57,753 bases of DNA from Blastococcus sp. CT_GayMR20. Its GTDB lineage: Bacteria; Actinomycetota; Actinomycetes; Mycobacteriales; Geodermatophilaceae. Below are positions 1 through 57,753 of the stretch, piece after piece. Numbering within the stretch: the first letter of the stretch is position 1; the number at the start of each line of letters is the position of its first letter. Both the position numbers and the translations under genes were made by a program. Location: NCBI RefSeq assembly GCF_004570345.1, contig NZ_SPQM01000016.1, positions 1 through 57,753 of the forward strand, written 5' to 3'. A model generated the notes under the pieces. The model worked only from the letters and a program-made list of their open reading frames with translations, searched no databases and had not been told where the DNA came from.

Positions 1-136
1 CGAGCATCGACAGGCCGACGCAGCCCTCCATGGACCGGACGGTGGGCATGACCTCGTCGCGGACGTACGAGGTCGCCTCGGGGACCGATGACGCCTCGCC
101 GTGGATCGTCGTCGACCTCGCGTACATCGCAGCCAC
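1..136 (-). CDS. Partial small protein, possibly an antibiotic biosynthesis monooxygenase-like protein
   Basis: Only the first 45 or so residues are inside the window; the gene runs off the left edge. The start is GTG at 136 or ATG at 127. A GGAGG lies about four bases before the GTG and thirteen before the ATG, so the start is unsettled. The visible residues (ARSTTIHGE, then VRDEVMPTVRSMEGCVG) resemble the N-terminal strand and helix of small ABM-type ferredoxin-like-fold proteins, where a beta strand is followed by a helix ending in a GC-G turn. The assignment is tentative because the rest is missing. Confidence 0.45.
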   Translation of the reverse strand, partial: MAAMYARSTTIHGEASSVPEATSYVRDEVMPTVRSMEGCVGLSML

Positions 137-181
137 TCGTCCTCCAGGTGATCACGGGCGGCCCGTGCCGTGCGGCAGCGC

Positions 182-205
182 GGCCGGACAACAGCCTGTC
201 CGGCC
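182..205 (-). terminator. Hairpin 3' of the 84-residue hypothetical gene
   Basis: A perfect 9-bp stem (ggccggaca / tgtccggcc) with a six-base loop sits 22 bases beyond the stop codon of the minus-strand gene 228-482 and before the partial gene. No T-run follows, so this is a terminator-like hairpin as often seen in high-GC genomes. The mirror copy is at 57549-57572. Confidence 0.5.
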
Positions 206-227
206 TGCAGATGAGGGGCAACCGGGA

Positions 228-482
228 CTAGTCGCCGACCGCCCGGGTGCCGAACATGAGCACGCGTCGCTCGAGGTCGTAGTAGACGTCGCTGCTCGCG
301 TGCAGCCAGTCGAACAGGTTGTCGGCGTCCTCGGCCGTCACCCCCAGGATGTGCTCGTCAGCACCGTTGTCCAGGATGAGCTGGAAGGTGTACAGCCCGT
401 CCTGGCCGGATTCCCGGTGGGTGAACGTCGGCTGCCAGTGAGTGACCTTGCGGACCTTGATCTGCTGCGGGCTCACGGTCAT
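228..482 (-). CDS. Hypothetical protein, 84 residues
   Basis: I do not recognise a named family. The start is the ATG giving MTVSPQQIKV, chosen because GAGAGG lies about eight bases upstream; a longer reading to 626 has no such site. The protein has no signal peptide or membrane segment. It is mixed in charge, with an aromatic- and acid-rich middle (TFQLILDNGADEHILGVTAEDADNLFDWL), looks like a small alpha/beta cytosolic domain, and ends in VGD. It is transcribed away from purU across a 281-bp gap and is followed by a 9-bp-stem hairpin, so it is probably monocistronic. No function is proposed. Confidence 0.7.
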   Translation of the reverse strand: MTVSPQQIKVRKVTHWQPTFTHRESGQDGLYTFQLILDNGADEHILGVTAEDADNLFDWLHASSDVYYDLERRVLMFGTRAVGD

Positions 483-763
483 CGCGGGTTCCTCTCGTCG
501 TGCTGCCGCGACGGTTCCCCCGCCGGAGGTGGCGAAAACCCGGCCCTGCGACCGGTGCCCGCCTACGTCGATTGTCGCGGCCGGGGCCGACACCTCGTGC
601 CGTTCGGGAGGCGTCATCTGCGGCATCCCGCGCAGGCGCTCCGATCCCTAGGCTCGGCACGATCCCGACGCCCGGCTCCATGGTTCTCCACGGAGTCCAG
701 CGGGAACGACTCCGGGTGCGGCCGGCCACGCGGCCTCGCCGACCGACCGATAGGAGGAGCGCG
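483..763. other. Divergent intergenic region, 281 bp
   Basis: This gap separates the start of the hypothetical gene (leftward) from purU (rightward) and must hold both promoters. I see the purU Shine-Dalgarno (ggagga, 753-758), but no convincing -10/-35 pair, riboswitch fold or RNA gene. The sequence is GC-rich like its surroundings. Confidence 0.5.
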
Positions 764-1636
764 ATGACGCGGCCCGCCGACGCTCAGCACGGGGTCCTGG
801 TGCTGTCCTGCAAGGATGCCCCCGGGATCGTGCACGCGGTGTCCGGACTGCTCGTCGAGGAGCAGTGCACCATCGTGGAGAGCCACCAGTTCGACAGCCT
901 CGTGAGCGGCATGTTCTACATGCGTGTCGAGTTCGCGCACGCCGACGGTGCCCCGCTGGACTTCGCCCGTCTGTGCCAGGCCTTCGAGCCGATCGCCCAG
1001 CGGTTCCAGATGTCCTGGCGGATGGCCGACGCCGCCGAGCGGCAGCGCGTGCTCATCATGGTCAGCCAGTACGCGCACTGCCTCAACGACCTGCTCTTCC
1101 GCAACTCGGTCGGCGAGCTCAACCTCGACGTGGTCGCCATCGTGTCCAACCACCCGACCCTGAAGGGCATCGCCGACTTCTACGGCGTGCCCTTCCGGCA
1201 CATCCCGGTCACCCGCGAGACCAAGCCCGAGGCGGAGGCGGCGCTCCTCGACATCGTGCGGGAGGAGCGGGTCGACCTGGTGGTGCTGGCCCGCTACATG
1301 CAGATCCTCTCCGACGGCCTGTGCAGGGAGCTCGAGGGCCGGGCGATCAACATCCACCACTCGATGCTGCCGAGCTTCAAGGGGGCCCGCCCGTACCACC
1401 AGGCGCACGCCCGCGGTGTCAAGTTCATCGGCGCGACCGCGCACTACGTCACCGCGGATCTGGACGAGGGACCGATCATCGAGCAGGAGATGTTGCGCGT
1501 CGACCACTCGCTGAGCCCCGAGCAGCTCGCCGCCCGGGGCCGCGAGGCGGAGACCCGGGCCCTCGCGCACGCGGTGCGCTGGCACACCGAGAACCGCGTC
1601 ATCATCAAGGGGAACCGGACCGTCGTCTTCGAGTGA
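764..1636 (+). CDS. purU: Formyltetrahydrofolate deformylase
   Basis: Hydrolyses 10-formyltetrahydrofolate to formate and tetrahydrofolate, balancing one-carbon pools and supplying formate to purine synthesis; cytosolic. The 290-residue length is typical. An N-terminal ACT domain spans about residues 9-90 (VLVLSCKDAPGIVHAVSGLL). A formyltransferase-fold catalytic domain follows from about 95 to the end. The catalytic Asn-His-Asp set fits N196 and H198 in INIHHSMLPSF and D234 in LDEGPII. The start is ATG 764, preceded by GGAGGA; upstream in-frame codons extend into non-coding sequence and lack a ribosome site. It converges on pgi with a 19-bp gap that holds only a weak GC hairpin. Confidence 0.95.
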   Translation: MTRPADAQHGVLVLSCKDAPGIVHAVSGLLVEEQCTIVESHQFDSLVSGMFYMRVEFAHADGAPLDFARLCQAFEPIAQRFQMSWRMADAAERQRVLIMVSQYAHCLNDLLFRNSVGELNLDVVAIVSNHPTLKGIADFYGVPFRHIPVTRETKPEAEAALLDIVREERVDLVVLARYMQILSDGLCRELEGRAINIHHSMLPSFKGARPYHQAHARGVKFIGATAHYVTADLDEGPIIEQEMLRVDHSLSPEQLAARGREAETRALAHAVRWHTENRVIIKGNRTVVFE

Positions 1637-1655
1637 CGTCGGACCGGGCCGACCG

Positions 1656-3287
1656 TCAGGCCGGCCGGCCGCGGCCCTCGCGGAGCAGCTTCACCAACGC
1701 GTTGGTCGAGGAGTCGGAGTCGTACTCCGGCGGGGACGCGCTCTGCAGCTTCGGGGCGAGCTGGTTGGCCATGACCTTGCCGAGCTCGACGCCCCACTGG
1801 TCGAACGGGTTGATGCCCCAGACGACGCCCTGGGTGAAGACGCGGTGCTCGTAGGCGGCGACCAGCTGGCCGAGCACTGCGGGGGTCAGCTTCGGCGCGA
1901 CGATCGCGTTGGAGGGGTGGTTGCCCGGCATCACCTTGTGCGGGACGACGTCCGGCGGCGTCCCCTCGGCGGCGACCTCCTCGGCGGTGCGGCCGAAGGC
2001 CAGCGCCCGCGGCTGGGCGAGGAAGTTCGCCATGAACAGGTCGTGCATCCCGTCCAGGTCGTGGTTGGGCTGCGCGAAGGCGATGAAGTCGGCCGGCACG
2101 AGCACCGTGCCCTGGTGCAGCAGCTGGTAGAAGGCGTGCTGGCCGTTGGTACCCGGCTCGCCCCACACGATCTCGCCGGTCGCGACGTCGACCCGGCCGC
2201 CGTCCAGGGTCACCGACTTTCCGTTGGACTCCATGCACAGCTGCTGCAGGTAGGCGGGGAAGCGGGCGAGGTACTGCGCGTACGGCAGGACGGCGGAGGT
2301 CTGCGCGCCGAAGAAGTCGATGTACCAGAGGGAGATGAGCCCGAGCAGCGCCGGCAGGTTCTCCTCGTACGGCGCCGTCCGGAAGTGCTCGTCCATGGTG
2401 TGGAACCCGTCGAGCAGCTCCCGGTAGTGCGCCGGGCCGATCGCGACCATGAGCGACAGCCCGATCGCCGACGTGAAGGAGTACCGGCCGCCGACCCAGT
2501 CCCAGAAGCCGAACATGTTGTCGGTGTCGATGCCGAACGCGGCGACCTTCTCCGCGTTGGTCGAGACCGCGACGAAGTGCCTGGCGACCGCCTTCTCGTC
2601 CCCGCCGAGGCCCTCGACGAGCCAGCGGCGGGCCTCCGTGGCGTTGGTCAGCGTCTCCTGCGTGGTGAACGTCTTCGACGCGACGATGAACAGCGTGCTG
2701 GCCGGATCGAGGTCCCGAGTGGCCTCGGCCAGGTCGGTGGGGTCGATGTTGGAGACGAAGCGGAAGGTCAGTGCGCGGTCGGAGTAGTCGCGCAGCGCCA
2801 GGTATGCCATGGCCGGCCCGAGGTCGGAGCCGCCGATGCCGATGTTCACCACGGCCCGGATCCGCTCGCCGGTGTGCCCGGTCCACTCGCCGCCGCGCAC
2901 GCGGTCGGCGAAGTCGGCCATCCGCCGCAGTACCTCCTGGACGTCGCGCCGCACCTCCTGCCCGTCGACCTCGAGGCCGCCGGTGCGGGGATCGCGCAGC
3001 GCCACGTGGAGCACGGCGCGGTCCTCGGTGACGTTGATGTGCTCGCCACGGACCATGGCGTCGGTGCGCTCGCGGAGCCCGGCCCGCTCGGCCACCGCCA
3101 CGAGCAGCCGGACCGTCTCGCGGGTCAGCCGGTTCTTGGAGTAGTCGAGGTACAGGTCGCCGGCGCGGCAGGTCAGCTCCTCGCCGCGGCCCGGGTCCTC
3201 GGCGAACAGGTCGCGGAGGTGGACCCCGCTCACCTCGCGGTGGTGCTCCGACAGTGCCTGCCACTCCGGGCTCTCGCTGATCCCCAC
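1656..3287 (-). CDS. pgi: Glucose-6-phosphate isomerase
   Basis: Interconverts glucose 6-phosphate and fructose 6-phosphate in glycolysis, gluconeogenesis and entry to the pentose phosphate route. At 543 residues it is full length. Both family signatures are visible: [14 protein letters not shown] and [14 protein letters not shown]. The sugar-phosphate loop ([15 protein letters not shown]) and the active-site segment [10 protein letters not shown] are also intact. The start is GTG at 3287 after a purine-rich aaggtgg. That ribosome site abuts a small hairpin (3297-3312). The gene lies 43 bp downstream of the glutamine amidotransferase gene on the same strand and may be cotranscribed with it, although the functions are unrelated. 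Confidence 0.96.
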
Positions 3288-3296
3288 CCGTCCACC

Positions 3297-3312
3297 TTCC
3301 CGCAGGCGGGAA
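3297..3312 (-). promoter_or_regulatory. Small hairpin overlapping the pgi ribosome-binding site
   Basis: On the minus strand, TTCCCGC and GCGGGAA form an inverted repeat with two bases between. The 3' arm runs into the aaggtgg before the pgi GTG, so folding could hide the ribosome site, or the hairpin could terminate the upstream gene. There is no T-run. The mirror copy is at 54442-54457. Function is inference only. Confidence 0.35.
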
Positions 3313-3330
3313 CGGGGGGCGACCCCGGGT

Positions 3331-4089
3331 TCAGGCGGTCATGCCCAACTCGGCCGCTGCGGCCACCGTCGTCTCCAGCGTCCGGCGGCGGACGACGAGC
3401 AGGTCGCCGTTGCCGAGCTCCTGCCAGTCGCGGCCCCAGCCGCTGGAGGAGACGACGACGGCGTCGTCGCTCACCCGGTACCGCAGCGTGTAGTACTCCG
3501 GGTCGTCGTCCTCGAGCGGGCCGTCGGGGTCGAACCGGCAGAAGGCGTACAGCTCGTCGGGGGTCAGCAGCAGGCAGTTGAGGCTGGTGAACGGCGTCGT
3601 GGCCGCGATCTCGTCCGCCGTCGTCCGCAGGGCCTCGGCCGGACCGGCGCCGTCGCGCAGCCGTTGGGCGACCGCGAGGAAGTAGCGCTCGCTGTCGGTC
3701 GTGCCGCGGCGCTGCCGCTGCGACCGCTGGGTCAGCAGCTCGTCGAGAGCGGCCGGCGGCCGGATCGAGCCGTTGTGCGCGAAGGCCACGCGTCCGTCGG
3801 TGAAGGGGTGCGTGTTGTCCGGGCCGATGCCCAGCCCGAGCGTGGCCCAGCGCAGGTGCGCGATGCCCGAGTCGGTGCGGCGCCGGCGCGCCCAGCGGGC
3901 GAACTCGTCGCTGGTCCGCGCGGCGTCGGCGCGCTTCCGGACGACCACCCGCCGAAGGGTGCTGCGGGCGACTCCCCAGCCGTCACCGTGCTTGACGGAC
4001 AGCGCCGTGAAGTCGGCGAGGTCGTCCTCGCCGAGGAGGTCGCTCAGGGTCGTGGATGTCCGGGTGGTCCAGCCCAGCAGTCGGCACAC
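3331..4089 (-). CDS. Class II glutamine amidotransferase domain protein
   Basis: A 252-residue N-terminal-nucleophile glutaminase of the YafJ/EgtC-like group. The GTG start is fixed by family logic: it places Cys2 directly after the initiator (MCRLLGW), where processing exposes the catalytic cysteine. Other pocket elements follow: GDGWGVA (35-41), HLRWAT (78-83), NTHPF (92-96) and AHNGS (104-108). No synthetase domain is attached, so the ammonia acceptor is unknown. EgtC of ergothioneine synthesis belongs to this family, but no other egt genes are nearby, so I do not call it egtC. The ribosome site is weak. It follows maoC by 68 bp on the same strand. Confidence 0.85.
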
Positions 4090-4157
4090 GGCTCCACGAT
4101 GACGGAGGAAGGCCCGGATCCGGCGCAACCCCAGGTGGCACCGGCACGTCGCGCCCG

Positions 4158-4609
4158 TCAGCCGTAGAAGCGGAACACCGGCTCGGCGATGCAGACCGGC
4201 TTGGCGGCACCGTCGGCCTCGATCACGGCGGCCACCGTGACCTGCAGGCCGCCGGCGACCTCCTCGACGTCCGTGAGCGTCGCGGTGAGGCGGAGCTTGG
4301 AGCCGACCGGCACGGGGGAGGGGAAGCGCACCTTGTTCAGCCCGTAGTTCACGGCCATCGTCGCGTCGCTGACGGCGAGCACCTCCGACCACATCGGGAT
4401 GAGCAGCGACAGGGTCAGGTACCCGTGACCGATCGGCCCGCCGAAGGGGCTCTCGGCCTTCGCCCGGTCGACGTCGACGTGGATCCACTGGTGGTCACCG
4501 GTGGCGTCGGCGAAGAGGTTCACCCGGTCCTGGGTGACCTCGACCCACTCGCTGGTGCCGAGCTCCGTGCCCTTGAGGGCAGGCAGTTCGGCCATGGTCG
4601 TGGTGGTGC

Positions 4610-4613
<4 letters not shown>
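4158..4613 (-). CDS. MaoC family dehydratase
   Basis: A 151-residue single hotdog-fold protein likely to be an (R)-specific enoyl-CoA hydratase adding water to a trans-2-enoyl-CoA. The hydratase-2 motif is clear: FADATGDHQWIH with candidate catalytic D40 and H45, then GGPIGHGYLTLSLL (58-71). The start ATG overlaps the stop of the CoA-ligase gene as ATGA, so the two are translationally coupled. It is the last gene of the four-gene operon starting at 7934, and would act on the CoA thioester made by its neighbour. Substrate chain length or ring type cannot be read from the sequence. Confidence 0.9.
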
Positions 4614-6153
<1,540 letters not shown>

Positions 6154-6157
<4 letters not shown>

Positions 6158-7029
6158 CGCAGCCCCAGTGCCTTGATCGCGTTCTCCTTCATGATGAGCG
6201 GCTTCACCTCGGGCTTGATGTCCAGCTGCTCGAAGTCGGCGATCCAGCGCTCGGGGCGCAGCAGCGGGTAGTCCGACCCGAAGAGCACCTTGTGCTTCAG
6301 CAGCCCGTTGGCGGCCTTGACCAGCTGCGGCGGGAAGTACTTGGGCGACCAGCCGGACAGGTCGATGTAGACGTTGGCCTTGTGGGTGGCCACCGAGATG
6401 GCGGCGTCCTGCCAGGGCACCGAGGGGTGCGCCATGATGATCGTCAGGCCGGGGAAGTCGGCGGCGACGTCGTCGAGCAGCATCGGGTCGGAGTACCGCA
6501 GCTTGATGCCGCGCCCCCCCGGGAGGCCCGCGCCGATGCCGGTCTGGCCGGTGTGGAACAGCGCCGGCACGCCGAGGCTCTGGATCTCCTCGAAGAGCGG
6601 GTAGACCGACCGGTCGTTGGGCTCGAAGGCCTGGATCGACGGGTGGAACTTGAAGCCGCGGACCCCGTGCGACTCCACGAGCTTGCGGGCCAGCCGGATG
6701 CCGGACAGGCCGCGAGCGGGGTCGACCGAGCCGAAGGGGATGAGCACGTCGGGGTGTTCCGCGGCCAGGTCGGCGATCTCCTCGTTGGAGAGCGCGGGCT
6801 GGCCGGTGGCCATCTCGGTGTCGACGCTGAACACCACGGCGGCCATGTTCTTGGCCCGGTAGTCCGCCGCGATGTCGGGCACCGTCGGGTCGTACGGGTC
6901 GCCCTTGAAGTACTTCGAGGCGGCCGCGGACAGCTCGTCGTCCAGGGCCATGTGCCCGTGCGTGTCGGCGTGCACGTGGGTGTGCACGTCGATGGCCACG
7001 AGTGCGTCGAGGTCCAGTCGGAGGCTCAT
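6154..7029 (-). CDS. Amidohydrolase-2 family metal-dependent enzyme
   Basis: A 291-residue TIM-barrel protein. The metal-binding HxH is H16/H18 in DVHTHVH. Later barrel positions are seen as KFHP, LFHTGQTG, MAHPS and FGSDYPLL, the last supplying the metal-binding aspartate. The family includes decarboxylases (ACMSD, gamma-resorcylate decarboxylase type) and C-C or ring hydrolases, so the reaction may be a decarboxylation or ring opening rather than amide hydrolysis. It overlaps both neighbours by ATGA. Its place between an oxidoreductase and a CoA ligase suits an enzyme that produces or trims the acid to be activated. This is inference from context. Confidence 0.88.
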
Positions 7030-7934
7030 TTCGGCGGCTCCGGGAACTGCTGGCCGACGGTCTGCTGGGACGGCGCGAAGCGGTCGGGCCAGATGCCGGC
7101 GATGGCGTCGGCCGACCAGCCGGTGCCGTCGGCGAACTCGACCACGGCCTCGGTCGGGTGGGACCACAGGGCGAGGCGGTCGCCCCCGATCCCGATGGCC
7201 TGGCCGGTGATGCCCGCGGCGGCGTCGGAGGCGAGGAAGGCGACCAGTCCGGCGGCGTCCTCGGGGGGACCGAAGGCCAGTTCCCGGCGGGCGTACGGGG
7301 GCAGCGGTTCGCCGGCCTGCAGCGCGTCCACGTAGGGCTTGAGGAAGGGCACTGTCTCGGTCATCCCGGTCGCGGCGACGGGGACGATCGCGTTGACCGT
7401 GATCTCGGCCCGGGCCAGCTCCATCGCCCAGGTGCGGACCATGCCGACGATCCCGGCCTTGGCCGCGGCGTAGTTGGTCTGCCCGAAGTTGCCGACCTGG
7501 CCGGTGGGGGAGCCGACGCAGATGATCCGGCCGCCCTCGCCCTGCTCGCGGAGCTTGATCGCGGCGGCCCGGGTGCAGGTGAACGTGCCGCGCAGGTGCG
7601 TGGCGACGACCGCGTCGAACTGCTCGTCGGTCATCTTCCAGAGGGTCGAGTCGCGCAGGATGCCGGCGTTGTTGACGAGGATGTCGAGCCGCCCGAACTC
7701 GTTCGCGGCACGGTCGACCAGTGCCTGGGCGGCCTCGCTCGACCCCACGGCGACCACCTCGGCGACGGCGCTGCCGCCGGCGTCGGTGATCGTCTTCACC
7801 GCGGCGTCGGCGACCTCGGGGTCGACGTCGTTGATGACGACGGCGGCGCCCGAGCGGGCCAGTTCGGTGGCGTAGGCGAGGCCGAGGCCCCGCCCGGATC
7901 CGGTGACGACGGCGACCTTGCCGGTCAGGTCCAC
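7026..7934 (-). CDS. SDR family NAD(P)-dependent oxidoreductase
   Basis: A 302-residue classical short-chain dehydrogenase. The cofactor loop TGSGRGLG is at 11-18, followed by an acidic D36 after the second strand, which favours NAD(H). The NNAG motif is at 88-91 and the catalytic set is S142, Y155 and K159 (YAAAK). It is about 50 residues longer than FabG-type enzymes, with the extra length at the C-terminus, recalling the dehydrogenase part of multifunctional beta-oxidation enzymes. The GTG start follows GAGGAG. As first gene of the operon it probably oxidises a hydroxy intermediate; MarR and its operator lie directly upstream. Confidence 0.92.
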   Translation of the reverse strand: MDLTGKVAVVTGSGRGLGLAYATELARSGAAVVINDVDPEVADAAVKTITDAGGSAVAEVVAVGSSEAAQALVDRAANEFGRLDILVNNAGILRDSTLWKMTDEQFDAVVATHLRGTFTCTRAAAIKLREQGEGGRIICVGSPTGQVGNFGQTNYAAAKAGIVGMVRTWAMELARAEITVNAIVPVAATGMTETVPFLKPYVDALQAGEPLPPYARRELAFGPPEDAAGLVAFLASDAAAGITGQAIGIGGDRLALWSHPTEAVVEFADGTGWSADAIAGIWPDRFAPSQQTVGQQFPEPPK

Positions 7935-7981
7935 GGCTGCTCCTCATCAAGGCGGGGGTGGTGCGGGCAACGTAGGCGGGT

Positions 7982-8002
7982 ATCGTTGAGGTTGTCAACG
8001 AT
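7982..8002. promoter_or_regulatory. Candidate MarR operator
   Basis: A perfect inverted repeat, ATCGTTGA-5 bp-TCAACGAT, lies between the divergent SDR operon and the MarR gene. It ends 10 bases before the MarR start and 48 bases before the SDR start. The size and symmetry are what a dimeric MarR regulator binds, so repression of both operon and regulator, relieved by a ligand, is the simplest reading. Mirror copy: 49752-49772. Confidence 0.75.
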
Positions 8003-8012
8003 GGAGGTGTCC

Positions 8013-8441
8013 ATGGAACAGCCCCTGGCCGACGACTTGGGTTTCCTGCTCTCCCGCGCCAGCGGACAGGTCGTGCGGGCGACGAACGCCGCCCTGGCCG
8101 AGCACGGGCTGCGGGTGCGGCACTACTCGGTCCTGGTGCTGGCCTGTGAGTCCGAGAGCGGGCTGAGTCAGCGTGAGCTGGCCACGGTGCTCGGGTTGGA
8201 TCCCTCGCAGGTGGTCCTCCTCGTCGACGAACTGGCCGCCGCCGGACTGGTCGAGCGCCAGGCCCCGGAGGGCGACCGGCGGACCCGGCTGGTGGTCGCC
8301 ACGTCCGAGGGGCGCCGTGTCCGGAAGGCCGCTGGTGAGGACGCCGACGCCGCCGTCGAAGGACCGCTCAGCCTGCTGGGGGACACCGAGAGGGACAGGC
8401 TCCGCGACATGCTGACCCGGATCTGGAGCGCTACCGGCTGA
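8013..8441 (+). CDS. MarR family transcriptional regulator
   Basis: A 142-residue winged-helix dimer typical of MarR. The recognition-helix region reads SQRELATVLGLDPSQVVLLVDELAAAGLV and the wing follows as RQAPEGDRRTRLVVAT, with the usual D-R-R. I chose ATG 8013 over the in-frame ATG 8001 because GGAGGT sits just before 8013, whereas 8001 lies in the operator. It is transcribed away from the SDR-amidohydrolase-ligase-MaoC operon, the standard layout for a local repressor that senses a pathway substrate or its CoA ester. It ends 57 bp from the convergent PaaX-type gene. Confidence 0.92.
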   Translation: MEQPLADDLGFLLSRASGQVVRATNAALAEHGLRVRHYSVLVLACESESGLSQRELATVLGLDPSQVVLLVDELAAAGLVERQAPEGDRRTRLVVATSEGRRVRKAAGEDADAAVEGPLSLLGDTERDRLRDMLTRIWSATG

Positions 8442-8442
8442 A

Positions 8443-8498
8443 GAAGGGCCACCTCCTCCCCACCACCCGTACCTAGCGGCGGGCCCCTGGGGGAGGCC
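8443..8498. repeat. Dispersed GC-rich palindromic repeat, copy A
   Basis: It fills the gap between the convergent MarR and PaaX genes. The core ccccaccaccg..., then gcggcgggcccctg, with flanking arms (ggccacctcc / ggaggcc), matches copies B (23579-23640) and C (17680-17742). A is the most divergent copy. Placed here it could also act as a two-way terminator. Mirror copy: 49256-49311. Confidence 0.72.
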
Positions 8499-9350
8499 TC
8501 AGGGGAGGCGGCCGCTCGCGCGGAGGCTGCGCTCGAGTGCCGCCCGGGCAGCCGGTTCCAGGCCGTCGAACACCCGTCGGTAGACGGCACTGCTGGTGGG
8601 CGCCGGCCAGTCCGCGCCCAGCTGAGCTGCAGGCAGACCGGGATCGGTCCGCAGCAGGGACAACCAGTCCGCACCCAGCAGCGTCAGCTGGGCGAGCGAG
8701 CCCGACACCCGCGGCGGGCGGCTCCAGGTCTCGATGAACCACGTGTGCGCCGCGCGGACGGCCGGCACGTCCCAGGCCCGGTGCACCAGCCGGTCGAGGT
8801 CGGTGCCCGGGAGGGCCCGGGCGGCGAACGCGTCGGCCAGTTGCGCGACCTCGACCAGGTCGGACCGGCCCAGCACGGCCGTGACGTCGACGGTGCCCGG
8901 AGCGATCCACAGGCCGTCCCGCAGGCCACCGAAACCGGCCCAGGTGAGCCGAGCCCGCACCCGGTGCCGCAGGTCGCGCCGGCTCTCGGGCACCGAATAG
9001 CTGAGCAGCGTCCACTCGCCCGCGGGGTGCTCGAACGGCGCCGCTGACGCCACCCGCTCACGGGCCTCGCGCAGCACCTCCTCGGCGAGCGGGGTGAGCG
9101 CGTACTCCGCCGTCCTCCCGACCTGACCGCGCGAGAACAGGCCGCGCTGGGTCATGCGCTTGAGGGTCGCCCGAGCCGCCGCCTCGGTGACGCCGAGGTC
9201 GGCCAGCAGGTCCAGCAGGGTCATCGAGGGCAGTGGGGGCAGCTCGGAGTCGAGGACCACCGCGCCCAGGAAGCTGAGAAGGAGGGACTGGGGCCGGTGG
9301 GCGGCCGGCCCGGGCTGCGCATCGTCCTCGACGACCGGTACCGCGCTCAT
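8499..9350 (-). CDS. PaaX family transcriptional regulator
   Basis: A 283-residue protein with the PaaX layout: an N-terminal winged helix (SMTLLDLLADLGVTEAAARATLKRMTQRGLF, about 42-72), a central domain beginning WTLLSYSVPESRRDLRHRVR, and a C-terminal domain. PaaX proteins repress aromatic-acid pathways and release DNA on binding an aryl-CoA such as phenylacetyl-CoA. The ATG start follows a GGAGGGA-type site. It is divergent from the transporter-ligase-aldehyde dehydrogenase operon, and the shared 159-bp gap holds a symmetric repeat. The ligand here is probably the CoA ester made by the ligase at 14353-15936. Confidence 0.88.
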   Translation of the reverse strand: MSAVPVVEDDAQPGPAAHRPQSLLLSFLGAVVLDSELPPLPSMTLLDLLADLGVTEAAARATLKRMTQRGLFSRGQVGRTAEYALTPLAEEVLREARERVASAAPFEHPAGEWTLLSYSVPESRRDLRHRVRARLTWAGFGGLRDGLWIAPGTVDVTAVLGRSDLVEVAQLADAFAARALPGTDLDRLVHRAWDVPAVRAAHTWFIETWSRPPRVSGSLAQLTLLGADWLSLLRTDPGLPAAQLGADWPAPTSSAVYRRVFDGLEPAARAALERSLRASGRLP

Positions 9351-9398
9351 CTACCGCTCCCTCCTGTTCCCGGTCTCATCGACGTCACGATCCACCGT

Positions 9399-9448
9399 CA
9401 AAAGTTAGACATCTCCTTGACGGACGTTCGTAGTCACTCTAGCTTTTG
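9399..9448. promoter_or_regulatory. Candidate operator between the PaaX gene and the transporter operon
   Basis: Two inverted 11-bp boxes, CAAAAGTTAGA and TCTAGCTTTTG (one mismatch), are 28 bp apart. A near-palindrome ACGGACGTTCGT lies between them. The block is markedly AT-richer than its surroundings and overlaps the predicted rightward promoter, so the divergent regulator could block it. Mirror copy: 48306-48355. Confidence 0.6.
9417..9445 (+). promoter_or_regulatory. Predicted promoter of the transporter operon
   Basis: TTGACG (9417-9422) and TAGCTT (9440-9445) are separated by 17 bp, a good primary-sigma pair in an otherwise GC-rich region. Transcription would start about 55-60 bases before the ATG at 9510. 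The -10 box lies inside one arm of the inverted repeat. Mirror copy: 48309-48337. Confidence 0.55.
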
Positions 9449-9509
9449 CGTGACCTGGAACACCATGGGCCACCTCGCTGGGGTTGACCGGCCAGCCGGA
9501 AGGACGCCG

Positions 9510-11072
9510 ATGACAGCACCGCTGCTGAGCGTGGAGCACCTCGATGTCTCCTACGACGGCGCCGTCCAGGCCCTTCGGGACGTCTCGCTGGAGGTCGGAG
9601 CCGGTTCGGTCGTCGCCGTCCTGGGCTCCAACGGTGCCGGGAAGACGTCGCTCCTGCGGGCCATCTCCCGCGCGCTGGGCTCCTACGGTGGCTCGGTCAC
9701 GGGGGGGACGATCCGCTACAAGGGTGTCGACCTGGCCGGGATGGACGCATCGGAGGTCGTCCGGCGGGGCCTGATGCAGGTGCCCGAGGGGCGACGGGTG
9801 TTCCGTGACCTGACCGTCGAGGAGAACCTCCAGGCCGGCGGGTTCACGGTCCGGGACGCCAAGCGCCGCAACGAGGCCCGCGACCGGGTCTTCGAGCTCT
9901 TCCCGGTGCTGGCCGAGCGGCGCACCCAGCTCGGCGGGCTGCTCTCCGGCGGTCAGCAGCAGATGCTGGCGATGGGCCGGGCCCTGATGACATCGCCCGA
10001 GCTGCTGCTCCTCGACGAGCCGTCCCTGGGACTGGCCCCGCTGCTGGTCGACCAGATCGGCGAGATCGTCACCCAGATCAACGGGCAGGGAACGGCCGTC
10101 CTGCTGATCGAGCAGAACGCCGTCATGGGCCTGCGCGTCGCCGACCGGGCCTACGTCCTGGAGGTCGGCCACGTGACGGCCTCGGGCAGCGCCGACGAAC
10201 TCGCCGCCAGCGACGACGTGCGCGAGCGGTACCTCGGTGTCGCCGTCCCGGTACGGCCCGTCGACGTGCTGGTGTCCGAGCCGGCGATCCCGACGGCCGA
10301 GGCGCCCAAACGGCTCGCCGTCGAGGACCTGACCGTGCGCTTCGGCGGCATCGCTGCCCTGTCCGGGGTGTCCTTCCAGATCGACCCCGGCACGGTCCAC
10401 GCGCTCATCGGCCCGAACGGGGCCGGCAAGTCGACCTGCATCAACGTGCTCGGTGGCGCCTACCGGGCCACCGAGGGGCGGGTCACCTACGGCGACGACG
10501 TCCTCACCGCGCTGCCCGCACACCGCACCGCCGGGCTCGGCGTGGCGCGGACCTTCCAGAACATCTCGCTGGCCCTCGAGGACACGGTCGAGGACAACCT
10601 GCTCGTCGGCCGGCACCGGCTGATGCGCTCCGGCGTGCTGTCCGGGGCCGTGCGGACGCCGCGGGCGCGGCGCGAGGAGCGCGTCCACCGGGAGACCGTT
10701 CGCGACATCGCGGAGCTGCTCGGCCTGACCCCGCTGCTGCGTACGCCCGTGCACAGCCTGTCCTACGGCAACCGCAAGCGCGTGGAGATGGGCCGGGCGC
10801 TGGCCGCCCGGCCGTCGCTGCTCCTGCTGGACGAGCCGGTCGCGGGCATGACCCACGGAGAGTCGCAGGAGATGGCCGAGACCATCCGGCAGGTCCGCCG
10901 CGACCTCGGACTGTCGATCCTGCTCGTCGAACACGACATGCCCTTCGTCATGGGTCTCGCCGAGCAGGTGACGGTCCTCGACTTCGGCAAGAAGATCGCC
11001 GAGGGCACCCCGGCCGAGGTCCAACGCGACCCCGAGGTCCTCCGTGCCTACCTGGGAGCGGCAGCCGTATGA
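9510..11072 (+). CDS. Fused LivF-LivG type ABC transporter ATPase
   Basis: One 520-residue chain carries both cytoplasmic ATPases of a branched-chain-amino-acid-type (HAAT) importer. The N-terminal half is LivF-like: Walker A GSNGAGKTS (39-47), the VPEGRRVF segment, signature LSGGQQQ and Walker B LLLLDEPSLGL. After a Pro/Ala-rich linker (about 245-266) the second half is LivG-like: Walker A GPNGAGKST (about 301-309), RTFQNISL, signature LSYGNRK and LLLLDEPVAGM. These are normally separate genes, so the fusion fixes a 1:1 ratio. ATG follows GGAAGGA. The stop overlaps the permease start by ATGA. The operon also encodes a CoA ligase and a benzaldehyde-dehydrogenase-like enzyme, so the cargo is more likely an organic or aromatic acid than an amino acid. 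Confidence 0.93.
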   Translation: MTAPLLSVEHLDVSYDGAVQALRDVSLEVGAGSVVAVLGSNGAGKTSLLRAISRALGSYGGSVTGGTIRYKGVDLAGMDASEVVRRGLMQVPEGRRVFRDLTVEENLQAGGFTVRDAKRRNEARDRVFELFPVLAERRTQLGGLLSGGQQQMLAMGRALMTSPELLLLDEPSLGLAPLLVDQIGEIVTQINGQGTAVLLIEQNAVMGLRVADRAYVLEVGHVTASGSADELAASDDVRERYLGVAVPVRPVDVLVSEPAIPTAEAPKRLAVEDLTVRFGGIAALSGVSFQIDPGTVHALIGPNGAGKSTCINVLGGAYRATEGRVTYGDDVLTALPAHRTAGLGVARTFQNISLALEDTVEDNLLVGRHRLMRSGVLSGAVRTPRARREERVHRETVRDIAELLGLTPLLRTPVHSLSYGNRKRVEMGRALAARPSLLLLDEPVAGMTHGESQEMAETIRQVRRDLGLSILLVEHDMPFVMGLAEQVTVLDFGKKIAEGTPAEVQRDPEVLRAYLGAAAV

Positions 11073-11959
11073 GCTATTTCCTGACGCAGGTGCTCAACGG
11101 CCTGTCCTTCGGGCTGGTGCTGAGCCTGATCGCCGCGGGCTTCGCCATGGTGTTCACCTCGACCGGGGTGCTGAACTTCGCGCACGGCGCGATCGTCCTG
11201 CTCGGTGCCTACCTCGTGGCGGTCACCCAGCCCACGATCGGCTTCTGGCCGGCCGTCCTCGTCGGGATCGTCGGTGCGGCCGTCGTCGGCGTGCTGATCA
11301 ACGCCCTCCTGGTCCGCAACCTCGCCGATCCCAACCCTGGCACGGCGGCCATCCTGATGCTCGGGGTGGACATCCTGCTGCTCACCGAGCTGACCCGCCG
11401 GATCGGCAACCGGGTGCTGCCGCTCGGAGCTCCCTGGGGAGCCGACGTGGTGCGCATCGGCGGCATCTCCCTCCCGACCGGCCGTGTCCTGGCTGCGGTC
11501 CTGGCCGTGGTGGTCTTCGCCGGCCTCTGGTTCCTGTTCGCCCGCACCCGCCTGGGGATCGGGATGCGCGCGGCGGCGGCCGACGGGCCCACCGCGTCGC
11601 TCATGGGCATCCGGCTGTCCCGCACCGGCGCCGCCGGGTGGGCGCTGGCCGGGGTGCTCGCCGCCCTCGCGGGCATCTTCCTGACCTCGTTCCCGTCGCC
11701 CGGGGTGGCTCCCACGGTGGCGCTGTCGGCCTTCCTCGCCATCCCCGCCTGGGTGCTCGGCGGCTTCGACTCGGTGCCGGGGGCGGTGCTGGGCGGCCTG
11801 GTCATCGGGCTGGTCACCGCGCTGACCGTCGGCTACGAGAGCGAACTGGCCTTCCTCGGCAGCGGCTTCGGCGAGGTCGTGCCCTACCTCGTGATGATCA
11901 TCGTCCTGCTCGTGCGCCCCCAGGGCCTCCTCGGCAGCAAGGAGGCCGTCCGTGTCTGA
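11069..11959 (+). CDS. HAAT-type ABC transporter permease (LivH-like)
   Basis: A 296-residue integral membrane protein with several hydrophobic helices. It begins MSYFLTQVLNGLSFGLVLSLIAAGFAMVF, the usual LivH opening, followed by the conserved GVLNFAHGAIVLLGAY segment. The C-terminus ends in the cytoplasmic tail LVRPQGLLGSKE that typifies the family. It would form half of the membrane channel with the following LivM-like protein. The ATG overlaps the ATPase stop and its end overlaps the next gene by 8 bp. Substrate cannot be read from the permease alone. Confidence 0.93.
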   Translation: MSYFLTQVLNGLSFGLVLSLIAAGFAMVFTSTGVLNFAHGAIVLLGAYLVAVTQPTIGFWPAVLVGIVGAAVVGVLINALLVRNLADPNPGTAAILMLGVDILLLTELTRRIGNRVLPLGAPWGADVVRIGGISLPTGRVLAAVLAVVVFAGLWFLFARTRLGIGMRAAAADGPTASLMGIRLSRTGAAGWALAGVLAALAGIFLTSFPSPGVAPTVALSAFLAIPAWVLGGFDSVPGAVLGGLVIGLVTALTVGYESELAFLGSGFGEVVPYLVMIIVLLVRPQGLLGSKEAVRV

Positions 11960-13100
11960 CCTCCCTCGTCGGATCGCCGGAGTGCTCCTGCTCCTGGTGG
12001 CCGTGGCGCTGCCCCTGGTGCTCGACGACTTCTGGCTCCAGCTGGGCCTCTTCGTGATGGCCACCATGGTCGGGGCGGTGGGCCTGACCCTGCTGGTCGG
12101 GGTGGCCGGTCAGCTGTCCCTCGGCCACGCCGCGTTCGCCGCCATCGGTGCCTACGTCTACGTCTGGGCGACATCGGAGTCCACGCCCACGCTCGCCGGT
12201 GCCGGCCTGCCGGCGATCGTGGGGCTCGTCCTCGCCGTGGCGATGGCGGCCCTCATCGGGTTCATCTTCTCCCCGGTCGCCAGCCGGCTGCGGGGCATCT
12301 ACCTCGGCCTGGCCACCCTCGGGCTGGTCTTCGTGGTGCGGCACCTGCTGCTCAACCTGGACTCCTGGACCGGGGGGTTCAACGGGCGCTCGGTGGAGCC
12401 GTTCACCCTCGGCAACTTCAGCTTCAGCAACCGCGATCCCGACTACCTCGCCGTCGCCGGGGTGGAGCTGGAGGGCCTGCACCGGCTCTGGTACCTGTTC
12501 CTGCTCCTCACGCTGCTGGCCTGCTGGCTGGCCGCCAACCTGCGGACCAGCCGGACCGGGCGGGCGTGGGCGAACGTCCGTGACAGCGAGACCGCGGCCG
12601 CCGCCATGGGCATCGCCGTCGCCCGGCACAAGGCCTCGGCGTTCGTCGTCTCCTCCGGCTACGCCGGGCTCGCGGGGGCCCTGCTCGCCCTCGCGTACGG
12701 CCGCCTGGCGCCCGACGTCTTCACGCTCACGGTGTCCGTCGACTTCCTGGTCATGATCGTGATCGGCGGCCTGGGCTCGGTCGGCGGTGCCATGGTCGGC
12801 GCCCTCTTCGTCACCGCGCTCCCGCTCGTGCTCACGCAGTACAGCGACGTGCTGCCCTTCATGGCAGCCCCGGGCTCCGGCGGGCTCGATCCGGCGACCA
12901 CGTCACGGCTGCTCTACGGGCTCGCCATCATCGCCGTCCTGATCTTCCTGCGCGGGGGCCTCGCCGGGGCCTTCCGCCGGCTCACCGGCAGGGGCACCGC
13001 GTCCGGCGCCCCGGACGACACCCCTGGCCCCACCACACCGATCGACCCCGGCCACGAGGCCGGGGACCACCCCTCCAGGTCTAAGGAGACCGCTCGATGA
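11952..13100 (+). CDS. HAAT-type ABC transporter permease (LivM-like)
   Basis: A 382-residue permease of the LivM branch. It has many membrane helices, the conserved GQLSLGHAAFAAIGAY segment, and VIGGLGSVGGAMVGA before the last helices. A roughly 45-residue hydrophilic tail (about 338-382, Pro/Thr/Asp-rich) extends past the last helix and probably faces the cytoplasm. The GTG start lies eight bases inside the LivH-like gene, and the stop overlaps the binding-protein ATG as ATGA. It pairs with the LivH-like permease. Confidence 0.93.
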   Translation: MSDLPRRIAGVLLLLVAVALPLVLDDFWLQLGLFVMATMVGAVGLTLLVGVAGQLSLGHAAFAAIGAYVYVWATSESTPTLAGAGLPAIVGLVLAVAMAALIGFIFSPVASRLRGIYLGLATLGLVFVVRHLLLNLDSWTGGFNGRSVEPFTLGNFSFSNRDPDYLAVAGVELEGLHRLWYLFLLLTLLACWLAANLRTSRTGRAWANVRDSETAAAAMGIAVARHKASAFVVSSGYAGLAGALLALAYGRLAPDVFTLTVSVDFLVMIVIGGLGSVGGAMVGALFVTALPLVLTQYSDVLPFMAAPGSGGLDPATTSRLLYGLAIIAVLIFLRGGLAGAFRRLTGRGTASGAPDDTPGPTTPIDPGHEAGDHPSRSKETAR

Positions 13101-14347
13101 GGAAGACCCGTCCCGCCCTGGCCGCCGCCGCAGCCTGCTTGTTCGCGGTCACCGCCTGCTCCACCACGGAGCCGGAGGCCGCCGGCGGCGGTGACTCCGG
13201 AGACGTCGAGACCGGGAACGGAGTGACCGACTCCGCCATCAACATCGGCGTGCTGACCGACCTGTCCGGACCGTTCGCCGCCGGCGCCGCCGTGCAGGTC
13301 ACCGAGTTCCAGGCCTACTGGGACCAGGTCAACGCCGACGGCGGGATCTGCGACCGCGACGTCGAGATGCAGGTGCAGGACCATGCCTACGACCCGCAGA
13401 AGGCGGTCTCCCTGTTCCGCAGCATCTCCTCCGACGTGGTCGCCCTGCAGCAGGTCCTCGGTGGACCCACCAGTGCCGCGGTGCTGCCGCTGGCCGACCA
13501 GGAGGGCCTCTACGTCGGCGGGGTGGGCTGGGCGAGCACGGCATTGGAGTACGAGTCCAACCAGCTGCCCGGCGCGAGCTACAGCATCCAGGGTGCGAAC
13601 GCGATCGACTACCTGGTCGACGAGCTCGGTATCGCCGAGGGTGACTCGGTCGGCGTCGTGTACTTCGTCGGCGACTACGGCAACGACGCCCTCGCCGGCG
13701 CCGAGCACGCCGCCGAGGAGCGTGGACTGACGGTGATCCCGCAGGAGATCACTCCGGCGACGACCGACCTCTCGGCGCAGGCGTCCTCGCTCGTCCAGGA
13801 GGGTGCGTCCGCCGTCATCCTCGCCGCCGCTCCGGGGCAGCTGGCGTCGCTGGCCGGCGTGCTCGGGTCCCAGGGCGCGGACATCCCGATCGTGGGGATG
13901 AACCCGACGTTCAACCCGGCCCTGCTGAACACCCCTGCCGCGGACGCGCTGCTGGCCAACGCGTACAGCATCACCGCCGTCGCGCCCTACGCCTCCGACG
14001 CCCCGGGCGTCCAGGCGGCCAACGAGCTCTACGCCGAGGCCGACCCCGACGGCGCCGTCGGGTGGGAGGTGCCGCTGGCCTATGCGCAGGCACAGCTCCT
14101 GCGTACCTCCCTCGAGGGTGCCTGCGAGGCCGGTGACCTGACGCCCGAGGGCGTCGTCGCCGCGATGCGCGAAGGCTCCGACGTGGACACCGACGGCCTG
14201 CTCCCCGACGGCCTGGACTACTCCACGGTGGGCGAGTCCCCGACCCGGACGGTGTACGTCTCCAAGGTCAGCGACACGGCGGAGGCCGGGCTGGAGCTCC
14301 TCGACACCTACGAGGGCCCCAGCGCGCAGAGCTACACCTTCGGCTGA
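13097..14347 (+). CDS. ABC transporter substrate-binding lipoprotein (HAAT type)
   Basis: A 416-residue extracytoplasmic receptor. Residues 1-20 are a signal peptide (two basic residues, then an Ala-rich core) ending in a lipobox AVTAC with C21 as lipid anchor. A short acidic/Gly linker follows. The mature part opens SAINIGVLTDLSGPFAAGA, the standard periplasmic-binding-protein type I strand and helix seen in LivJ-like receptors. A YDPQKAV segment and several Gly/Ala-rich strands of the two-lobe fold follow. It is the fourth gene of the operon and provides specificity. The linked ligase and aldehyde dehydrogenase suggest that it binds an aromatic or other organic acid. Confidence 0.93.
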   Translation: MRKTRPALAAAAACLFAVTACSTTEPEAAGGGDSGDVETGNGVTDSAINIGVLTDLSGPFAAGAAVQVTEFQAYWDQVNADGGICDRDVEMQVQDHAYDPQKAVSLFRSISSDVVALQQVLGGPTSAAVLPLADQEGLYVGGVGWASTALEYESNQLPGASYSIQGANAIDYLVDELGIAEGDSVGVVYFVGDYGNDALAGAEHAAEERGLTVIPQEITPATTDLSAQASSLVQEGASAVILAAAPGQLASLAGVLGSQGADIPIVGMNPTFNPALLNTPAADALLANAYSITAVAPYASDAPGVQAANELYAEADPDGAVGWEVPLAYAQAQLLRTSLEGACEAGDLTPEGVVAAMREGSDVDTDGLLPDGLDYSTVGESPTRTVYVSKVSDTAEAGLELLDTYEGPSAQSYTFG

Positions 14348-14352
14348 CCGCC

Positions 14353-15936
14353 GTGGCCCTGGAGCGCAGTGAGCTGCTGGCCGCTCCGGTCCCGGGCCCG
14401 GTGGGGGGCGTCCTCGGCGACGTCCTCCACCGGGCCGCCCGGGAGTCACCGGAGGCGCTGCTGCTGACCACTCCGGCCTCCGGCGAGACCTGGACGGCGG
14501 CGCAGCTGCTCGCCGACGCCCGTGCGGTCGCCGGCGGTCTGCTCCAGGACCTCCAGCCCGGTTCCCGGATCGCCACCTGCCTGGGCAACGGTCCCGAGCC
14601 GGTGCTGCTCCAGCTGGGCGTCGCGCTGGCCGGGATGACCCTCGTGCCGATCAATCCCCGCTCGCGTCCGGCCGAGCTCGAGCACGCGCTGCGGCTGTCC
14701 GGTGCGGCGTGTCTCTTCGCCGCCGTCGACGTCGGCGGCAACCGGGTCGCCGACCTCGCGGTCGAGGCCGCCGCCCGACTTCCCGCGCTGCGGGAGGTCC
14801 GGCGGTGCGGCGACGACTGGCGGCACTCGATCGAGCTCGCCGAGCCCGCCGGACTGCCCTCGGTGGATCCGGAGAGCCTCGCGCAGGTGCAGTTCACCTC
14901 CGGTACGACGGGCCGGGCCAAGGGCGTCCGGATCACGCACTCCGGCATGGTCACCACCGGTCGCGCCTTCGCCGACCGCCTGGGGCCGCGGGCGGGCCGG
15001 GTGTGGGTGAACCCCATGCCGCTGTTCCACACCGCGGGCAACGTGCTGGGTGTGGTCGGCGCGCTGTGGGCGCAGGCGGAGCACGTCGTCCTGCCCTTCG
15101 CCCCTGGGCCGGTGCTGCGGGCGATGGCCGACCGCCGGGCAACCCTCCTGTCGGCCGCCCCCACGCTGCTCGACCTGCTCGCCTCCCACGTCGACCTGCC
15201 GGGAACCGACCTGTCCGCGCTGGAGGTGCTCTTCACCGGCGGCATGACCGTCACCCCGGCGTTCGTCGACCGCGTCGAGTCGCTGTTCGGCGCCCGGCTG
15301 TCGATCACCTTCGGCATGACCGAGACCTGTGGCGCGGTGCTGCAGACCGCGCCGACCGACCCCGACCGGATCCGCCGGGAGACCGTCGGGGCGCCGCTGG
15401 CCGGGACCGACGTGCGCATCGCCGGCCGGAACGGCGTGGCGGTGCCGCCGGGAACCCCCGGCGAGCTGTGGGTCCGCGGGGCGCGCATCACGCGCGGCTA
15501 CCTGGACGACCCCGCGGCCACGGCCGAGGCCATCGACGCCGACGGGTGGCTGCACACCGGCGACCTGGCGGAGATGGACCGTGACGGTGCCTGCCGGGTC
15601 GTCGGGCGCATCAAGGACATGATCAAGACCGGTGGTGAGAACGTCTCGCCGGTCGAGGTCGAGGAGCTGCTGGTCCGGCACCCGGACGTCGACCGGGCCG
15701 CCGTCGTCGGGGTGCCCGACGAGCGGTGGGGGGAACTCGTCGTCGCGTTCGTCGTCCCCGCTGCCGGACGGGACCCGGACGCGGCGGACCTGACCGCGTT
15801 CTGCCGCAGCGGCCTGTCGCCGTTCAAGGTGCCCCGGCTCTGGCGCGTGGTCGACGACCTGCCGATGACCGCCTCCGCGAAGGTGCAGCGCGCGGAGCTG
15901 CGCCGCATGGCCACGGAGGACGTCGCGCCGCGCTGA
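14353..15936 (+). CDS. Class I adenylate-forming CoA ligase
   Basis: A second acyl-CoA ligase, 527 residues, clearly different from the one at 4610. The ATP loop is FTSGTTGRAKG (181-191), followed by TFGMTETCG, HTGDLAEMDRDG, IKDMIKTGGENV and the catalytic K510 in TASAKVQRAE. The annotated GTG lies 5 bases after the binding-protein stop without a clear ribosome site, so it may rely on coupled translation. An Ala/Pro-rich N-terminus of about 20 residues is atypical and the true start could be a little downstream. It probably traps the imported acid as a CoA ester, which could be the ligand of the PaaX-type regulator. Confidence 0.9.
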   Translation: MALERSELLAAPVPGPVGGVLGDVLHRAARESPEALLLTTPASGETWTAAQLLADARAVAGGLLQDLQPGSRIATCLGNGPEPVLLQLGVALAGMTLVPINPRSRPAELEHALRLSGAACLFAAVDVGGNRVADLAVEAAARLPALREVRRCGDDWRHSIELAEPAGLPSVDPESLAQVQFTSGTTGRAKGVRITHSGMVTTGRAFADRLGPRAGRVWVNPMPLFHTAGNVLGVVGALWAQAEHVVLPFAPGPVLRAMADRRATLLSAAPTLLDLLASHVDLPGTDLSALEVLFTGGMTVTPAFVDRVESLFGARLSITFGMTETCGAVLQTAPTDPDRIRRETVGAPLAGTDVRIAGRNGVAVPPGTPGELWVRGARITRGYLDDPAATAEAIDADGWLHTGDLAEMDRDGACRVVGRIKDMIKTGGENVSPVEVEELLVRHPDVDRAAVVGVPDERWGELVVAFVVPAAGRDPDAADLTAFCRSGLSPFKVPRLWRVVDDLPMTASAKVQRAELRRMATEDVAPR

Positions 15937-16021
15937 TCGCCGGGGACGGGCATCCTTGTCCGGGACGGCCGGCAGCGGCCCATCGATCGCGGCGACGCGG
16001 TCCGGACGAGGGGACGACGAC

Positions 16022-17482
16022 ATGGCACTGCTCGAGGACGGCGCCTGGCAGGGCAAGCTCTGGACCGGTTCGTGGAGCGACGGCAGCGGCGGCACCTACG
16101 ACGCGGTCGAGCCGGCCACGGGGGAGACCCTCGGGGCGGTCGGCAGGGCGACGCCGGAGGACGTGCACGTCGCGGCGGTGCGTGCGGTCGACGCGCAGAA
16201 GGCGTGGGCCGCGCTGCCGTTCGAGGAGCGGGCCGCGGTCCTGCGCCGCGCCGGCGACGTCCTGACCGCTCACGCCGAGGAGATCAAGGGGTGGCTGGCC
16301 CGGGAGTCCGGAGCGATCCAGCCGTTCGGCGACTTCCAGGTCCACACCAGTGCCCAGGAGTGCTACGAGGCCTCCGCGCTGCCGTCGCACCCCTACGGCG
16401 AGCTGCTGCGCACCGGTTCCCCGCGGCTCTCCTTCGCCCGCCGGGTGCCGGCCGGCGTCGTGGGCGTGATCGCGCCGTTCAACGTGCCGACGATCCTCGC
16501 CATCCGGGCCGTGGCGCCGGCGCTGGCGCTCGGCAACGCGGTCATCCTCAAGCCCGACCCGCGGACGGCGATCTCCGGCGGCGCGATGTTCGCGAGGGTC
16601 TTCGAAGAGGCCGGGCTGCCCGCCGGCGTGCTGCAGGTGCTGCCGGGCGCGGCGGACGTCGGCGAGGCGCTGGTCGTCGAGCCCGCCGTCCGGGTCATCG
16701 CCTTCACGGGGTCCACCCGGGCCGGGCGCGCGGTCGGGGCGCTGGCCGGTCAGCACCTCAAGCGCGCCCACCTCGAGCTCGGCGGCAACTCCGCGCTGAT
16801 CGTCCTGGGCGACGTCGACGTGACCGCCGCGGCGTCGGTCGGCGCCTGGGGCACGTTCGCCCATTCCGGCCAGATCTGCATGGCCACCTCCCGGCACCTG
16901 GTGCACGCCTCGATCGCCGAGGAGTACACGCAGGTGCTCACCGAGAAGGTGGAGAAGCTGCCGGTCGGCGACCCGTTCCGCGACCACGTGGCGCTCGGCC
17001 CGCTGATCGACGCCGGCCAGCGCGACCGGGTGCACGGCCTGGTCACCGCCAGCGTCGAGGGCGGCGCGCAGTTGCGGACGGGCGGCACCTACGACGGTCT
17101 GTTCTACCGGCCGACGGTGCTGGGCGACGTGCCGGTCGAGGCGCCGGCCTACCAGGAGGAGATCTTCGGCCCCGTCGCCCCGGTGACGCCGTTCTCCTCG
17201 CTCGACGAGGTGGTGGAGCTGGCTGCGGGCACGGAGTACGGGCTCTCGCTGGGCATCCTGACGAAGGACGTCTACGCCGGACTGCAGCTGGCCGAGCGGA
17301 TCCCCTCCGGCCTGGTGCACATCAACGACCAGACGGTGAACGACGAGGCGGTCGCGCCCTTCGGTGGGGTGGGCGCCTCCGGCACGGGCTCGCGGCACGG
17401 CGGGCCGATGGCCAACATCGAGGCGTTCACCGAGACGCAGTGGGTCACCCTCCGCGGCGACCTCCCCGCCTATCCCTTCTGA
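16022..17482 (+). CDS. Aldehyde dehydrogenase, benzaldehyde dehydrogenase-like
   Basis: Oxidises an aldehyde to the acid with NAD(P)+. The 486 residues carry the catalytic pair E252 (LELGG) and C286 (GQICMA), 34 apart as usual. The stretch SFARRVPAGVVGVIAPFNVP with APALALGNAV and LKPDPRTA is the pattern I associate with XylC-type benzaldehyde dehydrogenases; the exact substrate is inferred. ATG 16022 follows GAGGGG. It lies 85 bp after the ligase gene, probably at the end of the same operon. It would feed the acid to the ligase, linking aromatic alcohols or aldehydes to the same pathway. A palindrome lies just after the stop. Confidence 0.9.
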   Translation: MALLEDGAWQGKLWTGSWSDGSGGTYDAVEPATGETLGAVGRATPEDVHVAAVRAVDAQKAWAALPFEERAAVLRRAGDVLTAHAEEIKGWLARESGAIQPFGDFQVHTSAQECYEASALPSHPYGELLRTGSPRLSFARRVPAGVVGVIAPFNVPTILAIRAVAPALALGNAVILKPDPRTAISGGAMFARVFEEAGLPAGVLQVLPGAADVGEALVVEPAVRVIAFTGSTRAGRAVGALAGQHLKRAHLELGGNSALIVLGDVDVTAAASVGAWGTFAHSGQICMATSRHLVHASIAEEYTQVLTEKVEKLPVGDPFRDHVALGPLIDAGQRDRVHGLVTASVEGGAQLRTGGTYDGLFYRPTVLGDVPVEAPAYQEEIFGPVAPVTPFSSLDEVVELAAGTEYGLSLGILTKDVYAGLQLAERIPSGLVHINDQTVNDEAVAPFGGVGASGTGSRHGGPMANIEAFTETQWVTLRGDLPAYPF

Positions 17483-17497
17483 CCTCCCCAGTCGGCT

Positions 17498-17541
17498 GTC
17501 GGGTCGTCGTCGTCATGCGGGCCGAATGACGACGACCTGAC
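17498..17541. terminator. Palindrome 3' of the aldehyde dehydrogenase gene
   Basis: Arms gtcgtcgtcat (17506-17516) and atgacgacgac (17526-17536) pair perfectly, with an imperfect extension outward (gtcggg / cctgac). The loop is nine bases. It lies 15 bases after the operon stop, so termination is likely. It resembles the palindrome at 17940-17994, and the two flank the pseudogene. Mirror copy: 40213-40256. Confidence 0.55.
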
Positions 17542-17679
17542 GCGCCTCCAGCGGGTTCGCGAGGTTGCGGCGCAGGCGTCGGGGCGCGGATGCCGCCAGG
17601 TCCGTCAGGCAGTCGCACTGGCCGACGGGCTGGCCGGTTCACCGCAGGAGACGAGGGTTGCCTGCTGCTGCACGCGAAC

Positions 17680-17742
17680 CGTGGCCTCCCTGCAGGGGCC
17701 CGCTGCGAGCTGGCGAGTGGTGGGGCGCAGGGAGGTCCTTCC
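17680..17742. repeat. Dispersed GC-rich palindromic repeat, copy C (inside a decayed gene)
   Basis: It is in opposite orientation to copies A and B. Reverse-complemented it reads ggacctccctgc, ccccaccactcgcc, gctcgcagcgggcccctgc, aggg aggccac, a close match to copy B. Its outer arms (ggcctccctgc / gcagggaggtcc) are inverted repeats of each other. It interrupts the DUF559-type remnant, which shows that the element moves or spreads. Mirror copy: 40012-40074. Confidence 0.8.
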
Positions 17743-17939
17743 GTTCGCGTGGCCGCACGCCGAGGTGATCGTCGAGTACGAGGGGAGGTGGCACGGCGAG
17801 ACCCCGCAGCAGGTGGCCAAGGATCGGCGGAGGCTCAACCGGCCGAGCGCCGCCGGCTGGACGATCGTCTTCGTCACCGCCGAGGACCTCTGTCGACCCA
17901 GGGCTTTCCTCACCCGCATCGCGACCGCATTGAGCCGTT

Positions 17940-17994
17940 GAGTGTCGGGTCGTGGTCGCGATCCGAGCTCGATGACGACCACGACGCGACACTC
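17940..17994. terminator. Long imperfect palindrome between pseudogene and CoA-transferase
   Basis: Two 24-base arms (17940-17963 and 17971-17994) pair at 21 positions around a seven-base loop. The outer part, gagtgtcg, and the middle, gtcgtggtcg, are perfect. It lies 17 bases past the stop of the minus-strand CoA-transferase B gene, so it may terminate it. Its similarity to the palindrome at 17498-17541 suggests a second dispersed family. Mirror copy: 39760-39814. Confidence 0.6.
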
Positions 17995-18011
17995 GGCGAC
18001 GAGGGCATTTC

Positions 18012-18680
18012 TCAGACGGTGGCGGGGAGGGGCATCTCGCGGAGGTCGTCGGCGATCGTGAGCGGGGCGCCGGTGGCGGCGACCACCTCGTCGGCGGTCA
18101 CCCCGGGCGCGATCTCGCGCAGGACGAAACCGTCGGGCGCGACGTCGATGACGGCGAGGTCGGTGATGACGCGGTCGACGCAGTGCTTGCCGGTCAGCGG
18201 CAGGGTGCACTCCTCGAGCAGTTTGGGCGACCCGTCGCGGGCGACGTGCTCCATCATGATGATCACCTTGCGGGCGCCGTGGACGAGGTCCATCGCGCCG
18301 CCCATGCCGTTGACCATCTTGCCGGGGATCAGCCAGTTGGCCAGGTCGCCGCGGGGGTTGACCTGCATCGCACCCAGGACCGCGACGTCGAGGTGCTTGC
18401 CGCGGATCATCCCGAACGACATGGCGGAGTCGAAGAAGCTGGCGCCGGGCAGGATCGTCACGGTCTCCTTGCCGGCGTTGATCAGGTCGGGGTCCTCCTC
18501 GCCCTCGTAGGGGTAGGGGCCGACACCGAGGATGCCGTTCTCCGAGTGCAGGACGACGTGGATGTCGTCGGGCACGTAGTTCGGGACCAGGGTGGGCATC
18601 CCGATGCCGAGGTTGACGTACTGGCCGTCCTCCAGCTCGAGTGCGACCCGGGCGGCCAGCTGCTCGCGGGTGAGTGCCAT
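18012..18680 (-). CDS. 3-oxoacid CoA-transferase subunit B
   Basis: The beta subunit of a family I CoA-transferase (ScoB/AtoA/PcaJ type), moving CoA between succinyl-CoA or another donor and a 3-oxo acid. In 222 residues it shows [11 protein letters not shown] (25-35) and the catalytic SENG motif with E47 ([11 protein letters not shown]), where the covalent glutamyl-CoA forms. The start ATG overlaps the subunit A stop by one base (TGATG), so the subunits are coupled. Sequence alone does not separate acetoacetate from 3-oxoadipate as substrate. The catabolic setting makes either useful: ketone-body-type salvage or the end of an aromatic ring pathway. Confidence 0.93.
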
Positions 18681-19495
18681 CAGGCGGTGCCTCCAGCGGT
18701 TGCGATCTCCTCGCCGGCGCCGGCCGGGGTGTCGGAACGGTCGGTGCGCGGGCGGGTCGTGCGCTTCTCGATCTTCTTGCCCTCGGCGCCGACCACCACC
18801 ACGCGGTCGACGAACACCCCGGGCAGGTGCACGTGCTCGGGGGTGATCCCGCCGGGCTCGACGAGCTCCTCGACCTCGGCGATGGTGATCCGCCCGGCCA
18901 TGCCCGCGGGGGCGTTGAAGTTGCCGGCCGACTCGTGGAACACCAGGTTGCCGTGGCGGTCGCCGGTCTTGGCCCTGAGCAGCGCGAAGTCGGCGGTCAA
19001 CGCGGTCTCGAGGACGTACTGCTCGCCGTCGAAGACCCGCACCTCCTTGGGCTCGCTGGTCTTCACGACGTTGCCCTCCGCGTCGTAGCGGACCGGGATG
19101 CCGCCCTCGGCGACCATCGTCCCGACACCGGTCGGCGTGTAGAAGGCGGGGATGCCGGCGCCGCCGGCGCGCAGCCGCTCGGCCAGCGTGCCCTGCGGCG
19201 TGAGCTCGACCTCCAGCTCACCGGTGAGGTAGAGCCGGGCCAGCTCCTTGTTGCCCCCGACGAACGAGCTGATCGTGCGGACGATCCGGCCGGCGTAGAG
19301 GAGCACGCCCAGGGCCTGGTCGTCGACGCCGCAGTTGTTCGAGATCGTGGTGAGTCCGCGGGAGCCCTTCTCGAGCAGCGCATCGATGAGCGCGACAGGG
19401 ACGCCGCACAGCCCGAACCCGCCGACCGCGAGGACGGAGCCGTCGGCGATGTCGGCGACGGCCTCCCGGGTGGTGGCCACGACTTTGTCCAACAC
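18680..19495 (-). CDS. 3-oxoacid CoA-transferase subunit A
   Basis: The alpha subunit (271 residues) that binds CoA and pairs with subunit B. The CoA-binding glycine motif is GGFGLCGVP near 24-32, followed by [12 protein letters not shown] and the [20 protein letters not shown] segment typical of ScoA-like proteins. The last 30 or so residues ([24 protein letters not shown]) form a charged tail beyond the usual end. I took the GTG at 19495, very close to GGGAG; a TTG one codon later has better spacing. It is expressed leftward with subunit B. It diverges from a zinc-ribbon gene across a 127-bp gap. Confidence 0.92.
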
Positions 19496-19523
19496 GTGCT
19501 CCCATCGGGTCGGGGACTGCCGC

Positions 19524-19601
19524 CGTCAGTATCGCCTGTCCTCCCGCGCGTACCCGACGTGCGGTCTCCGCTGGGTGGAATGGGTGCGGGAACTACTGAC
19601 G
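19524..19601. promoter_or_regulatory. Inverted repeat in the divergent CoA-transferase/zinc-ribbon gap
   Basis: CGTCAGTA (19524-19531) and TACTGACG (19594-19601) are perfect inverted copies 62 bp apart. On the minus strand the left box contains GATACT, a fair -10 for the CoA-transferase operon, though I see no good -35. The pair could be binding sites for one regulator acting on both genes. Mirror copy: 38153-38230. Confidence 0.35.
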
Positions 19602-19622
19602 CGCCGCCCCCGTTCGGCGGAC

Positions 19623-20027
19623 ATGGATCTGACCTGTCCGAAGTGCCAGGGGACGATGCGCACCTACGAGCGCAACGGCGTCCACGTCGACCAGTGCACC
19701 GAGTGCCGCGGGATCTTCCTGGACCGGGGCGAGCTCGACCGGCTCATCGACGCCGAGAACGCGTGGCACGGCGGCGGCGCGAAGCCGGCGGAGCGGCACG
19801 AGGAGCGTCCCGAGGAGCGTCGCGGGGACGAGTACCGCCGGGAGCAGGAGTCCTCCCACGGCTACTCGTCCGGCCACCAGTCCGCCGCGTCCGGCGCGGG
19901 CCTCGGCGCCGTCGTCGGGGAGGTGCTGCGCCAGGTGCAGGGATCGAAGTCGCACTCCTCGCACTCCTCGGACCCCTACTACAAGAAGCGGAAGAAGGAG
20001 TCCTTCCTCGGCGACCTCTTCGGCTGA
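19623..20027 (+). CDS. TFIIB-type zinc-ribbon domain protein
   Basis: A 134-residue protein beginning with a four-cysteine zinc ribbon: CPKC (5-8) and CTEC (25-28), followed by GIFLDRGELDRLI, the standard zf-TFIIB pattern of small bacterial proteins. From about residue 48 it is hydrophilic and low in complexity, rich in Glu/Arg, then Ser/His/Gly, ending in a Lys-rich stretch (YYKKRKK) and SFLGDLFG. Homologues are widespread in actinobacteria and their role is not known. There is no catalytic motif. The ribosome site is weak. It ends 9 bp before the convergent RsbA-like gene. Confidence 0.88.
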   Translation: MDLTCPKCQGTMRTYERNGVHVDQCTECRGIFLDRGELDRLIDAENAWHGGGAKPAERHEERPEERRGDEYRREQESSHGYSSGHQSAASGAGLGAVVGEVLRQVQGSKSHSSHSSDPYYKKRKKESFLGDLFG

Positions 20028-20036
20028 GCGGCGCCG

Positions 20037-21011
20037 TCAGCCGAGGCGGACGGTGAGCCGGACGGCGACGCCGTGCTCACCGGCGGAGATGTCGACGTGG
20101 TCGCACAGCTGGCGGGCGAGCCAGAGACCCATCCCGCCGCGGGACAGGTCGTCGCCGTGCGCCGGCCCGTAACCGGCGAACGGGTCGTCGAAGCCCGGAC
20201 CCCGGTCGCGGATGGTGCAGACGACGCGGTCGCCGCCGACCCACAGTCGCAGGCTCACCGGCGGCCCGCCGTGGCGGACGGCGTTCGACGTCATCTCGTC
20301 GACGGCGAGCAGGAAGTCCTCGACGAGGTCGCGCGGCGCGTCGACGGTGCCGAGTTCGGCGGCGACCGCGTGGCGCAGACCGATGAAGTCCGCGACGTCG
20401 CCGGCCTCCAGCCGCGGCACCGTCTCCTCGAGCGGTTCTCGCGGGACCGGCAGCGAGCGCAGGTAGGCAGCGGGCTCGGTGAACTGCGGGTTGGGGGCGC
20501 GACCACCGTCGCCGTCGAGGACGTGGGAGTGGGTGCGCAGGGCCGACTCGAGCAGGGGATCGGGCAGCCGCTGGGTGTCGAACACGCACAACCCCCAGAG
20601 CGGCCAGCCGCCGAGGGCCTCGTTGATCACCGACTCGTAGCGCTGCCACTCCAGCCAGTCCCGCTCGGTCGGGCCGAAGTCCACCTCGCCGACCACCCGC
20701 ACCCGGGAGATCCCCTCGGCCGCGCGCTGCTCCGCCAGCGACCGGAAGGTCGTGATCGCCGTGGGCGTCCGCGCCCGGTAGACGTCGCCTCGCTCGAGGA
20801 CGTGCACCCGCGGTTCGCCGCCGACGGCGTCCCGCAGGACGTCCGCCGTCGCAGCGCTGGTGGCGACCACCGCTGCATCGCCGGCGGCGAGACCCTCGAG
20901 CAGCCAGGGCGCGGCGATGTCGACGAGTTCGGCGGGCGAGTCGTAGAGGAGGGCGTCGTGGAGGTAGCGGTGAGGCGGGCGCGTCCGCGCCACCGCTGAC
21001 TGCCCTGTCAC
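20037..21011 (-). CDS. MEDS-domain/HATPase regulator (anti-sigma factor RsbA-like)
   Basis: A 324-residue two-domain protein. The N-terminal half (about 10-165) matches the MEDS sensory domain (HDALLYDSPAELVDIAAPWLLEGLAAGD). The C-terminal half is an RsbW/SpoIIAB-like GHKL ATPase: EMTSNAVRHG (N box), RDRGPGFDDP (G1) and GGMGLWLARQL (G2). There is no dimerisation helix with a phospho-accepting histidine, so it is probably an anti-sigma or serine kinase partner rather than a histidine kinase. The GTG start (VTGQSAV) is chosen for GAGGGA seven bases upstream; longer readings run into the promoter gap. No sigma factor or antagonist gene is adjacent. Confidence 0.85.
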   Translation of the reverse strand: MTGQSAVARTRPPHRYLHDALLYDSPAELVDIAAPWLLEGLAAGDAAVVATSAATADVLRDAVGGEPRVHVLERGDVYRARTPTAITTFRSLAEQRAAEGISRVRVVGEVDFGPTERDWLEWQRYESVINEALGGWPLWGLCVFDTQRLPDPLLESALRTHSHVLDGDGGRAPNPQFTEPAAYLRSLPVPREPLEETVPRLEAGDVADFIGLRHAVAAELGTVDAPRDLVEDFLLAVDEMTSNAVRHGGPPVSLRLWVGGDRVVCTIRDRGPGFDDPFAGYGPAHGDDLSRGGMGLWLARQLCDHVDISAGEHGVAVRLTVRLG

Positions 21012-21207
21012 GAATCCGTCCCTCGCAGTGTCGACCGCCACCGCTGAACGGAGGCATGCTCCCACGGTAGGTGACGCGAGCGAGGCATGTGCTCGGACGG
21101 TGGGGTCGCGACCCGCGGGCACGCGACCGCGGGACCCGTTTCGGCGACTCCGCGCCGGGCAGGTGTAGGACGGAAGGCGCGAACGAGCACGTCGACGGGA
21201 GACCAGC

Positions 21208-22632
21208 ATGGCGATCGCCACCATCAACCCGGCCACCGGCGAGACGCTGAAGACCTACGAGCCGCTCTCCGGCGACGCGGTCGAGGAGAAGATCGCCCGC
21301 GCCGCCGCTGCGTGGGCGAGCTACCGGCTGACGACGGCGGAGGAGCGCGCCGGCTGGCTGCGGTCGGCCGCGGACGTGCTCGACGCCGACGCCGACGCCG
21401 TGGCGGAGCTGATGACCACCGAGATGGGCAAGACGCTGGCGTCGGCCAGGGCCGAGGTCGCCAAGTGCGGCAAGGCGCTGCGGTGGTACGCCGAGCACGG
21501 CCCCACGCTCCTGGAGCCCGAGCGCAAGGACGCCGACGCGGTGGGGGCGACCGAGGCCTACGTCGTCTACCAGCCGCTGGGCGTCGTCCTGGCGATCATG
21601 CCGTGGAACTTCCCGCTCTGGCAGGCGATGCGATTCGCCGCACCGGCCCTCATGGCCGGCAACGTCGGCCTGCTCAAGCACGCCAGCAACGTGCCGCAGA
21701 CGGCGCTCTACCTGGAGGAGCTGTTCCGCAAGGCCGGCTTCCCGGCCGACGTGTTCCAGACGCTGCTCGTCGGTTCCGGCGCCGTCGAGAAGATCCTGCG
21801 CGACGACCGGGTGGTCGCCGCGACCCTCACCGGCAGTGCGCCCGCCGGGCAGTCCGTCGCCGCCATCGCCGGCGACGCCCTGAAGCCGACGGTGCTCGAG
21901 CTCGGCGGCAGCGATCCGTTCATCGTCATGCCCTCGGCCGACCTGGAGAAGGCCGCGGCGGTGGCCGTGACCGCGCGCAACCAGAACAACGGGCAGAGCT
22001 GCATCGCGGCCAAGCGGTTCTTCGTGCACCGGGACGTCGCCGAGGAGTTCACCCGGCAGTTCACCGAGAAGATCGCGGCCCTGACCGTCGGCGACCCGAT
22101 GGACGCGAACACCGAGATCGGGCCGCTGGCGACGGAGTCCGGGCGCGAGGACGTGGAGAAGTACGTCCAGGACGCCGTCGCCAAGGGCGCGACGGTCCTC
22201 ACCGGGGGGAAGCGCGTCGACGGGCCCGGCTGGTTCTACGAGCCCACCCTCCTGGCGCGCATCACGCCGGAGATGGACCTCTACTTCGAGGAGGTCTTCG
22301 GCCCGGTGGCGGCGCTGTTCACCGTCGACAGCCTCGAGGAGGCCATCGAGATCGCAAACGGCCACCCGTACGGACTCGGCGCCAACCTCTGGAGCGACGA
22401 CGAGGACGAGCGGGCGCGGTTCGTCCGCGACATCGCCTCGGGCATGGCGTTCGTCAACGGCATGGTCACCAGCTATCCGGAGCTGCCGTTCGGCGGCGTG
22501 AAGCAGAGCGGCTACGGCCGGGAGCTCACCGAGGTCGGCATGCGCGCCTTCATGAACGCCAAGACGGTCTGGATCGGCGGGGCCAGCAGCGAGCACGACG
22601 GCGGGCACACCGCGGGCGCCGCGTCGGAGTGA
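21208..22632 (+). CDS. NAD(P)-dependent succinate-semialdehyde dehydrogenase family protein
   Basis: A 474-residue aldehyde dehydrogenase close to the GabD1 type: it begins IATINPATGETLKTYEPL, and has MPWNFPLWQAMRFAAPALMAGN and the active-site pair E231 (LELGGSDPF) and C265 (NGQSCIAAKRF). It would oxidise succinate semialdehyde or a similar short semialdehyde to the acid for the TCA cycle. ATG follows GGGAGA. It has its own promoter region, a 196-bp gap shared with the RsbA-like gene. It is divergent enough from the benzaldehyde-type enzyme at 16022 to be a separate function. It converges on the UBP gene with a 63-bp gap holding short GC hairpins. Confidence 0.9.
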   Translation: MAIATINPATGETLKTYEPLSGDAVEEKIARAAAAWASYRLTTAEERAGWLRSAADVLDADADAVAELMTTEMGKTLASARAEVAKCGKALRWYAEHGPTLLEPERKDADAVGATEAYVVYQPLGVVLAIMPWNFPLWQAMRFAAPALMAGNVGLLKHASNVPQTALYLEELFRKAGFPADVFQTLLVGSGAVEKILRDDRVVAATLTGSAPAGQSVAAIAGDALKPTVLELGGSDPFIVMPSADLEKAAAVAVTARNQNNGQSCIAAKRFFVHRDVAEEFTRQFTEKIAALTVGDPMDANTEIGPLATESGREDVEKYVQDAVAKGATVLTGGKRVDGPGWFYEPTLLARITPEMDLYFEEVFGPVAALFTVDSLEEAIEIANGHPYGLGANLWSDDEDERARFVRDIASGMAFVNGMVTSYPELPFGGVKQSGYGRELTEVGMRAFMNAKTVWIGGASSEHDGGHTAGAASE

Positions 22633-22695
22633 CTGCCGGGCCGCCAGGCCCTGGCCACTGCGGCTGGTCGCCGCCAGACTCGGGCCGTGTCCCCC

Positions 22696-23034
22696 TCAGT
22701 GCAGCTTGGCGCGCCAGTCGGCCGGTACCCGCTCCCGCGGGCCGGGCGCGGGCTGGTCGACCGGGTGGTGGTGCGGCGGCGCGAGGTCCGGCCCGTCGAC
22801 CGCCTCCTCGGTGGTGAAGTTCCAGAACCACGTCTCACCGGGCTCGAAGCTGCGGATGACCGGGTGACCGGCCTCCTCCGCGTGGGCGCGCGCGTGCTGG
22901 CTCGGCGAGGAGTCGCAGCAGCCCACGTGCCCGCACTGGGCGCAGCGGCGCAGGTGGAACCACCAGCCGGCGGTCTGCTCGCACTCGGCGCAGCCGGTGC
23001 CGCTGGGCGGCACGCTGACGTCGATCGCTGACAC
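22696..23034 (-). CDS. UBP-type zinc finger domain protein
   Basis: A small 112-residue protein consisting mostly of one UBP-type zinc finger. The ligand pattern is CAEC, WWFHLRRCAQCGHVGCCDSS, then QHARAH and GHPVIRSF, followed by the aromatic WFWNF. In eukaryotes this fold binds the ubiquitin C-terminus; bacteria lack that partner and the bacterial role is unknown. I prefer the GTG at 23034 (MSAIDVSV), matching homologues as I remember them; GTGs at 23049 and 23058 are possible. It diverges from the DUF5709 gene by 44 bp. The redox two-component genes lie 0.6 kb away, and I recall such genes clustering together in actinobacteria. Confidence 0.88.
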   Translation of the reverse strand: MSAIDVSVPPSGTGCAECEQTAGWWFHLRRCAQCGHVGCCDSSPSQHARAHAEEAGHPVIRSFEPGETWFWNFTTEEAVDGPDLAPPHHHPVDQPAPGPRERVPADWRAKLH

Positions 23035-23078
23035 GGAACTCTCGGGCACGGCGACCACCAGAGGAATCGGAGAGCGGC

Positions 23079-23534
23079 ATGGAACCAGGCATCTACGGTA
23101 CGGACGGCACGGACCCCGAGGAAGCCTCCGGCGTCCTGGAGCCCGAGGACACGCTGGAGGACTCCCGGGGCGTCCGCGACGTCCTGGACACCGGGTGGTC
23201 CCCGGCGGAACGGCCGTGGGCCGTCGACGACTGGGGGACGACGGAGGCCGAGGAGGAGGCGGGGGAGAGCCTCGACGGCCGCCTGCGGCGCGAGCTCCCC
23301 GACCGCTTCGACGACGACGGCGACGGGCTGGGCGACACCTCCGACACCGACGGCGAGCTGATCGACGACGAGGTCGGCGACCGGCGGGCCGGGCGGCTCG
23401 TGGACGCCGACGACGGCGGCACCGACGACAGCGATGACCGGCTCTACGCCCGGGACGAGGGCATCGACGGCGCCGCGGCGTCAGCGGAGGAGGCGGCGGT
23501 CCACGTCGTCCGGGACCGCGACCTGGAGGACTGA
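23079..23534 (+). CDS. DUF5709 domain protein
   Basis: A 151-residue very acidic soluble protein with the DUF5709 pattern: LEPEDTLEDSRGVRDVLDTGWSPAERPW, a GTT-EEE-GE-LD-RL block, then EVGDRRAGRLV and the C-terminal IDGAAASAEEAAVHVV. The middle (about 80-95) is a run of Asp and Gly that looks disordered. There are no catalytic motifs and no cysteines. Its function is unknown; family members are common in actinobacteria. ATG follows GGAGAG. It is divergent from the zinc-finger gene, and repeat B separates it from the next gene. Confidence 0.88.
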   Translation: MEPGIYGTDGTDPEEASGVLEPEDTLEDSRGVRDVLDTGWSPAERPWAVDDWGTTEAEEEAGESLDGRLRRELPDRFDDDGDGLGDTSDTDGELIDDEVGDRRAGRLVDADDGGTDDSDDRLYARDEGIDGAAASAEEAAVHVVRDRDLED

Positions 23535-23578
23535 GCTGCGACGACCGCGGCCCCGCGAGCTGCGCGACTAGCGTTGTG

Positions 23579-23640
23579 AGAGGACCCCCTTGCCCCCCAC
23601 CACTCGCACGCTCGCGGCGGGCCCCTGCAAGGGGGCCACG
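23579..23640. repeat. Dispersed GC-rich palindromic repeat, copy B
   Basis: The best-formed copy: outer arms agga ccccctt and aagggggcc, inner core ccccccaccactcgc then gctcgcggcgggcccctgc. It occupies most of the 135-bp gap between the DUF5709 gene and the response-regulator gene. The near-complementary ends suggest a REP-type element, or alternatively a structured transcript that shields the downstream mRNA. Mirror copy: 34114-34175. Confidence 0.8.
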
Positions 23641-23669
23641 ACACAGCAGGACGCCCGACAGGAGTCGCC

Positions 23670-25328
23670 ATGGACAAGCCGGTCCTGCTGAGCGTCGACG
23701 ACGACCCGGGCGTCTCCCGCGCCGTCGCCCGCGACCTGCGGCGGAAGTACGGCGAGGACTTCCGGATCCTGCGGGCGTCCTCGGGCGCGGAGGCGCTGGA
23801 CGCGCTGCGGGAACTGAAGCTGCGCGGCGACGTCGTGGCGGTGCTGCTGGCCGACTACCGGATGCCGGGGATGAACGGAATCGAGTTCCTCGAGCAGGCG
23901 ATGGACCTGTTCCCCCGCGCGCGGCGGGCCCTGCTCACCGCGTACGCCGACACCGACGCGGCGATCCAGGCGATCAACGTCGTCGACGTCGACGCCTACC
24001 TGCTCAAGCCGTGGGACCCGCCGGACGAGAAGCTCTATCCCACCGTCGACGGGATGATCAAGTCCTGGCGGCACAGCCCTGACACCGCCGTCGAGGACGT
24101 GAAGCTCGTCGGTCACCGCTGGTCGGCGCCCTCGTTCCGGGCGCGCGACTTCCTCGCCCGCAACGCCGTGCCCTACCGCTGGTACAGCGTGGACGAGCCG
24201 GAGGGGCAGCGGCTGCTCGCCGCGGCGGACGCCGGGCCCGACGACGTCCCCGTCGTGATCACGCCCGACGGCACGGTGCTGCGCGCACCCAGTGAGGTCG
24301 AGCTCGCCGGTGTCGCCGGGCTGAGCGTGGAACCGCAGGCGGACTTCTACGACCTGATCGTCGTCGGCGGCGGTCCCGCCGGCCTCGGCGCCGCTGTGTA
24401 CGGCGCCTCGGAGGGGCTCCGCACGGTCCTCGTCGAACGCGAGGCCACGGGCGGGCAGGCCGGTCAGAGCAGCCGGATCGAGAACTACCTCGGGTTCCCC
24501 GACGGGGTCTCCGGCGGGCAGCTGGCCGACCGCGCGCGCCGGCAGGCCGCGAAGTTCGGCGCCGAGATGCTGCTGACCCGTGACTGCGTCGCACTGGAGG
24601 CCCATGGGTCCAAGCGGGTGCTGCGGTTCGCCGACGGCAGCACGATCGCCGCGCACGCCGTCGTCCTGGCGACGGGGGTCTCCTACCGCAGCCTGGGCGT
24701 GGCCGGCGCCGACGAGCTGACCGGTCGTGGCGTCTACTACGGCTCGGCCATGACGGAGGCGCAGGAGTGCGCCGACCAGAAGGTCGTCATCGTGGGCGGC
24801 GCGAACTCCGCCGGCCAGGCGGCCGTGTTCTTCTCCCGGTACGCCAGCACGGTGCACATCCTGGTGCGCGGGCCGTCGCTCGAGGCGTCGATGTCGCACT
24901 ACCTCATCGAACAGATCGCCGGCATCGAGAACGTCCACGTGCACATCTGCACGACGGTGGCCGAGGCCCACGGCACCGACCACCTCGAGCAGCTGACGCT
25001 GCAGGACGCGCGCACCGGTGAACGCCAGACCGTGCCGACCACCCACCTGTTCGTCTTCATCGGTGGCGAACCGCGCACGCACTGGCTGGACGGGGCCGTG
25101 GTGCGCGACGACCGCGGCTTCATCCCGACCGGCCCGGAGCTGCTCGAGGACGGCCGCCGGCCGGCCGACTGGCCGCTGGACCGCGATCCGTACTTCCTCG
25201 AGTCCAGCCTGCCGGGGGTGTTCGTGGCCGGTGACGTCCGGGCCGACTCGGTCAAGCGGGTCGCGTCCGCCGTGGGCGAGGGTGCGATGGCGGTCACCCT
25301 CGTGCACCGCTACCTGGAGGACCGATGA
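23670..25328 (+). CDS. Response regulator fused to a thioredoxin-reductase-like flavoprotein
   Basis: A 552-residue three-part protein. Residues 1-135 are a REC domain with acidic pocket D10-D12, phospho-acceptor D62 (LLADYRMPG), T90 and K113. About 138-215 is a glutaredoxin/thioredoxin-like segment (KLVGHRWSAPSFRARDFLARN). From 226 on it is a thioredoxin-reductase-type flavoprotein: FAD loop VVGGGPAGLGA (231-241), GGQAGQSSRIENYLGFP, NAD(P)H loop VIVGGANSAGQ and the FAD-closing VFVAGDVR. The whole protein has only three cysteines, in three separate places, so the usual CxxC of both the reductase and the thioredoxin fold is absent. It may be a sensor or output flavoprotein rather than a disulfide reductase. 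ATG 23670 is preceded by an AGGAG. It overlaps the kinase gene by ATGA. Confidence 0.93.
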   Translation: MDKPVLLSVDDDPGVSRAVARDLRRKYGEDFRILRASSGAEALDALRELKLRGDVVAVLLADYRMPGMNGIEFLEQAMDLFPRARRALLTAYADTDAAIQAINVVDVDAYLLKPWDPPDEKLYPTVDGMIKSWRHSPDTAVEDVKLVGHRWSAPSFRARDFLARNAVPYRWYSVDEPEGQRLLAAADAGPDDVPVVITPDGTVLRAPSEVELAGVAGLSVEPQADFYDLIVVGGGPAGLGAAVYGASEGLRTVLVEREATGGQAGQSSRIENYLGFPDGVSGGQLADRARRQAAKFGAEMLLTRDCVALEAHGSKRVLRFADGSTIAAHAVVLATGVSYRSLGVAGADELTGRGVYYGSAMTEAQECADQKVVIVGGANSAGQAAVFFSRYASTVHILVRGPSLEASMSHYLIEQIAGIENVHVHICTTVAEAHGTDHLEQLTLQDARTGERQTVPTTHLFVFIGGEPRTHWLDGAVVRDDRGFIPTGPELLEDGRRPADWPLDRDPYFLESSLPGVFVAGDVRADSVKRVASAVGEGAMAVTLVHRYLEDR

Positions 25329-26758
25329 CGAGGGCGCAGCAGCTCACTCCTGAGGAACTGCGCGGGCTCTTCCTCTTCGAGGACCTGACCGAGGACCAGC
25401 TGGCCTGGGTGGCCGACAACGGCGACGTCGTCGAGTGTCCGGCGGGCGCGGAGGTCTCGGTCGAAGGTGAGCCGGCAGAGTGCTTCTTCGTGCTCCTGGA
25501 GGGGTCGCTCAGCATGGTCCGCCTGGTCGGGGGCAGCGAGGTGGAGACGGTCCGGACCGACCACCGCGGCGTCTATTCCGGCGCCGTCCAGTTCTACTTC
25601 GGCGACCGGCTCGAGCAGCGGTACCCGGCGACGGTCCGGGCCGTCACCGACTGCCGCTTCCTGACCCTGCCGGCGCAGCCGTTCGCCGCCGTCTTCCGGC
25701 AGTGGTACCCGATGGCGGTCCACCTGCTCGAGGGCATGTTCGTCGGACAGCGGAACTCCGCCGAGCTCGTCGGTCAGCGCGAGCGGCTGCTCGCACTGGG
25801 CAAGCTGACCGCCGGCCTGACCCACGAGCTGAACAACCCTGCGGCGGCCGCGGCGCGCGCCGCCGCCGCGCTGCGCGAGCGCTTCGCCGGGATGCGGCAC
25901 AAGCTCGCACTGCTGTCGGAGAAGAAGCTCGACGGCGAGGTGCTGCGGGCGCTGACCGGGCTGCAGGAGGAGTTCATCGCCCGGATCCCCGGTACGCCCG
26001 ACCTGTCGGCGCTGGAACGGTCCGACCGCGAGGACGCCCTGGGTGACTGGCTCGACCGGCGCGGCGTGGCCCAGCCCTGGGAGCTGGCCGGCGTCTTCGT
26101 CGCCGCGGGTCTCGGGCCGGAGGACCTCGAGCGCGTCGCCGCGGCCGTGGCGCCGTCCTTCCTGGAACCCGCCTTGCGGTGGCTGAGCTACACCGTCGAA
26201 TCCGAGACGCTGCTCGCCGAGATCGCCGACAGCACCGGCCGGATCTCCAGCCTGGTGGACGCGGCCAAGCAGTACTCGCAGATGGACCGGATGCCGCACC
26301 AGCCGACCGACCTGCGCGCGGGCCTGGACGCCACCCTCGTGATGCTCGGCGCCAAGATCGCCCCCGGCGTCACCGTGGTCAAGGACTACGACGCGGACCT
26401 GCCGCCGGTGCCCGCCTACGCCGGCGAGCTGAACCAGGTGTGGACCAACCTGATCCACAACGCCCTCGACGCGATGGCGGGGGAGGGGACGCTCACCCTG
26501 CGCACCGCCCGGGACGGCGACTGCGCCCTGGTGGAGATCGTCGACACCGGCCCGGGCATCCCCGCCGAGCTGACCAGCCGCGTCTTCGAGCCGTTCTTCA
26601 GCACCAAGCCGGTCGGCCAGGGCACCGGTCTGGGGCTCGACGTCTCCTGGCGCATCGTGGTCAAGCGGCACGGCGGCGACCTGCGGGTGACGTCCCGGCC
26701 CGGCGACACCCGGTTCCAGGTCGTGCTCCCGCTCACCGAGCCGACGTCCCCGGCCTGA
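25325..26758 (+). CDS. Sensor histidine kinase with N-terminal cyclic-nucleotide-binding domain
   Basis: A 477-residue soluble kinase with no membrane segment. Residues about 10-130 form a cNMP/CRP-type beta-barrel (LFEDLTEDQLAWVAD, FFVLLEGSLSMVR). A HisKA-like helix carries H167 in THELNNPAAAA. The ATPase domain has NLIHNALDAM (N box), DTGPGIP (G1), EPFFSTKPVGQGTGLGL (F and G2). A roughly 100-residue helical insert lies between the H box and the N box. The ATG overlaps the flavoprotein-response regulator stop (ATGA), so the two are a cognate pair. A cytosolic nucleotide or redox signal is more likely than an external one. The next gene starts one base after its stop. Confidence 0.93.
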   Translation: MTRAQQLTPEELRGLFLFEDLTEDQLAWVADNGDVVECPAGAEVSVEGEPAECFFVLLEGSLSMVRLVGGSEVETVRTDHRGVYSGAVQFYFGDRLEQRYPATVRAVTDCRFLTLPAQPFAAVFRQWYPMAVHLLEGMFVGQRNSAELVGQRERLLALGKLTAGLTHELNNPAAAAARAAAALRERFAGMRHKLALLSEKKLDGEVLRALTGLQEEFIARIPGTPDLSALERSDREDALGDWLDRRGVAQPWELAGVFVAAGLGPEDLERVAAAVAPSFLEPALRWLSYTVESETLLAEIADSTGRISSLVDAAKQYSQMDRMPHQPTDLRAGLDATLVMLGAKIAPGVTVVKDYDADLPPVPAYAGELNQVWTNLIHNALDAMAGEGTLTLRTARDGDCALVEIVDTGPGIPAELTSRVFEPFFSTKPVGQGTGLGLDVSWRIVVKRHGGDLRVTSRPGDTRFQVVLPLTEPTSPA

Positions 26759-26759
26759 G

Positions 26760-27578
26760 ATGTTCGACGACGAATGGATGGGGCTGCTCACCCGCGAGGT
26801 GCTGCGCGAGCGCACTGCCGAGCTGATCGCCGAGGCGTGCGCGTGGGCCGTCGGGATGTCCGACCAGCCGCACTACCTGCGCGCCGGCGGGCGGATCGTC
26901 GGGACGGGACCGACCGTCGGCGGACGGGCCCTCACCGGTCTGGCGCTGAGCGGGGACGAGGACGGCCGGCTCGACCTCGGCGACGCCCGGCCCGGCAGCT
27001 TCCGGGATGCGCTCAACGGCGTCGATTCCGCCGGCCGGCTGCAGGCCGACCGCTTCGACGACGAGCTGCTCCATCCGTTCGTCAGCGAGACCTGCCTGCG
27101 GGCGGCCGAGCGGGCGCAGCGCACCCGCCCCGGCGACTGGGCCGAGCTGGCCGACGACGTGGGCGAGGAGGAGGCAGACCTCGCCGACGTCGTCCGCGCC
27201 GGCGGCTGGGAGGCGCCGCTGCGGATCGACGCCGAGCACCTCGTCCTGGCCGCGCTGGGCGACGTCCCGCTCATCGAGGTGGAGGCGGAGGGACTGCCGT
27301 TGTCGCTGGTGCGGGCGGCGGAGGCGGCCACCCGCGCCGCGGTGCCCCTCGACACGGTAGTTCCGGACGACGCCCTCGCCGGTGCCCGTTTCCTCGCCGC
27401 GGCCGCCCTGGACGCGGCCGGTCTGCCGGTCCCCGTCCCGCCGGCCGACGCCGGCCGGCTGCTCGACGGGCTCGTCGCGCACGGCCTCGAGGACGACGAG
27501 GTCGTCCGGGTGCTGCCCGACCTGCCGCTGGAGACGGCGACCGCGGAGCGGATCAGCGAGCTGCTGCGCCGCCGCTAG
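26760..27578 (+). CDS. Hypothetical protein cotranscribed with the histidine kinase
   Basis: A 272-residue soluble protein I do not recognise. It opens MFDDEWMGLLTREVLRERTAELIAEACAW and has a Gly-rich turn (LRAGGRIVGTGPTVGG, about 40-55). It is rich in Ala, Asp and Leu, with helical stretches to the end (ISELLRRR). A single cysteine pairing is not evident, and there is no signal peptide or membrane segment. The ATG is one base from the kinase stop, so it is almost certainly in the same operon and may be a third component of that signalling unit. Its stop overlaps the convergent prfC stop by four bases (CTAG). Confidence 0.8.
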   Translation: MFDDEWMGLLTREVLRERTAELIAEACAWAVGMSDQPHYLRAGGRIVGTGPTVGGRALTGLALSGDEDGRLDLGDARPGSFRDALNGVDSAGRLQADRFDDELLHPFVSETCLRAAERAQRTRPGDWAELADDVGEEEADLADVVRAGGWEAPLRIDAEHLVLAALGDVPLIEVEAEGLPLSLVRAAEAATRAAVPLDTVVPDDALAGARFLAAAALDAAGLPVPVPPADAGRLLDGLVAHGLEDDEVVRVLPDLPLETATAERISELLRRR

Positions 27579-28936
27579 AGCTCGGCCGCGACCAGGGTCT
27601 CCAGTGTCAGGTCCGGGTGCTTGTCCCTGAACACCCGCAGGCTCCACTTGTCGCTGAACACCGCGACGTACTCGCCGTTGGTGCGCTGCAGCACCTCCGC
27701 GCCGCGCGCGGTCGAGACGACCGGGGCGGAGGCCTCGTCGGTGCGCAGGGCGATGCTGTAGGGCAGCCGGTCCAGGTCCACCGCGGCGCCGAACTCGTGC
27801 TCCATGCGGTGGGTGGCGACCTCGAACTGCATCGGGCCGACGACGGCCAGCACCGGTGCCTGGTCGCCCCGGCGGTCCGAGCGCAGCACCTGGACGACGC
27901 CCTCGGAGTCCAGCTGCTCGATCCCGCGGCGGAACTGCTTGTGCTTGCCGGTGTCCCGGCCGCGGCAGACCGCGAAGTGCTCGGGCGCGAACGTGGTGAG
28001 CGGCGGGTAGGTCACCGGACGGTCGGCGTAGAGGGTGTCCCCGACGCCCAGCGCGGCGGCGTTGACCAGCCCGACGACGTCCCCGGGATAGGCGACGTCG
28101 ATGCTCTCCCGCTCGCGGCCGAACACGTGCTGGGCGTACTTCGTGGCGAACGGGCGGCCGGTGCGGGCATGGGTGACGACCATGCCGCGCTCGAAGACCC
28201 CCGAGCAGATCCGGATGAACGCGAGCCGGTCGCGGTGGGCGGTGTCCATGCCGGCCTGCACCTTGAAGACGAACGCGCTGAAGGGGTCGGTCAGCGTCCG
28301 CGTGCCGCCATCGGCGTCGGTCTGGTCCGACGGCGCCGGGGCGAGGCCGACCAGGGTGTCCAGCAGCGCGCCGACGCCGAAGTTGGAGACGGCGGAGGCG
28401 AACAGCACGGGAGTCGTGACGCCGTCCAGGAAGAGGGACTGCTCGTGGTCGGCACCGGTCGCACCGAGCAGCTCGACCTCCTCCACCGCCTGCTGCCAGG
28501 CGTCGCCCTCGCGGGCGAGCGCGGCGTCGGCGGAGAGGGTCTCCTCCGGCGCGATGGTCGCCCCGCCGGCCGTGCGCGTGAACCTGCGGTAGGTGCCGTC
28601 GGAGCGGTCCAGCACGCCGCGGAAGTCGCCGGCGATCCCGACCGGCCAGGTCAAGGGCGTGGGGGTGAGACCGGTCCGCTCGCTGATCTCGTCCATCAGC
28701 TCGAGGGCGTCCTTGCCCGGACGATCCCACTTGTTGACGACGGTCAGCACGGGGATGCCGCGGTGCCGGCAGACCGCGAACAGCTTCATCGTCTGGGCCT
28801 CGAGGCCCTTGGCGGCGTCGATCAGCATCACGGCGGCGTCGACCGCGGTGAGGACGCGGTAGGTGTCCTCCGAGAAGTCGGCGTGGCCCGGGGTGTCGAG
28901 CAGGTTGATGACCGCGTCCTGGTACTCGAACTGGAG
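27575..28936 (-). CDS. prfC: Peptide chain release factor 3, 5'-truncated at the palindrome junction
   Basis: RF3 is a GTPase that removes RF1/RF2 from the ribosome after peptide release. This copy has the last 453 residues. It keeps G3 (NLLDTPGHADF), G4 (NKWDRPG), domain II (GDVVGLVNAAALGVGD) and domain III (GPMQFEVATHRMEHE), ending LETLVAAEL. About 75-80 N-terminal residues are missing, including the P-loop (AGKST type) and switch I, because the sequence turns back at 28936/28937. The reading frame stays open beyond the join to 29161, but that part is antisense of the other copy and not RF3. In the real genome the gene is presumably intact and continues outside this window. Confidence 0.93.
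   Translation of the reverse strand, partial: LQFEYQDAVINLLDTPGHADFSEDTYRVLTAVDAAVMLIDAAKGLEAQTMKLFAVCRHRGIPVLTVVNKWDRPGKDALELMDEISERTGLTPTPLTWPVGIAGDFRGVLDRSDGTYRRFTRTAGGATIAPEETLSADAALAREGDAWQQAVEEVELLGATGADHEQSLFLDGVTTPVLFASAVSNFGVGALLDTLVGLAPAPSDQTDADGGTRTLTDPFSAFVFKVQAGMDTAHRDRLAFIRICSGVFERGMVVTHARTGRPFATKYAQHVFGRERESIDVAYPGDVVGLVNAAALGVGDTLYADRPVTYPPLTTFAPEHFAVCRGRDTGKHKQFRRGIEQLDSEGVVQVLRSDRRGDQAPVLAVVGPMQFEVATHRMEHEFGAAVDLDRLPYSIALRTDEASAPVVSTARGAEVLQRTNGEYVAVFSDKWSLRVFRDKHPDLTLETLVAAEL
28818..28936. other. Single-copy spacer (loop) of the palindrome
   Basis: These 119 bases are the only single-copy sequence in the window. Read on the minus strand they encode about 40 residues of release factor 3, including the G3 motif DTPGH. 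They continue in frame into the left prfC copy, so the spacer is native to the left arm and the foreign join is at 28936/28937. The first right-arm bases, cgccgcc, also suit the Ala-Ala expected next in prfC, which suggests a join at short microhomology (inference). Confidence 0.93.
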
Positions 28937-30179
28937 CGCCGCCAAGGGCCTCGAGGCCCAGACGATGAAGCTGTTCGCGGTCTGCCGGCACCGCGGCATC
29001 CCCGTGCTGACCGTCGTCAACAAGTGGGATCGTCCGGGCAAGGACGCCCTCGAGCTGATGGACGAGATCAGCGAGCGGACCGGTCTCACCCCCACGCCCT
29101 TGACCTGGCCGGTCGGGATCGCCGGCGACTTCCGCGGCGTGCTGGACCGCTCCGACGGCACCTACCGCAGGTTCACGCGCACGGCCGGCGGGGCGACCAT
29201 CGCGCCGGAGGAGACCCTCTCCGCCGACGCCGCGCTCGCCCGCGAGGGCGACGCCTGGCAGCAGGCGGTGGAGGAGGTCGAGCTGCTCGGTGCGACCGGT
29301 GCCGACCACGAGCAGTCCCTCTTCCTGGACGGCGTCACGACTCCCGTGCTGTTCGCCTCCGCCGTCTCCAACTTCGGCGTCGGCGCGCTGCTGGACACCC
29401 TGGTCGGCCTCGCCCCGGCGCCGTCGGACCAGACCGACGCCGATGGCGGCACGCGGACGCTGACCGACCCCTTCAGCGCGTTCGTCTTCAAGGTGCAGGC
29501 CGGCATGGACACCGCCCACCGCGACCGGCTCGCGTTCATCCGGATCTGCTCGGGGGTCTTCGAGCGCGGCATGGTCGTCACCCATGCCCGCACCGGCCGC
29601 CCGTTCGCCACGAAGTACGCCCAGCACGTGTTCGGCCGCGAGCGGGAGAGCATCGACGTCGCCTATCCCGGGGACGTCGTCGGGCTGGTCAACGCCGCCG
29701 CGCTGGGCGTCGGGGACACCCTCTACGCCGACCGTCCGGTGACCTACCCGCCGCTCACCACGTTCGCGCCCGAGCACTTCGCGGTCTGCCGCGGCCGGGA
29801 CACCGGCAAGCACAAGCAGTTCCGCCGCGGGATCGAGCAGCTGGACTCCGAGGGCGTCGTCCAGGTGCTGCGCTCGGACCGCCGGGGCGACCAGGCACCG
29901 GTGCTGGCCGTCGTCGGCCCGATGCAGTTCGAGGTCGCCACCCACCGCATGGAGCACGAGTTCGGCGCCGCGGTGGACCTGGACCGGCTGCCCTACAGCA
30001 TCGCCCTGCGCACCGACGAGGCCTCCGCCCCGGTCGTCTCGACCGCGCGCGGCGCGGAGGTGCTGCAGCGCACCAACGGCGAGTACGTCGCGGTGTTCAG
30101 CGACAAGTGGAGCCTGCGGGTGTTCAGGGACAAGCACCCGGACCTGACACTGGAGACCCTGGTCGCGGCCGAGCTCTAG
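28937..30179 (+). CDS. prfC: Peptide chain release factor 3, mirror copy with a larger 5' truncation
   Basis: Carries the last 413 residues (from AAKGLEAQTMKLF). It lacks the P-loop, switch I and also the G3 motif, because those 40 codons lie in the single-copy spacer. G4 NKWDRPG onward is identical to the left copy. The open frame that enters from 28863 begins with antisense spacer sequence and is not a real start. Confidence 0.92.
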
Positions 30180-30994
30180 CGGCGGCGCAGCAGCTCGCTG
30201 ATCCGCTCCGCGGTCGCCGTCTCCAGCGGCAGGTCGGGCAGCACCCGGACGACCTCGTCGTCCTCGAGGCCGTGCGCGACGAGCCCGTCGAGCAGCCGGC
30301 CGGCGTCGGCCGGCGGGACGGGGACCGGCAGACCGGCCGCGTCCAGGGCGGCCGCGGCGAGGAAACGGGCACCGGCGAGGGCGTCGTCCGGAACTACCGT
30401 GTCGAGGGGCACCGCGGCGCGGGTGGCCGCCTCCGCCGCCCGCACCAGCGACAACGGCAGTCCCTCCGCCTCCACCTCGATGAGCGGGACGTCGCCCAGC
30501 GCGGCCAGGACGAGGTGCTCGGCGTCGATCCGCAGCGGCGCCTCCCAGCCGCCGGCGCGGACGACGTCGGCGAGGTCTGCCTCCTCCTCGCCCACGTCGT
30601 CGGCCAGCTCGGCCCAGTCGCCGGGGCGGGTGCGCTGCGCCCGCTCGGCCGCCCGCAGGCAGGTCTCGCTGACGAACGGATGGAGCAGCTCGTCGTCGAA
30701 GCGGTCGGCCTGCAGCCGGCCGGCGGAATCGACGCCGTTGAGCGCATCCCGGAAGCTGCCGGGCCGGGCGTCGCCGAGGTCGAGCCGGCCGTCCTCGTCC
30801 CCGCTCAGCGCCAGACCGGTGAGGGCCCGTCCGCCGACGGTCGGTCCCGTCCCGACGATCCGCCCGCCGGCGCGCAGGTAGTGCGGCTGGTCGGACATCC
30901 CGACGGCCCACGCGCACGCCTCGGCGATCAGCTCGGCAGTGCGCTCGCGCAGCACCTCGCGGGTGAGCAGCCCCATCCATTCGTCGTCGAACAT
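30176..30994 (-). CDS. Hypothetical protein cotranscribed with the histidine kinase (mirror copy)
   Basis: Mirror of 26760-27578: same 272 residues, one base after the kinase stop on its strand, and the same CTAG tail overlap with prfC. Confidence 0.78.
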   Translation of the reverse strand: MFDDEWMGLLTREVLRERTAELIAEACAWAVGMSDQPHYLRAGGRIVGTGPTVGGRALTGLALSGDEDGRLDLGDARPGSFRDALNGVDSAGRLQADRFDDELLHPFVSETCLRAAERAQRTRPGDWAELADDVGEEEADLADVVRAGGWEAPLRIDAEHLVLAALGDVPLIEVEAEGLPLSLVRAAEAATRAAVPLDTVVPDDALAGARFLAAAALDAAGLPVPVPPADAGRLLDGLVAHGLEDDEVVRVLPDLPLETATAERISELLRRR

Positions 30995-30995
30995 C

Positions 30996-32429
30996 TCAGG
31001 CCGGGGACGTCGGCTCGGTGAGCGGGAGCACGACCTGGAACCGGGTGTCGCCGGGCCGGGACGTCACCCGCAGGTCGCCGCCGTGCCGCTTGACCACGAT
31101 GCGCCAGGAGACGTCGAGCCCCAGACCGGTGCCCTGGCCGACCGGCTTGGTGCTGAAGAACGGCTCGAAGACGCGGCTGGTCAGCTCGGCGGGGATGCCC
31201 GGGCCGGTGTCGACGATCTCCACCAGGGCGCAGTCGCCGTCCCGGGCGGTGCGCAGGGTGAGCGTCCCCTCCCCCGCCATCGCGTCGAGGGCGTTGTGGA
31301 TCAGGTTGGTCCACACCTGGTTCAGCTCGCCGGCGTAGGCGGGCACCGGCGGCAGGTCCGCGTCGTAGTCCTTGACCACGGTGACGCCGGGGGCGATCTT
31401 GGCGCCGAGCATCACGAGGGTGGCGTCCAGGCCCGCGCGCAGGTCGGTCGGCTGGTGCGGCATCCGGTCCATCTGCGAGTACTGCTTGGCCGCGTCCACC
31501 AGGCTGGAGATCCGGCCGGTGCTGTCGGCGATCTCGGCGAGCAGCGTCTCGGATTCGACGGTGTAGCTCAGCCACCGCAAGGCGGGTTCCAGGAAGGACG
31601 GCGCCACGGCCGCGGCGACGCGCTCGAGGTCCTCCGGCCCGAGACCCGCGGCGACGAAGACGCCGGCCAGCTCCCAGGGCTGGGCCACGCCGCGCCGGTC
31701 GAGCCAGTCACCCAGGGCGTCCTCGCGGTCGGACCGTTCCAGCGCCGACAGGTCGGGCGTACCGGGGATCCGGGCGATGAACTCCTCCTGCAGCCCGGTC
31801 AGCGCCCGCAGCACCTCGCCGTCGAGCTTCTTCTCCGACAGCAGTGCGAGCTTGTGCCGCATCCCGGCGAAGCGCTCGCGCAGCGCGGCGGCGGCGCGCG
31901 CCGCGGCCGCCGCAGGGTTGTTCAGCTCGTGGGTCAGGCCGGCGGTCAGCTTGCCCAGTGCGAGCAGCCGCTCGCGCTGACCGACGAGCTCGGCGGAGTT
32001 CCGCTGTCCGACGAACATGCCCTCGAGCAGGTGGACCGCCATCGGGTACCACTGCCGGAAGACGGCGGCGAACGGCTGCGCCGGCAGGGTCAGGAAGCGG
32101 CAGTCGGTGACGGCCCGGACCGTCGCCGGGTACCGCTGCTCGAGCCGGTCGCCGAAGTAGAACTGGACGGCGCCGGAATAGACGCCGCGGTGGTCGGTCC
32201 GGACCGTCTCCACCTCGCTGCCCCCGACCAGGCGGACCATGCTGAGCGACCCCTCCAGGAGCACGAAGAAGCACTCTGCCGGCTCACCTTCGACCGAGAC
32301 CTCCGCGCCCGCCGGACACTCGACGACGTCGCCGTTGTCGGCCACCCAGGCCAGCTGGTCCTCGGTCAGGTCCTCGAAGAGGAAGAGCCCGCGCAGTTCC
32401 TCAGGAGTGAGCTGCTGCGCCCTCGTCAT
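30996..32429 (-). CDS. Cyclic-nucleotide-domain sensor histidine kinase (mirror copy)
   Basis: Mirror of 25325-26758, with the H167 box, N box and G1/G2 motifs unchanged. It is coupled by ATGA to the flavoprotein-response regulator gene, which ends at 32426. Confidence 0.91.
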   Translation of the reverse strand: MTRAQQLTPEELRGLFLFEDLTEDQLAWVADNGDVVECPAGAEVSVEGEPAECFFVLLEGSLSMVRLVGGSEVETVRTDHRGVYSGAVQFYFGDRLEQRYPATVRAVTDCRFLTLPAQPFAAVFRQWYPMAVHLLEGMFVGQRNSAELVGQRERLLALGKLTAGLTHELNNPAAAAARAAAALRERFAGMRHKLALLSEKKLDGEVLRALTGLQEEFIARIPGTPDLSALERSDREDALGDWLDRRGVAQPWELAGVFVAAGLGPEDLERVAAAVAPSFLEPALRWLSYTVESETLLAEIADSTGRISSLVDAAKQYSQMDRMPHQPTDLRAGLDATLVMLGAKIAPGVTVVKDYDADLPPVPAYAGELNQVWTNLIHNALDAMAGEGTLTLRTARDGDCALVEIVDTGPGIPAELTSRVFEPFFSTKPVGQGTGLGLDVSWRIVVKRHGGDLRVTSRPGDTRFQVVLPLTEPTSPA

Positions 32430-34084
32430 CGGTCCTCCAGGTAGCGGTGCACGAGGGTGACCGCCATCGCACCCTCGCCCACGGCGGACGCGACCCGCTT
32501 GACCGAGTCGGCCCGGACGTCACCGGCCACGAACACCCCCGGCAGGCTGGACTCGAGGAAGTACGGATCGCGGTCCAGCGGCCAGTCGGCCGGCCGGCGG
32601 CCGTCCTCGAGCAGCTCCGGGCCGGTCGGGATGAAGCCGCGGTCGTCGCGCACCACGGCCCCGTCCAGCCAGTGCGTGCGCGGTTCGCCACCGATGAAGA
32701 CGAACAGGTGGGTGGTCGGCACGGTCTGGCGTTCACCGGTGCGCGCGTCCTGCAGCGTCAGCTGCTCGAGGTGGTCGGTGCCGTGGGCCTCGGCCACCGT
32801 CGTGCAGATGTGCACGTGGACGTTCTCGATGCCGGCGATCTGTTCGATGAGGTAGTGCGACATCGACGCCTCGAGCGACGGCCCGCGCACCAGGATGTGC
32901 ACCGTGCTGGCGTACCGGGAGAAGAACACGGCCGCCTGGCCGGCGGAGTTCGCGCCGCCCACGATGACGACCTTCTGGTCGGCGCACTCCTGCGCCTCCG
33001 TCATGGCCGAGCCGTAGTAGACGCCACGACCGGTCAGCTCGTCGGCGCCGGCCACGCCCAGGCTGCGGTAGGAGACCCCCGTCGCCAGGACGACGGCGTG
33101 CGCGGCGATCGTGCTGCCGTCGGCGAACCGCAGCACCCGCTTGGACCCATGGGCCTCCAGTGCGACGCAGTCACGGGTCAGCAGCATCTCGGCGCCGAAC
33201 TTCGCGGCCTGCCGGCGCGCGCGGTCGGCCAGCTGCCCGCCGGAGACCCCGTCGGGGAACCCGAGGTAGTTCTCGATCCGGCTGCTCTGACCGGCCTGCC
33301 CGCCCGTGGCCTCGCGTTCGACGAGGACCGTGCGGAGCCCCTCCGAGGCGCCGTACACAGCGGCGCCGAGGCCGGCGGGACCGCCGCCGACGACGATCAG
33401 GTCGTAGAAGTCCGCCTGCGGTTCCACGCTCAGCCCGGCGACACCGGCGAGCTCGACCTCACTGGGTGCGCGCAGCACCGTGCCGTCGGGCGTGATCACG
33501 ACGGGGACGTCGTCGGGCCCGGCGTCCGCCGCGGCGAGCAGCCGCTGCCCCTCCGGCTCGTCCACGCTGTACCAGCGGTAGGGCACGGCGTTGCGGGCGA
33601 GGAAGTCGCGCGCCCGGAACGAGGGCGCCGACCAGCGGTGACCGACGAGCTTCACGTCCTCGACGGCGGTGTCAGGGCTGTGCCGCCAGGACTTGATCAT
33701 CCCGTCGACGGTGGGATAGAGCTTCTCGTCCGGCGGGTCCCACGGCTTGAGCAGGTAGGCGTCGACGTCGACGACGTTGATCGCCTGGATCGCCGCGTCG
33801 GTGTCGGCGTACGCGGTGAGCAGGGCCCGCCGCGCGCGGGGGAACAGGTCCATCGCCTGCTCGAGGAACTCGATTCCGTTCATCCCCGGCATCCGGTAGT
33901 CGGCCAGCAGCACCGCCACGACGTCGCCGCGCAGCTTCAGTTCCCGCAGCGCGTCCAGCGCCTCCGCGCCCGAGGACGCCCGCAGGATCCGGAAGTCCTC
34001 GCCGTACTTCCGCCGCAGGTCGCGGGCGACGGCGCGGGAGACGCCCGGGTCGTCGTCGACGCTCAGCAGGACCGGCTTGTCCAT
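32426..34084 (-). CDS. Response regulator/thioredoxin-reductase-like fusion (mirror copy)
   Basis: Mirror of 23670-25328: REC with D62, degenerate thioredoxin-like middle and a flavoprotein without CxxC. Confidence 0.91.
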   Translation of the reverse strand: MDKPVLLSVDDDPGVSRAVARDLRRKYGEDFRILRASSGAEALDALRELKLRGDVVAVLLADYRMPGMNGIEFLEQAMDLFPRARRALLTAYADTDAAIQAINVVDVDAYLLKPWDPPDEKLYPTVDGMIKSWRHSPDTAVEDVKLVGHRWSAPSFRARDFLARNAVPYRWYSVDEPEGQRLLAAADAGPDDVPVVITPDGTVLRAPSEVELAGVAGLSVEPQADFYDLIVVGGGPAGLGAAVYGASEGLRTVLVEREATGGQAGQSSRIENYLGFPDGVSGGQLADRARRQAAKFGAEMLLTRDCVALEAHGSKRVLRFADGSTIAAHAVVLATGVSYRSLGVAGADELTGRGVYYGSAMTEAQECADQKVVIVGGANSAGQAAVFFSRYASTVHILVRGPSLEASMSHYLIEQIAGIENVHVHICTTVAEAHGTDHLEQLTLQDARTGERQTVPTTHLFVFIGGEPRTHWLDGAVVRDDRGFIPTGPELLEDGRRPADWPLDRDPYFLESSLPGVFVAGDVRADSVKRVASAVGEGAMAVTLVHRYLEDR

Positions 34085-34113
34085 GGCGACTCCTGTCGGG
34101 CGTCCTGCTGTGT

Positions 34114-34175
34114 CGTGGCCCCCTTGCAGGGGCCCGCCGCGAGCGTGCGAGTGGTGGGGGGCAAGGGGGTCCTCT
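34114..34175. repeat. Dispersed palindromic repeat, copy B (mirror)
   Basis: Reverse complement of 23579-23640, between the mirrored fusion gene and the DUF5709 gene. Confidence 0.78.
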
Positions 34176-34219
34176 CACAACGCTAGTCGCGCAGCTCGCG
34201 GGGCCGCGGTCGTCGCAGC

Positions 34220-34675
34220 TCAGTCCTCCAGGTCGCGGTCCCGGACGACGTGGACCGCCGCCTCCTCCGCTGACGCCGCGGCGCCGTCGATGCCCTCGTC
34301 CCGGGCGTAGAGCCGGTCATCGCTGTCGTCGGTGCCGCCGTCGTCGGCGTCCACGAGCCGCCCGGCCCGCCGGTCGCCGACCTCGTCGTCGATCAGCTCG
34401 CCGTCGGTGTCGGAGGTGTCGCCCAGCCCGTCGCCGTCGTCGTCGAAGCGGTCGGGGAGCTCGCGCCGCAGGCGGCCGTCGAGGCTCTCCCCCGCCTCCT
34501 CCTCGGCCTCCGTCGTCCCCCAGTCGTCGACGGCCCACGGCCGTTCCGCCGGGGACCACCCGGTGTCCAGGACGTCGCGGACGCCCCGGGAGTCCTCCAG
34601 CGTGTCCTCGGGCTCCAGGACGCCGGAGGCTTCCTCGGGGTCCGTGCCGTCCGTACCGTAGATGCCTGGTTCCAT
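34220..34675 (-). CDS. DUF5709 domain protein (mirror copy)
   Basis: Mirror of 23079-23534; 151 acidic residues with the PEDTLEDSRGV and GAAASAEEAAVHVV blocks. Confidence 0.86.
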   Translation of the reverse strand: MEPGIYGTDGTDPEEASGVLEPEDTLEDSRGVRDVLDTGWSPAERPWAVDDWGTTEAEEEAGESLDGRLRRELPDRFDDDGDGLGDTSDTDGELIDDEVGDRRAGRLVDADDGGTDDSDDRLYARDEGIDGAAASAEEAAVHVVRDRDLED

Positions 34676-34719
34676 GCCGCTCTCCGATTCCTCTGGTGGT
34701 CGCCGTGCCCGAGAGTTCC

Positions 34720-35058
34720 GTGTCAGCGATCGACGTCAGCGTGCCGCCCAGCGGCACCGGCTGCGCCGAGTGCGAGCAGACCGCCGGCTGGTGGTTCCAC
34801 CTGCGCCGCTGCGCCCAGTGCGGGCACGTGGGCTGCTGCGACTCCTCGCCGAGCCAGCACGCGCGCGCCCACGCGGAGGAGGCCGGTCACCCGGTCATCC
34901 GCAGCTTCGAGCCCGGTGAGACGTGGTTCTGGAACTTCACCACCGAGGAGGCGGTCGACGGGCCGGACCTCGCGCCGCCGCACCACCACCCGGTCGACCA
35001 GCCCGCGCCCGGCCCGCGGGAGCGGGTACCGGCCGACTGGCGCGCCAAGCTGCACTGA
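34720..35058 (+). CDS. UBP-type zinc finger domain protein (mirror copy)
   Basis: Mirror of 22696-23034. Read directly on this strand, the preferred GTG at 34720 gives MSAIDVSVPP; in-frame GTGs at 34696 and 34705 are alternatives. Confidence 0.86.
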   Translation: MSAIDVSVPPSGTGCAECEQTAGWWFHLRRCAQCGHVGCCDSSPSQHARAHAEEAGHPVIRSFEPGETWFWNFTTEEAVDGPDLAPPHHHPVDQPAPGPRERVPADWRAKLH

Positions 35059-35121
35059 GGGGGACACGGCCCGAGTCTGGCGGCGACCAGCCGCAGTGGC
35101 CAGGGCCTGGCGGCCCGGCAG

Positions 35122-36546
35122 TCACTCCGACGCGGCGCCCGCGGTGTGCCCGCCGTCGTGCTCGCTGCTGGCCCCGCCGATCCAGACCGTCTTGGCGTTC
35201 ATGAAGGCGCGCATGCCGACCTCGGTGAGCTCCCGGCCGTAGCCGCTCTGCTTCACGCCGCCGAACGGCAGCTCCGGATAGCTGGTGACCATGCCGTTGA
35301 CGAACGCCATGCCCGAGGCGATGTCGCGGACGAACCGCGCCCGCTCGTCCTCGTCGTCGCTCCAGAGGTTGGCGCCGAGTCCGTACGGGTGGCCGTTTGC
35401 GATCTCGATGGCCTCCTCGAGGCTGTCGACGGTGAACAGCGCCGCCACCGGGCCGAAGACCTCCTCGAAGTAGAGGTCCATCTCCGGCGTGATGCGCGCC
35501 AGGAGGGTGGGCTCGTAGAACCAGCCGGGCCCGTCGACGCGCTTCCCCCCGGTGAGGACCGTCGCGCCCTTGGCGACGGCGTCCTGGACGTACTTCTCCA
35601 CGTCCTCGCGCCCGGACTCCGTCGCCAGCGGCCCGATCTCGGTGTTCGCGTCCATCGGGTCGCCGACGGTCAGGGCCGCGATCTTCTCGGTGAACTGCCG
35701 GGTGAACTCCTCGGCGACGTCCCGGTGCACGAAGAACCGCTTGGCCGCGATGCAGCTCTGCCCGTTGTTCTGGTTGCGCGCGGTCACGGCCACCGCCGCG
35801 GCCTTCTCCAGGTCGGCCGAGGGCATGACGATGAACGGATCGCTGCCGCCGAGCTCGAGCACCGTCGGCTTCAGGGCGTCGCCGGCGATGGCGGCGACGG
35901 ACTGCCCGGCGGGCGCACTGCCGGTGAGGGTCGCGGCGACCACCCGGTCGTCGCGCAGGATCTTCTCGACGGCGCCGGAACCGACGAGCAGCGTCTGGAA
36001 CACGTCGGCCGGGAAGCCGGCCTTGCGGAACAGCTCCTCCAGGTAGAGCGCCGTCTGCGGCACGTTGCTGGCGTGCTTGAGCAGGCCGACGTTGCCGGCC
36101 ATGAGGGCCGGTGCGGCGAATCGCATCGCCTGCCAGAGCGGGAAGTTCCACGGCATGATCGCCAGGACGACGCCCAGCGGCTGGTAGACGACGTAGGCCT
36201 CGGTCGCCCCCACCGCGTCGGCGTCCTTGCGCTCGGGCTCCAGGAGCGTGGGGCCGTGCTCGGCGTACCACCGCAGCGCCTTGCCGCACTTGGCGACCTC
36301 GGCCCTGGCCGACGCCAGCGTCTTGCCCATCTCGGTGGTCATCAGCTCCGCCACGGCGTCGGCGTCGGCGTCGAGCACGTCCGCGGCCGACCGCAGCCAG
36401 CCGGCGCGCTCCTCCGCCGTCGTCAGCCGGTAGCTCGCCCACGCAGCGGCGGCGCGGGCGATCTTCTCCTCGACCGCGTCGCCGGAGAGCGGCTCGTAGG
36501 TCTTCAGCGTCTCGCCGGTGGCCGGGTTGATGGTGGCGATCGCCAT
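35122..36546 (-). CDS. Succinate-semialdehyde dehydrogenase family protein (mirror copy)
   Basis: Mirror of 21208-22632; 474 residues with active-site E231 and C265. Confidence 0.88.
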   Translation of the reverse strand: MAIATINPATGETLKTYEPLSGDAVEEKIARAAAAWASYRLTTAEERAGWLRSAADVLDADADAVAELMTTEMGKTLASARAEVAKCGKALRWYAEHGPTLLEPERKDADAVGATEAYVVYQPLGVVLAIMPWNFPLWQAMRFAAPALMAGNVGLLKHASNVPQTALYLEELFRKAGFPADVFQTLLVGSGAVEKILRDDRVVAATLTGSAPAGQSVAAIAGDALKPTVLELGGSDPFIVMPSADLEKAAAVAVTARNQNNGQSCIAAKRFFVHRDVAEEFTRQFTEKIAALTVGDPMDANTEIGPLATESGREDVEKYVQDAVAKGATVLTGGKRVDGPGWFYEPTLLARITPEMDLYFEEVFGPVAALFTVDSLEEAIEIANGHPYGLGANLWSDDEDERARFVRDIASGMAFVNGMVTSYPELPFGGVKQSGYGRELTEVGMRAFMNAKTVWIGGASSEHDGGHTAGAASE

Positions 36547-36742
36547 GCTGGTCTCCCGTCGACGTGCTCGTTCGCGCCTTCCGTCCTACACCTGCCCGGC
36601 GCGGAGTCGCCGAAACGGGTCCCGCGGTCGCGTGCCCGCGGGTCGCGACCCCACCGTCCGAGCACATGCCTCGCTCGCGTCACCTACCGTGGGAGCATGC
36701 CTCCGTTCAGCGGTGGCGGTCGACACTGCGAGGGACGGATTC

Positions 36743-37717
36743 GTGACAGGGCAGTCAGCGGTGGCGCGGACGCGCCCGCCTCACCGCTACCTCCACGACG
36801 CCCTCCTCTACGACTCGCCCGCCGAACTCGTCGACATCGCCGCGCCCTGGCTGCTCGAGGGTCTCGCCGCCGGCGATGCAGCGGTGGTCGCCACCAGCGC
36901 TGCGACGGCGGACGTCCTGCGGGACGCCGTCGGCGGCGAACCGCGGGTGCACGTCCTCGAGCGAGGCGACGTCTACCGGGCGCGGACGCCCACGGCGATC
37001 ACGACCTTCCGGTCGCTGGCGGAGCAGCGCGCGGCCGAGGGGATCTCCCGGGTGCGGGTGGTCGGCGAGGTGGACTTCGGCCCGACCGAGCGGGACTGGC
37101 TGGAGTGGCAGCGCTACGAGTCGGTGATCAACGAGGCCCTCGGCGGCTGGCCGCTCTGGGGGTTGTGCGTGTTCGACACCCAGCGGCTGCCCGATCCCCT
37201 GCTCGAGTCGGCCCTGCGCACCCACTCCCACGTCCTCGACGGCGACGGTGGTCGCGCCCCCAACCCGCAGTTCACCGAGCCCGCTGCCTACCTGCGCTCG
37301 CTGCCGGTCCCGCGAGAACCGCTCGAGGAGACGGTGCCGCGGCTGGAGGCCGGCGACGTCGCGGACTTCATCGGTCTGCGCCACGCGGTCGCCGCCGAAC
37401 TCGGCACCGTCGACGCGCCGCGCGACCTCGTCGAGGACTTCCTGCTCGCCGTCGACGAGATGACGTCGAACGCCGTCCGCCACGGCGGGCCGCCGGTGAG
37501 CCTGCGACTGTGGGTCGGCGGCGACCGCGTCGTCTGCACCATCCGCGACCGGGGTCCGGGCTTCGACGACCCGTTCGCCGGTTACGGGCCGGCGCACGGC
37601 GACGACCTGTCCCGCGGCGGGATGGGTCTCTGGCTCGCCCGCCAGCTGTGCGACCACGTCGACATCTCCGCCGGTGAGCACGGCGTCGCCGTCCGGCTCA
37701 CCGTCCGCCTCGGCTGA
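36743..37717 (+). CDS. MEDS-domain/HATPase regulator, RsbA-like (mirror copy)
   Basis: Mirror of 20037-21011. On this strand GAGGGA at 36730-36735 precedes the GTG at 36743. A -10-like TACCGT lies about 60 bases upstream in the divergent gap. Confidence 0.83.
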   Translation: MTGQSAVARTRPPHRYLHDALLYDSPAELVDIAAPWLLEGLAAGDAAVVATSAATADVLRDAVGGEPRVHVLERGDVYRARTPTAITTFRSLAEQRAAEGISRVRVVGEVDFGPTERDWLEWQRYESVINEALGGWPLWGLCVFDTQRLPDPLLESALRTHSHVLDGDGGRAPNPQFTEPAAYLRSLPVPREPLEETVPRLEAGDVADFIGLRHAVAAELGTVDAPRDLVEDFLLAVDEMTSNAVRHGGPPVSLRLWVGGDRVVCTIRDRGPGFDDPFAGYGPAHGDDLSRGGMGLWLARQLCDHVDISAGEHGVAVRLTVRLG

Positions 37718-37726
37718 CGGCGCCGC

Positions 37727-38131
37727 TCAGCCGAAGAGGTCGCCGAGGAAGGACTCCTTCTTCCGCTTCTTGTAGTAGGGGTCCGAGGAGTGCGAGGAGT
37801 GCGACTTCGATCCCTGCACCTGGCGCAGCACCTCCCCGACGACGGCGCCGAGGCCCGCGCCGGACGCGGCGGACTGGTGGCCGGACGAGTAGCCGTGGGA
37901 GGACTCCTGCTCCCGGCGGTACTCGTCCCCGCGACGCTCCTCGGGACGCTCCTCGTGCCGCTCCGCCGGCTTCGCGCCGCCGCCGTGCCACGCGTTCTCG
38001 GCGTCGATGAGCCGGTCGAGCTCGCCCCGGTCCAGGAAGATCCCGCGGCACTCGGTGCACTGGTCGACGTGGACGCCGTTGCGCTCGTAGGTGCGCATCG
38101 TCCCCTGGCACTTCGGACAGGTCAGATCCAT
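37727..38131 (-). CDS. TFIIB-type zinc-ribbon protein (mirror copy)
   Basis: Mirror of 19623-20027; 134 residues with CPKC and CTEC at the N-terminus. Confidence 0.86.
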   Translation of the reverse strand: MDLTCPKCQGTMRTYERNGVHVDQCTECRGIFLDRGELDRLIDAENAWHGGGAKPAERHEERPEERRGDEYRREQESSHGYSSGHQSAASGAGLGAVVGEVLRQVQGSKSHSSHSSDPYYKKRKKESFLGDLFG

Positions 38132-38152
38132 GTCCGCCGAACGGGGGCGGCG

Positions 38153-38230
38153 CGTCAGTAGTTCCCGCACCCATTCCACCCAGCGGAGACCGCACGTCGG
38201 GTACGCGCGGGAGGACAGGCGATACTGACG
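38153..38230. promoter_or_regulatory. Inverted repeat in the divergent gap (mirror copy)
   Basis: Mirror of 19524-19601: two TACTGACG-type boxes in opposite orientation, upstream of CoA-transferase subunit A. Confidence 0.33.
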
Positions 38231-38258
38231 GCGGCAGTCCCCGACCCGATGGGAGCAC

Positions 38259-39074
38259 GTGTTGGACAAAGTCGTGGCCACCACCCGGGAGGCCGTCGCC
38301 GACATCGCCGACGGCTCCGTCCTCGCGGTCGGCGGGTTCGGGCTGTGCGGCGTCCCTGTCGCGCTCATCGATGCGCTGCTCGAGAAGGGCTCCCGCGGAC
38401 TCACCACGATCTCGAACAACTGCGGCGTCGACGACCAGGCCCTGGGCGTGCTCCTCTACGCCGGCCGGATCGTCCGCACGATCAGCTCGTTCGTCGGGGG
38501 CAACAAGGAGCTGGCCCGGCTCTACCTCACCGGTGAGCTGGAGGTCGAGCTCACGCCGCAGGGCACGCTGGCCGAGCGGCTGCGCGCCGGCGGCGCCGGC
38601 ATCCCCGCCTTCTACACGCCGACCGGTGTCGGGACGATGGTCGCCGAGGGCGGCATCCCGGTCCGCTACGACGCGGAGGGCAACGTCGTGAAGACCAGCG
38701 AGCCCAAGGAGGTGCGGGTCTTCGACGGCGAGCAGTACGTCCTCGAGACCGCGTTGACCGCCGACTTCGCGCTGCTCAGGGCCAAGACCGGCGACCGCCA
38801 CGGCAACCTGGTGTTCCACGAGTCGGCCGGCAACTTCAACGCCCCCGCGGGCATGGCCGGGCGGATCACCATCGCCGAGGTCGAGGAGCTCGTCGAGCCC
38901 GGCGGGATCACCCCCGAGCACGTGCACCTGCCCGGGGTGTTCGTCGACCGCGTGGTGGTGGTCGGCGCCGAGGGCAAGAAGATCGAGAAGCGCACGACCC
39001 GCCCGCGCACCGACCGTTCCGACACCCCGGCCGGCGCCGGCGAGGAGATCGCAACCGCTGGAGGCACCGCCTGA
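38259..39074 (+). CDS. 3-oxoacid CoA-transferase subunit A (mirror copy)
   Basis: Mirror of 18680-19495. On this strand gggagcac precedes gtg ttg gac, so either the GTG at 38259 or the TTG at 38262 could initiate. Confidence 0.9.
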
Positions 39075-39742
39075 TGGCACTCACCCGCGAGCAGCTGGCC
39101 GCCCGGGTCGCACTCGAGCTGGAGGACGGCCAGTACGTCAACCTCGGCATCGGGATGCCCACCCTGGTCCCGAACTACGTGCCCGACGACATCCACGTCG
39201 TCCTGCACTCGGAGAACGGCATCCTCGGTGTCGGCCCCTACCCCTACGAGGGCGAGGAGGACCCCGACCTGATCAACGCCGGCAAGGAGACCGTGACGAT
39301 CCTGCCCGGCGCCAGCTTCTTCGACTCCGCCATGTCGTTCGGGATGATCCGCGGCAAGCACCTCGACGTCGCGGTCCTGGGTGCGATGCAGGTCAACCCC
39401 CGCGGCGACCTGGCCAACTGGCTGATCCCCGGCAAGATGGTCAACGGCATGGGCGGCGCGATGGACCTCGTCCACGGCGCCCGCAAGGTGATCATCATGA
39501 TGGAGCACGTCGCCCGCGACGGGTCGCCCAAACTGCTCGAGGAGTGCACCCTGCCGCTGACCGGCAAGCACTGCGTCGACCGCGTCATCACCGACCTCGC
39601 CGTCATCGACGTCGCGCCCGACGGTTTCGTCCTGCGCGAGATCGCGCCCGGGGTGACCGCCGACGAGGTGGTCGCCGCCACCGGCGCCCCGCTCACGATC
39701 GCCGACGACCTCCGCGAGATGCCCCTCCCCGCCACCGTCTGA
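39074..39742 (+). CDS. 3-oxoacid CoA-transferase subunit B (mirror copy)
   Basis: Mirror of 18012-18680; TGATG overlap with subunit A and catalytic E47 in SENG. Confidence 0.91.
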
Positions 39743-39759
39743 GAAATGCCCTCGTCGCC

Positions 39760-39814
39760 GAGTGTCGCGTCGTGGTCGTCATCGAGCTCGGATCGCGACC
39801 ACGACCCGACACTC
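39760..39814. terminator. Long imperfect palindrome (mirror copy)
   Basis: Mirror of 17940-17994; it begins 17 bases after the subunit B stop. Confidence 0.58.
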
Positions 39815-40011
39815 AACGGCTCAATGCGGTCGCGATGCGGGTGAGGAAAGCCCTGGGTCGACAGAGGTCCTCGGCGGTGACGAAGACGATCGTCCAGCCG
39901 GCGGCGCTCGGCCGGTTGAGCCTCCGCCGATCCTTGGCCACCTGCTGCGGGGTCTCGCCGTGCCACCTCCCCTCGTACTCGACGATCACCTCGGCGTGCG
40001 GCCACGCGAAC

Positions 40012-40074
40012 GGAAGGACCTCCCTGCGCCCCACCACTCGCCAGCTCGCAGCGGGCCCCTGCAGGGAGGCCACG
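40012..40074. repeat. Dispersed palindromic repeat, copy C (mirror)
   Basis: Reverse complement of 17680-17742; on this strand it runs in the same orientation as left-arm copies A and B. Confidence 0.78.
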
Positions 40075-40212
40075 GTTCGCGTGCAGCAGCAGGCAACCCT
40101 CGTCTCCTGCGGTGAACCGGCCAGCCCGTCGGCCAGTGCGACTGCCTGACGGACCTGGCGGCATCCGCGCCCCGACGCCTGCGCCGCAACCTCGCGAACC
40201 CGCTGGAGGCGC

Positions 40213-40256
40213 GTCAGGTCGTCGTCATTCGGCCCGCATGACGACGACGACCCGAC
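40213..40256. terminator. Palindrome 3' of the aldehyde dehydrogenase gene (mirror copy)
   Basis: Mirror of 17498-17541; perfect 11-bp stem gtcgtcgtcat / atgacgacgac. Confidence 0.53.
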
Positions 40257-40271
40257 AGCCGACTGGGGAGG

Positions 40272-41732
40272 TCAGAAGGGATAGGCGGGGAGGTCGCCGC
40301 GGAGGGTGACCCACTGCGTCTCGGTGAACGCCTCGATGTTGGCCATCGGCCCGCCGTGCCGCGAGCCCGTGCCGGAGGCGCCCACCCCACCGAAGGGCGC
40401 GACCGCCTCGTCGTTCACCGTCTGGTCGTTGATGTGCACCAGGCCGGAGGGGATCCGCTCGGCCAGCTGCAGTCCGGCGTAGACGTCCTTCGTCAGGATG
40501 CCCAGCGAGAGCCCGTACTCCGTGCCCGCAGCCAGCTCCACCACCTCGTCGAGCGAGGAGAACGGCGTCACCGGGGCGACGGGGCCGAAGATCTCCTCCT
40601 GGTAGGCCGGCGCCTCGACCGGCACGTCGCCCAGCACCGTCGGCCGGTAGAACAGACCGTCGTAGGTGCCGCCCGTCCGCAACTGCGCGCCGCCCTCGAC
40701 GCTGGCGGTGACCAGGCCGTGCACCCGGTCGCGCTGGCCGGCGTCGATCAGCGGGCCGAGCGCCACGTGGTCGCGGAACGGGTCGCCGACCGGCAGCTTC
40801 TCCACCTTCTCGGTGAGCACCTGCGTGTACTCCTCGGCGATCGAGGCGTGCACCAGGTGCCGGGAGGTGGCCATGCAGATCTGGCCGGAATGGGCGAACG
40901 TGCCCCAGGCGCCGACCGACGCCGCGGCGGTCACGTCGACGTCGCCCAGGACGATCAGCGCGGAGTTGCCGCCGAGCTCGAGGTGGGCGCGCTTGAGGTG
41001 CTGACCGGCCAGCGCCCCGACCGCGCGCCCGGCCCGGGTGGACCCCGTGAAGGCGATGACCCGGACGGCGGGCTCGACGACCAGCGCCTCGCCGACGTCC
41101 GCCGCGCCCGGCAGCACCTGCAGCACGCCGGCGGGCAGCCCGGCCTCTTCGAAGACCCTCGCGAACATCGCGCCGCCGGAGATCGCCGTCCGCGGGTCGG
41201 GCTTGAGGATGACCGCGTTGCCGAGCGCCAGCGCCGGCGCCACGGCCCGGATGGCGAGGATCGTCGGCACGTTGAACGGCGCGATCACGCCCACGACGCC
41301 GGCCGGCACCCGGCGGGCGAAGGAGAGCCGCGGGGAACCGGTGCGCAGCAGCTCGCCGTAGGGGTGCGACGGCAGCGCGGAGGCCTCGTAGCACTCCTGG
41401 GCACTGGTGTGGACCTGGAAGTCGCCGAACGGCTGGATCGCTCCGGACTCCCGGGCCAGCCACCCCTTGATCTCCTCGGCGTGAGCGGTCAGGACGTCGC
41501 CGGCGCGGCGCAGGACCGCGGCCCGCTCCTCGAACGGCAGCGCGGCCCACGCCTTCTGCGCGTCGACCGCACGCACCGCCGCGACGTGCACGTCCTCCGG
41601 CGTCGCCCTGCCGACCGCCCCGAGGGTCTCCCCCGTGGCCGGCTCGACCGCGTCGTAGGTGCCGCCGCTGCCGTCGCTCCACGAACCGGTCCAGAGCTTG
41701 CCCTGCCAGGCGCCGTCCTCGAGCAGTGCCAT
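40272..41732 (-). CDS. Benzaldehyde dehydrogenase-like aldehyde dehydrogenase (mirror copy)
   Basis: Mirror of 16022-17482; 486 residues with E252 and C286. Confidence 0.88.
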   Translation of the reverse strand: MALLEDGAWQGKLWTGSWSDGSGGTYDAVEPATGETLGAVGRATPEDVHVAAVRAVDAQKAWAALPFEERAAVLRRAGDVLTAHAEEIKGWLARESGAIQPFGDFQVHTSAQECYEASALPSHPYGELLRTGSPRLSFARRVPAGVVGVIAPFNVPTILAIRAVAPALALGNAVILKPDPRTAISGGAMFARVFEEAGLPAGVLQVLPGAADVGEALVVEPAVRVIAFTGSTRAGRAVGALAGQHLKRAHLELGGNSALIVLGDVDVTAAASVGAWGTFAHSGQICMATSRHLVHASIAEEYTQVLTEKVEKLPVGDPFRDHVALGPLIDAGQRDRVHGLVTASVEGGAQLRTGGTYDGLFYRPTVLGDVPVEAPAYQEEIFGPVAPVTPFSSLDEVVELAAGTEYGLSLGILTKDVYAGLQLAERIPSGLVHINDQTVNDEAVAPFGGVGASGTGSRHGGPMANIEAFTETQWVTLRGDLPAYPF

Positions 41733-41817
41733 GTCGTCGTCCCCTCGTCCGGACCGCGTCGCCGCGATCGATGGGCCGCTGCCGGCCGTCCCGGACAAGG
41801 ATGCCCGTCCCCGGCGA

Positions 41818-43401
41818 TCAGCGCGGCGCGACGTCCTCCGTGGCCATGCGGCGCAGCTCCGCGCGCTGCACCTTCGCGGAGGCGGTCATCGGCAGGTCGT
41901 CGACCACGCGCCAGAGCCGGGGCACCTTGAACGGCGACAGGCCGCTGCGGCAGAACGCGGTCAGGTCCGCCGCGTCCGGGTCCCGTCCGGCAGCGGGGAC
42001 GACGAACGCGACGACGAGTTCCCCCCACCGCTCGTCGGGCACCCCGACGACGGCGGCCCGGTCGACGTCCGGGTGCCGGACCAGCAGCTCCTCGACCTCG
42101 ACCGGCGAGACGTTCTCACCACCGGTCTTGATCATGTCCTTGATGCGCCCGACGACCCGGCAGGCACCGTCACGGTCCATCTCCGCCAGGTCGCCGGTGT
42201 GCAGCCACCCGTCGGCGTCGATGGCCTCGGCCGTGGCCGCGGGGTCGTCCAGGTAGCCGCGCGTGATGCGCGCCCCGCGGACCCACAGCTCGCCGGGGGT
42301 TCCCGGCGGCACCGCCACGCCGTTCCGGCCGGCGATGCGCACGTCGGTCCCGGCCAGCGGCGCCCCGACGGTCTCCCGGCGGATCCGGTCGGGGTCGGTC
42401 GGCGCGGTCTGCAGCACCGCGCCACAGGTCTCGGTCATGCCGAAGGTGATCGACAGCCGGGCGCCGAACAGCGACTCGACGCGGTCGACGAACGCCGGGG
42501 TGACGGTCATGCCGCCGGTGAAGAGCACCTCCAGCGCGGACAGGTCGGTTCCCGGCAGGTCGACGTGGGAGGCGAGCAGGTCGAGCAGCGTGGGGGCGGC
42601 CGACAGGAGGGTTGCCCGGCGGTCGGCCATCGCCCGCAGCACCGGCCCAGGGGCGAAGGGCAGGACGACGTGCTCCGCCTGCGCCCACAGCGCGCCGACC
42701 ACACCCAGCACGTTGCCCGCGGTGTGGAACAGCGGCATGGGGTTCACCCACACCCGGCCCGCCCGCGGCCCCAGGCGGTCGGCGAAGGCGCGACCGGTGG
42801 TGACCATGCCGGAGTGCGTGATCCGGACGCCCTTGGCCCGGCCCGTCGTACCGGAGGTGAACTGCACCTGCGCGAGGCTCTCCGGATCCACCGAGGGCAG
42901 TCCGGCGGGCTCGGCGAGCTCGATCGAGTGCCGCCAGTCGTCGCCGCACCGCCGGACCTCCCGCAGCGCGGGAAGTCGGGCGGCGGCCTCGACCGCGAGG
43001 TCGGCGACCCGGTTGCCGCCGACGTCGACGGCGGCGAAGAGACACGCCGCACCGGACAGCCGCAGCGCGTGCTCGAGCTCGGCCGGACGCGAGCGGGGAT
43101 TGATCGGCACGAGGGTCATCCCGGCCAGCGCGACGCCCAGCTGGAGCAGCACCGGCTCGGGACCGTTGCCCAGGCAGGTGGCGATCCGGGAACCGGGCTG
43201 GAGGTCCTGGAGCAGACCGCCGGCGACCGCACGGGCGTCGGCGAGCAGCTGCGCCGCCGTCCAGGTCTCGCCGGAGGCCGGAGTGGTCAGCAGCAGCGCC
43301 TCCGGTGACTCCCGGGCGGCCCGGTGGAGGACGTCGCCGAGGACGCCCCCCACCGGGCCCGGGACCGGAGCGGCCAGCAGCTCACTGCGCTCCAGGGCCA
43401 C
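41818..43401 (-). CDS. Class I adenylate-forming CoA ligase (mirror copy)
   Basis: Mirror of 14353-15936; 527 residues with ATP loop FTSGTTGRAKG and K510. Confidence 0.88.
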   Translation of the reverse strand: MALERSELLAAPVPGPVGGVLGDVLHRAARESPEALLLTTPASGETWTAAQLLADARAVAGGLLQDLQPGSRIATCLGNGPEPVLLQLGVALAGMTLVPINPRSRPAELEHALRLSGAACLFAAVDVGGNRVADLAVEAAARLPALREVRRCGDDWRHSIELAEPAGLPSVDPESLAQVQFTSGTTGRAKGVRITHSGMVTTGRAFADRLGPRAGRVWVNPMPLFHTAGNVLGVVGALWAQAEHVVLPFAPGPVLRAMADRRATLLSAAPTLLDLLASHVDLPGTDLSALEVLFTGGMTVTPAFVDRVESLFGARLSITFGMTETCGAVLQTAPTDPDRIRRETVGAPLAGTDVRIAGRNGVAVPPGTPGELWVRGARITRGYLDDPAATAEAIDADGWLHTGDLAEMDRDGACRVVGRIKDMIKTGGENVSPVEVEELLVRHPDVDRAAVVGVPDERWGELVVAFVVPAAGRDPDAADLTAFCRSGLSPFKVPRLWRVVDDLPMTASAKVQRAELRRMATEDVAPR

Positions 43402-43406
43402 GGCGG

Positions 43407-44657
43407 TCAGCCGAAGGTGTAGCTCTGCGCGCTGGGGCCCTCGTAGGTGTCGAGGAGCTCCAGCCCGGCCTCCGCCGTGTCGCTGACCTTGGAGACGTAC
43501 ACCGTCCGGGTCGGGGACTCGCCCACCGTGGAGTAGTCCAGGCCGTCGGGGAGCAGGCCGTCGGTGTCCACGTCGGAGCCTTCGCGCATCGCGGCGACGA
43601 CGCCCTCGGGCGTCAGGTCACCGGCCTCGCAGGCACCCTCGAGGGAGGTACGCAGGAGCTGTGCCTGCGCATAGGCCAGCGGCACCTCCCACCCGACGGC
43701 GCCGTCGGGGTCGGCCTCGGCGTAGAGCTCGTTGGCCGCCTGGACGCCCGGGGCGTCGGAGGCGTAGGGCGCGACGGCGGTGATGCTGTACGCGTTGGCC
43801 AGCAGCGCGTCCGCGGCAGGGGTGTTCAGCAGGGCCGGGTTGAACGTCGGGTTCATCCCCACGATCGGGATGTCCGCGCCCTGGGACCCGAGCACGCCGG
43901 CCAGCGACGCCAGCTGCCCCGGAGCGGCGGCGAGGATGACGGCGGACGCACCCTCCTGGACGAGCGAGGACGCCTGCGCCGAGAGGTCGGTCGTCGCCGG
44001 AGTGATCTCCTGCGGGATCACCGTCAGTCCACGCTCCTCGGCGGCGTGCTCGGCGCCGGCGAGGGCGTCGTTGCCGTAGTCGCCGACGAAGTACACGACG
44101 CCGACCGAGTCACCCTCGGCGATACCGAGCTCGTCGACCAGGTAGTCGATCGCGTTCGCACCCTGGATGCTGTAGCTCGCGCCGGGCAGCTGGTTGGACT
44201 CGTACTCCAATGCCGTGCTCGCCCAGCCCACCCCGCCGACGTAGAGGCCCTCCTGGTCGGCCAGCGGCAGCACCGCGGCACTGGTGGGTCCACCGAGGAC
44301 CTGCTGCAGGGCGACCACGTCGGAGGAGATGCTGCGGAACAGGGAGACCGCCTTCTGCGGGTCGTAGGCATGGTCCTGCACCTGCATCTCGACGTCGCGG
44401 TCGCAGATCCCGCCGTCGGCGTTGACCTGGTCCCAGTAGGCCTGGAACTCGGTGACCTGCACGGCGGCGCCGGCGGCGAACGGTCCGGACAGGTCGGTCA
44501 GCACGCCGATGTTGATGGCGGAGTCGGTCACTCCGTTCCCGGTCTCGACGTCTCCGGAGTCACCGCCGCCGGCGGCCTCCGGCTCCGTGGTGGAGCAGGC
44601 GGTGACCGCGAACAAGCAGGCTGCGGCGGCGGCCAGGGCGGGACGGGTCTTCCTCAT
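43407..44657 (-). CDS. HAAT-type substrate-binding lipoprotein (mirror copy)
   Basis: Mirror of 13097-14347; signal peptide with lipobox AVTAC (C21). Confidence 0.91.
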   Translation of the reverse strand: MRKTRPALAAAAACLFAVTACSTTEPEAAGGGDSGDVETGNGVTDSAINIGVLTDLSGPFAAGAAVQVTEFQAYWDQVNADGGICDRDVEMQVQDHAYDPQKAVSLFRSISSDVVALQQVLGGPTSAAVLPLADQEGLYVGGVGWASTALEYESNQLPGASYSIQGANAIDYLVDELGIAEGDSVGVVYFVGDYGNDALAGAEHAAEERGLTVIPQEITPATTDLSAQASSLVQEGASAVILAAAPGQLASLAGVLGSQGADIPIVGMNPTFNPALLNTPAADALLANAYSITAVAPYASDAPGVQAANELYAEADPDGAVGWEVPLAYAQAQLLRTSLEGACEAGDLTPEGVVAAMREGSDVDTDGLLPDGLDYSTVGESPTRTVYVSKVSDTAEAGLELLDTYEGPSAQSYTFG

Positions 44658-45802
44658 CGAGCGGTCTCCTTAGACCTGGAGGGGTGGTCCCCGGCCTCGT
44701 GGCCGGGGTCGATCGGTGTGGTGGGGCCAGGGGTGTCGTCCGGGGCGCCGGACGCGGTGCCCCTGCCGGTGAGCCGGCGGAAGGCCCCGGCGAGGCCCCC
44801 GCGCAGGAAGATCAGGACGGCGATGATGGCGAGCCCGTAGAGCAGCCGTGACGTGGTCGCCGGATCGAGCCCGCCGGAGCCCGGGGCTGCCATGAAGGGC
44901 AGCACGTCGCTGTACTGCGTGAGCACGAGCGGGAGCGCGGTGACGAAGAGGGCGCCGACCATGGCACCGCCGACCGAGCCCAGGCCGCCGATCACGATCA
45001 TGACCAGGAAGTCGACGGACACCGTGAGCGTGAAGACGTCGGGCGCCAGGCGGCCGTACGCGAGGGCGAGCAGGGCCCCCGCGAGCCCGGCGTAGCCGGA
45101 GGAGACGACGAACGCCGAGGCCTTGTGCCGGGCGACGGCGATGCCCATGGCGGCGGCCGCGGTCTCGCTGTCACGGACGTTCGCCCACGCCCGCCCGGTC
45201 CGGCTGGTCCGCAGGTTGGCGGCCAGCCAGCAGGCCAGCAGCGTGAGGAGCAGGAACAGGTACCAGAGCCGGTGCAGGCCCTCCAGCTCCACCCCGGCGA
45301 CGGCGAGGTAGTCGGGATCGCGGTTGCTGAAGCTGAAGTTGCCGAGGGTGAACGGCTCCACCGAGCGCCCGTTGAACCCCCCGGTCCAGGAGTCCAGGTT
45401 GAGCAGCAGGTGCCGCACCACGAAGACCAGCCCGAGGGTGGCCAGGCCGAGGTAGATGCCCCGCAGCCGGCTGGCGACCGGGGAGAAGATGAACCCGATG
45501 AGGGCCGCCATCGCCACGGCGAGGACGAGCCCCACGATCGCCGGCAGGCCGGCACCGGCGAGCGTGGGCGTGGACTCCGATGTCGCCCAGACGTAGACGT
45601 AGGCACCGATGGCGGCGAACGCGGCGTGGCCGAGGGACAGCTGACCGGCCACCCCGACCAGCAGGGTCAGGCCCACCGCCCCGACCATGGTGGCCATCAC
45701 GAAGAGGCCCAGCTGGAGCCAGAAGTCGTCGAGCACCAGGGGCAGCGCCACGGCCACCAGGAGCAGGAGCACTCCGGCGATCCGACGAGGGAGGTCAGAC
45801 AC
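44654..45802 (-). CDS. LivM-like permease (mirror copy)
   Basis: Mirror of 11952-13100; GTG start, hydrophilic C-terminal tail and ATGA overlap with the binding-protein gene. Confidence 0.91.
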   Translation of the reverse strand: MSDLPRRIAGVLLLLVAVALPLVLDDFWLQLGLFVMATMVGAVGLTLLVGVAGQLSLGHAAFAAIGAYVYVWATSESTPTLAGAGLPAIVGLVLAVAMAALIGFIFSPVASRLRGIYLGLATLGLVFVVRHLLLNLDSWTGGFNGRSVEPFTLGNFSFSNRDPDYLAVAGVELEGLHRLWYLFLLLTLLACWLAANLRTSRTGRAWANVRDSETAAAAMGIAVARHKASAFVVSSGYAGLAGALLALAYGRLAPDVFTLTVSVDFLVMIVIGGLGSVGGAMVGALFVTALPLVLTQYSDVLPFMAAPGSGGLDPATTSRLLYGLAIIAVLIFLRGGLAGAFRRLTGRGTASGAPDDTPGPTTPIDPGHEAGDHPSRSKETAR

Positions 45803-46685
45803 GGACGGCCTCCTTGCTGCCGAGGAGGCCCTGGGGGCGCACGAGCAGGACGATGATCATCACGAGGTAGGGCACGACCTCGCCGAAGCCGCTGCCGAGG
45901 AAGGCCAGTTCGCTCTCGTAGCCGACGGTCAGCGCGGTGACCAGCCCGATGACCAGGCCGCCCAGCACCGCCCCCGGCACCGAGTCGAAGCCGCCGAGCA
46001 CCCAGGCGGGGATGGCGAGGAAGGCCGACAGCGCCACCGTGGGAGCCACCCCGGGCGACGGGAACGAGGTCAGGAAGATGCCCGCGAGGGCGGCGAGCAC
46101 CCCGGCCAGCGCCCACCCGGCGGCGCCGGTGCGGGACAGCCGGATGCCCATGAGCGACGCGGTGGGCCCGTCGGCCGCCGCCGCGCGCATCCCGATCCCC
46201 AGGCGGGTGCGGGCGAACAGGAACCAGAGGCCGGCGAAGACCACCACGGCCAGGACCGCAGCCAGGACACGGCCGGTCGGGAGGGAGATGCCGCCGATGC
46301 GCACCACGTCGGCTCCCCAGGGAGCTCCGAGCGGCAGCACCCGGTTGCCGATCCGGCGGGTCAGCTCGGTGAGCAGCAGGATGTCCACCCCGAGCATCAG
46401 GATGGCCGCCGTGCCAGGGTTGGGATCGGCGAGGTTGCGGACCAGGAGGGCGTTGATCAGCACGCCGACGACGGCCGCACCGACGATCCCGACGAGGACG
46501 GCCGGCCAGAAGCCGATCGTGGGCTGGGTGACCGCCACGAGGTAGGCACCGAGCAGGACGATCGCGCCGTGCGCGAAGTTCAGCACCCCGGTCGAGGTGA
46601 ACACCATGGCGAAGCCCGCGGCGATCAGGCTCAGCACCAGCCCGAAGGACAGGCCGTTGAGCACCTGCGTCAGGAAATAGCTCAT
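45795..46685 (-). CDS. LivH-like permease (mirror copy)
   Basis: Mirror of 11069-11959; 296 residues with the GVLNFAHGAI segment. Confidence 0.91.
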   Translation of the reverse strand: MSYFLTQVLNGLSFGLVLSLIAAGFAMVFTSTGVLNFAHGAIVLLGAYLVAVTQPTIGFWPAVLVGIVGAAVVGVLINALLVRNLADPNPGTAAILMLGVDILLLTELTRRIGNRVLPLGAPWGADVVRIGGISLPTGRVLAAVLAVVVFAGLWFLFARTRLGIGMRAAAADGPTASLMGIRLSRTGAAGWALAGVLAALAGIFLTSFPSPGVAPTVALSAFLAIPAWVLGGFDSVPGAVLGGLVIGLVTALTVGYESELAFLGSGFGEVVPYLVMIIVLLVRPQGLLGSKEAVRV

Positions 46686-48244
46686 ACGGCTGCCGCTCCC
46701 AGGTAGGCACGGAGGACCTCGGGGTCGCGTTGGACCTCGGCCGGGGTGCCCTCGGCGATCTTCTTGCCGAAGTCGAGGACCGTCACCTGCTCGGCGAGAC
46801 CCATGACGAAGGGCATGTCGTGTTCGACGAGCAGGATCGACAGTCCGAGGTCGCGGCGGACCTGCCGGATGGTCTCGGCCATCTCCTGCGACTCTCCGTG
46901 GGTCATGCCCGCGACCGGCTCGTCCAGCAGGAGCAGCGACGGCCGGGCGGCCAGCGCCCGGCCCATCTCCACGCGCTTGCGGTTGCCGTAGGACAGGCTG
47001 TGCACGGGCGTACGCAGCAGCGGGGTCAGGCCGAGCAGCTCCGCGATGTCGCGAACGGTCTCCCGGTGGACGCGCTCCTCGCGCCGCGCCCGCGGCGTCC
47101 GCACGGCCCCGGACAGCACGCCGGAGCGCATCAGCCGGTGCCGGCCGACGAGCAGGTTGTCCTCGACCGTGTCCTCGAGGGCCAGCGAGATGTTCTGGAA
47201 GGTCCGCGCCACGCCGAGCCCGGCGGTGCGGTGTGCGGGCAGCGCGGTGAGGACGTCGTCGCCGTAGGTGACCCGCCCCTCGGTGGCCCGGTAGGCGCCA
47301 CCGAGCACGTTGATGCAGGTCGACTTGCCGGCCCCGTTCGGGCCGATGAGCGCGTGGACCGTGCCGGGGTCGATCTGGAAGGACACCCCGGACAGGGCAG
47401 CGATGCCGCCGAAGCGCACGGTCAGGTCCTCGACGGCGAGCCGTTTGGGCGCCTCGGCCGTCGGGATCGCCGGCTCGGACACCAGCACGTCGACGGGCCG
47501 TACCGGGACGGCGACACCGAGGTACCGCTCGCGCACGTCGTCGCTGGCGGCGAGTTCGTCGGCGCTGCCCGAGGCCGTCACGTGGCCGACCTCCAGGACG
47601 TAGGCCCGGTCGGCGACGCGCAGGCCCATGACGGCGTTCTGCTCGATCAGCAGGACGGCCGTTCCCTGCCCGTTGATCTGGGTGACGATCTCGCCGATCT
47701 GGTCGACCAGCAGCGGGGCCAGTCCCAGGGACGGCTCGTCGAGGAGCAGCAGCTCGGGCGATGTCATCAGGGCCCGGCCCATCGCCAGCATCTGCTGCTG
47801 ACCGCCGGAGAGCAGCCCGCCGAGCTGGGTGCGCCGCTCGGCCAGCACCGGGAAGAGCTCGAAGACCCGGTCGCGGGCCTCGTTGCGGCGCTTGGCGTCC
47901 CGGACCGTGAACCCGCCGGCCTGGAGGTTCTCCTCGACGGTCAGGTCACGGAACACCCGTCGCCCCTCGGGCACCTGCATCAGGCCCCGCCGGACGACCT
48001 CCGATGCGTCCATCCCGGCCAGGTCGACACCCTTGTAGCGGATCGTCCCCCCCGTGACCGAGCCACCGTAGGAGCCCAGCGCGCGGGAGATGGCCCGCAG
48101 GAGCGACGTCTTCCCGGCACCGTTGGAGCCCAGGACGGCGACGACCGAACCGGCTCCGACCTCCAGCGAGACGTCCCGAAGGGCCTGGACGGCGCCGTCG
48201 TAGGAGACATCGAGGTGCTCCACGCTCAGCAGCGGTGCTGTCAT
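46682..48244 (-). CDS. Fused LivF-LivG type ATPase (mirror copy)
   Basis: Mirror of 9510-11072; two complete ATPase domains in one 520-residue chain. The frame reads through with no stop between the halves here too. Confidence 0.91.
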   Translation of the reverse strand: MTAPLLSVEHLDVSYDGAVQALRDVSLEVGAGSVVAVLGSNGAGKTSLLRAISRALGSYGGSVTGGTIRYKGVDLAGMDASEVVRRGLMQVPEGRRVFRDLTVEENLQAGGFTVRDAKRRNEARDRVFELFPVLAERRTQLGGLLSGGQQQMLAMGRALMTSPELLLLDEPSLGLAPLLVDQIGEIVTQINGQGTAVLLIEQNAVMGLRVADRAYVLEVGHVTASGSADELAASDDVRERYLGVAVPVRPVDVLVSEPAIPTAEAPKRLAVEDLTVRFGGIAALSGVSFQIDPGTVHALIGPNGAGKSTCINVLGGAYRATEGRVTYGDDVLTALPAHRTAGLGVARTFQNISLALEDTVEDNLLVGRHRLMRSGVLSGAVRTPRARREERVHRETVRDIAELLGLTPLLRTPVHSLSYGNRKRVEMGRALAARPSLLLLDEPVAGMTHGESQEMAETIRQVRRDLGLSILLVEHDMPFVMGLAEQVTVLDFGKKIAEGTPAEVQRDPEVLRAYLGAAAV

Positions 48245-48305
48245 CGGCGTCCTTCCGGCTGGCCGGTCAACCCCAGCGAGGTGGCCCATGGTGTTCCAGG
48301 TCACG

Positions 48306-48355
48306 CAAAAGCTAGAGTGACTACGAACGTCCGTCAAGGAGATGTCTAACTTTTG
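48306..48355. promoter_or_regulatory. Candidate operator and promoter of the PaaX/transporter gap (mirror copy)
   Basis: Mirror of 9399-9448. The promoter pair TTGACG/TAGCTT for the leftward transporter operon falls at 48309-48337. Confidence 0.57.
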
Positions 48356-48403
48356 ACGGTGGATCGTGACGTCGATGAGACCGGGAACAGGAGGGAGCGG
48401 TAG

Positions 48404-49255
48404 ATGAGCGCGGTACCGGTCGTCGAGGACGATGCGCAGCCCGGGCCGGCCGCCCACCGGCCCCAGTCCCTCCTTCTCAGCTTCCTGGGCGCGGTGGTCC
48501 TCGACTCCGAGCTGCCCCCACTGCCCTCGATGACCCTGCTGGACCTGCTGGCCGACCTCGGCGTCACCGAGGCGGCGGCTCGGGCGACCCTCAAGCGCAT
48601 GACCCAGCGCGGCCTGTTCTCGCGCGGTCAGGTCGGGAGGACGGCGGAGTACGCGCTCACCCCGCTCGCCGAGGAGGTGCTGCGCGAGGCCCGTGAGCGG
48701 GTGGCGTCAGCGGCGCCGTTCGAGCACCCCGCGGGCGAGTGGACGCTGCTCAGCTATTCGGTGCCCGAGAGCCGGCGCGACCTGCGGCACCGGGTGCGGG
48801 CTCGGCTCACCTGGGCCGGTTTCGGTGGCCTGCGGGACGGCCTGTGGATCGCTCCGGGCACCGTCGACGTCACGGCCGTGCTGGGCCGGTCCGACCTGGT
48901 CGAGGTCGCGCAACTGGCCGACGCGTTCGCCGCCCGGGCCCTCCCGGGCACCGACCTCGACCGGCTGGTGCACCGGGCCTGGGACGTGCCGGCCGTCCGC
49001 GCGGCGCACACGTGGTTCATCGAGACCTGGAGCCGCCCGCCGCGGGTGTCGGGCTCGCTCGCCCAGCTGACGCTGCTGGGTGCGGACTGGTTGTCCCTGC
49101 TGCGGACCGATCCCGGTCTGCCTGCAGCTCAGCTGGGCGCGGACTGGCCGGCGCCCACCAGCAGTGCCGTCTACCGACGGGTGTTCGACGGCCTGGAACC
49201 GGCTGCCCGGGCGGCACTCGAGCGCAGCCTCCGCGCGAGCGGCCGCCTCCCCTGA
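48404..49255 (+). CDS. PaaX family transcriptional regulator (mirror copy)
   Basis: Mirror of 8499-9350. On this strand a clear ggaggga precedes the ATG at 48404 by about nine bases. Confidence 0.86.
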   Translation: MSAVPVVEDDAQPGPAAHRPQSLLLSFLGAVVLDSELPPLPSMTLLDLLADLGVTEAAARATLKRMTQRGLFSRGQVGRTAEYALTPLAEEVLREARERVASAAPFEHPAGEWTLLSYSVPESRRDLRHRVRARLTWAGFGGLRDGLWIAPGTVDVTAVLGRSDLVEVAQLADAFAARALPGTDLDRLVHRAWDVPAVRAAHTWFIETWSRPPRVSGSLAQLTLLGADWLSLLRTDPGLPAAQLGADWPAPTSSAVYRRVFDGLEPAARAALERSLRASGRLP

Positions 49256-49311
49256 GGCCTCCCCCAGGGGCCCGCCGCTAGGTACGGGTGGTGGGGAGGA
49301 GGTGGCCCTTC
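49256..49311. repeat. Dispersed palindromic repeat, copy A (mirror)
   Basis: Reverse complement of 8443-8498, filling the gap between the PaaX and MarR genes. Confidence 0.7.
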
Positions 49312-49312
49312 T

Positions 49313-49741
49313 TCAGCCGGTAGCGCTCCAGATCCGGGTCAGCATGTCGCGGAGCCTGTCCCTCTCGGTGTCCCCCAGCAGGCTGAGCGGTCCTTCGACG
49401 GCGGCGTCGGCGTCCTCACCAGCGGCCTTCCGGACACGGCGCCCCTCGGACGTGGCGACCACCAGCCGGGTCCGCCGGTCGCCCTCCGGGGCCTGGCGCT
49501 CGACCAGTCCGGCGGCGGCCAGTTCGTCGACGAGGAGGACCACCTGCGAGGGATCCAACCCGAGCACCGTGGCCAGCTCACGCTGACTCAGCCCGCTCTC
49601 GGACTCACAGGCCAGCACCAGGACCGAGTAGTGCCGCACCCGCAGCCCGTGCTCGGCCAGGGCGGCGTTCGTCGCCCGCACGACCTGTCCGCTGGCGCGG
49701 GAGAGCAGGAAACCCAAGTCGTCGGCCAGGGGCTGTTCCAT
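49313..49741 (-). CDS. MarR family transcriptional regulator (mirror copy)
   Basis: Mirror of 8013-8441; 142 residues, start after GGAGGT. Confidence 0.9.
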   Translation of the reverse strand: MEQPLADDLGFLLSRASGQVVRATNAALAEHGLRVRHYSVLVLACESESGLSQRELATVLGLDPSQVVLLVDELAAAGLVERQAPEGDRRTRLVVATSEGRRVRKAAGEDADAAVEGPLSLLGDTERDRLRDMLTRIWSATG

Positions 49742-49751
49742 GGACACCTCC

Positions 49752-49772
49752 ATCGTTGACAACCTCAACGAT
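49752..49772. promoter_or_regulatory. Candidate MarR operator (mirror copy)
   Basis: Mirror of 7982-8002; perfect ATCGTTGA / TCAACGAT half-sites with 5 bp between. Confidence 0.73.
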
Positions 49773-49819
49773 ACCCGCCTACGTTGCCCGCACCACCCCC
49801 GCCTTGATGAGGAGCAGCC

Positions 49820-50728
49820 GTGGACCTGACCGGCAAGGTCGCCGTCGTCACCGGATCCGGGCGGGGCCTCGGCCTCGCCTACGCCACCGAACTGGCCCGC
49901 TCGGGCGCCGCCGTCGTCATCAACGACGTCGACCCCGAGGTCGCCGACGCCGCGGTGAAGACGATCACCGACGCCGGCGGCAGCGCCGTCGCCGAGGTGG
50001 TCGCCGTGGGGTCGAGCGAGGCCGCCCAGGCACTGGTCGACCGTGCCGCGAACGAGTTCGGGCGGCTCGACATCCTCGTCAACAACGCCGGCATCCTGCG
50101 CGACTCGACCCTCTGGAAGATGACCGACGAGCAGTTCGACGCGGTCGTCGCCACGCACCTGCGCGGCACGTTCACCTGCACCCGGGCCGCCGCGATCAAG
50201 CTCCGCGAGCAGGGCGAGGGCGGCCGGATCATCTGCGTCGGCTCCCCCACCGGCCAGGTCGGCAACTTCGGGCAGACCAACTACGCCGCGGCCAAGGCCG
50301 GGATCGTCGGCATGGTCCGCACCTGGGCGATGGAGCTGGCCCGGGCCGAGATCACGGTCAACGCGATCGTCCCCGTCGCCGCGACCGGGATGACCGAGAC
50401 AGTGCCCTTCCTCAAGCCCTACGTGGACGCGCTGCAGGCCGGCGAACCGCTGCCCCCGTACGCCCGCCGGGAACTGGCCTTCGGTCCCCCCGAGGACGCC
50501 GCCGGACTGGTCGCCTTCCTCGCCTCCGACGCCGCCGCGGGCATCACCGGCCAGGCCATCGGGATCGGGGGCGACCGCCTCGCCCTGTGGTCCCACCCGA
50601 CCGAGGCCGTGGTCGAGTTCGCCGACGGCACCGGCTGGTCGGCCGACGCCATCGCCGGCATCTGGCCCGACCGCTTCGCGCCGTCCCAGCAGACCGTCGG
50701 CCAGCAGTTCCCGGAGCCGCCGAAATGA
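49820..50728 (+). CDS. SDR family oxidoreductase (mirror copy)
   Basis: Mirror of 7026-7934; GTG start after gaggag, with S142, Y155 and K159 intact. Confidence 0.9.
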   Translation: MDLTGKVAVVTGSGRGLGLAYATELARSGAAVVINDVDPEVADAAVKTITDAGGSAVAEVVAVGSSEAAQALVDRAANEFGRLDILVNNAGILRDSTLWKMTDEQFDAVVATHLRGTFTCTRAAAIKLREQGEGGRIICVGSPTGQVGNFGQTNYAAAKAGIVGMVRTWAMELARAEITVNAIVPVAATGMTETVPFLKPYVDALQAGEPLPPYARRELAFGPPEDAAGLVAFLASDAAAGITGQAIGIGGDRLALWSHPTEAVVEFADGTGWSADAIAGIWPDRFAPSQQTVGQQFPEPPK

Positions 50729-51596
50729 GCCTCCGACTGGACCTCGACGCACTCGTGGCCATCGACGTGCACACCCACGTGCACGCCGACACGCACGGGC
50801 ACATGGCCCTGGACGACGAGCTGTCCGCGGCCGCCTCGAAGTACTTCAAGGGCGACCCGTACGACCCGACGGTGCCCGACATCGCGGCGGACTACCGGGC
50901 CAAGAACATGGCCGCCGTGGTGTTCAGCGTCGACACCGAGATGGCCACCGGCCAGCCCGCGCTCTCCAACGAGGAGATCGCCGACCTGGCCGCGGAACAC
51001 CCCGACGTGCTCATCCCCTTCGGCTCGGTCGACCCCGCTCGCGGCCTGTCCGGCATCCGGCTGGCCCGCAAGCTCGTGGAGTCGCACGGGGTCCGCGGCT
51101 TCAAGTTCCACCCGTCGATCCAGGCCTTCGAGCCCAACGACCGGTCGGTCTACCCGCTCTTCGAGGAGATCCAGAGCCTCGGCGTGCCGGCGCTGTTCCA
51201 CACCGGCCAGACCGGCATCGGCGCGGGCCTCCCGGGGGGGCGCGGCATCAAGCTGCGGTACTCCGACCCGATGCTGCTCGACGACGTCGCCGCCGACTTC
51301 CCCGGCCTGACGATCATCATGGCGCACCCCTCGGTGCCCTGGCAGGACGCCGCCATCTCGGTGGCCACCCACAAGGCCAACGTCTACATCGACCTGTCCG
51401 GCTGGTCGCCCAAGTACTTCCCGCCGCAGCTGGTCAAGGCCGCCAACGGGCTGCTGAAGCACAAGGTGCTCTTCGGGTCGGACTACCCGCTGCTGCGCCC
51501 CGAGCGCTGGATCGCCGACTTCGAGCAGCTGGACATCAAGCCCGAGGTGAAGCCGCTCATCATGAAGGAGAACGCGATCAAGGCACTGGGGCTGCG

Positions 51597-51600
<4 letters not shown>
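50725..51600 (+). CDS. Amidohydrolase-2 family enzyme (mirror copy)
   Basis: Mirror of 6154-7029; HxH at H16/H18 and metal-binding aspartate in FGSDYP. Confidence 0.86.
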
Positions 51601-53140
<1,540 letters not shown>

Positions 53141-53144
<4 letters not shown>

Positions 53145-53596
53145 GCACCACCACGACCATGGCCGAACTGCCTGCCCTCAAGGGCACGGAGCTCGGCACC
53201 AGCGAGTGGGTCGAGGTCACCCAGGACCGGGTGAACCTCTTCGCCGACGCCACCGGTGACCACCAGTGGATCCACGTCGACGTCGACCGGGCGAAGGCCG
53301 AGAGCCCCTTCGGCGGGCCGATCGGTCACGGGTACCTGACCCTGTCGCTGCTCATCCCGATGTGGTCGGAGGTGCTCGCCGTCAGCGACGCGACGATGGC
53401 CGTGAACTACGGGCTGAACAAGGTGCGCTTCCCCTCCCCCGTGCCGGTCGGCTCCAAGCTCCGCCTCACCGCGACGCTCACGGACGTCGAGGAGGTCGCC
53501 GGCGGCCTGCAGGTCACGGTGGCCGCCGTGATCGAGGCCGACGGTGCCGCCAAGCCGGTCTGCATCGCCGAGCCGGTGTTCCGCTTCTACGGCTGA
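53141..53596 (+). CDS. MaoC family dehydratase (mirror copy)
   Basis: Mirror of 4158-4613; ATGA overlap with the ligase gene, D40 and H45 present. Confidence 0.88.
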
Positions 53597-53664
53597 CGGG
53601 CGCGACGTGCCGGTGCCACCTGGGGTTGCGCCGGATCCGGGCCTTCCTCCGTCATCGTGGAGCC

Positions 53665-54423
53665 GTGTGCCGACTGCTGGGCTGGACCACCCGGACATCC
53701 ACGACCCTGAGCGACCTCCTCGGCGAGGACGACCTCGCCGACTTCACGGCGCTGTCCGTCAAGCACGGTGACGGCTGGGGAGTCGCCCGCAGCACCCTTC
53801 GGCGGGTGGTCGTCCGGAAGCGCGCCGACGCCGCGCGGACCAGCGACGAGTTCGCCCGCTGGGCGCGCCGGCGCCGCACCGACTCGGGCATCGCGCACCT
53901 GCGCTGGGCCACGCTCGGGCTGGGCATCGGCCCGGACAACACGCACCCCTTCACCGACGGACGCGTGGCCTTCGCGCACAACGGCTCGATCCGGCCGCCG
54001 GCCGCTCTCGACGAGCTGCTGACCCAGCGGTCGCAGCGGCAGCGCCGCGGCACGACCGACAGCGAGCGCTACTTCCTCGCGGTCGCCCAACGGCTGCGCG
54101 ACGGCGCCGGTCCGGCCGAGGCCCTGCGGACGACGGCGGACGAGATCGCGGCCACGACGCCGTTCACCAGCCTCAACTGCCTGCTGCTGACCCCCGACGA
54201 GCTGTACGCCTTCTGCCGGTTCGACCCCGACGGCCCGCTCGAGGACGACGACCCGGAGTACTACACGCTGCGGTACCGGGTGAGCGACGACGCCGTCGTC
54301 GTCTCCTCCAGCGGCTGGGGCCGCGACTGGCAGGAGCTCGGCAACGGCGACCTGCTCGTCGTCCGCCGCCGGACGCTGGAGACGACGGTGGCCGCAGCGG
54401 CCGAGTTGGGCATGACCGCCTGA
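53665..54423 (+). CDS. Class II glutamine amidotransferase domain protein (mirror copy)
   Basis: Mirror of 3331-4089; the GTG at 53665 is followed directly by the catalytic Cys codon TGC. Confidence 0.83.
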
Positions 54424-54441
54424 ACCCGGGGTCGCCCCCCG

Positions 54442-54457
54442 TTCCCGCCTGCGGGAA
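54442..54457 (+). promoter_or_regulatory. Hairpin at the pgi ribosome-binding site (mirror copy)
   Basis: Mirror of 3297-3312; ttcccgc-ct-gcgggaa, immediately before aaggtgg and the pgi GTG. Confidence 0.33.
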
Positions 54458-54466
54458 GGTGGACGG

Positions 54467-56098
54467 GTGGGGATCAGCGAGAGCCCGGAGTGGCAGGCAC
54501 TGTCGGAGCACCACCGCGAGGTGAGCGGGGTCCACCTCCGCGACCTGTTCGCCGAGGACCCGGGCCGCGGCGAGGAGCTGACCTGCCGCGCCGGCGACCT
54601 GTACCTCGACTACTCCAAGAACCGGCTGACCCGCGAGACGGTCCGGCTGCTCGTGGCGGTGGCCGAGCGGGCCGGGCTCCGCGAGCGCACCGACGCCATG
54701 GTCCGTGGCGAGCACATCAACGTCACCGAGGACCGCGCCGTGCTCCACGTGGCGCTGCGCGATCCCCGCACCGGCGGCCTCGAGGTCGACGGGCAGGAGG
54801 TGCGGCGCGACGTCCAGGAGGTACTGCGGCGGATGGCCGACTTCGCCGACCGCGTGCGCGGCGGCGAGTGGACCGGGCACACCGGCGAGCGGATCCGGGC
54901 CGTGGTGAACATCGGCATCGGCGGCTCCGACCTCGGGCCGGCCATGGCATACCTGGCGCTGCGCGACTACTCCGACCGCGCACTGACCTTCCGCTTCGTC
55001 TCCAACATCGACCCCACCGACCTGGCCGAGGCCACTCGGGACCTCGATCCGGCCAGCACGCTGTTCATCGTCGCGTCGAAGACGTTCACCACGCAGGAGA
55101 CGCTGACCAACGCCACGGAGGCCCGCCGCTGGCTCGTCGAGGGCCTCGGCGGGGACGAGAAGGCGGTCGCCAGGCACTTCGTCGCGGTCTCGACCAACGC
55201 GGAGAAGGTCGCCGCGTTCGGCATCGACACCGACAACATGTTCGGCTTCTGGGACTGGGTCGGCGGCCGGTACTCCTTCACGTCGGCGATCGGGCTGTCG
55301 CTCATGGTCGCGATCGGCCCGGCGCACTACCGGGAGCTGCTCGACGGGTTCCACACCATGGACGAGCACTTCCGGACGGCGCCGTACGAGGAGAACCTGC
55401 CGGCGCTGCTCGGGCTCATCTCCCTCTGGTACATCGACTTCTTCGGCGCGCAGACCTCCGCCGTCCTGCCGTACGCGCAGTACCTCGCCCGCTTCCCCGC
55501 CTACCTGCAGCAGCTGTGCATGGAGTCCAACGGAAAGTCGGTGACCCTGGACGGCGGCCGGGTCGACGTCGCGACCGGCGAGATCGTGTGGGGCGAGCCG
55601 GGTACCAACGGCCAGCACGCCTTCTACCAGCTGCTGCACCAGGGCACGGTGCTCGTGCCGGCCGACTTCATCGCCTTCGCGCAGCCCAACCACGACCTGG
55701 ACGGGATGCACGACCTGTTCATGGCGAACTTCCTCGCCCAGCCGCGGGCGCTGGCCTTCGGCCGCACCGCCGAGGAGGTCGCCGCCGAGGGGACGCCGCC
55801 GGACGTCGTCCCGCACAAGGTGATGCCGGGCAACCACCCCTCCAACGCGATCGTCGCGCCGAAGCTGACCCCCGCAGTGCTCGGCCAGCTGGTCGCCGCC
55901 TACGAGCACCGCGTCTTCACCCAGGGCGTCGTCTGGGGCATCAACCCGTTCGACCAGTGGGGCGTCGAGCTCGGCAAGGTCATGGCCAACCAGCTCGCCC
56001 CGAAGCTGCAGAGCGCGTCCCCGCCGGAGTACGACTCCGACTCCTCGACCAACGCGTTGGTGAAGCTGCTCCGCGAGGGCCGCGGCCGGCCGGCCTGA
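54467..56098 (+). CDS. pgi: Glucose-6-phosphate isomerase (mirror copy)
   Basis: Mirror of 1656-3287; 543 residues with both family signatures. Confidence 0.94.
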
Positions 56099-56117
56099 CG
56101 GTCGGCCCGGTCCGACG

Positions 56118-56990
56118 TCACTCGAAGACGACGGTCCGGTTCCCCTTGATGATGACGCGGTTCTCGGTGTGCCAGCGCACCGCGTGCGCGAGGGCCCGGG
56201 TCTCCGCCTCGCGGCCCCGGGCGGCGAGCTGCTCGGGGCTCAGCGAGTGGTCGACGCGCAACATCTCCTGCTCGATGATCGGTCCCTCGTCCAGATCCGC
56301 GGTGACGTAGTGCGCGGTCGCGCCGATGAACTTGACACCGCGGGCGTGCGCCTGGTGGTACGGGCGGGCCCCCTTGAAGCTCGGCAGCATCGAGTGGTGG
56401 ATGTTGATCGCCCGGCCCTCGAGCTCCCTGCACAGGCCGTCGGAGAGGATCTGCATGTAGCGGGCCAGCACCACCAGGTCGACCCGCTCCTCCCGCACGA
56501 TGTCGAGGAGCGCCGCCTCCGCCTCGGGCTTGGTCTCGCGGGTGACCGGGATGTGCCGGAAGGGCACGCCGTAGAAGTCGGCGATGCCCTTCAGGGTCGG
56601 GTGGTTGGACACGATGGCGACCACGTCGAGGTTGAGCTCGCCGACCGAGTTGCGGAAGAGCAGGTCGTTGAGGCAGTGCGCGTACTGGCTGACCATGATG
56701 AGCACGCGCTGCCGCTCGGCGGCGTCGGCCATCCGCCAGGACATCTGGAACCGCTGGGCGATCGGCTCGAAGGCCTGGCACAGACGGGCGAAGTCCAGCG
56801 GGGCACCGTCGGCGTGCGCGAACTCGACACGCATGTAGAACATGCCGCTCACGAGGCTGTCGAACTGGTGGCTCTCCACGATGGTGCACTGCTCCTCGAC
56901 GAGCAGTCCGGACACCGCGTGCACGATCCCGGGGGCATCCTTGCAGGACAGCACCAGGACCCCGTGCTGAGCGTCGGCGGGCCGCGTCAT
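56118..56990 (-). CDS. purU: Formyltetrahydrofolate deformylase (mirror copy)
   Basis: Mirror of 764-1636; ACT domain plus formyltransferase domain with N196, H198 and D234. Confidence 0.93.
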   Translation of the reverse strand: MTRPADAQHGVLVLSCKDAPGIVHAVSGLLVEEQCTIVESHQFDSLVSGMFYMRVEFAHADGAPLDFARLCQAFEPIAQRFQMSWRMADAAERQRVLIMVSQYAHCLNDLLFRNSVGELNLDVVAIVSNHPTLKGIADFYGVPFRHIPVTRETKPEAEAALLDIVREERVDLVVLARYMQILSDGLCRELEGRAINIHHSMLPSFKGARPYHQAHARGVKFIGATAHYVTADLDEGPIIEQEMLRVDHSLSPEQLAARGREAETRALAHAVRWHTENRVIIKGNRTVVFE

Positions 56991-57271
56991 CGCGCTCCTC
57001 CTATCGGTCGGTCGGCGAGGCCGCGTGGCCGGCCGCACCCGGAGTCGTTCCCGCTGGACTCCGTGGAGAACCATGGAGCCGGGCGTCGGGATCGTGCCGA
57101 GCCTAGGGATCGGAGCGCCTGCGCGGGATGCCGCAGATGACGCCTCCCGAACGGCACGAGGTGTCGGCCCCGGCCGCGACAATCGACGTAGGCGGGCACC
57201 GGTCGCAGGGCCGGGTTTTCGCCACCTCCGGCGGGGGAACCGTCGCGGCAGCACGACGAGAGGAACCCGCG

Positions 57272-57526
57272 ATGACCGTGAGCCCGCAGCAGATCAAGGT
57301 CCGCAAGGTCACTCACTGGCAGCCGACGTTCACCCACCGGGAATCCGGCCAGGACGGGCTGTACACCTTCCAGCTCATCCTGGACAACGGTGCTGACGAG
57401 CACATCCTGGGGGTGACGGCCGAGGACGCCGACAACCTGTTCGACTGGCTGCACGCGAGCAGCGACGTCTACTACGACCTCGAGCGACGCGTGCTCATGT
57501 TCGGCACCCGGGCGGTCGGCGACTAG
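57272..57526 (+). CDS. Hypothetical protein, 84 residues (mirror copy)
   Basis: Mirror of 228-482; the ATG at 57272 follows gagagg. Confidence 0.68.
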   Translation: MTVSPQQIKVRKVTHWQPTFTHRESGQDGLYTFQLILDNGADEHILGVTAEDADNLFDWLHASSDVYYDLERRVLMFGTRAVGD

Positions 57527-57548
57527 TCCCGGTTGCCCCTCATCTGCA

Positions 57549-57572
57549 GGCCGGACAGGCTGTTGTCCGGCC
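57549..57572 (+). terminator. Hairpin 3' of the 84-residue gene (mirror copy)
   Basis: Mirror of 182-205; 9-bp perfect stem ggccggaca / tgtccggcc, no T-run. Confidence 0.48.
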
Positions 57573-57617
57573 GCGCTGCCGCACGGCACGGGCCGCCCGT
57601 GATCACCTGGAGGACGA

Positions 57618-57753
57618 GTGGCTGCGATGTACGCGAGGTCGACGACGATCCACGGCGAGGCGTCATCGGTCCCCGAGGCGACCTCGTACGTCCGCGACGA
57701 GGTCATGCCCACCGTCCGGTCCATGGAGGGCTGCGTCGGCCTGTCGATGCTCG
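57618..57753 (+). CDS. Partial small ABM-like protein (mirror copy)
   Basis: Mirror of 1-136, running off the right edge at exactly the same codon as the left copy runs off the left edge. Confidence 0.43.
   Translation, partial: MAAMYARSTTIHGEASSVPEATSYVRDEVMPTVRSMEGCVGLSML

Follow-up and report, generated by a model that had tools for sequence, protein, structure and literature searches.

Inverted duplications that arise by template switching inside the cell consist of head-to-head copies at a short inverted repeat, with the parental copy kept and unique sequence on the flanks. In multiple displacement amplification (MDA), displaced 3′ ends reanneal to nearby strands; of 475 chimeras, 406 were inverted, and in 337 of those the joined pieces lay less than 10 kb apart, with complementary bases at 93.5% of the close inverted junctions (PMC1855051). 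The overlap peaked at 6 nt and mostly measured 5-8 nt, and the distances ranged from 0 to more than 5000 nt with a peak at 250-300 (PMC4595205). Palindromes were reported in 43.6% and 47.8% of the reads of two amplified Arabidopsis sets and in 11.8% of those of an amplified gorilla set, against 0.5% in an unamplified control (PMC6218980); palindromic reads after amplification are likewise the topic of PMC13265396. As regards assembled sequences, exactly mirrored contigs in single-cell genomes were removed as likely artefacts (PMC12755884), and palindromic contigs, with redundant annotation as the result, were encountered in genomes of Mycobacterium bovis (PMC9455707), which suggests that such contigs can form without amplification. 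In PMC7325909 and PMC3043068, palindromes come up only in connection with CRISPR.

Here we consider a stretch of DNA from Blastococcus sp. CT_GayMR20, hereafter the window (the whole stretch analysed, 57,753 nt), which is almost certainly a fold-back artefact and not a real giant palindrome.

Symmetry of the contig and position of the turn

Set against its own reverse complement, the window differed at 95 positions, all within 28818-28936, with 0 mismatches elsewhere: two arms of 28817 bases each, exact reverse complements of one another, enclose a centre of 119 bases (Table 1). The earlier note had claimed an inverted repeat with these same arm and loop coordinates, and this comparison bears it out. 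Chance cannot be the source of such symmetry. A protein search with the prfC fragment of the window returned P0113, a window-encoded protein of 373 aa that matches 82% of the query at 100% identity; its longest contig measures 57753 bases, so that the window very probably represents an entire contig, mirrored to both ends. As in palindromic contigs, one half is the exact mirror of the other. The G+C content is 72%, and no tRNA is found within the 57,753-nt window.

Table 1. Coordinates of the arms, the loop and the junction elements of the contig.
Feature	Position	Strand	Basis
Left arm, an ordinary chromosomal segment that extends from pgi as far as prfC and is regarded as the real copy	1..28817	+	Collinear with B. 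litoris G003:C2:488864-518170
Loop of 119 bases, native prfC continuation beyond the arm	28818..28936	+	17 of 20 relatives align to 28936
Right arm, the left arm written again, reversed	28937..57753	-	Exact reverse complement of 1-28817
prfC fragment (peptide chain release factor 3), 453 codons plus stop	27575..28936	-	NCBIfam NF001964.0
GGCGGCG, putative annealing site of the turning 3′ end	28811..28817	+	Complement of CGCCGCC
CGCCGCC at the fold-back junction	28937..28943	+	Same 7 bases natively in 6 of the 18 closest loci

The prfC fragment covers positions 74-525 of the 529 in its family profile and lacks about 85 codons of the first part of the gene (453 vs. about 538), the sequence leaving the gene at 28936/28937. 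Among the 120 prfC relatives listed (of 7696), 117 measure 522-549 aa and span the fragment completely; the exceptions are P0112 (468 aa), P0119 (477 aa) and the window's own P0113. These 120 include no intact prfC of the same strain, the best full-length relatives being 94% identical. By prfC, the nearest loci in the genome_contigs collection are those of Blastococcus sp. CT_GayMR19 (L014, 95% amino acid identity) and B. haudaquaticus (L001, 94%), so that the contig itself is not represented in that collection. In viral_contigs, an exact 37-mer spanning the junction is without a match. Seventeen of the 18 closest loci (L001-L018) are titled Blastococcus, and the remaining one, L002, carries the title "UNVERIFIED_ORG: Bacillus sp. 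AZ43"; its prfC is 93% identical to that of the window and it shares the Blastococcus gene order, so that this name looks wrong.

The point at which the window departs from its relatives can be placed precisely. The alignments of 17 of the 20 best loci run across the loop and end at 28936, while those of L005, L007 and L008 end at 28915, where the sequence of these three differs. Read base by base in 34 loci (L001-L034), the native text enters the rest of prfC, whereas the window turns to CGCCGCCAAGG and so reads the arm back from 28817 in reverse complement; in the upstream frame of six translated relatives, the conserved first part of the prfC protein follows. By these alignments, prfC natively continues into the loop, whereas the junction is not native. 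At the turn, the sequence passes from 28936/28937 back to 28817 and thereby connects, in opposite orientation, two segments of the same genome that lie less than 10 kb apart, an arrangement expected of MDA-type inverted chimeras. Two ORFs of 1415 aa span the centre, one per strand (26733-30980 on the minus and 26774-31021 on the plus strand), and they are mirror images of each other because of the fold-back. A perfect 14-base palindrome, GGGCCTCGAGGCCC, lies at 28795-28808, 2 bases ahead of the putative annealing site, and is mirrored at 28946.

Given where the arms end, CGCCGCC at 28937-28943 necessarily complements GGCGGCG at 28811-28817, and the overlap was accordingly counted as the number of identical bases, from the junction on, between the chimera and the native sequence of the relatives. 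On this count, which reflects the relatives' sequence, the 18 closest loci share 7 bases in six cases, 6 in one, 3 in seven and 0 in four, and the full set of 34 loci shares 7 bases in 7, 6 in 3, 3 in 11 and 0 in 13; B. litoris shares 0, the first position already differing. An overlap of at least 7 bases at a spacing of 119 occurs at 6 of 28300 arm positions, and when the partner may lie anywhere within 300 bases, a 7-base match exists at 46 of 744, so that such overlaps are not rare in the G+C-rich DNA of the window. A microhomology of up to 7 bases at the turn is plausible from these sequence counts, not proven.

The arm in related genomes

The gene content of the arm reads as that of an ordinary, Blastococcus-like chromosome of a soil actinobacterium. 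It comprises genes for phosphoglucose isomerase, a class-II amidotransferase-like ORF, an AMP-binding enzyme, an SDR and a PaaX-like regulator, followed by branched-chain ABC transporter genes, an acyl-CoA ligase, aldehyde dehydrogenases and 3-oxoacid CoA-transferase A and B; towards the turn lie a response-regulator/thioredoxin-reductase-like protein, a histidine kinase, a 272-aa protein without NCBIfam match, and prfC. For 17 genes of the window compared with relatives (two matches listed per gene), the best matches listed were nearly full-length and in a single frame, except for an ABC-transporter gene whose match stops at the boundary between two compared stretches; in one aldehyde dehydrogenase the first 19 residues are likewise left unmatched. 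prfC is the sole gene of the 17 that the turn cuts.

Some features of the arm deserve mention in their own right. The protein of 552 aa in the 23670-26758 region combines response-regulator-like and thioredoxin-reductase-like parts and overlaps the start of the histidine kinase gene, and the pair is present in several relatives. The contig end (1-190) gives weak matches at several places in each related genome searched and is perhaps a gene of a multi-copy family. The pgi gene (1656-3287) is on the same contig as prfC in genome G006 (L013) and adjoins prfC directly in Geodermatophilus sabuli (L029), and it is absent from the collinear place in B. litoris.

Sixty kb of B. litoris were aligned to the window. 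The arm is single there and collinear over 29.3 kb, and the right arm of the window matches the same stretch again, inverted. The alignments total 24737 bases, 7 of which lie past the junction, leaving 24730 of 28936, and the largest gap (1637-4149) contains pgi. One strong prfC match per genome (E at most 1e-148, all other matches being 3.5e-6 or weaker) was obtained in all 15 related genomes included in the count, which left out that of L010. A scan of 80 related loci (most with 10 kb on either side, some cut by contig ends) for inverted repeats of 200 bp or longer at 95% identity gave none, and across these 80 loci the only arm matches beyond the prfC start were four of 47-63 bp, in L029, L032 and L048. 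The expectation of the earlier note that a related genome would have prfC intact is thus confirmed, the gene being also single there and the arm single and collinear in B. litoris. The same note had expected prfC to lie next to the gene with the CTAG overlap, here the 272-aa one: the two genes adjoin directly in L005, but are about 1 kb apart in L001, L002 and L004, and in L011, L015 and L018 they are separated by 3.7-5.4 kb; the overlap exists in the window (27575-27578), but is absent in L005, the sole relative inspected for it.

Origin of the mirrored structure

The fold-back probably stems from phi29 MDA. A DNA 3′ end would have been copied through prfC to about 28936-28943 and then displaced; the displaced end would have annealed by a few bases some 120 back (up to CGCCGCC on GGCGGCG, 28811-28817), and its extension in the reverse direction would have yielded a fold-back molecule. 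At the junction, a graph assembler may not have seen or followed the true continuation of prfC, and would instead have followed the arm as far as the junction and returned over it in reverse complement, so that a single 28.8-kb consensus was entered two times. Such a path through arm, loop and reversed arm would account for both ends falling at one and the same base and for the lack of any difference between the arms. We infer both the assembler step and the overlap length in Blastococcus sp. CT_GayMR20. The spacing of about 120 is within the range published for such chimeras and below their peak of 250-300 nt, and an overlap of up to 7 bases would also lie within the published range.

A fold-back chimera, or an assembler walking through a hairpin, had been put forward in the earlier note, and is supported by the single prfC of the relatives, the collinear arm of B. 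litoris and the native loop. The mirrored edges, which the note had also read as a sign of artefact, are indeed there, the symmetry reaching to both edges, but they are weaker evidence than was claimed, because the assembly of a real inverted duplication would likewise yield mirrored ends; such ends, taken alone, do not tell it apart from an artefact.

The same artefact might have arisen without phi29, by hairpin extension or fold-back in ordinary library preparation that was then taken up by a low-coverage assembly. We regard this route as a tentative second choice within the artefact reading: the palindromic M. bovis contigs were ascribed to assembly error (PMC9455707), and an overlap of a few bases would serve here also, but palindromic reads are far commoner in amplified sets (PMC6218980).

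Much less probable is a real and very recent head-to-head inverted duplication of 28.8 kb, formed in vivo by template switching at GGCGGCG/CGCCGCC, with one prfC copy broken and the two copies collapsed and mirrored by the assembler. We consider it highly unlikely, although its junction signature would be identical to the one seen and the ends would be expected to be mirrored all the same. A duplication in vivo normally keeps an intact prfC, and a branch of the assembly graph would be expected at 28936, where the contig runs straight on; moreover, the arms are without any difference and no such structure appears in the 80 related loci. An old inverted duplication is rejected by the zero divergence between the arms.

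It is exceedingly improbable that the contig arose because sequencing passed round the covalently closed hairpin end of a linear replicon. Such an end would give an exact inverted repeat around a short centre; nevertheless, the window turns back within prfC, its loop consists of native coding sequence in which 95 of 119 positions are not self-complementary, and its genes are those of a chromosome and collinear with B. litoris. In the plasmid collection, 46 records match 4150-28936 and none covers over 80% of the query, the best one listed covering 11% at 73-74% identity. A hairpin-ended replicon would carry a self-complementary telomere outside core genes, and here the turn cuts prfC in chromosomal content. 

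The earlier note also named unsplit long reads. A contig that derives from one such read, its adapter having been missed, fits less well, the loop being native sequence, and we give it next to no credence: missed adapters likewise produce palindromic reads (PMC6218980), but the centre would be adapter or nothing, whereas 119 native bases are observed, and two passes of a raw read would not be expected to agree over 28817 bases without one difference.

Consequences and comparison with described systems

The fold-back artefact has little weight as biology and some as quality control. Every gene of the arm is counted twice in the contig, and its truncated prfC product is already in the protein collection (P0113). 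Programs that take long inverted terminal repeats as the mark of a complete linear replicon could be misled. Proper handling would consist in cutting the contig at 28936 and retaining one arm.

With in-cell template-switch duplications, the contig shares the head-to-head copies at a short inverted repeat, whereas the parental copy and the unique flanks are not seen in the window. The resemblance to phi29 MDA inverted chimeras, as described in PMC1855051 and PMC4595205, extends to the inverted second segment, the pieces about 120 bases apart and a possible short complementary overlap; those chimeras were, however, described in reads, while the window is a whole mirrored contig, which would need the additional assembler step. 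With the palindromic artefact contigs of PMC12755884 and PMC9455707 it has in common that genes are annotated twice; the passages on those contigs are without junction anatomy, whereas in the window the turn is placed to one base inside prfC.
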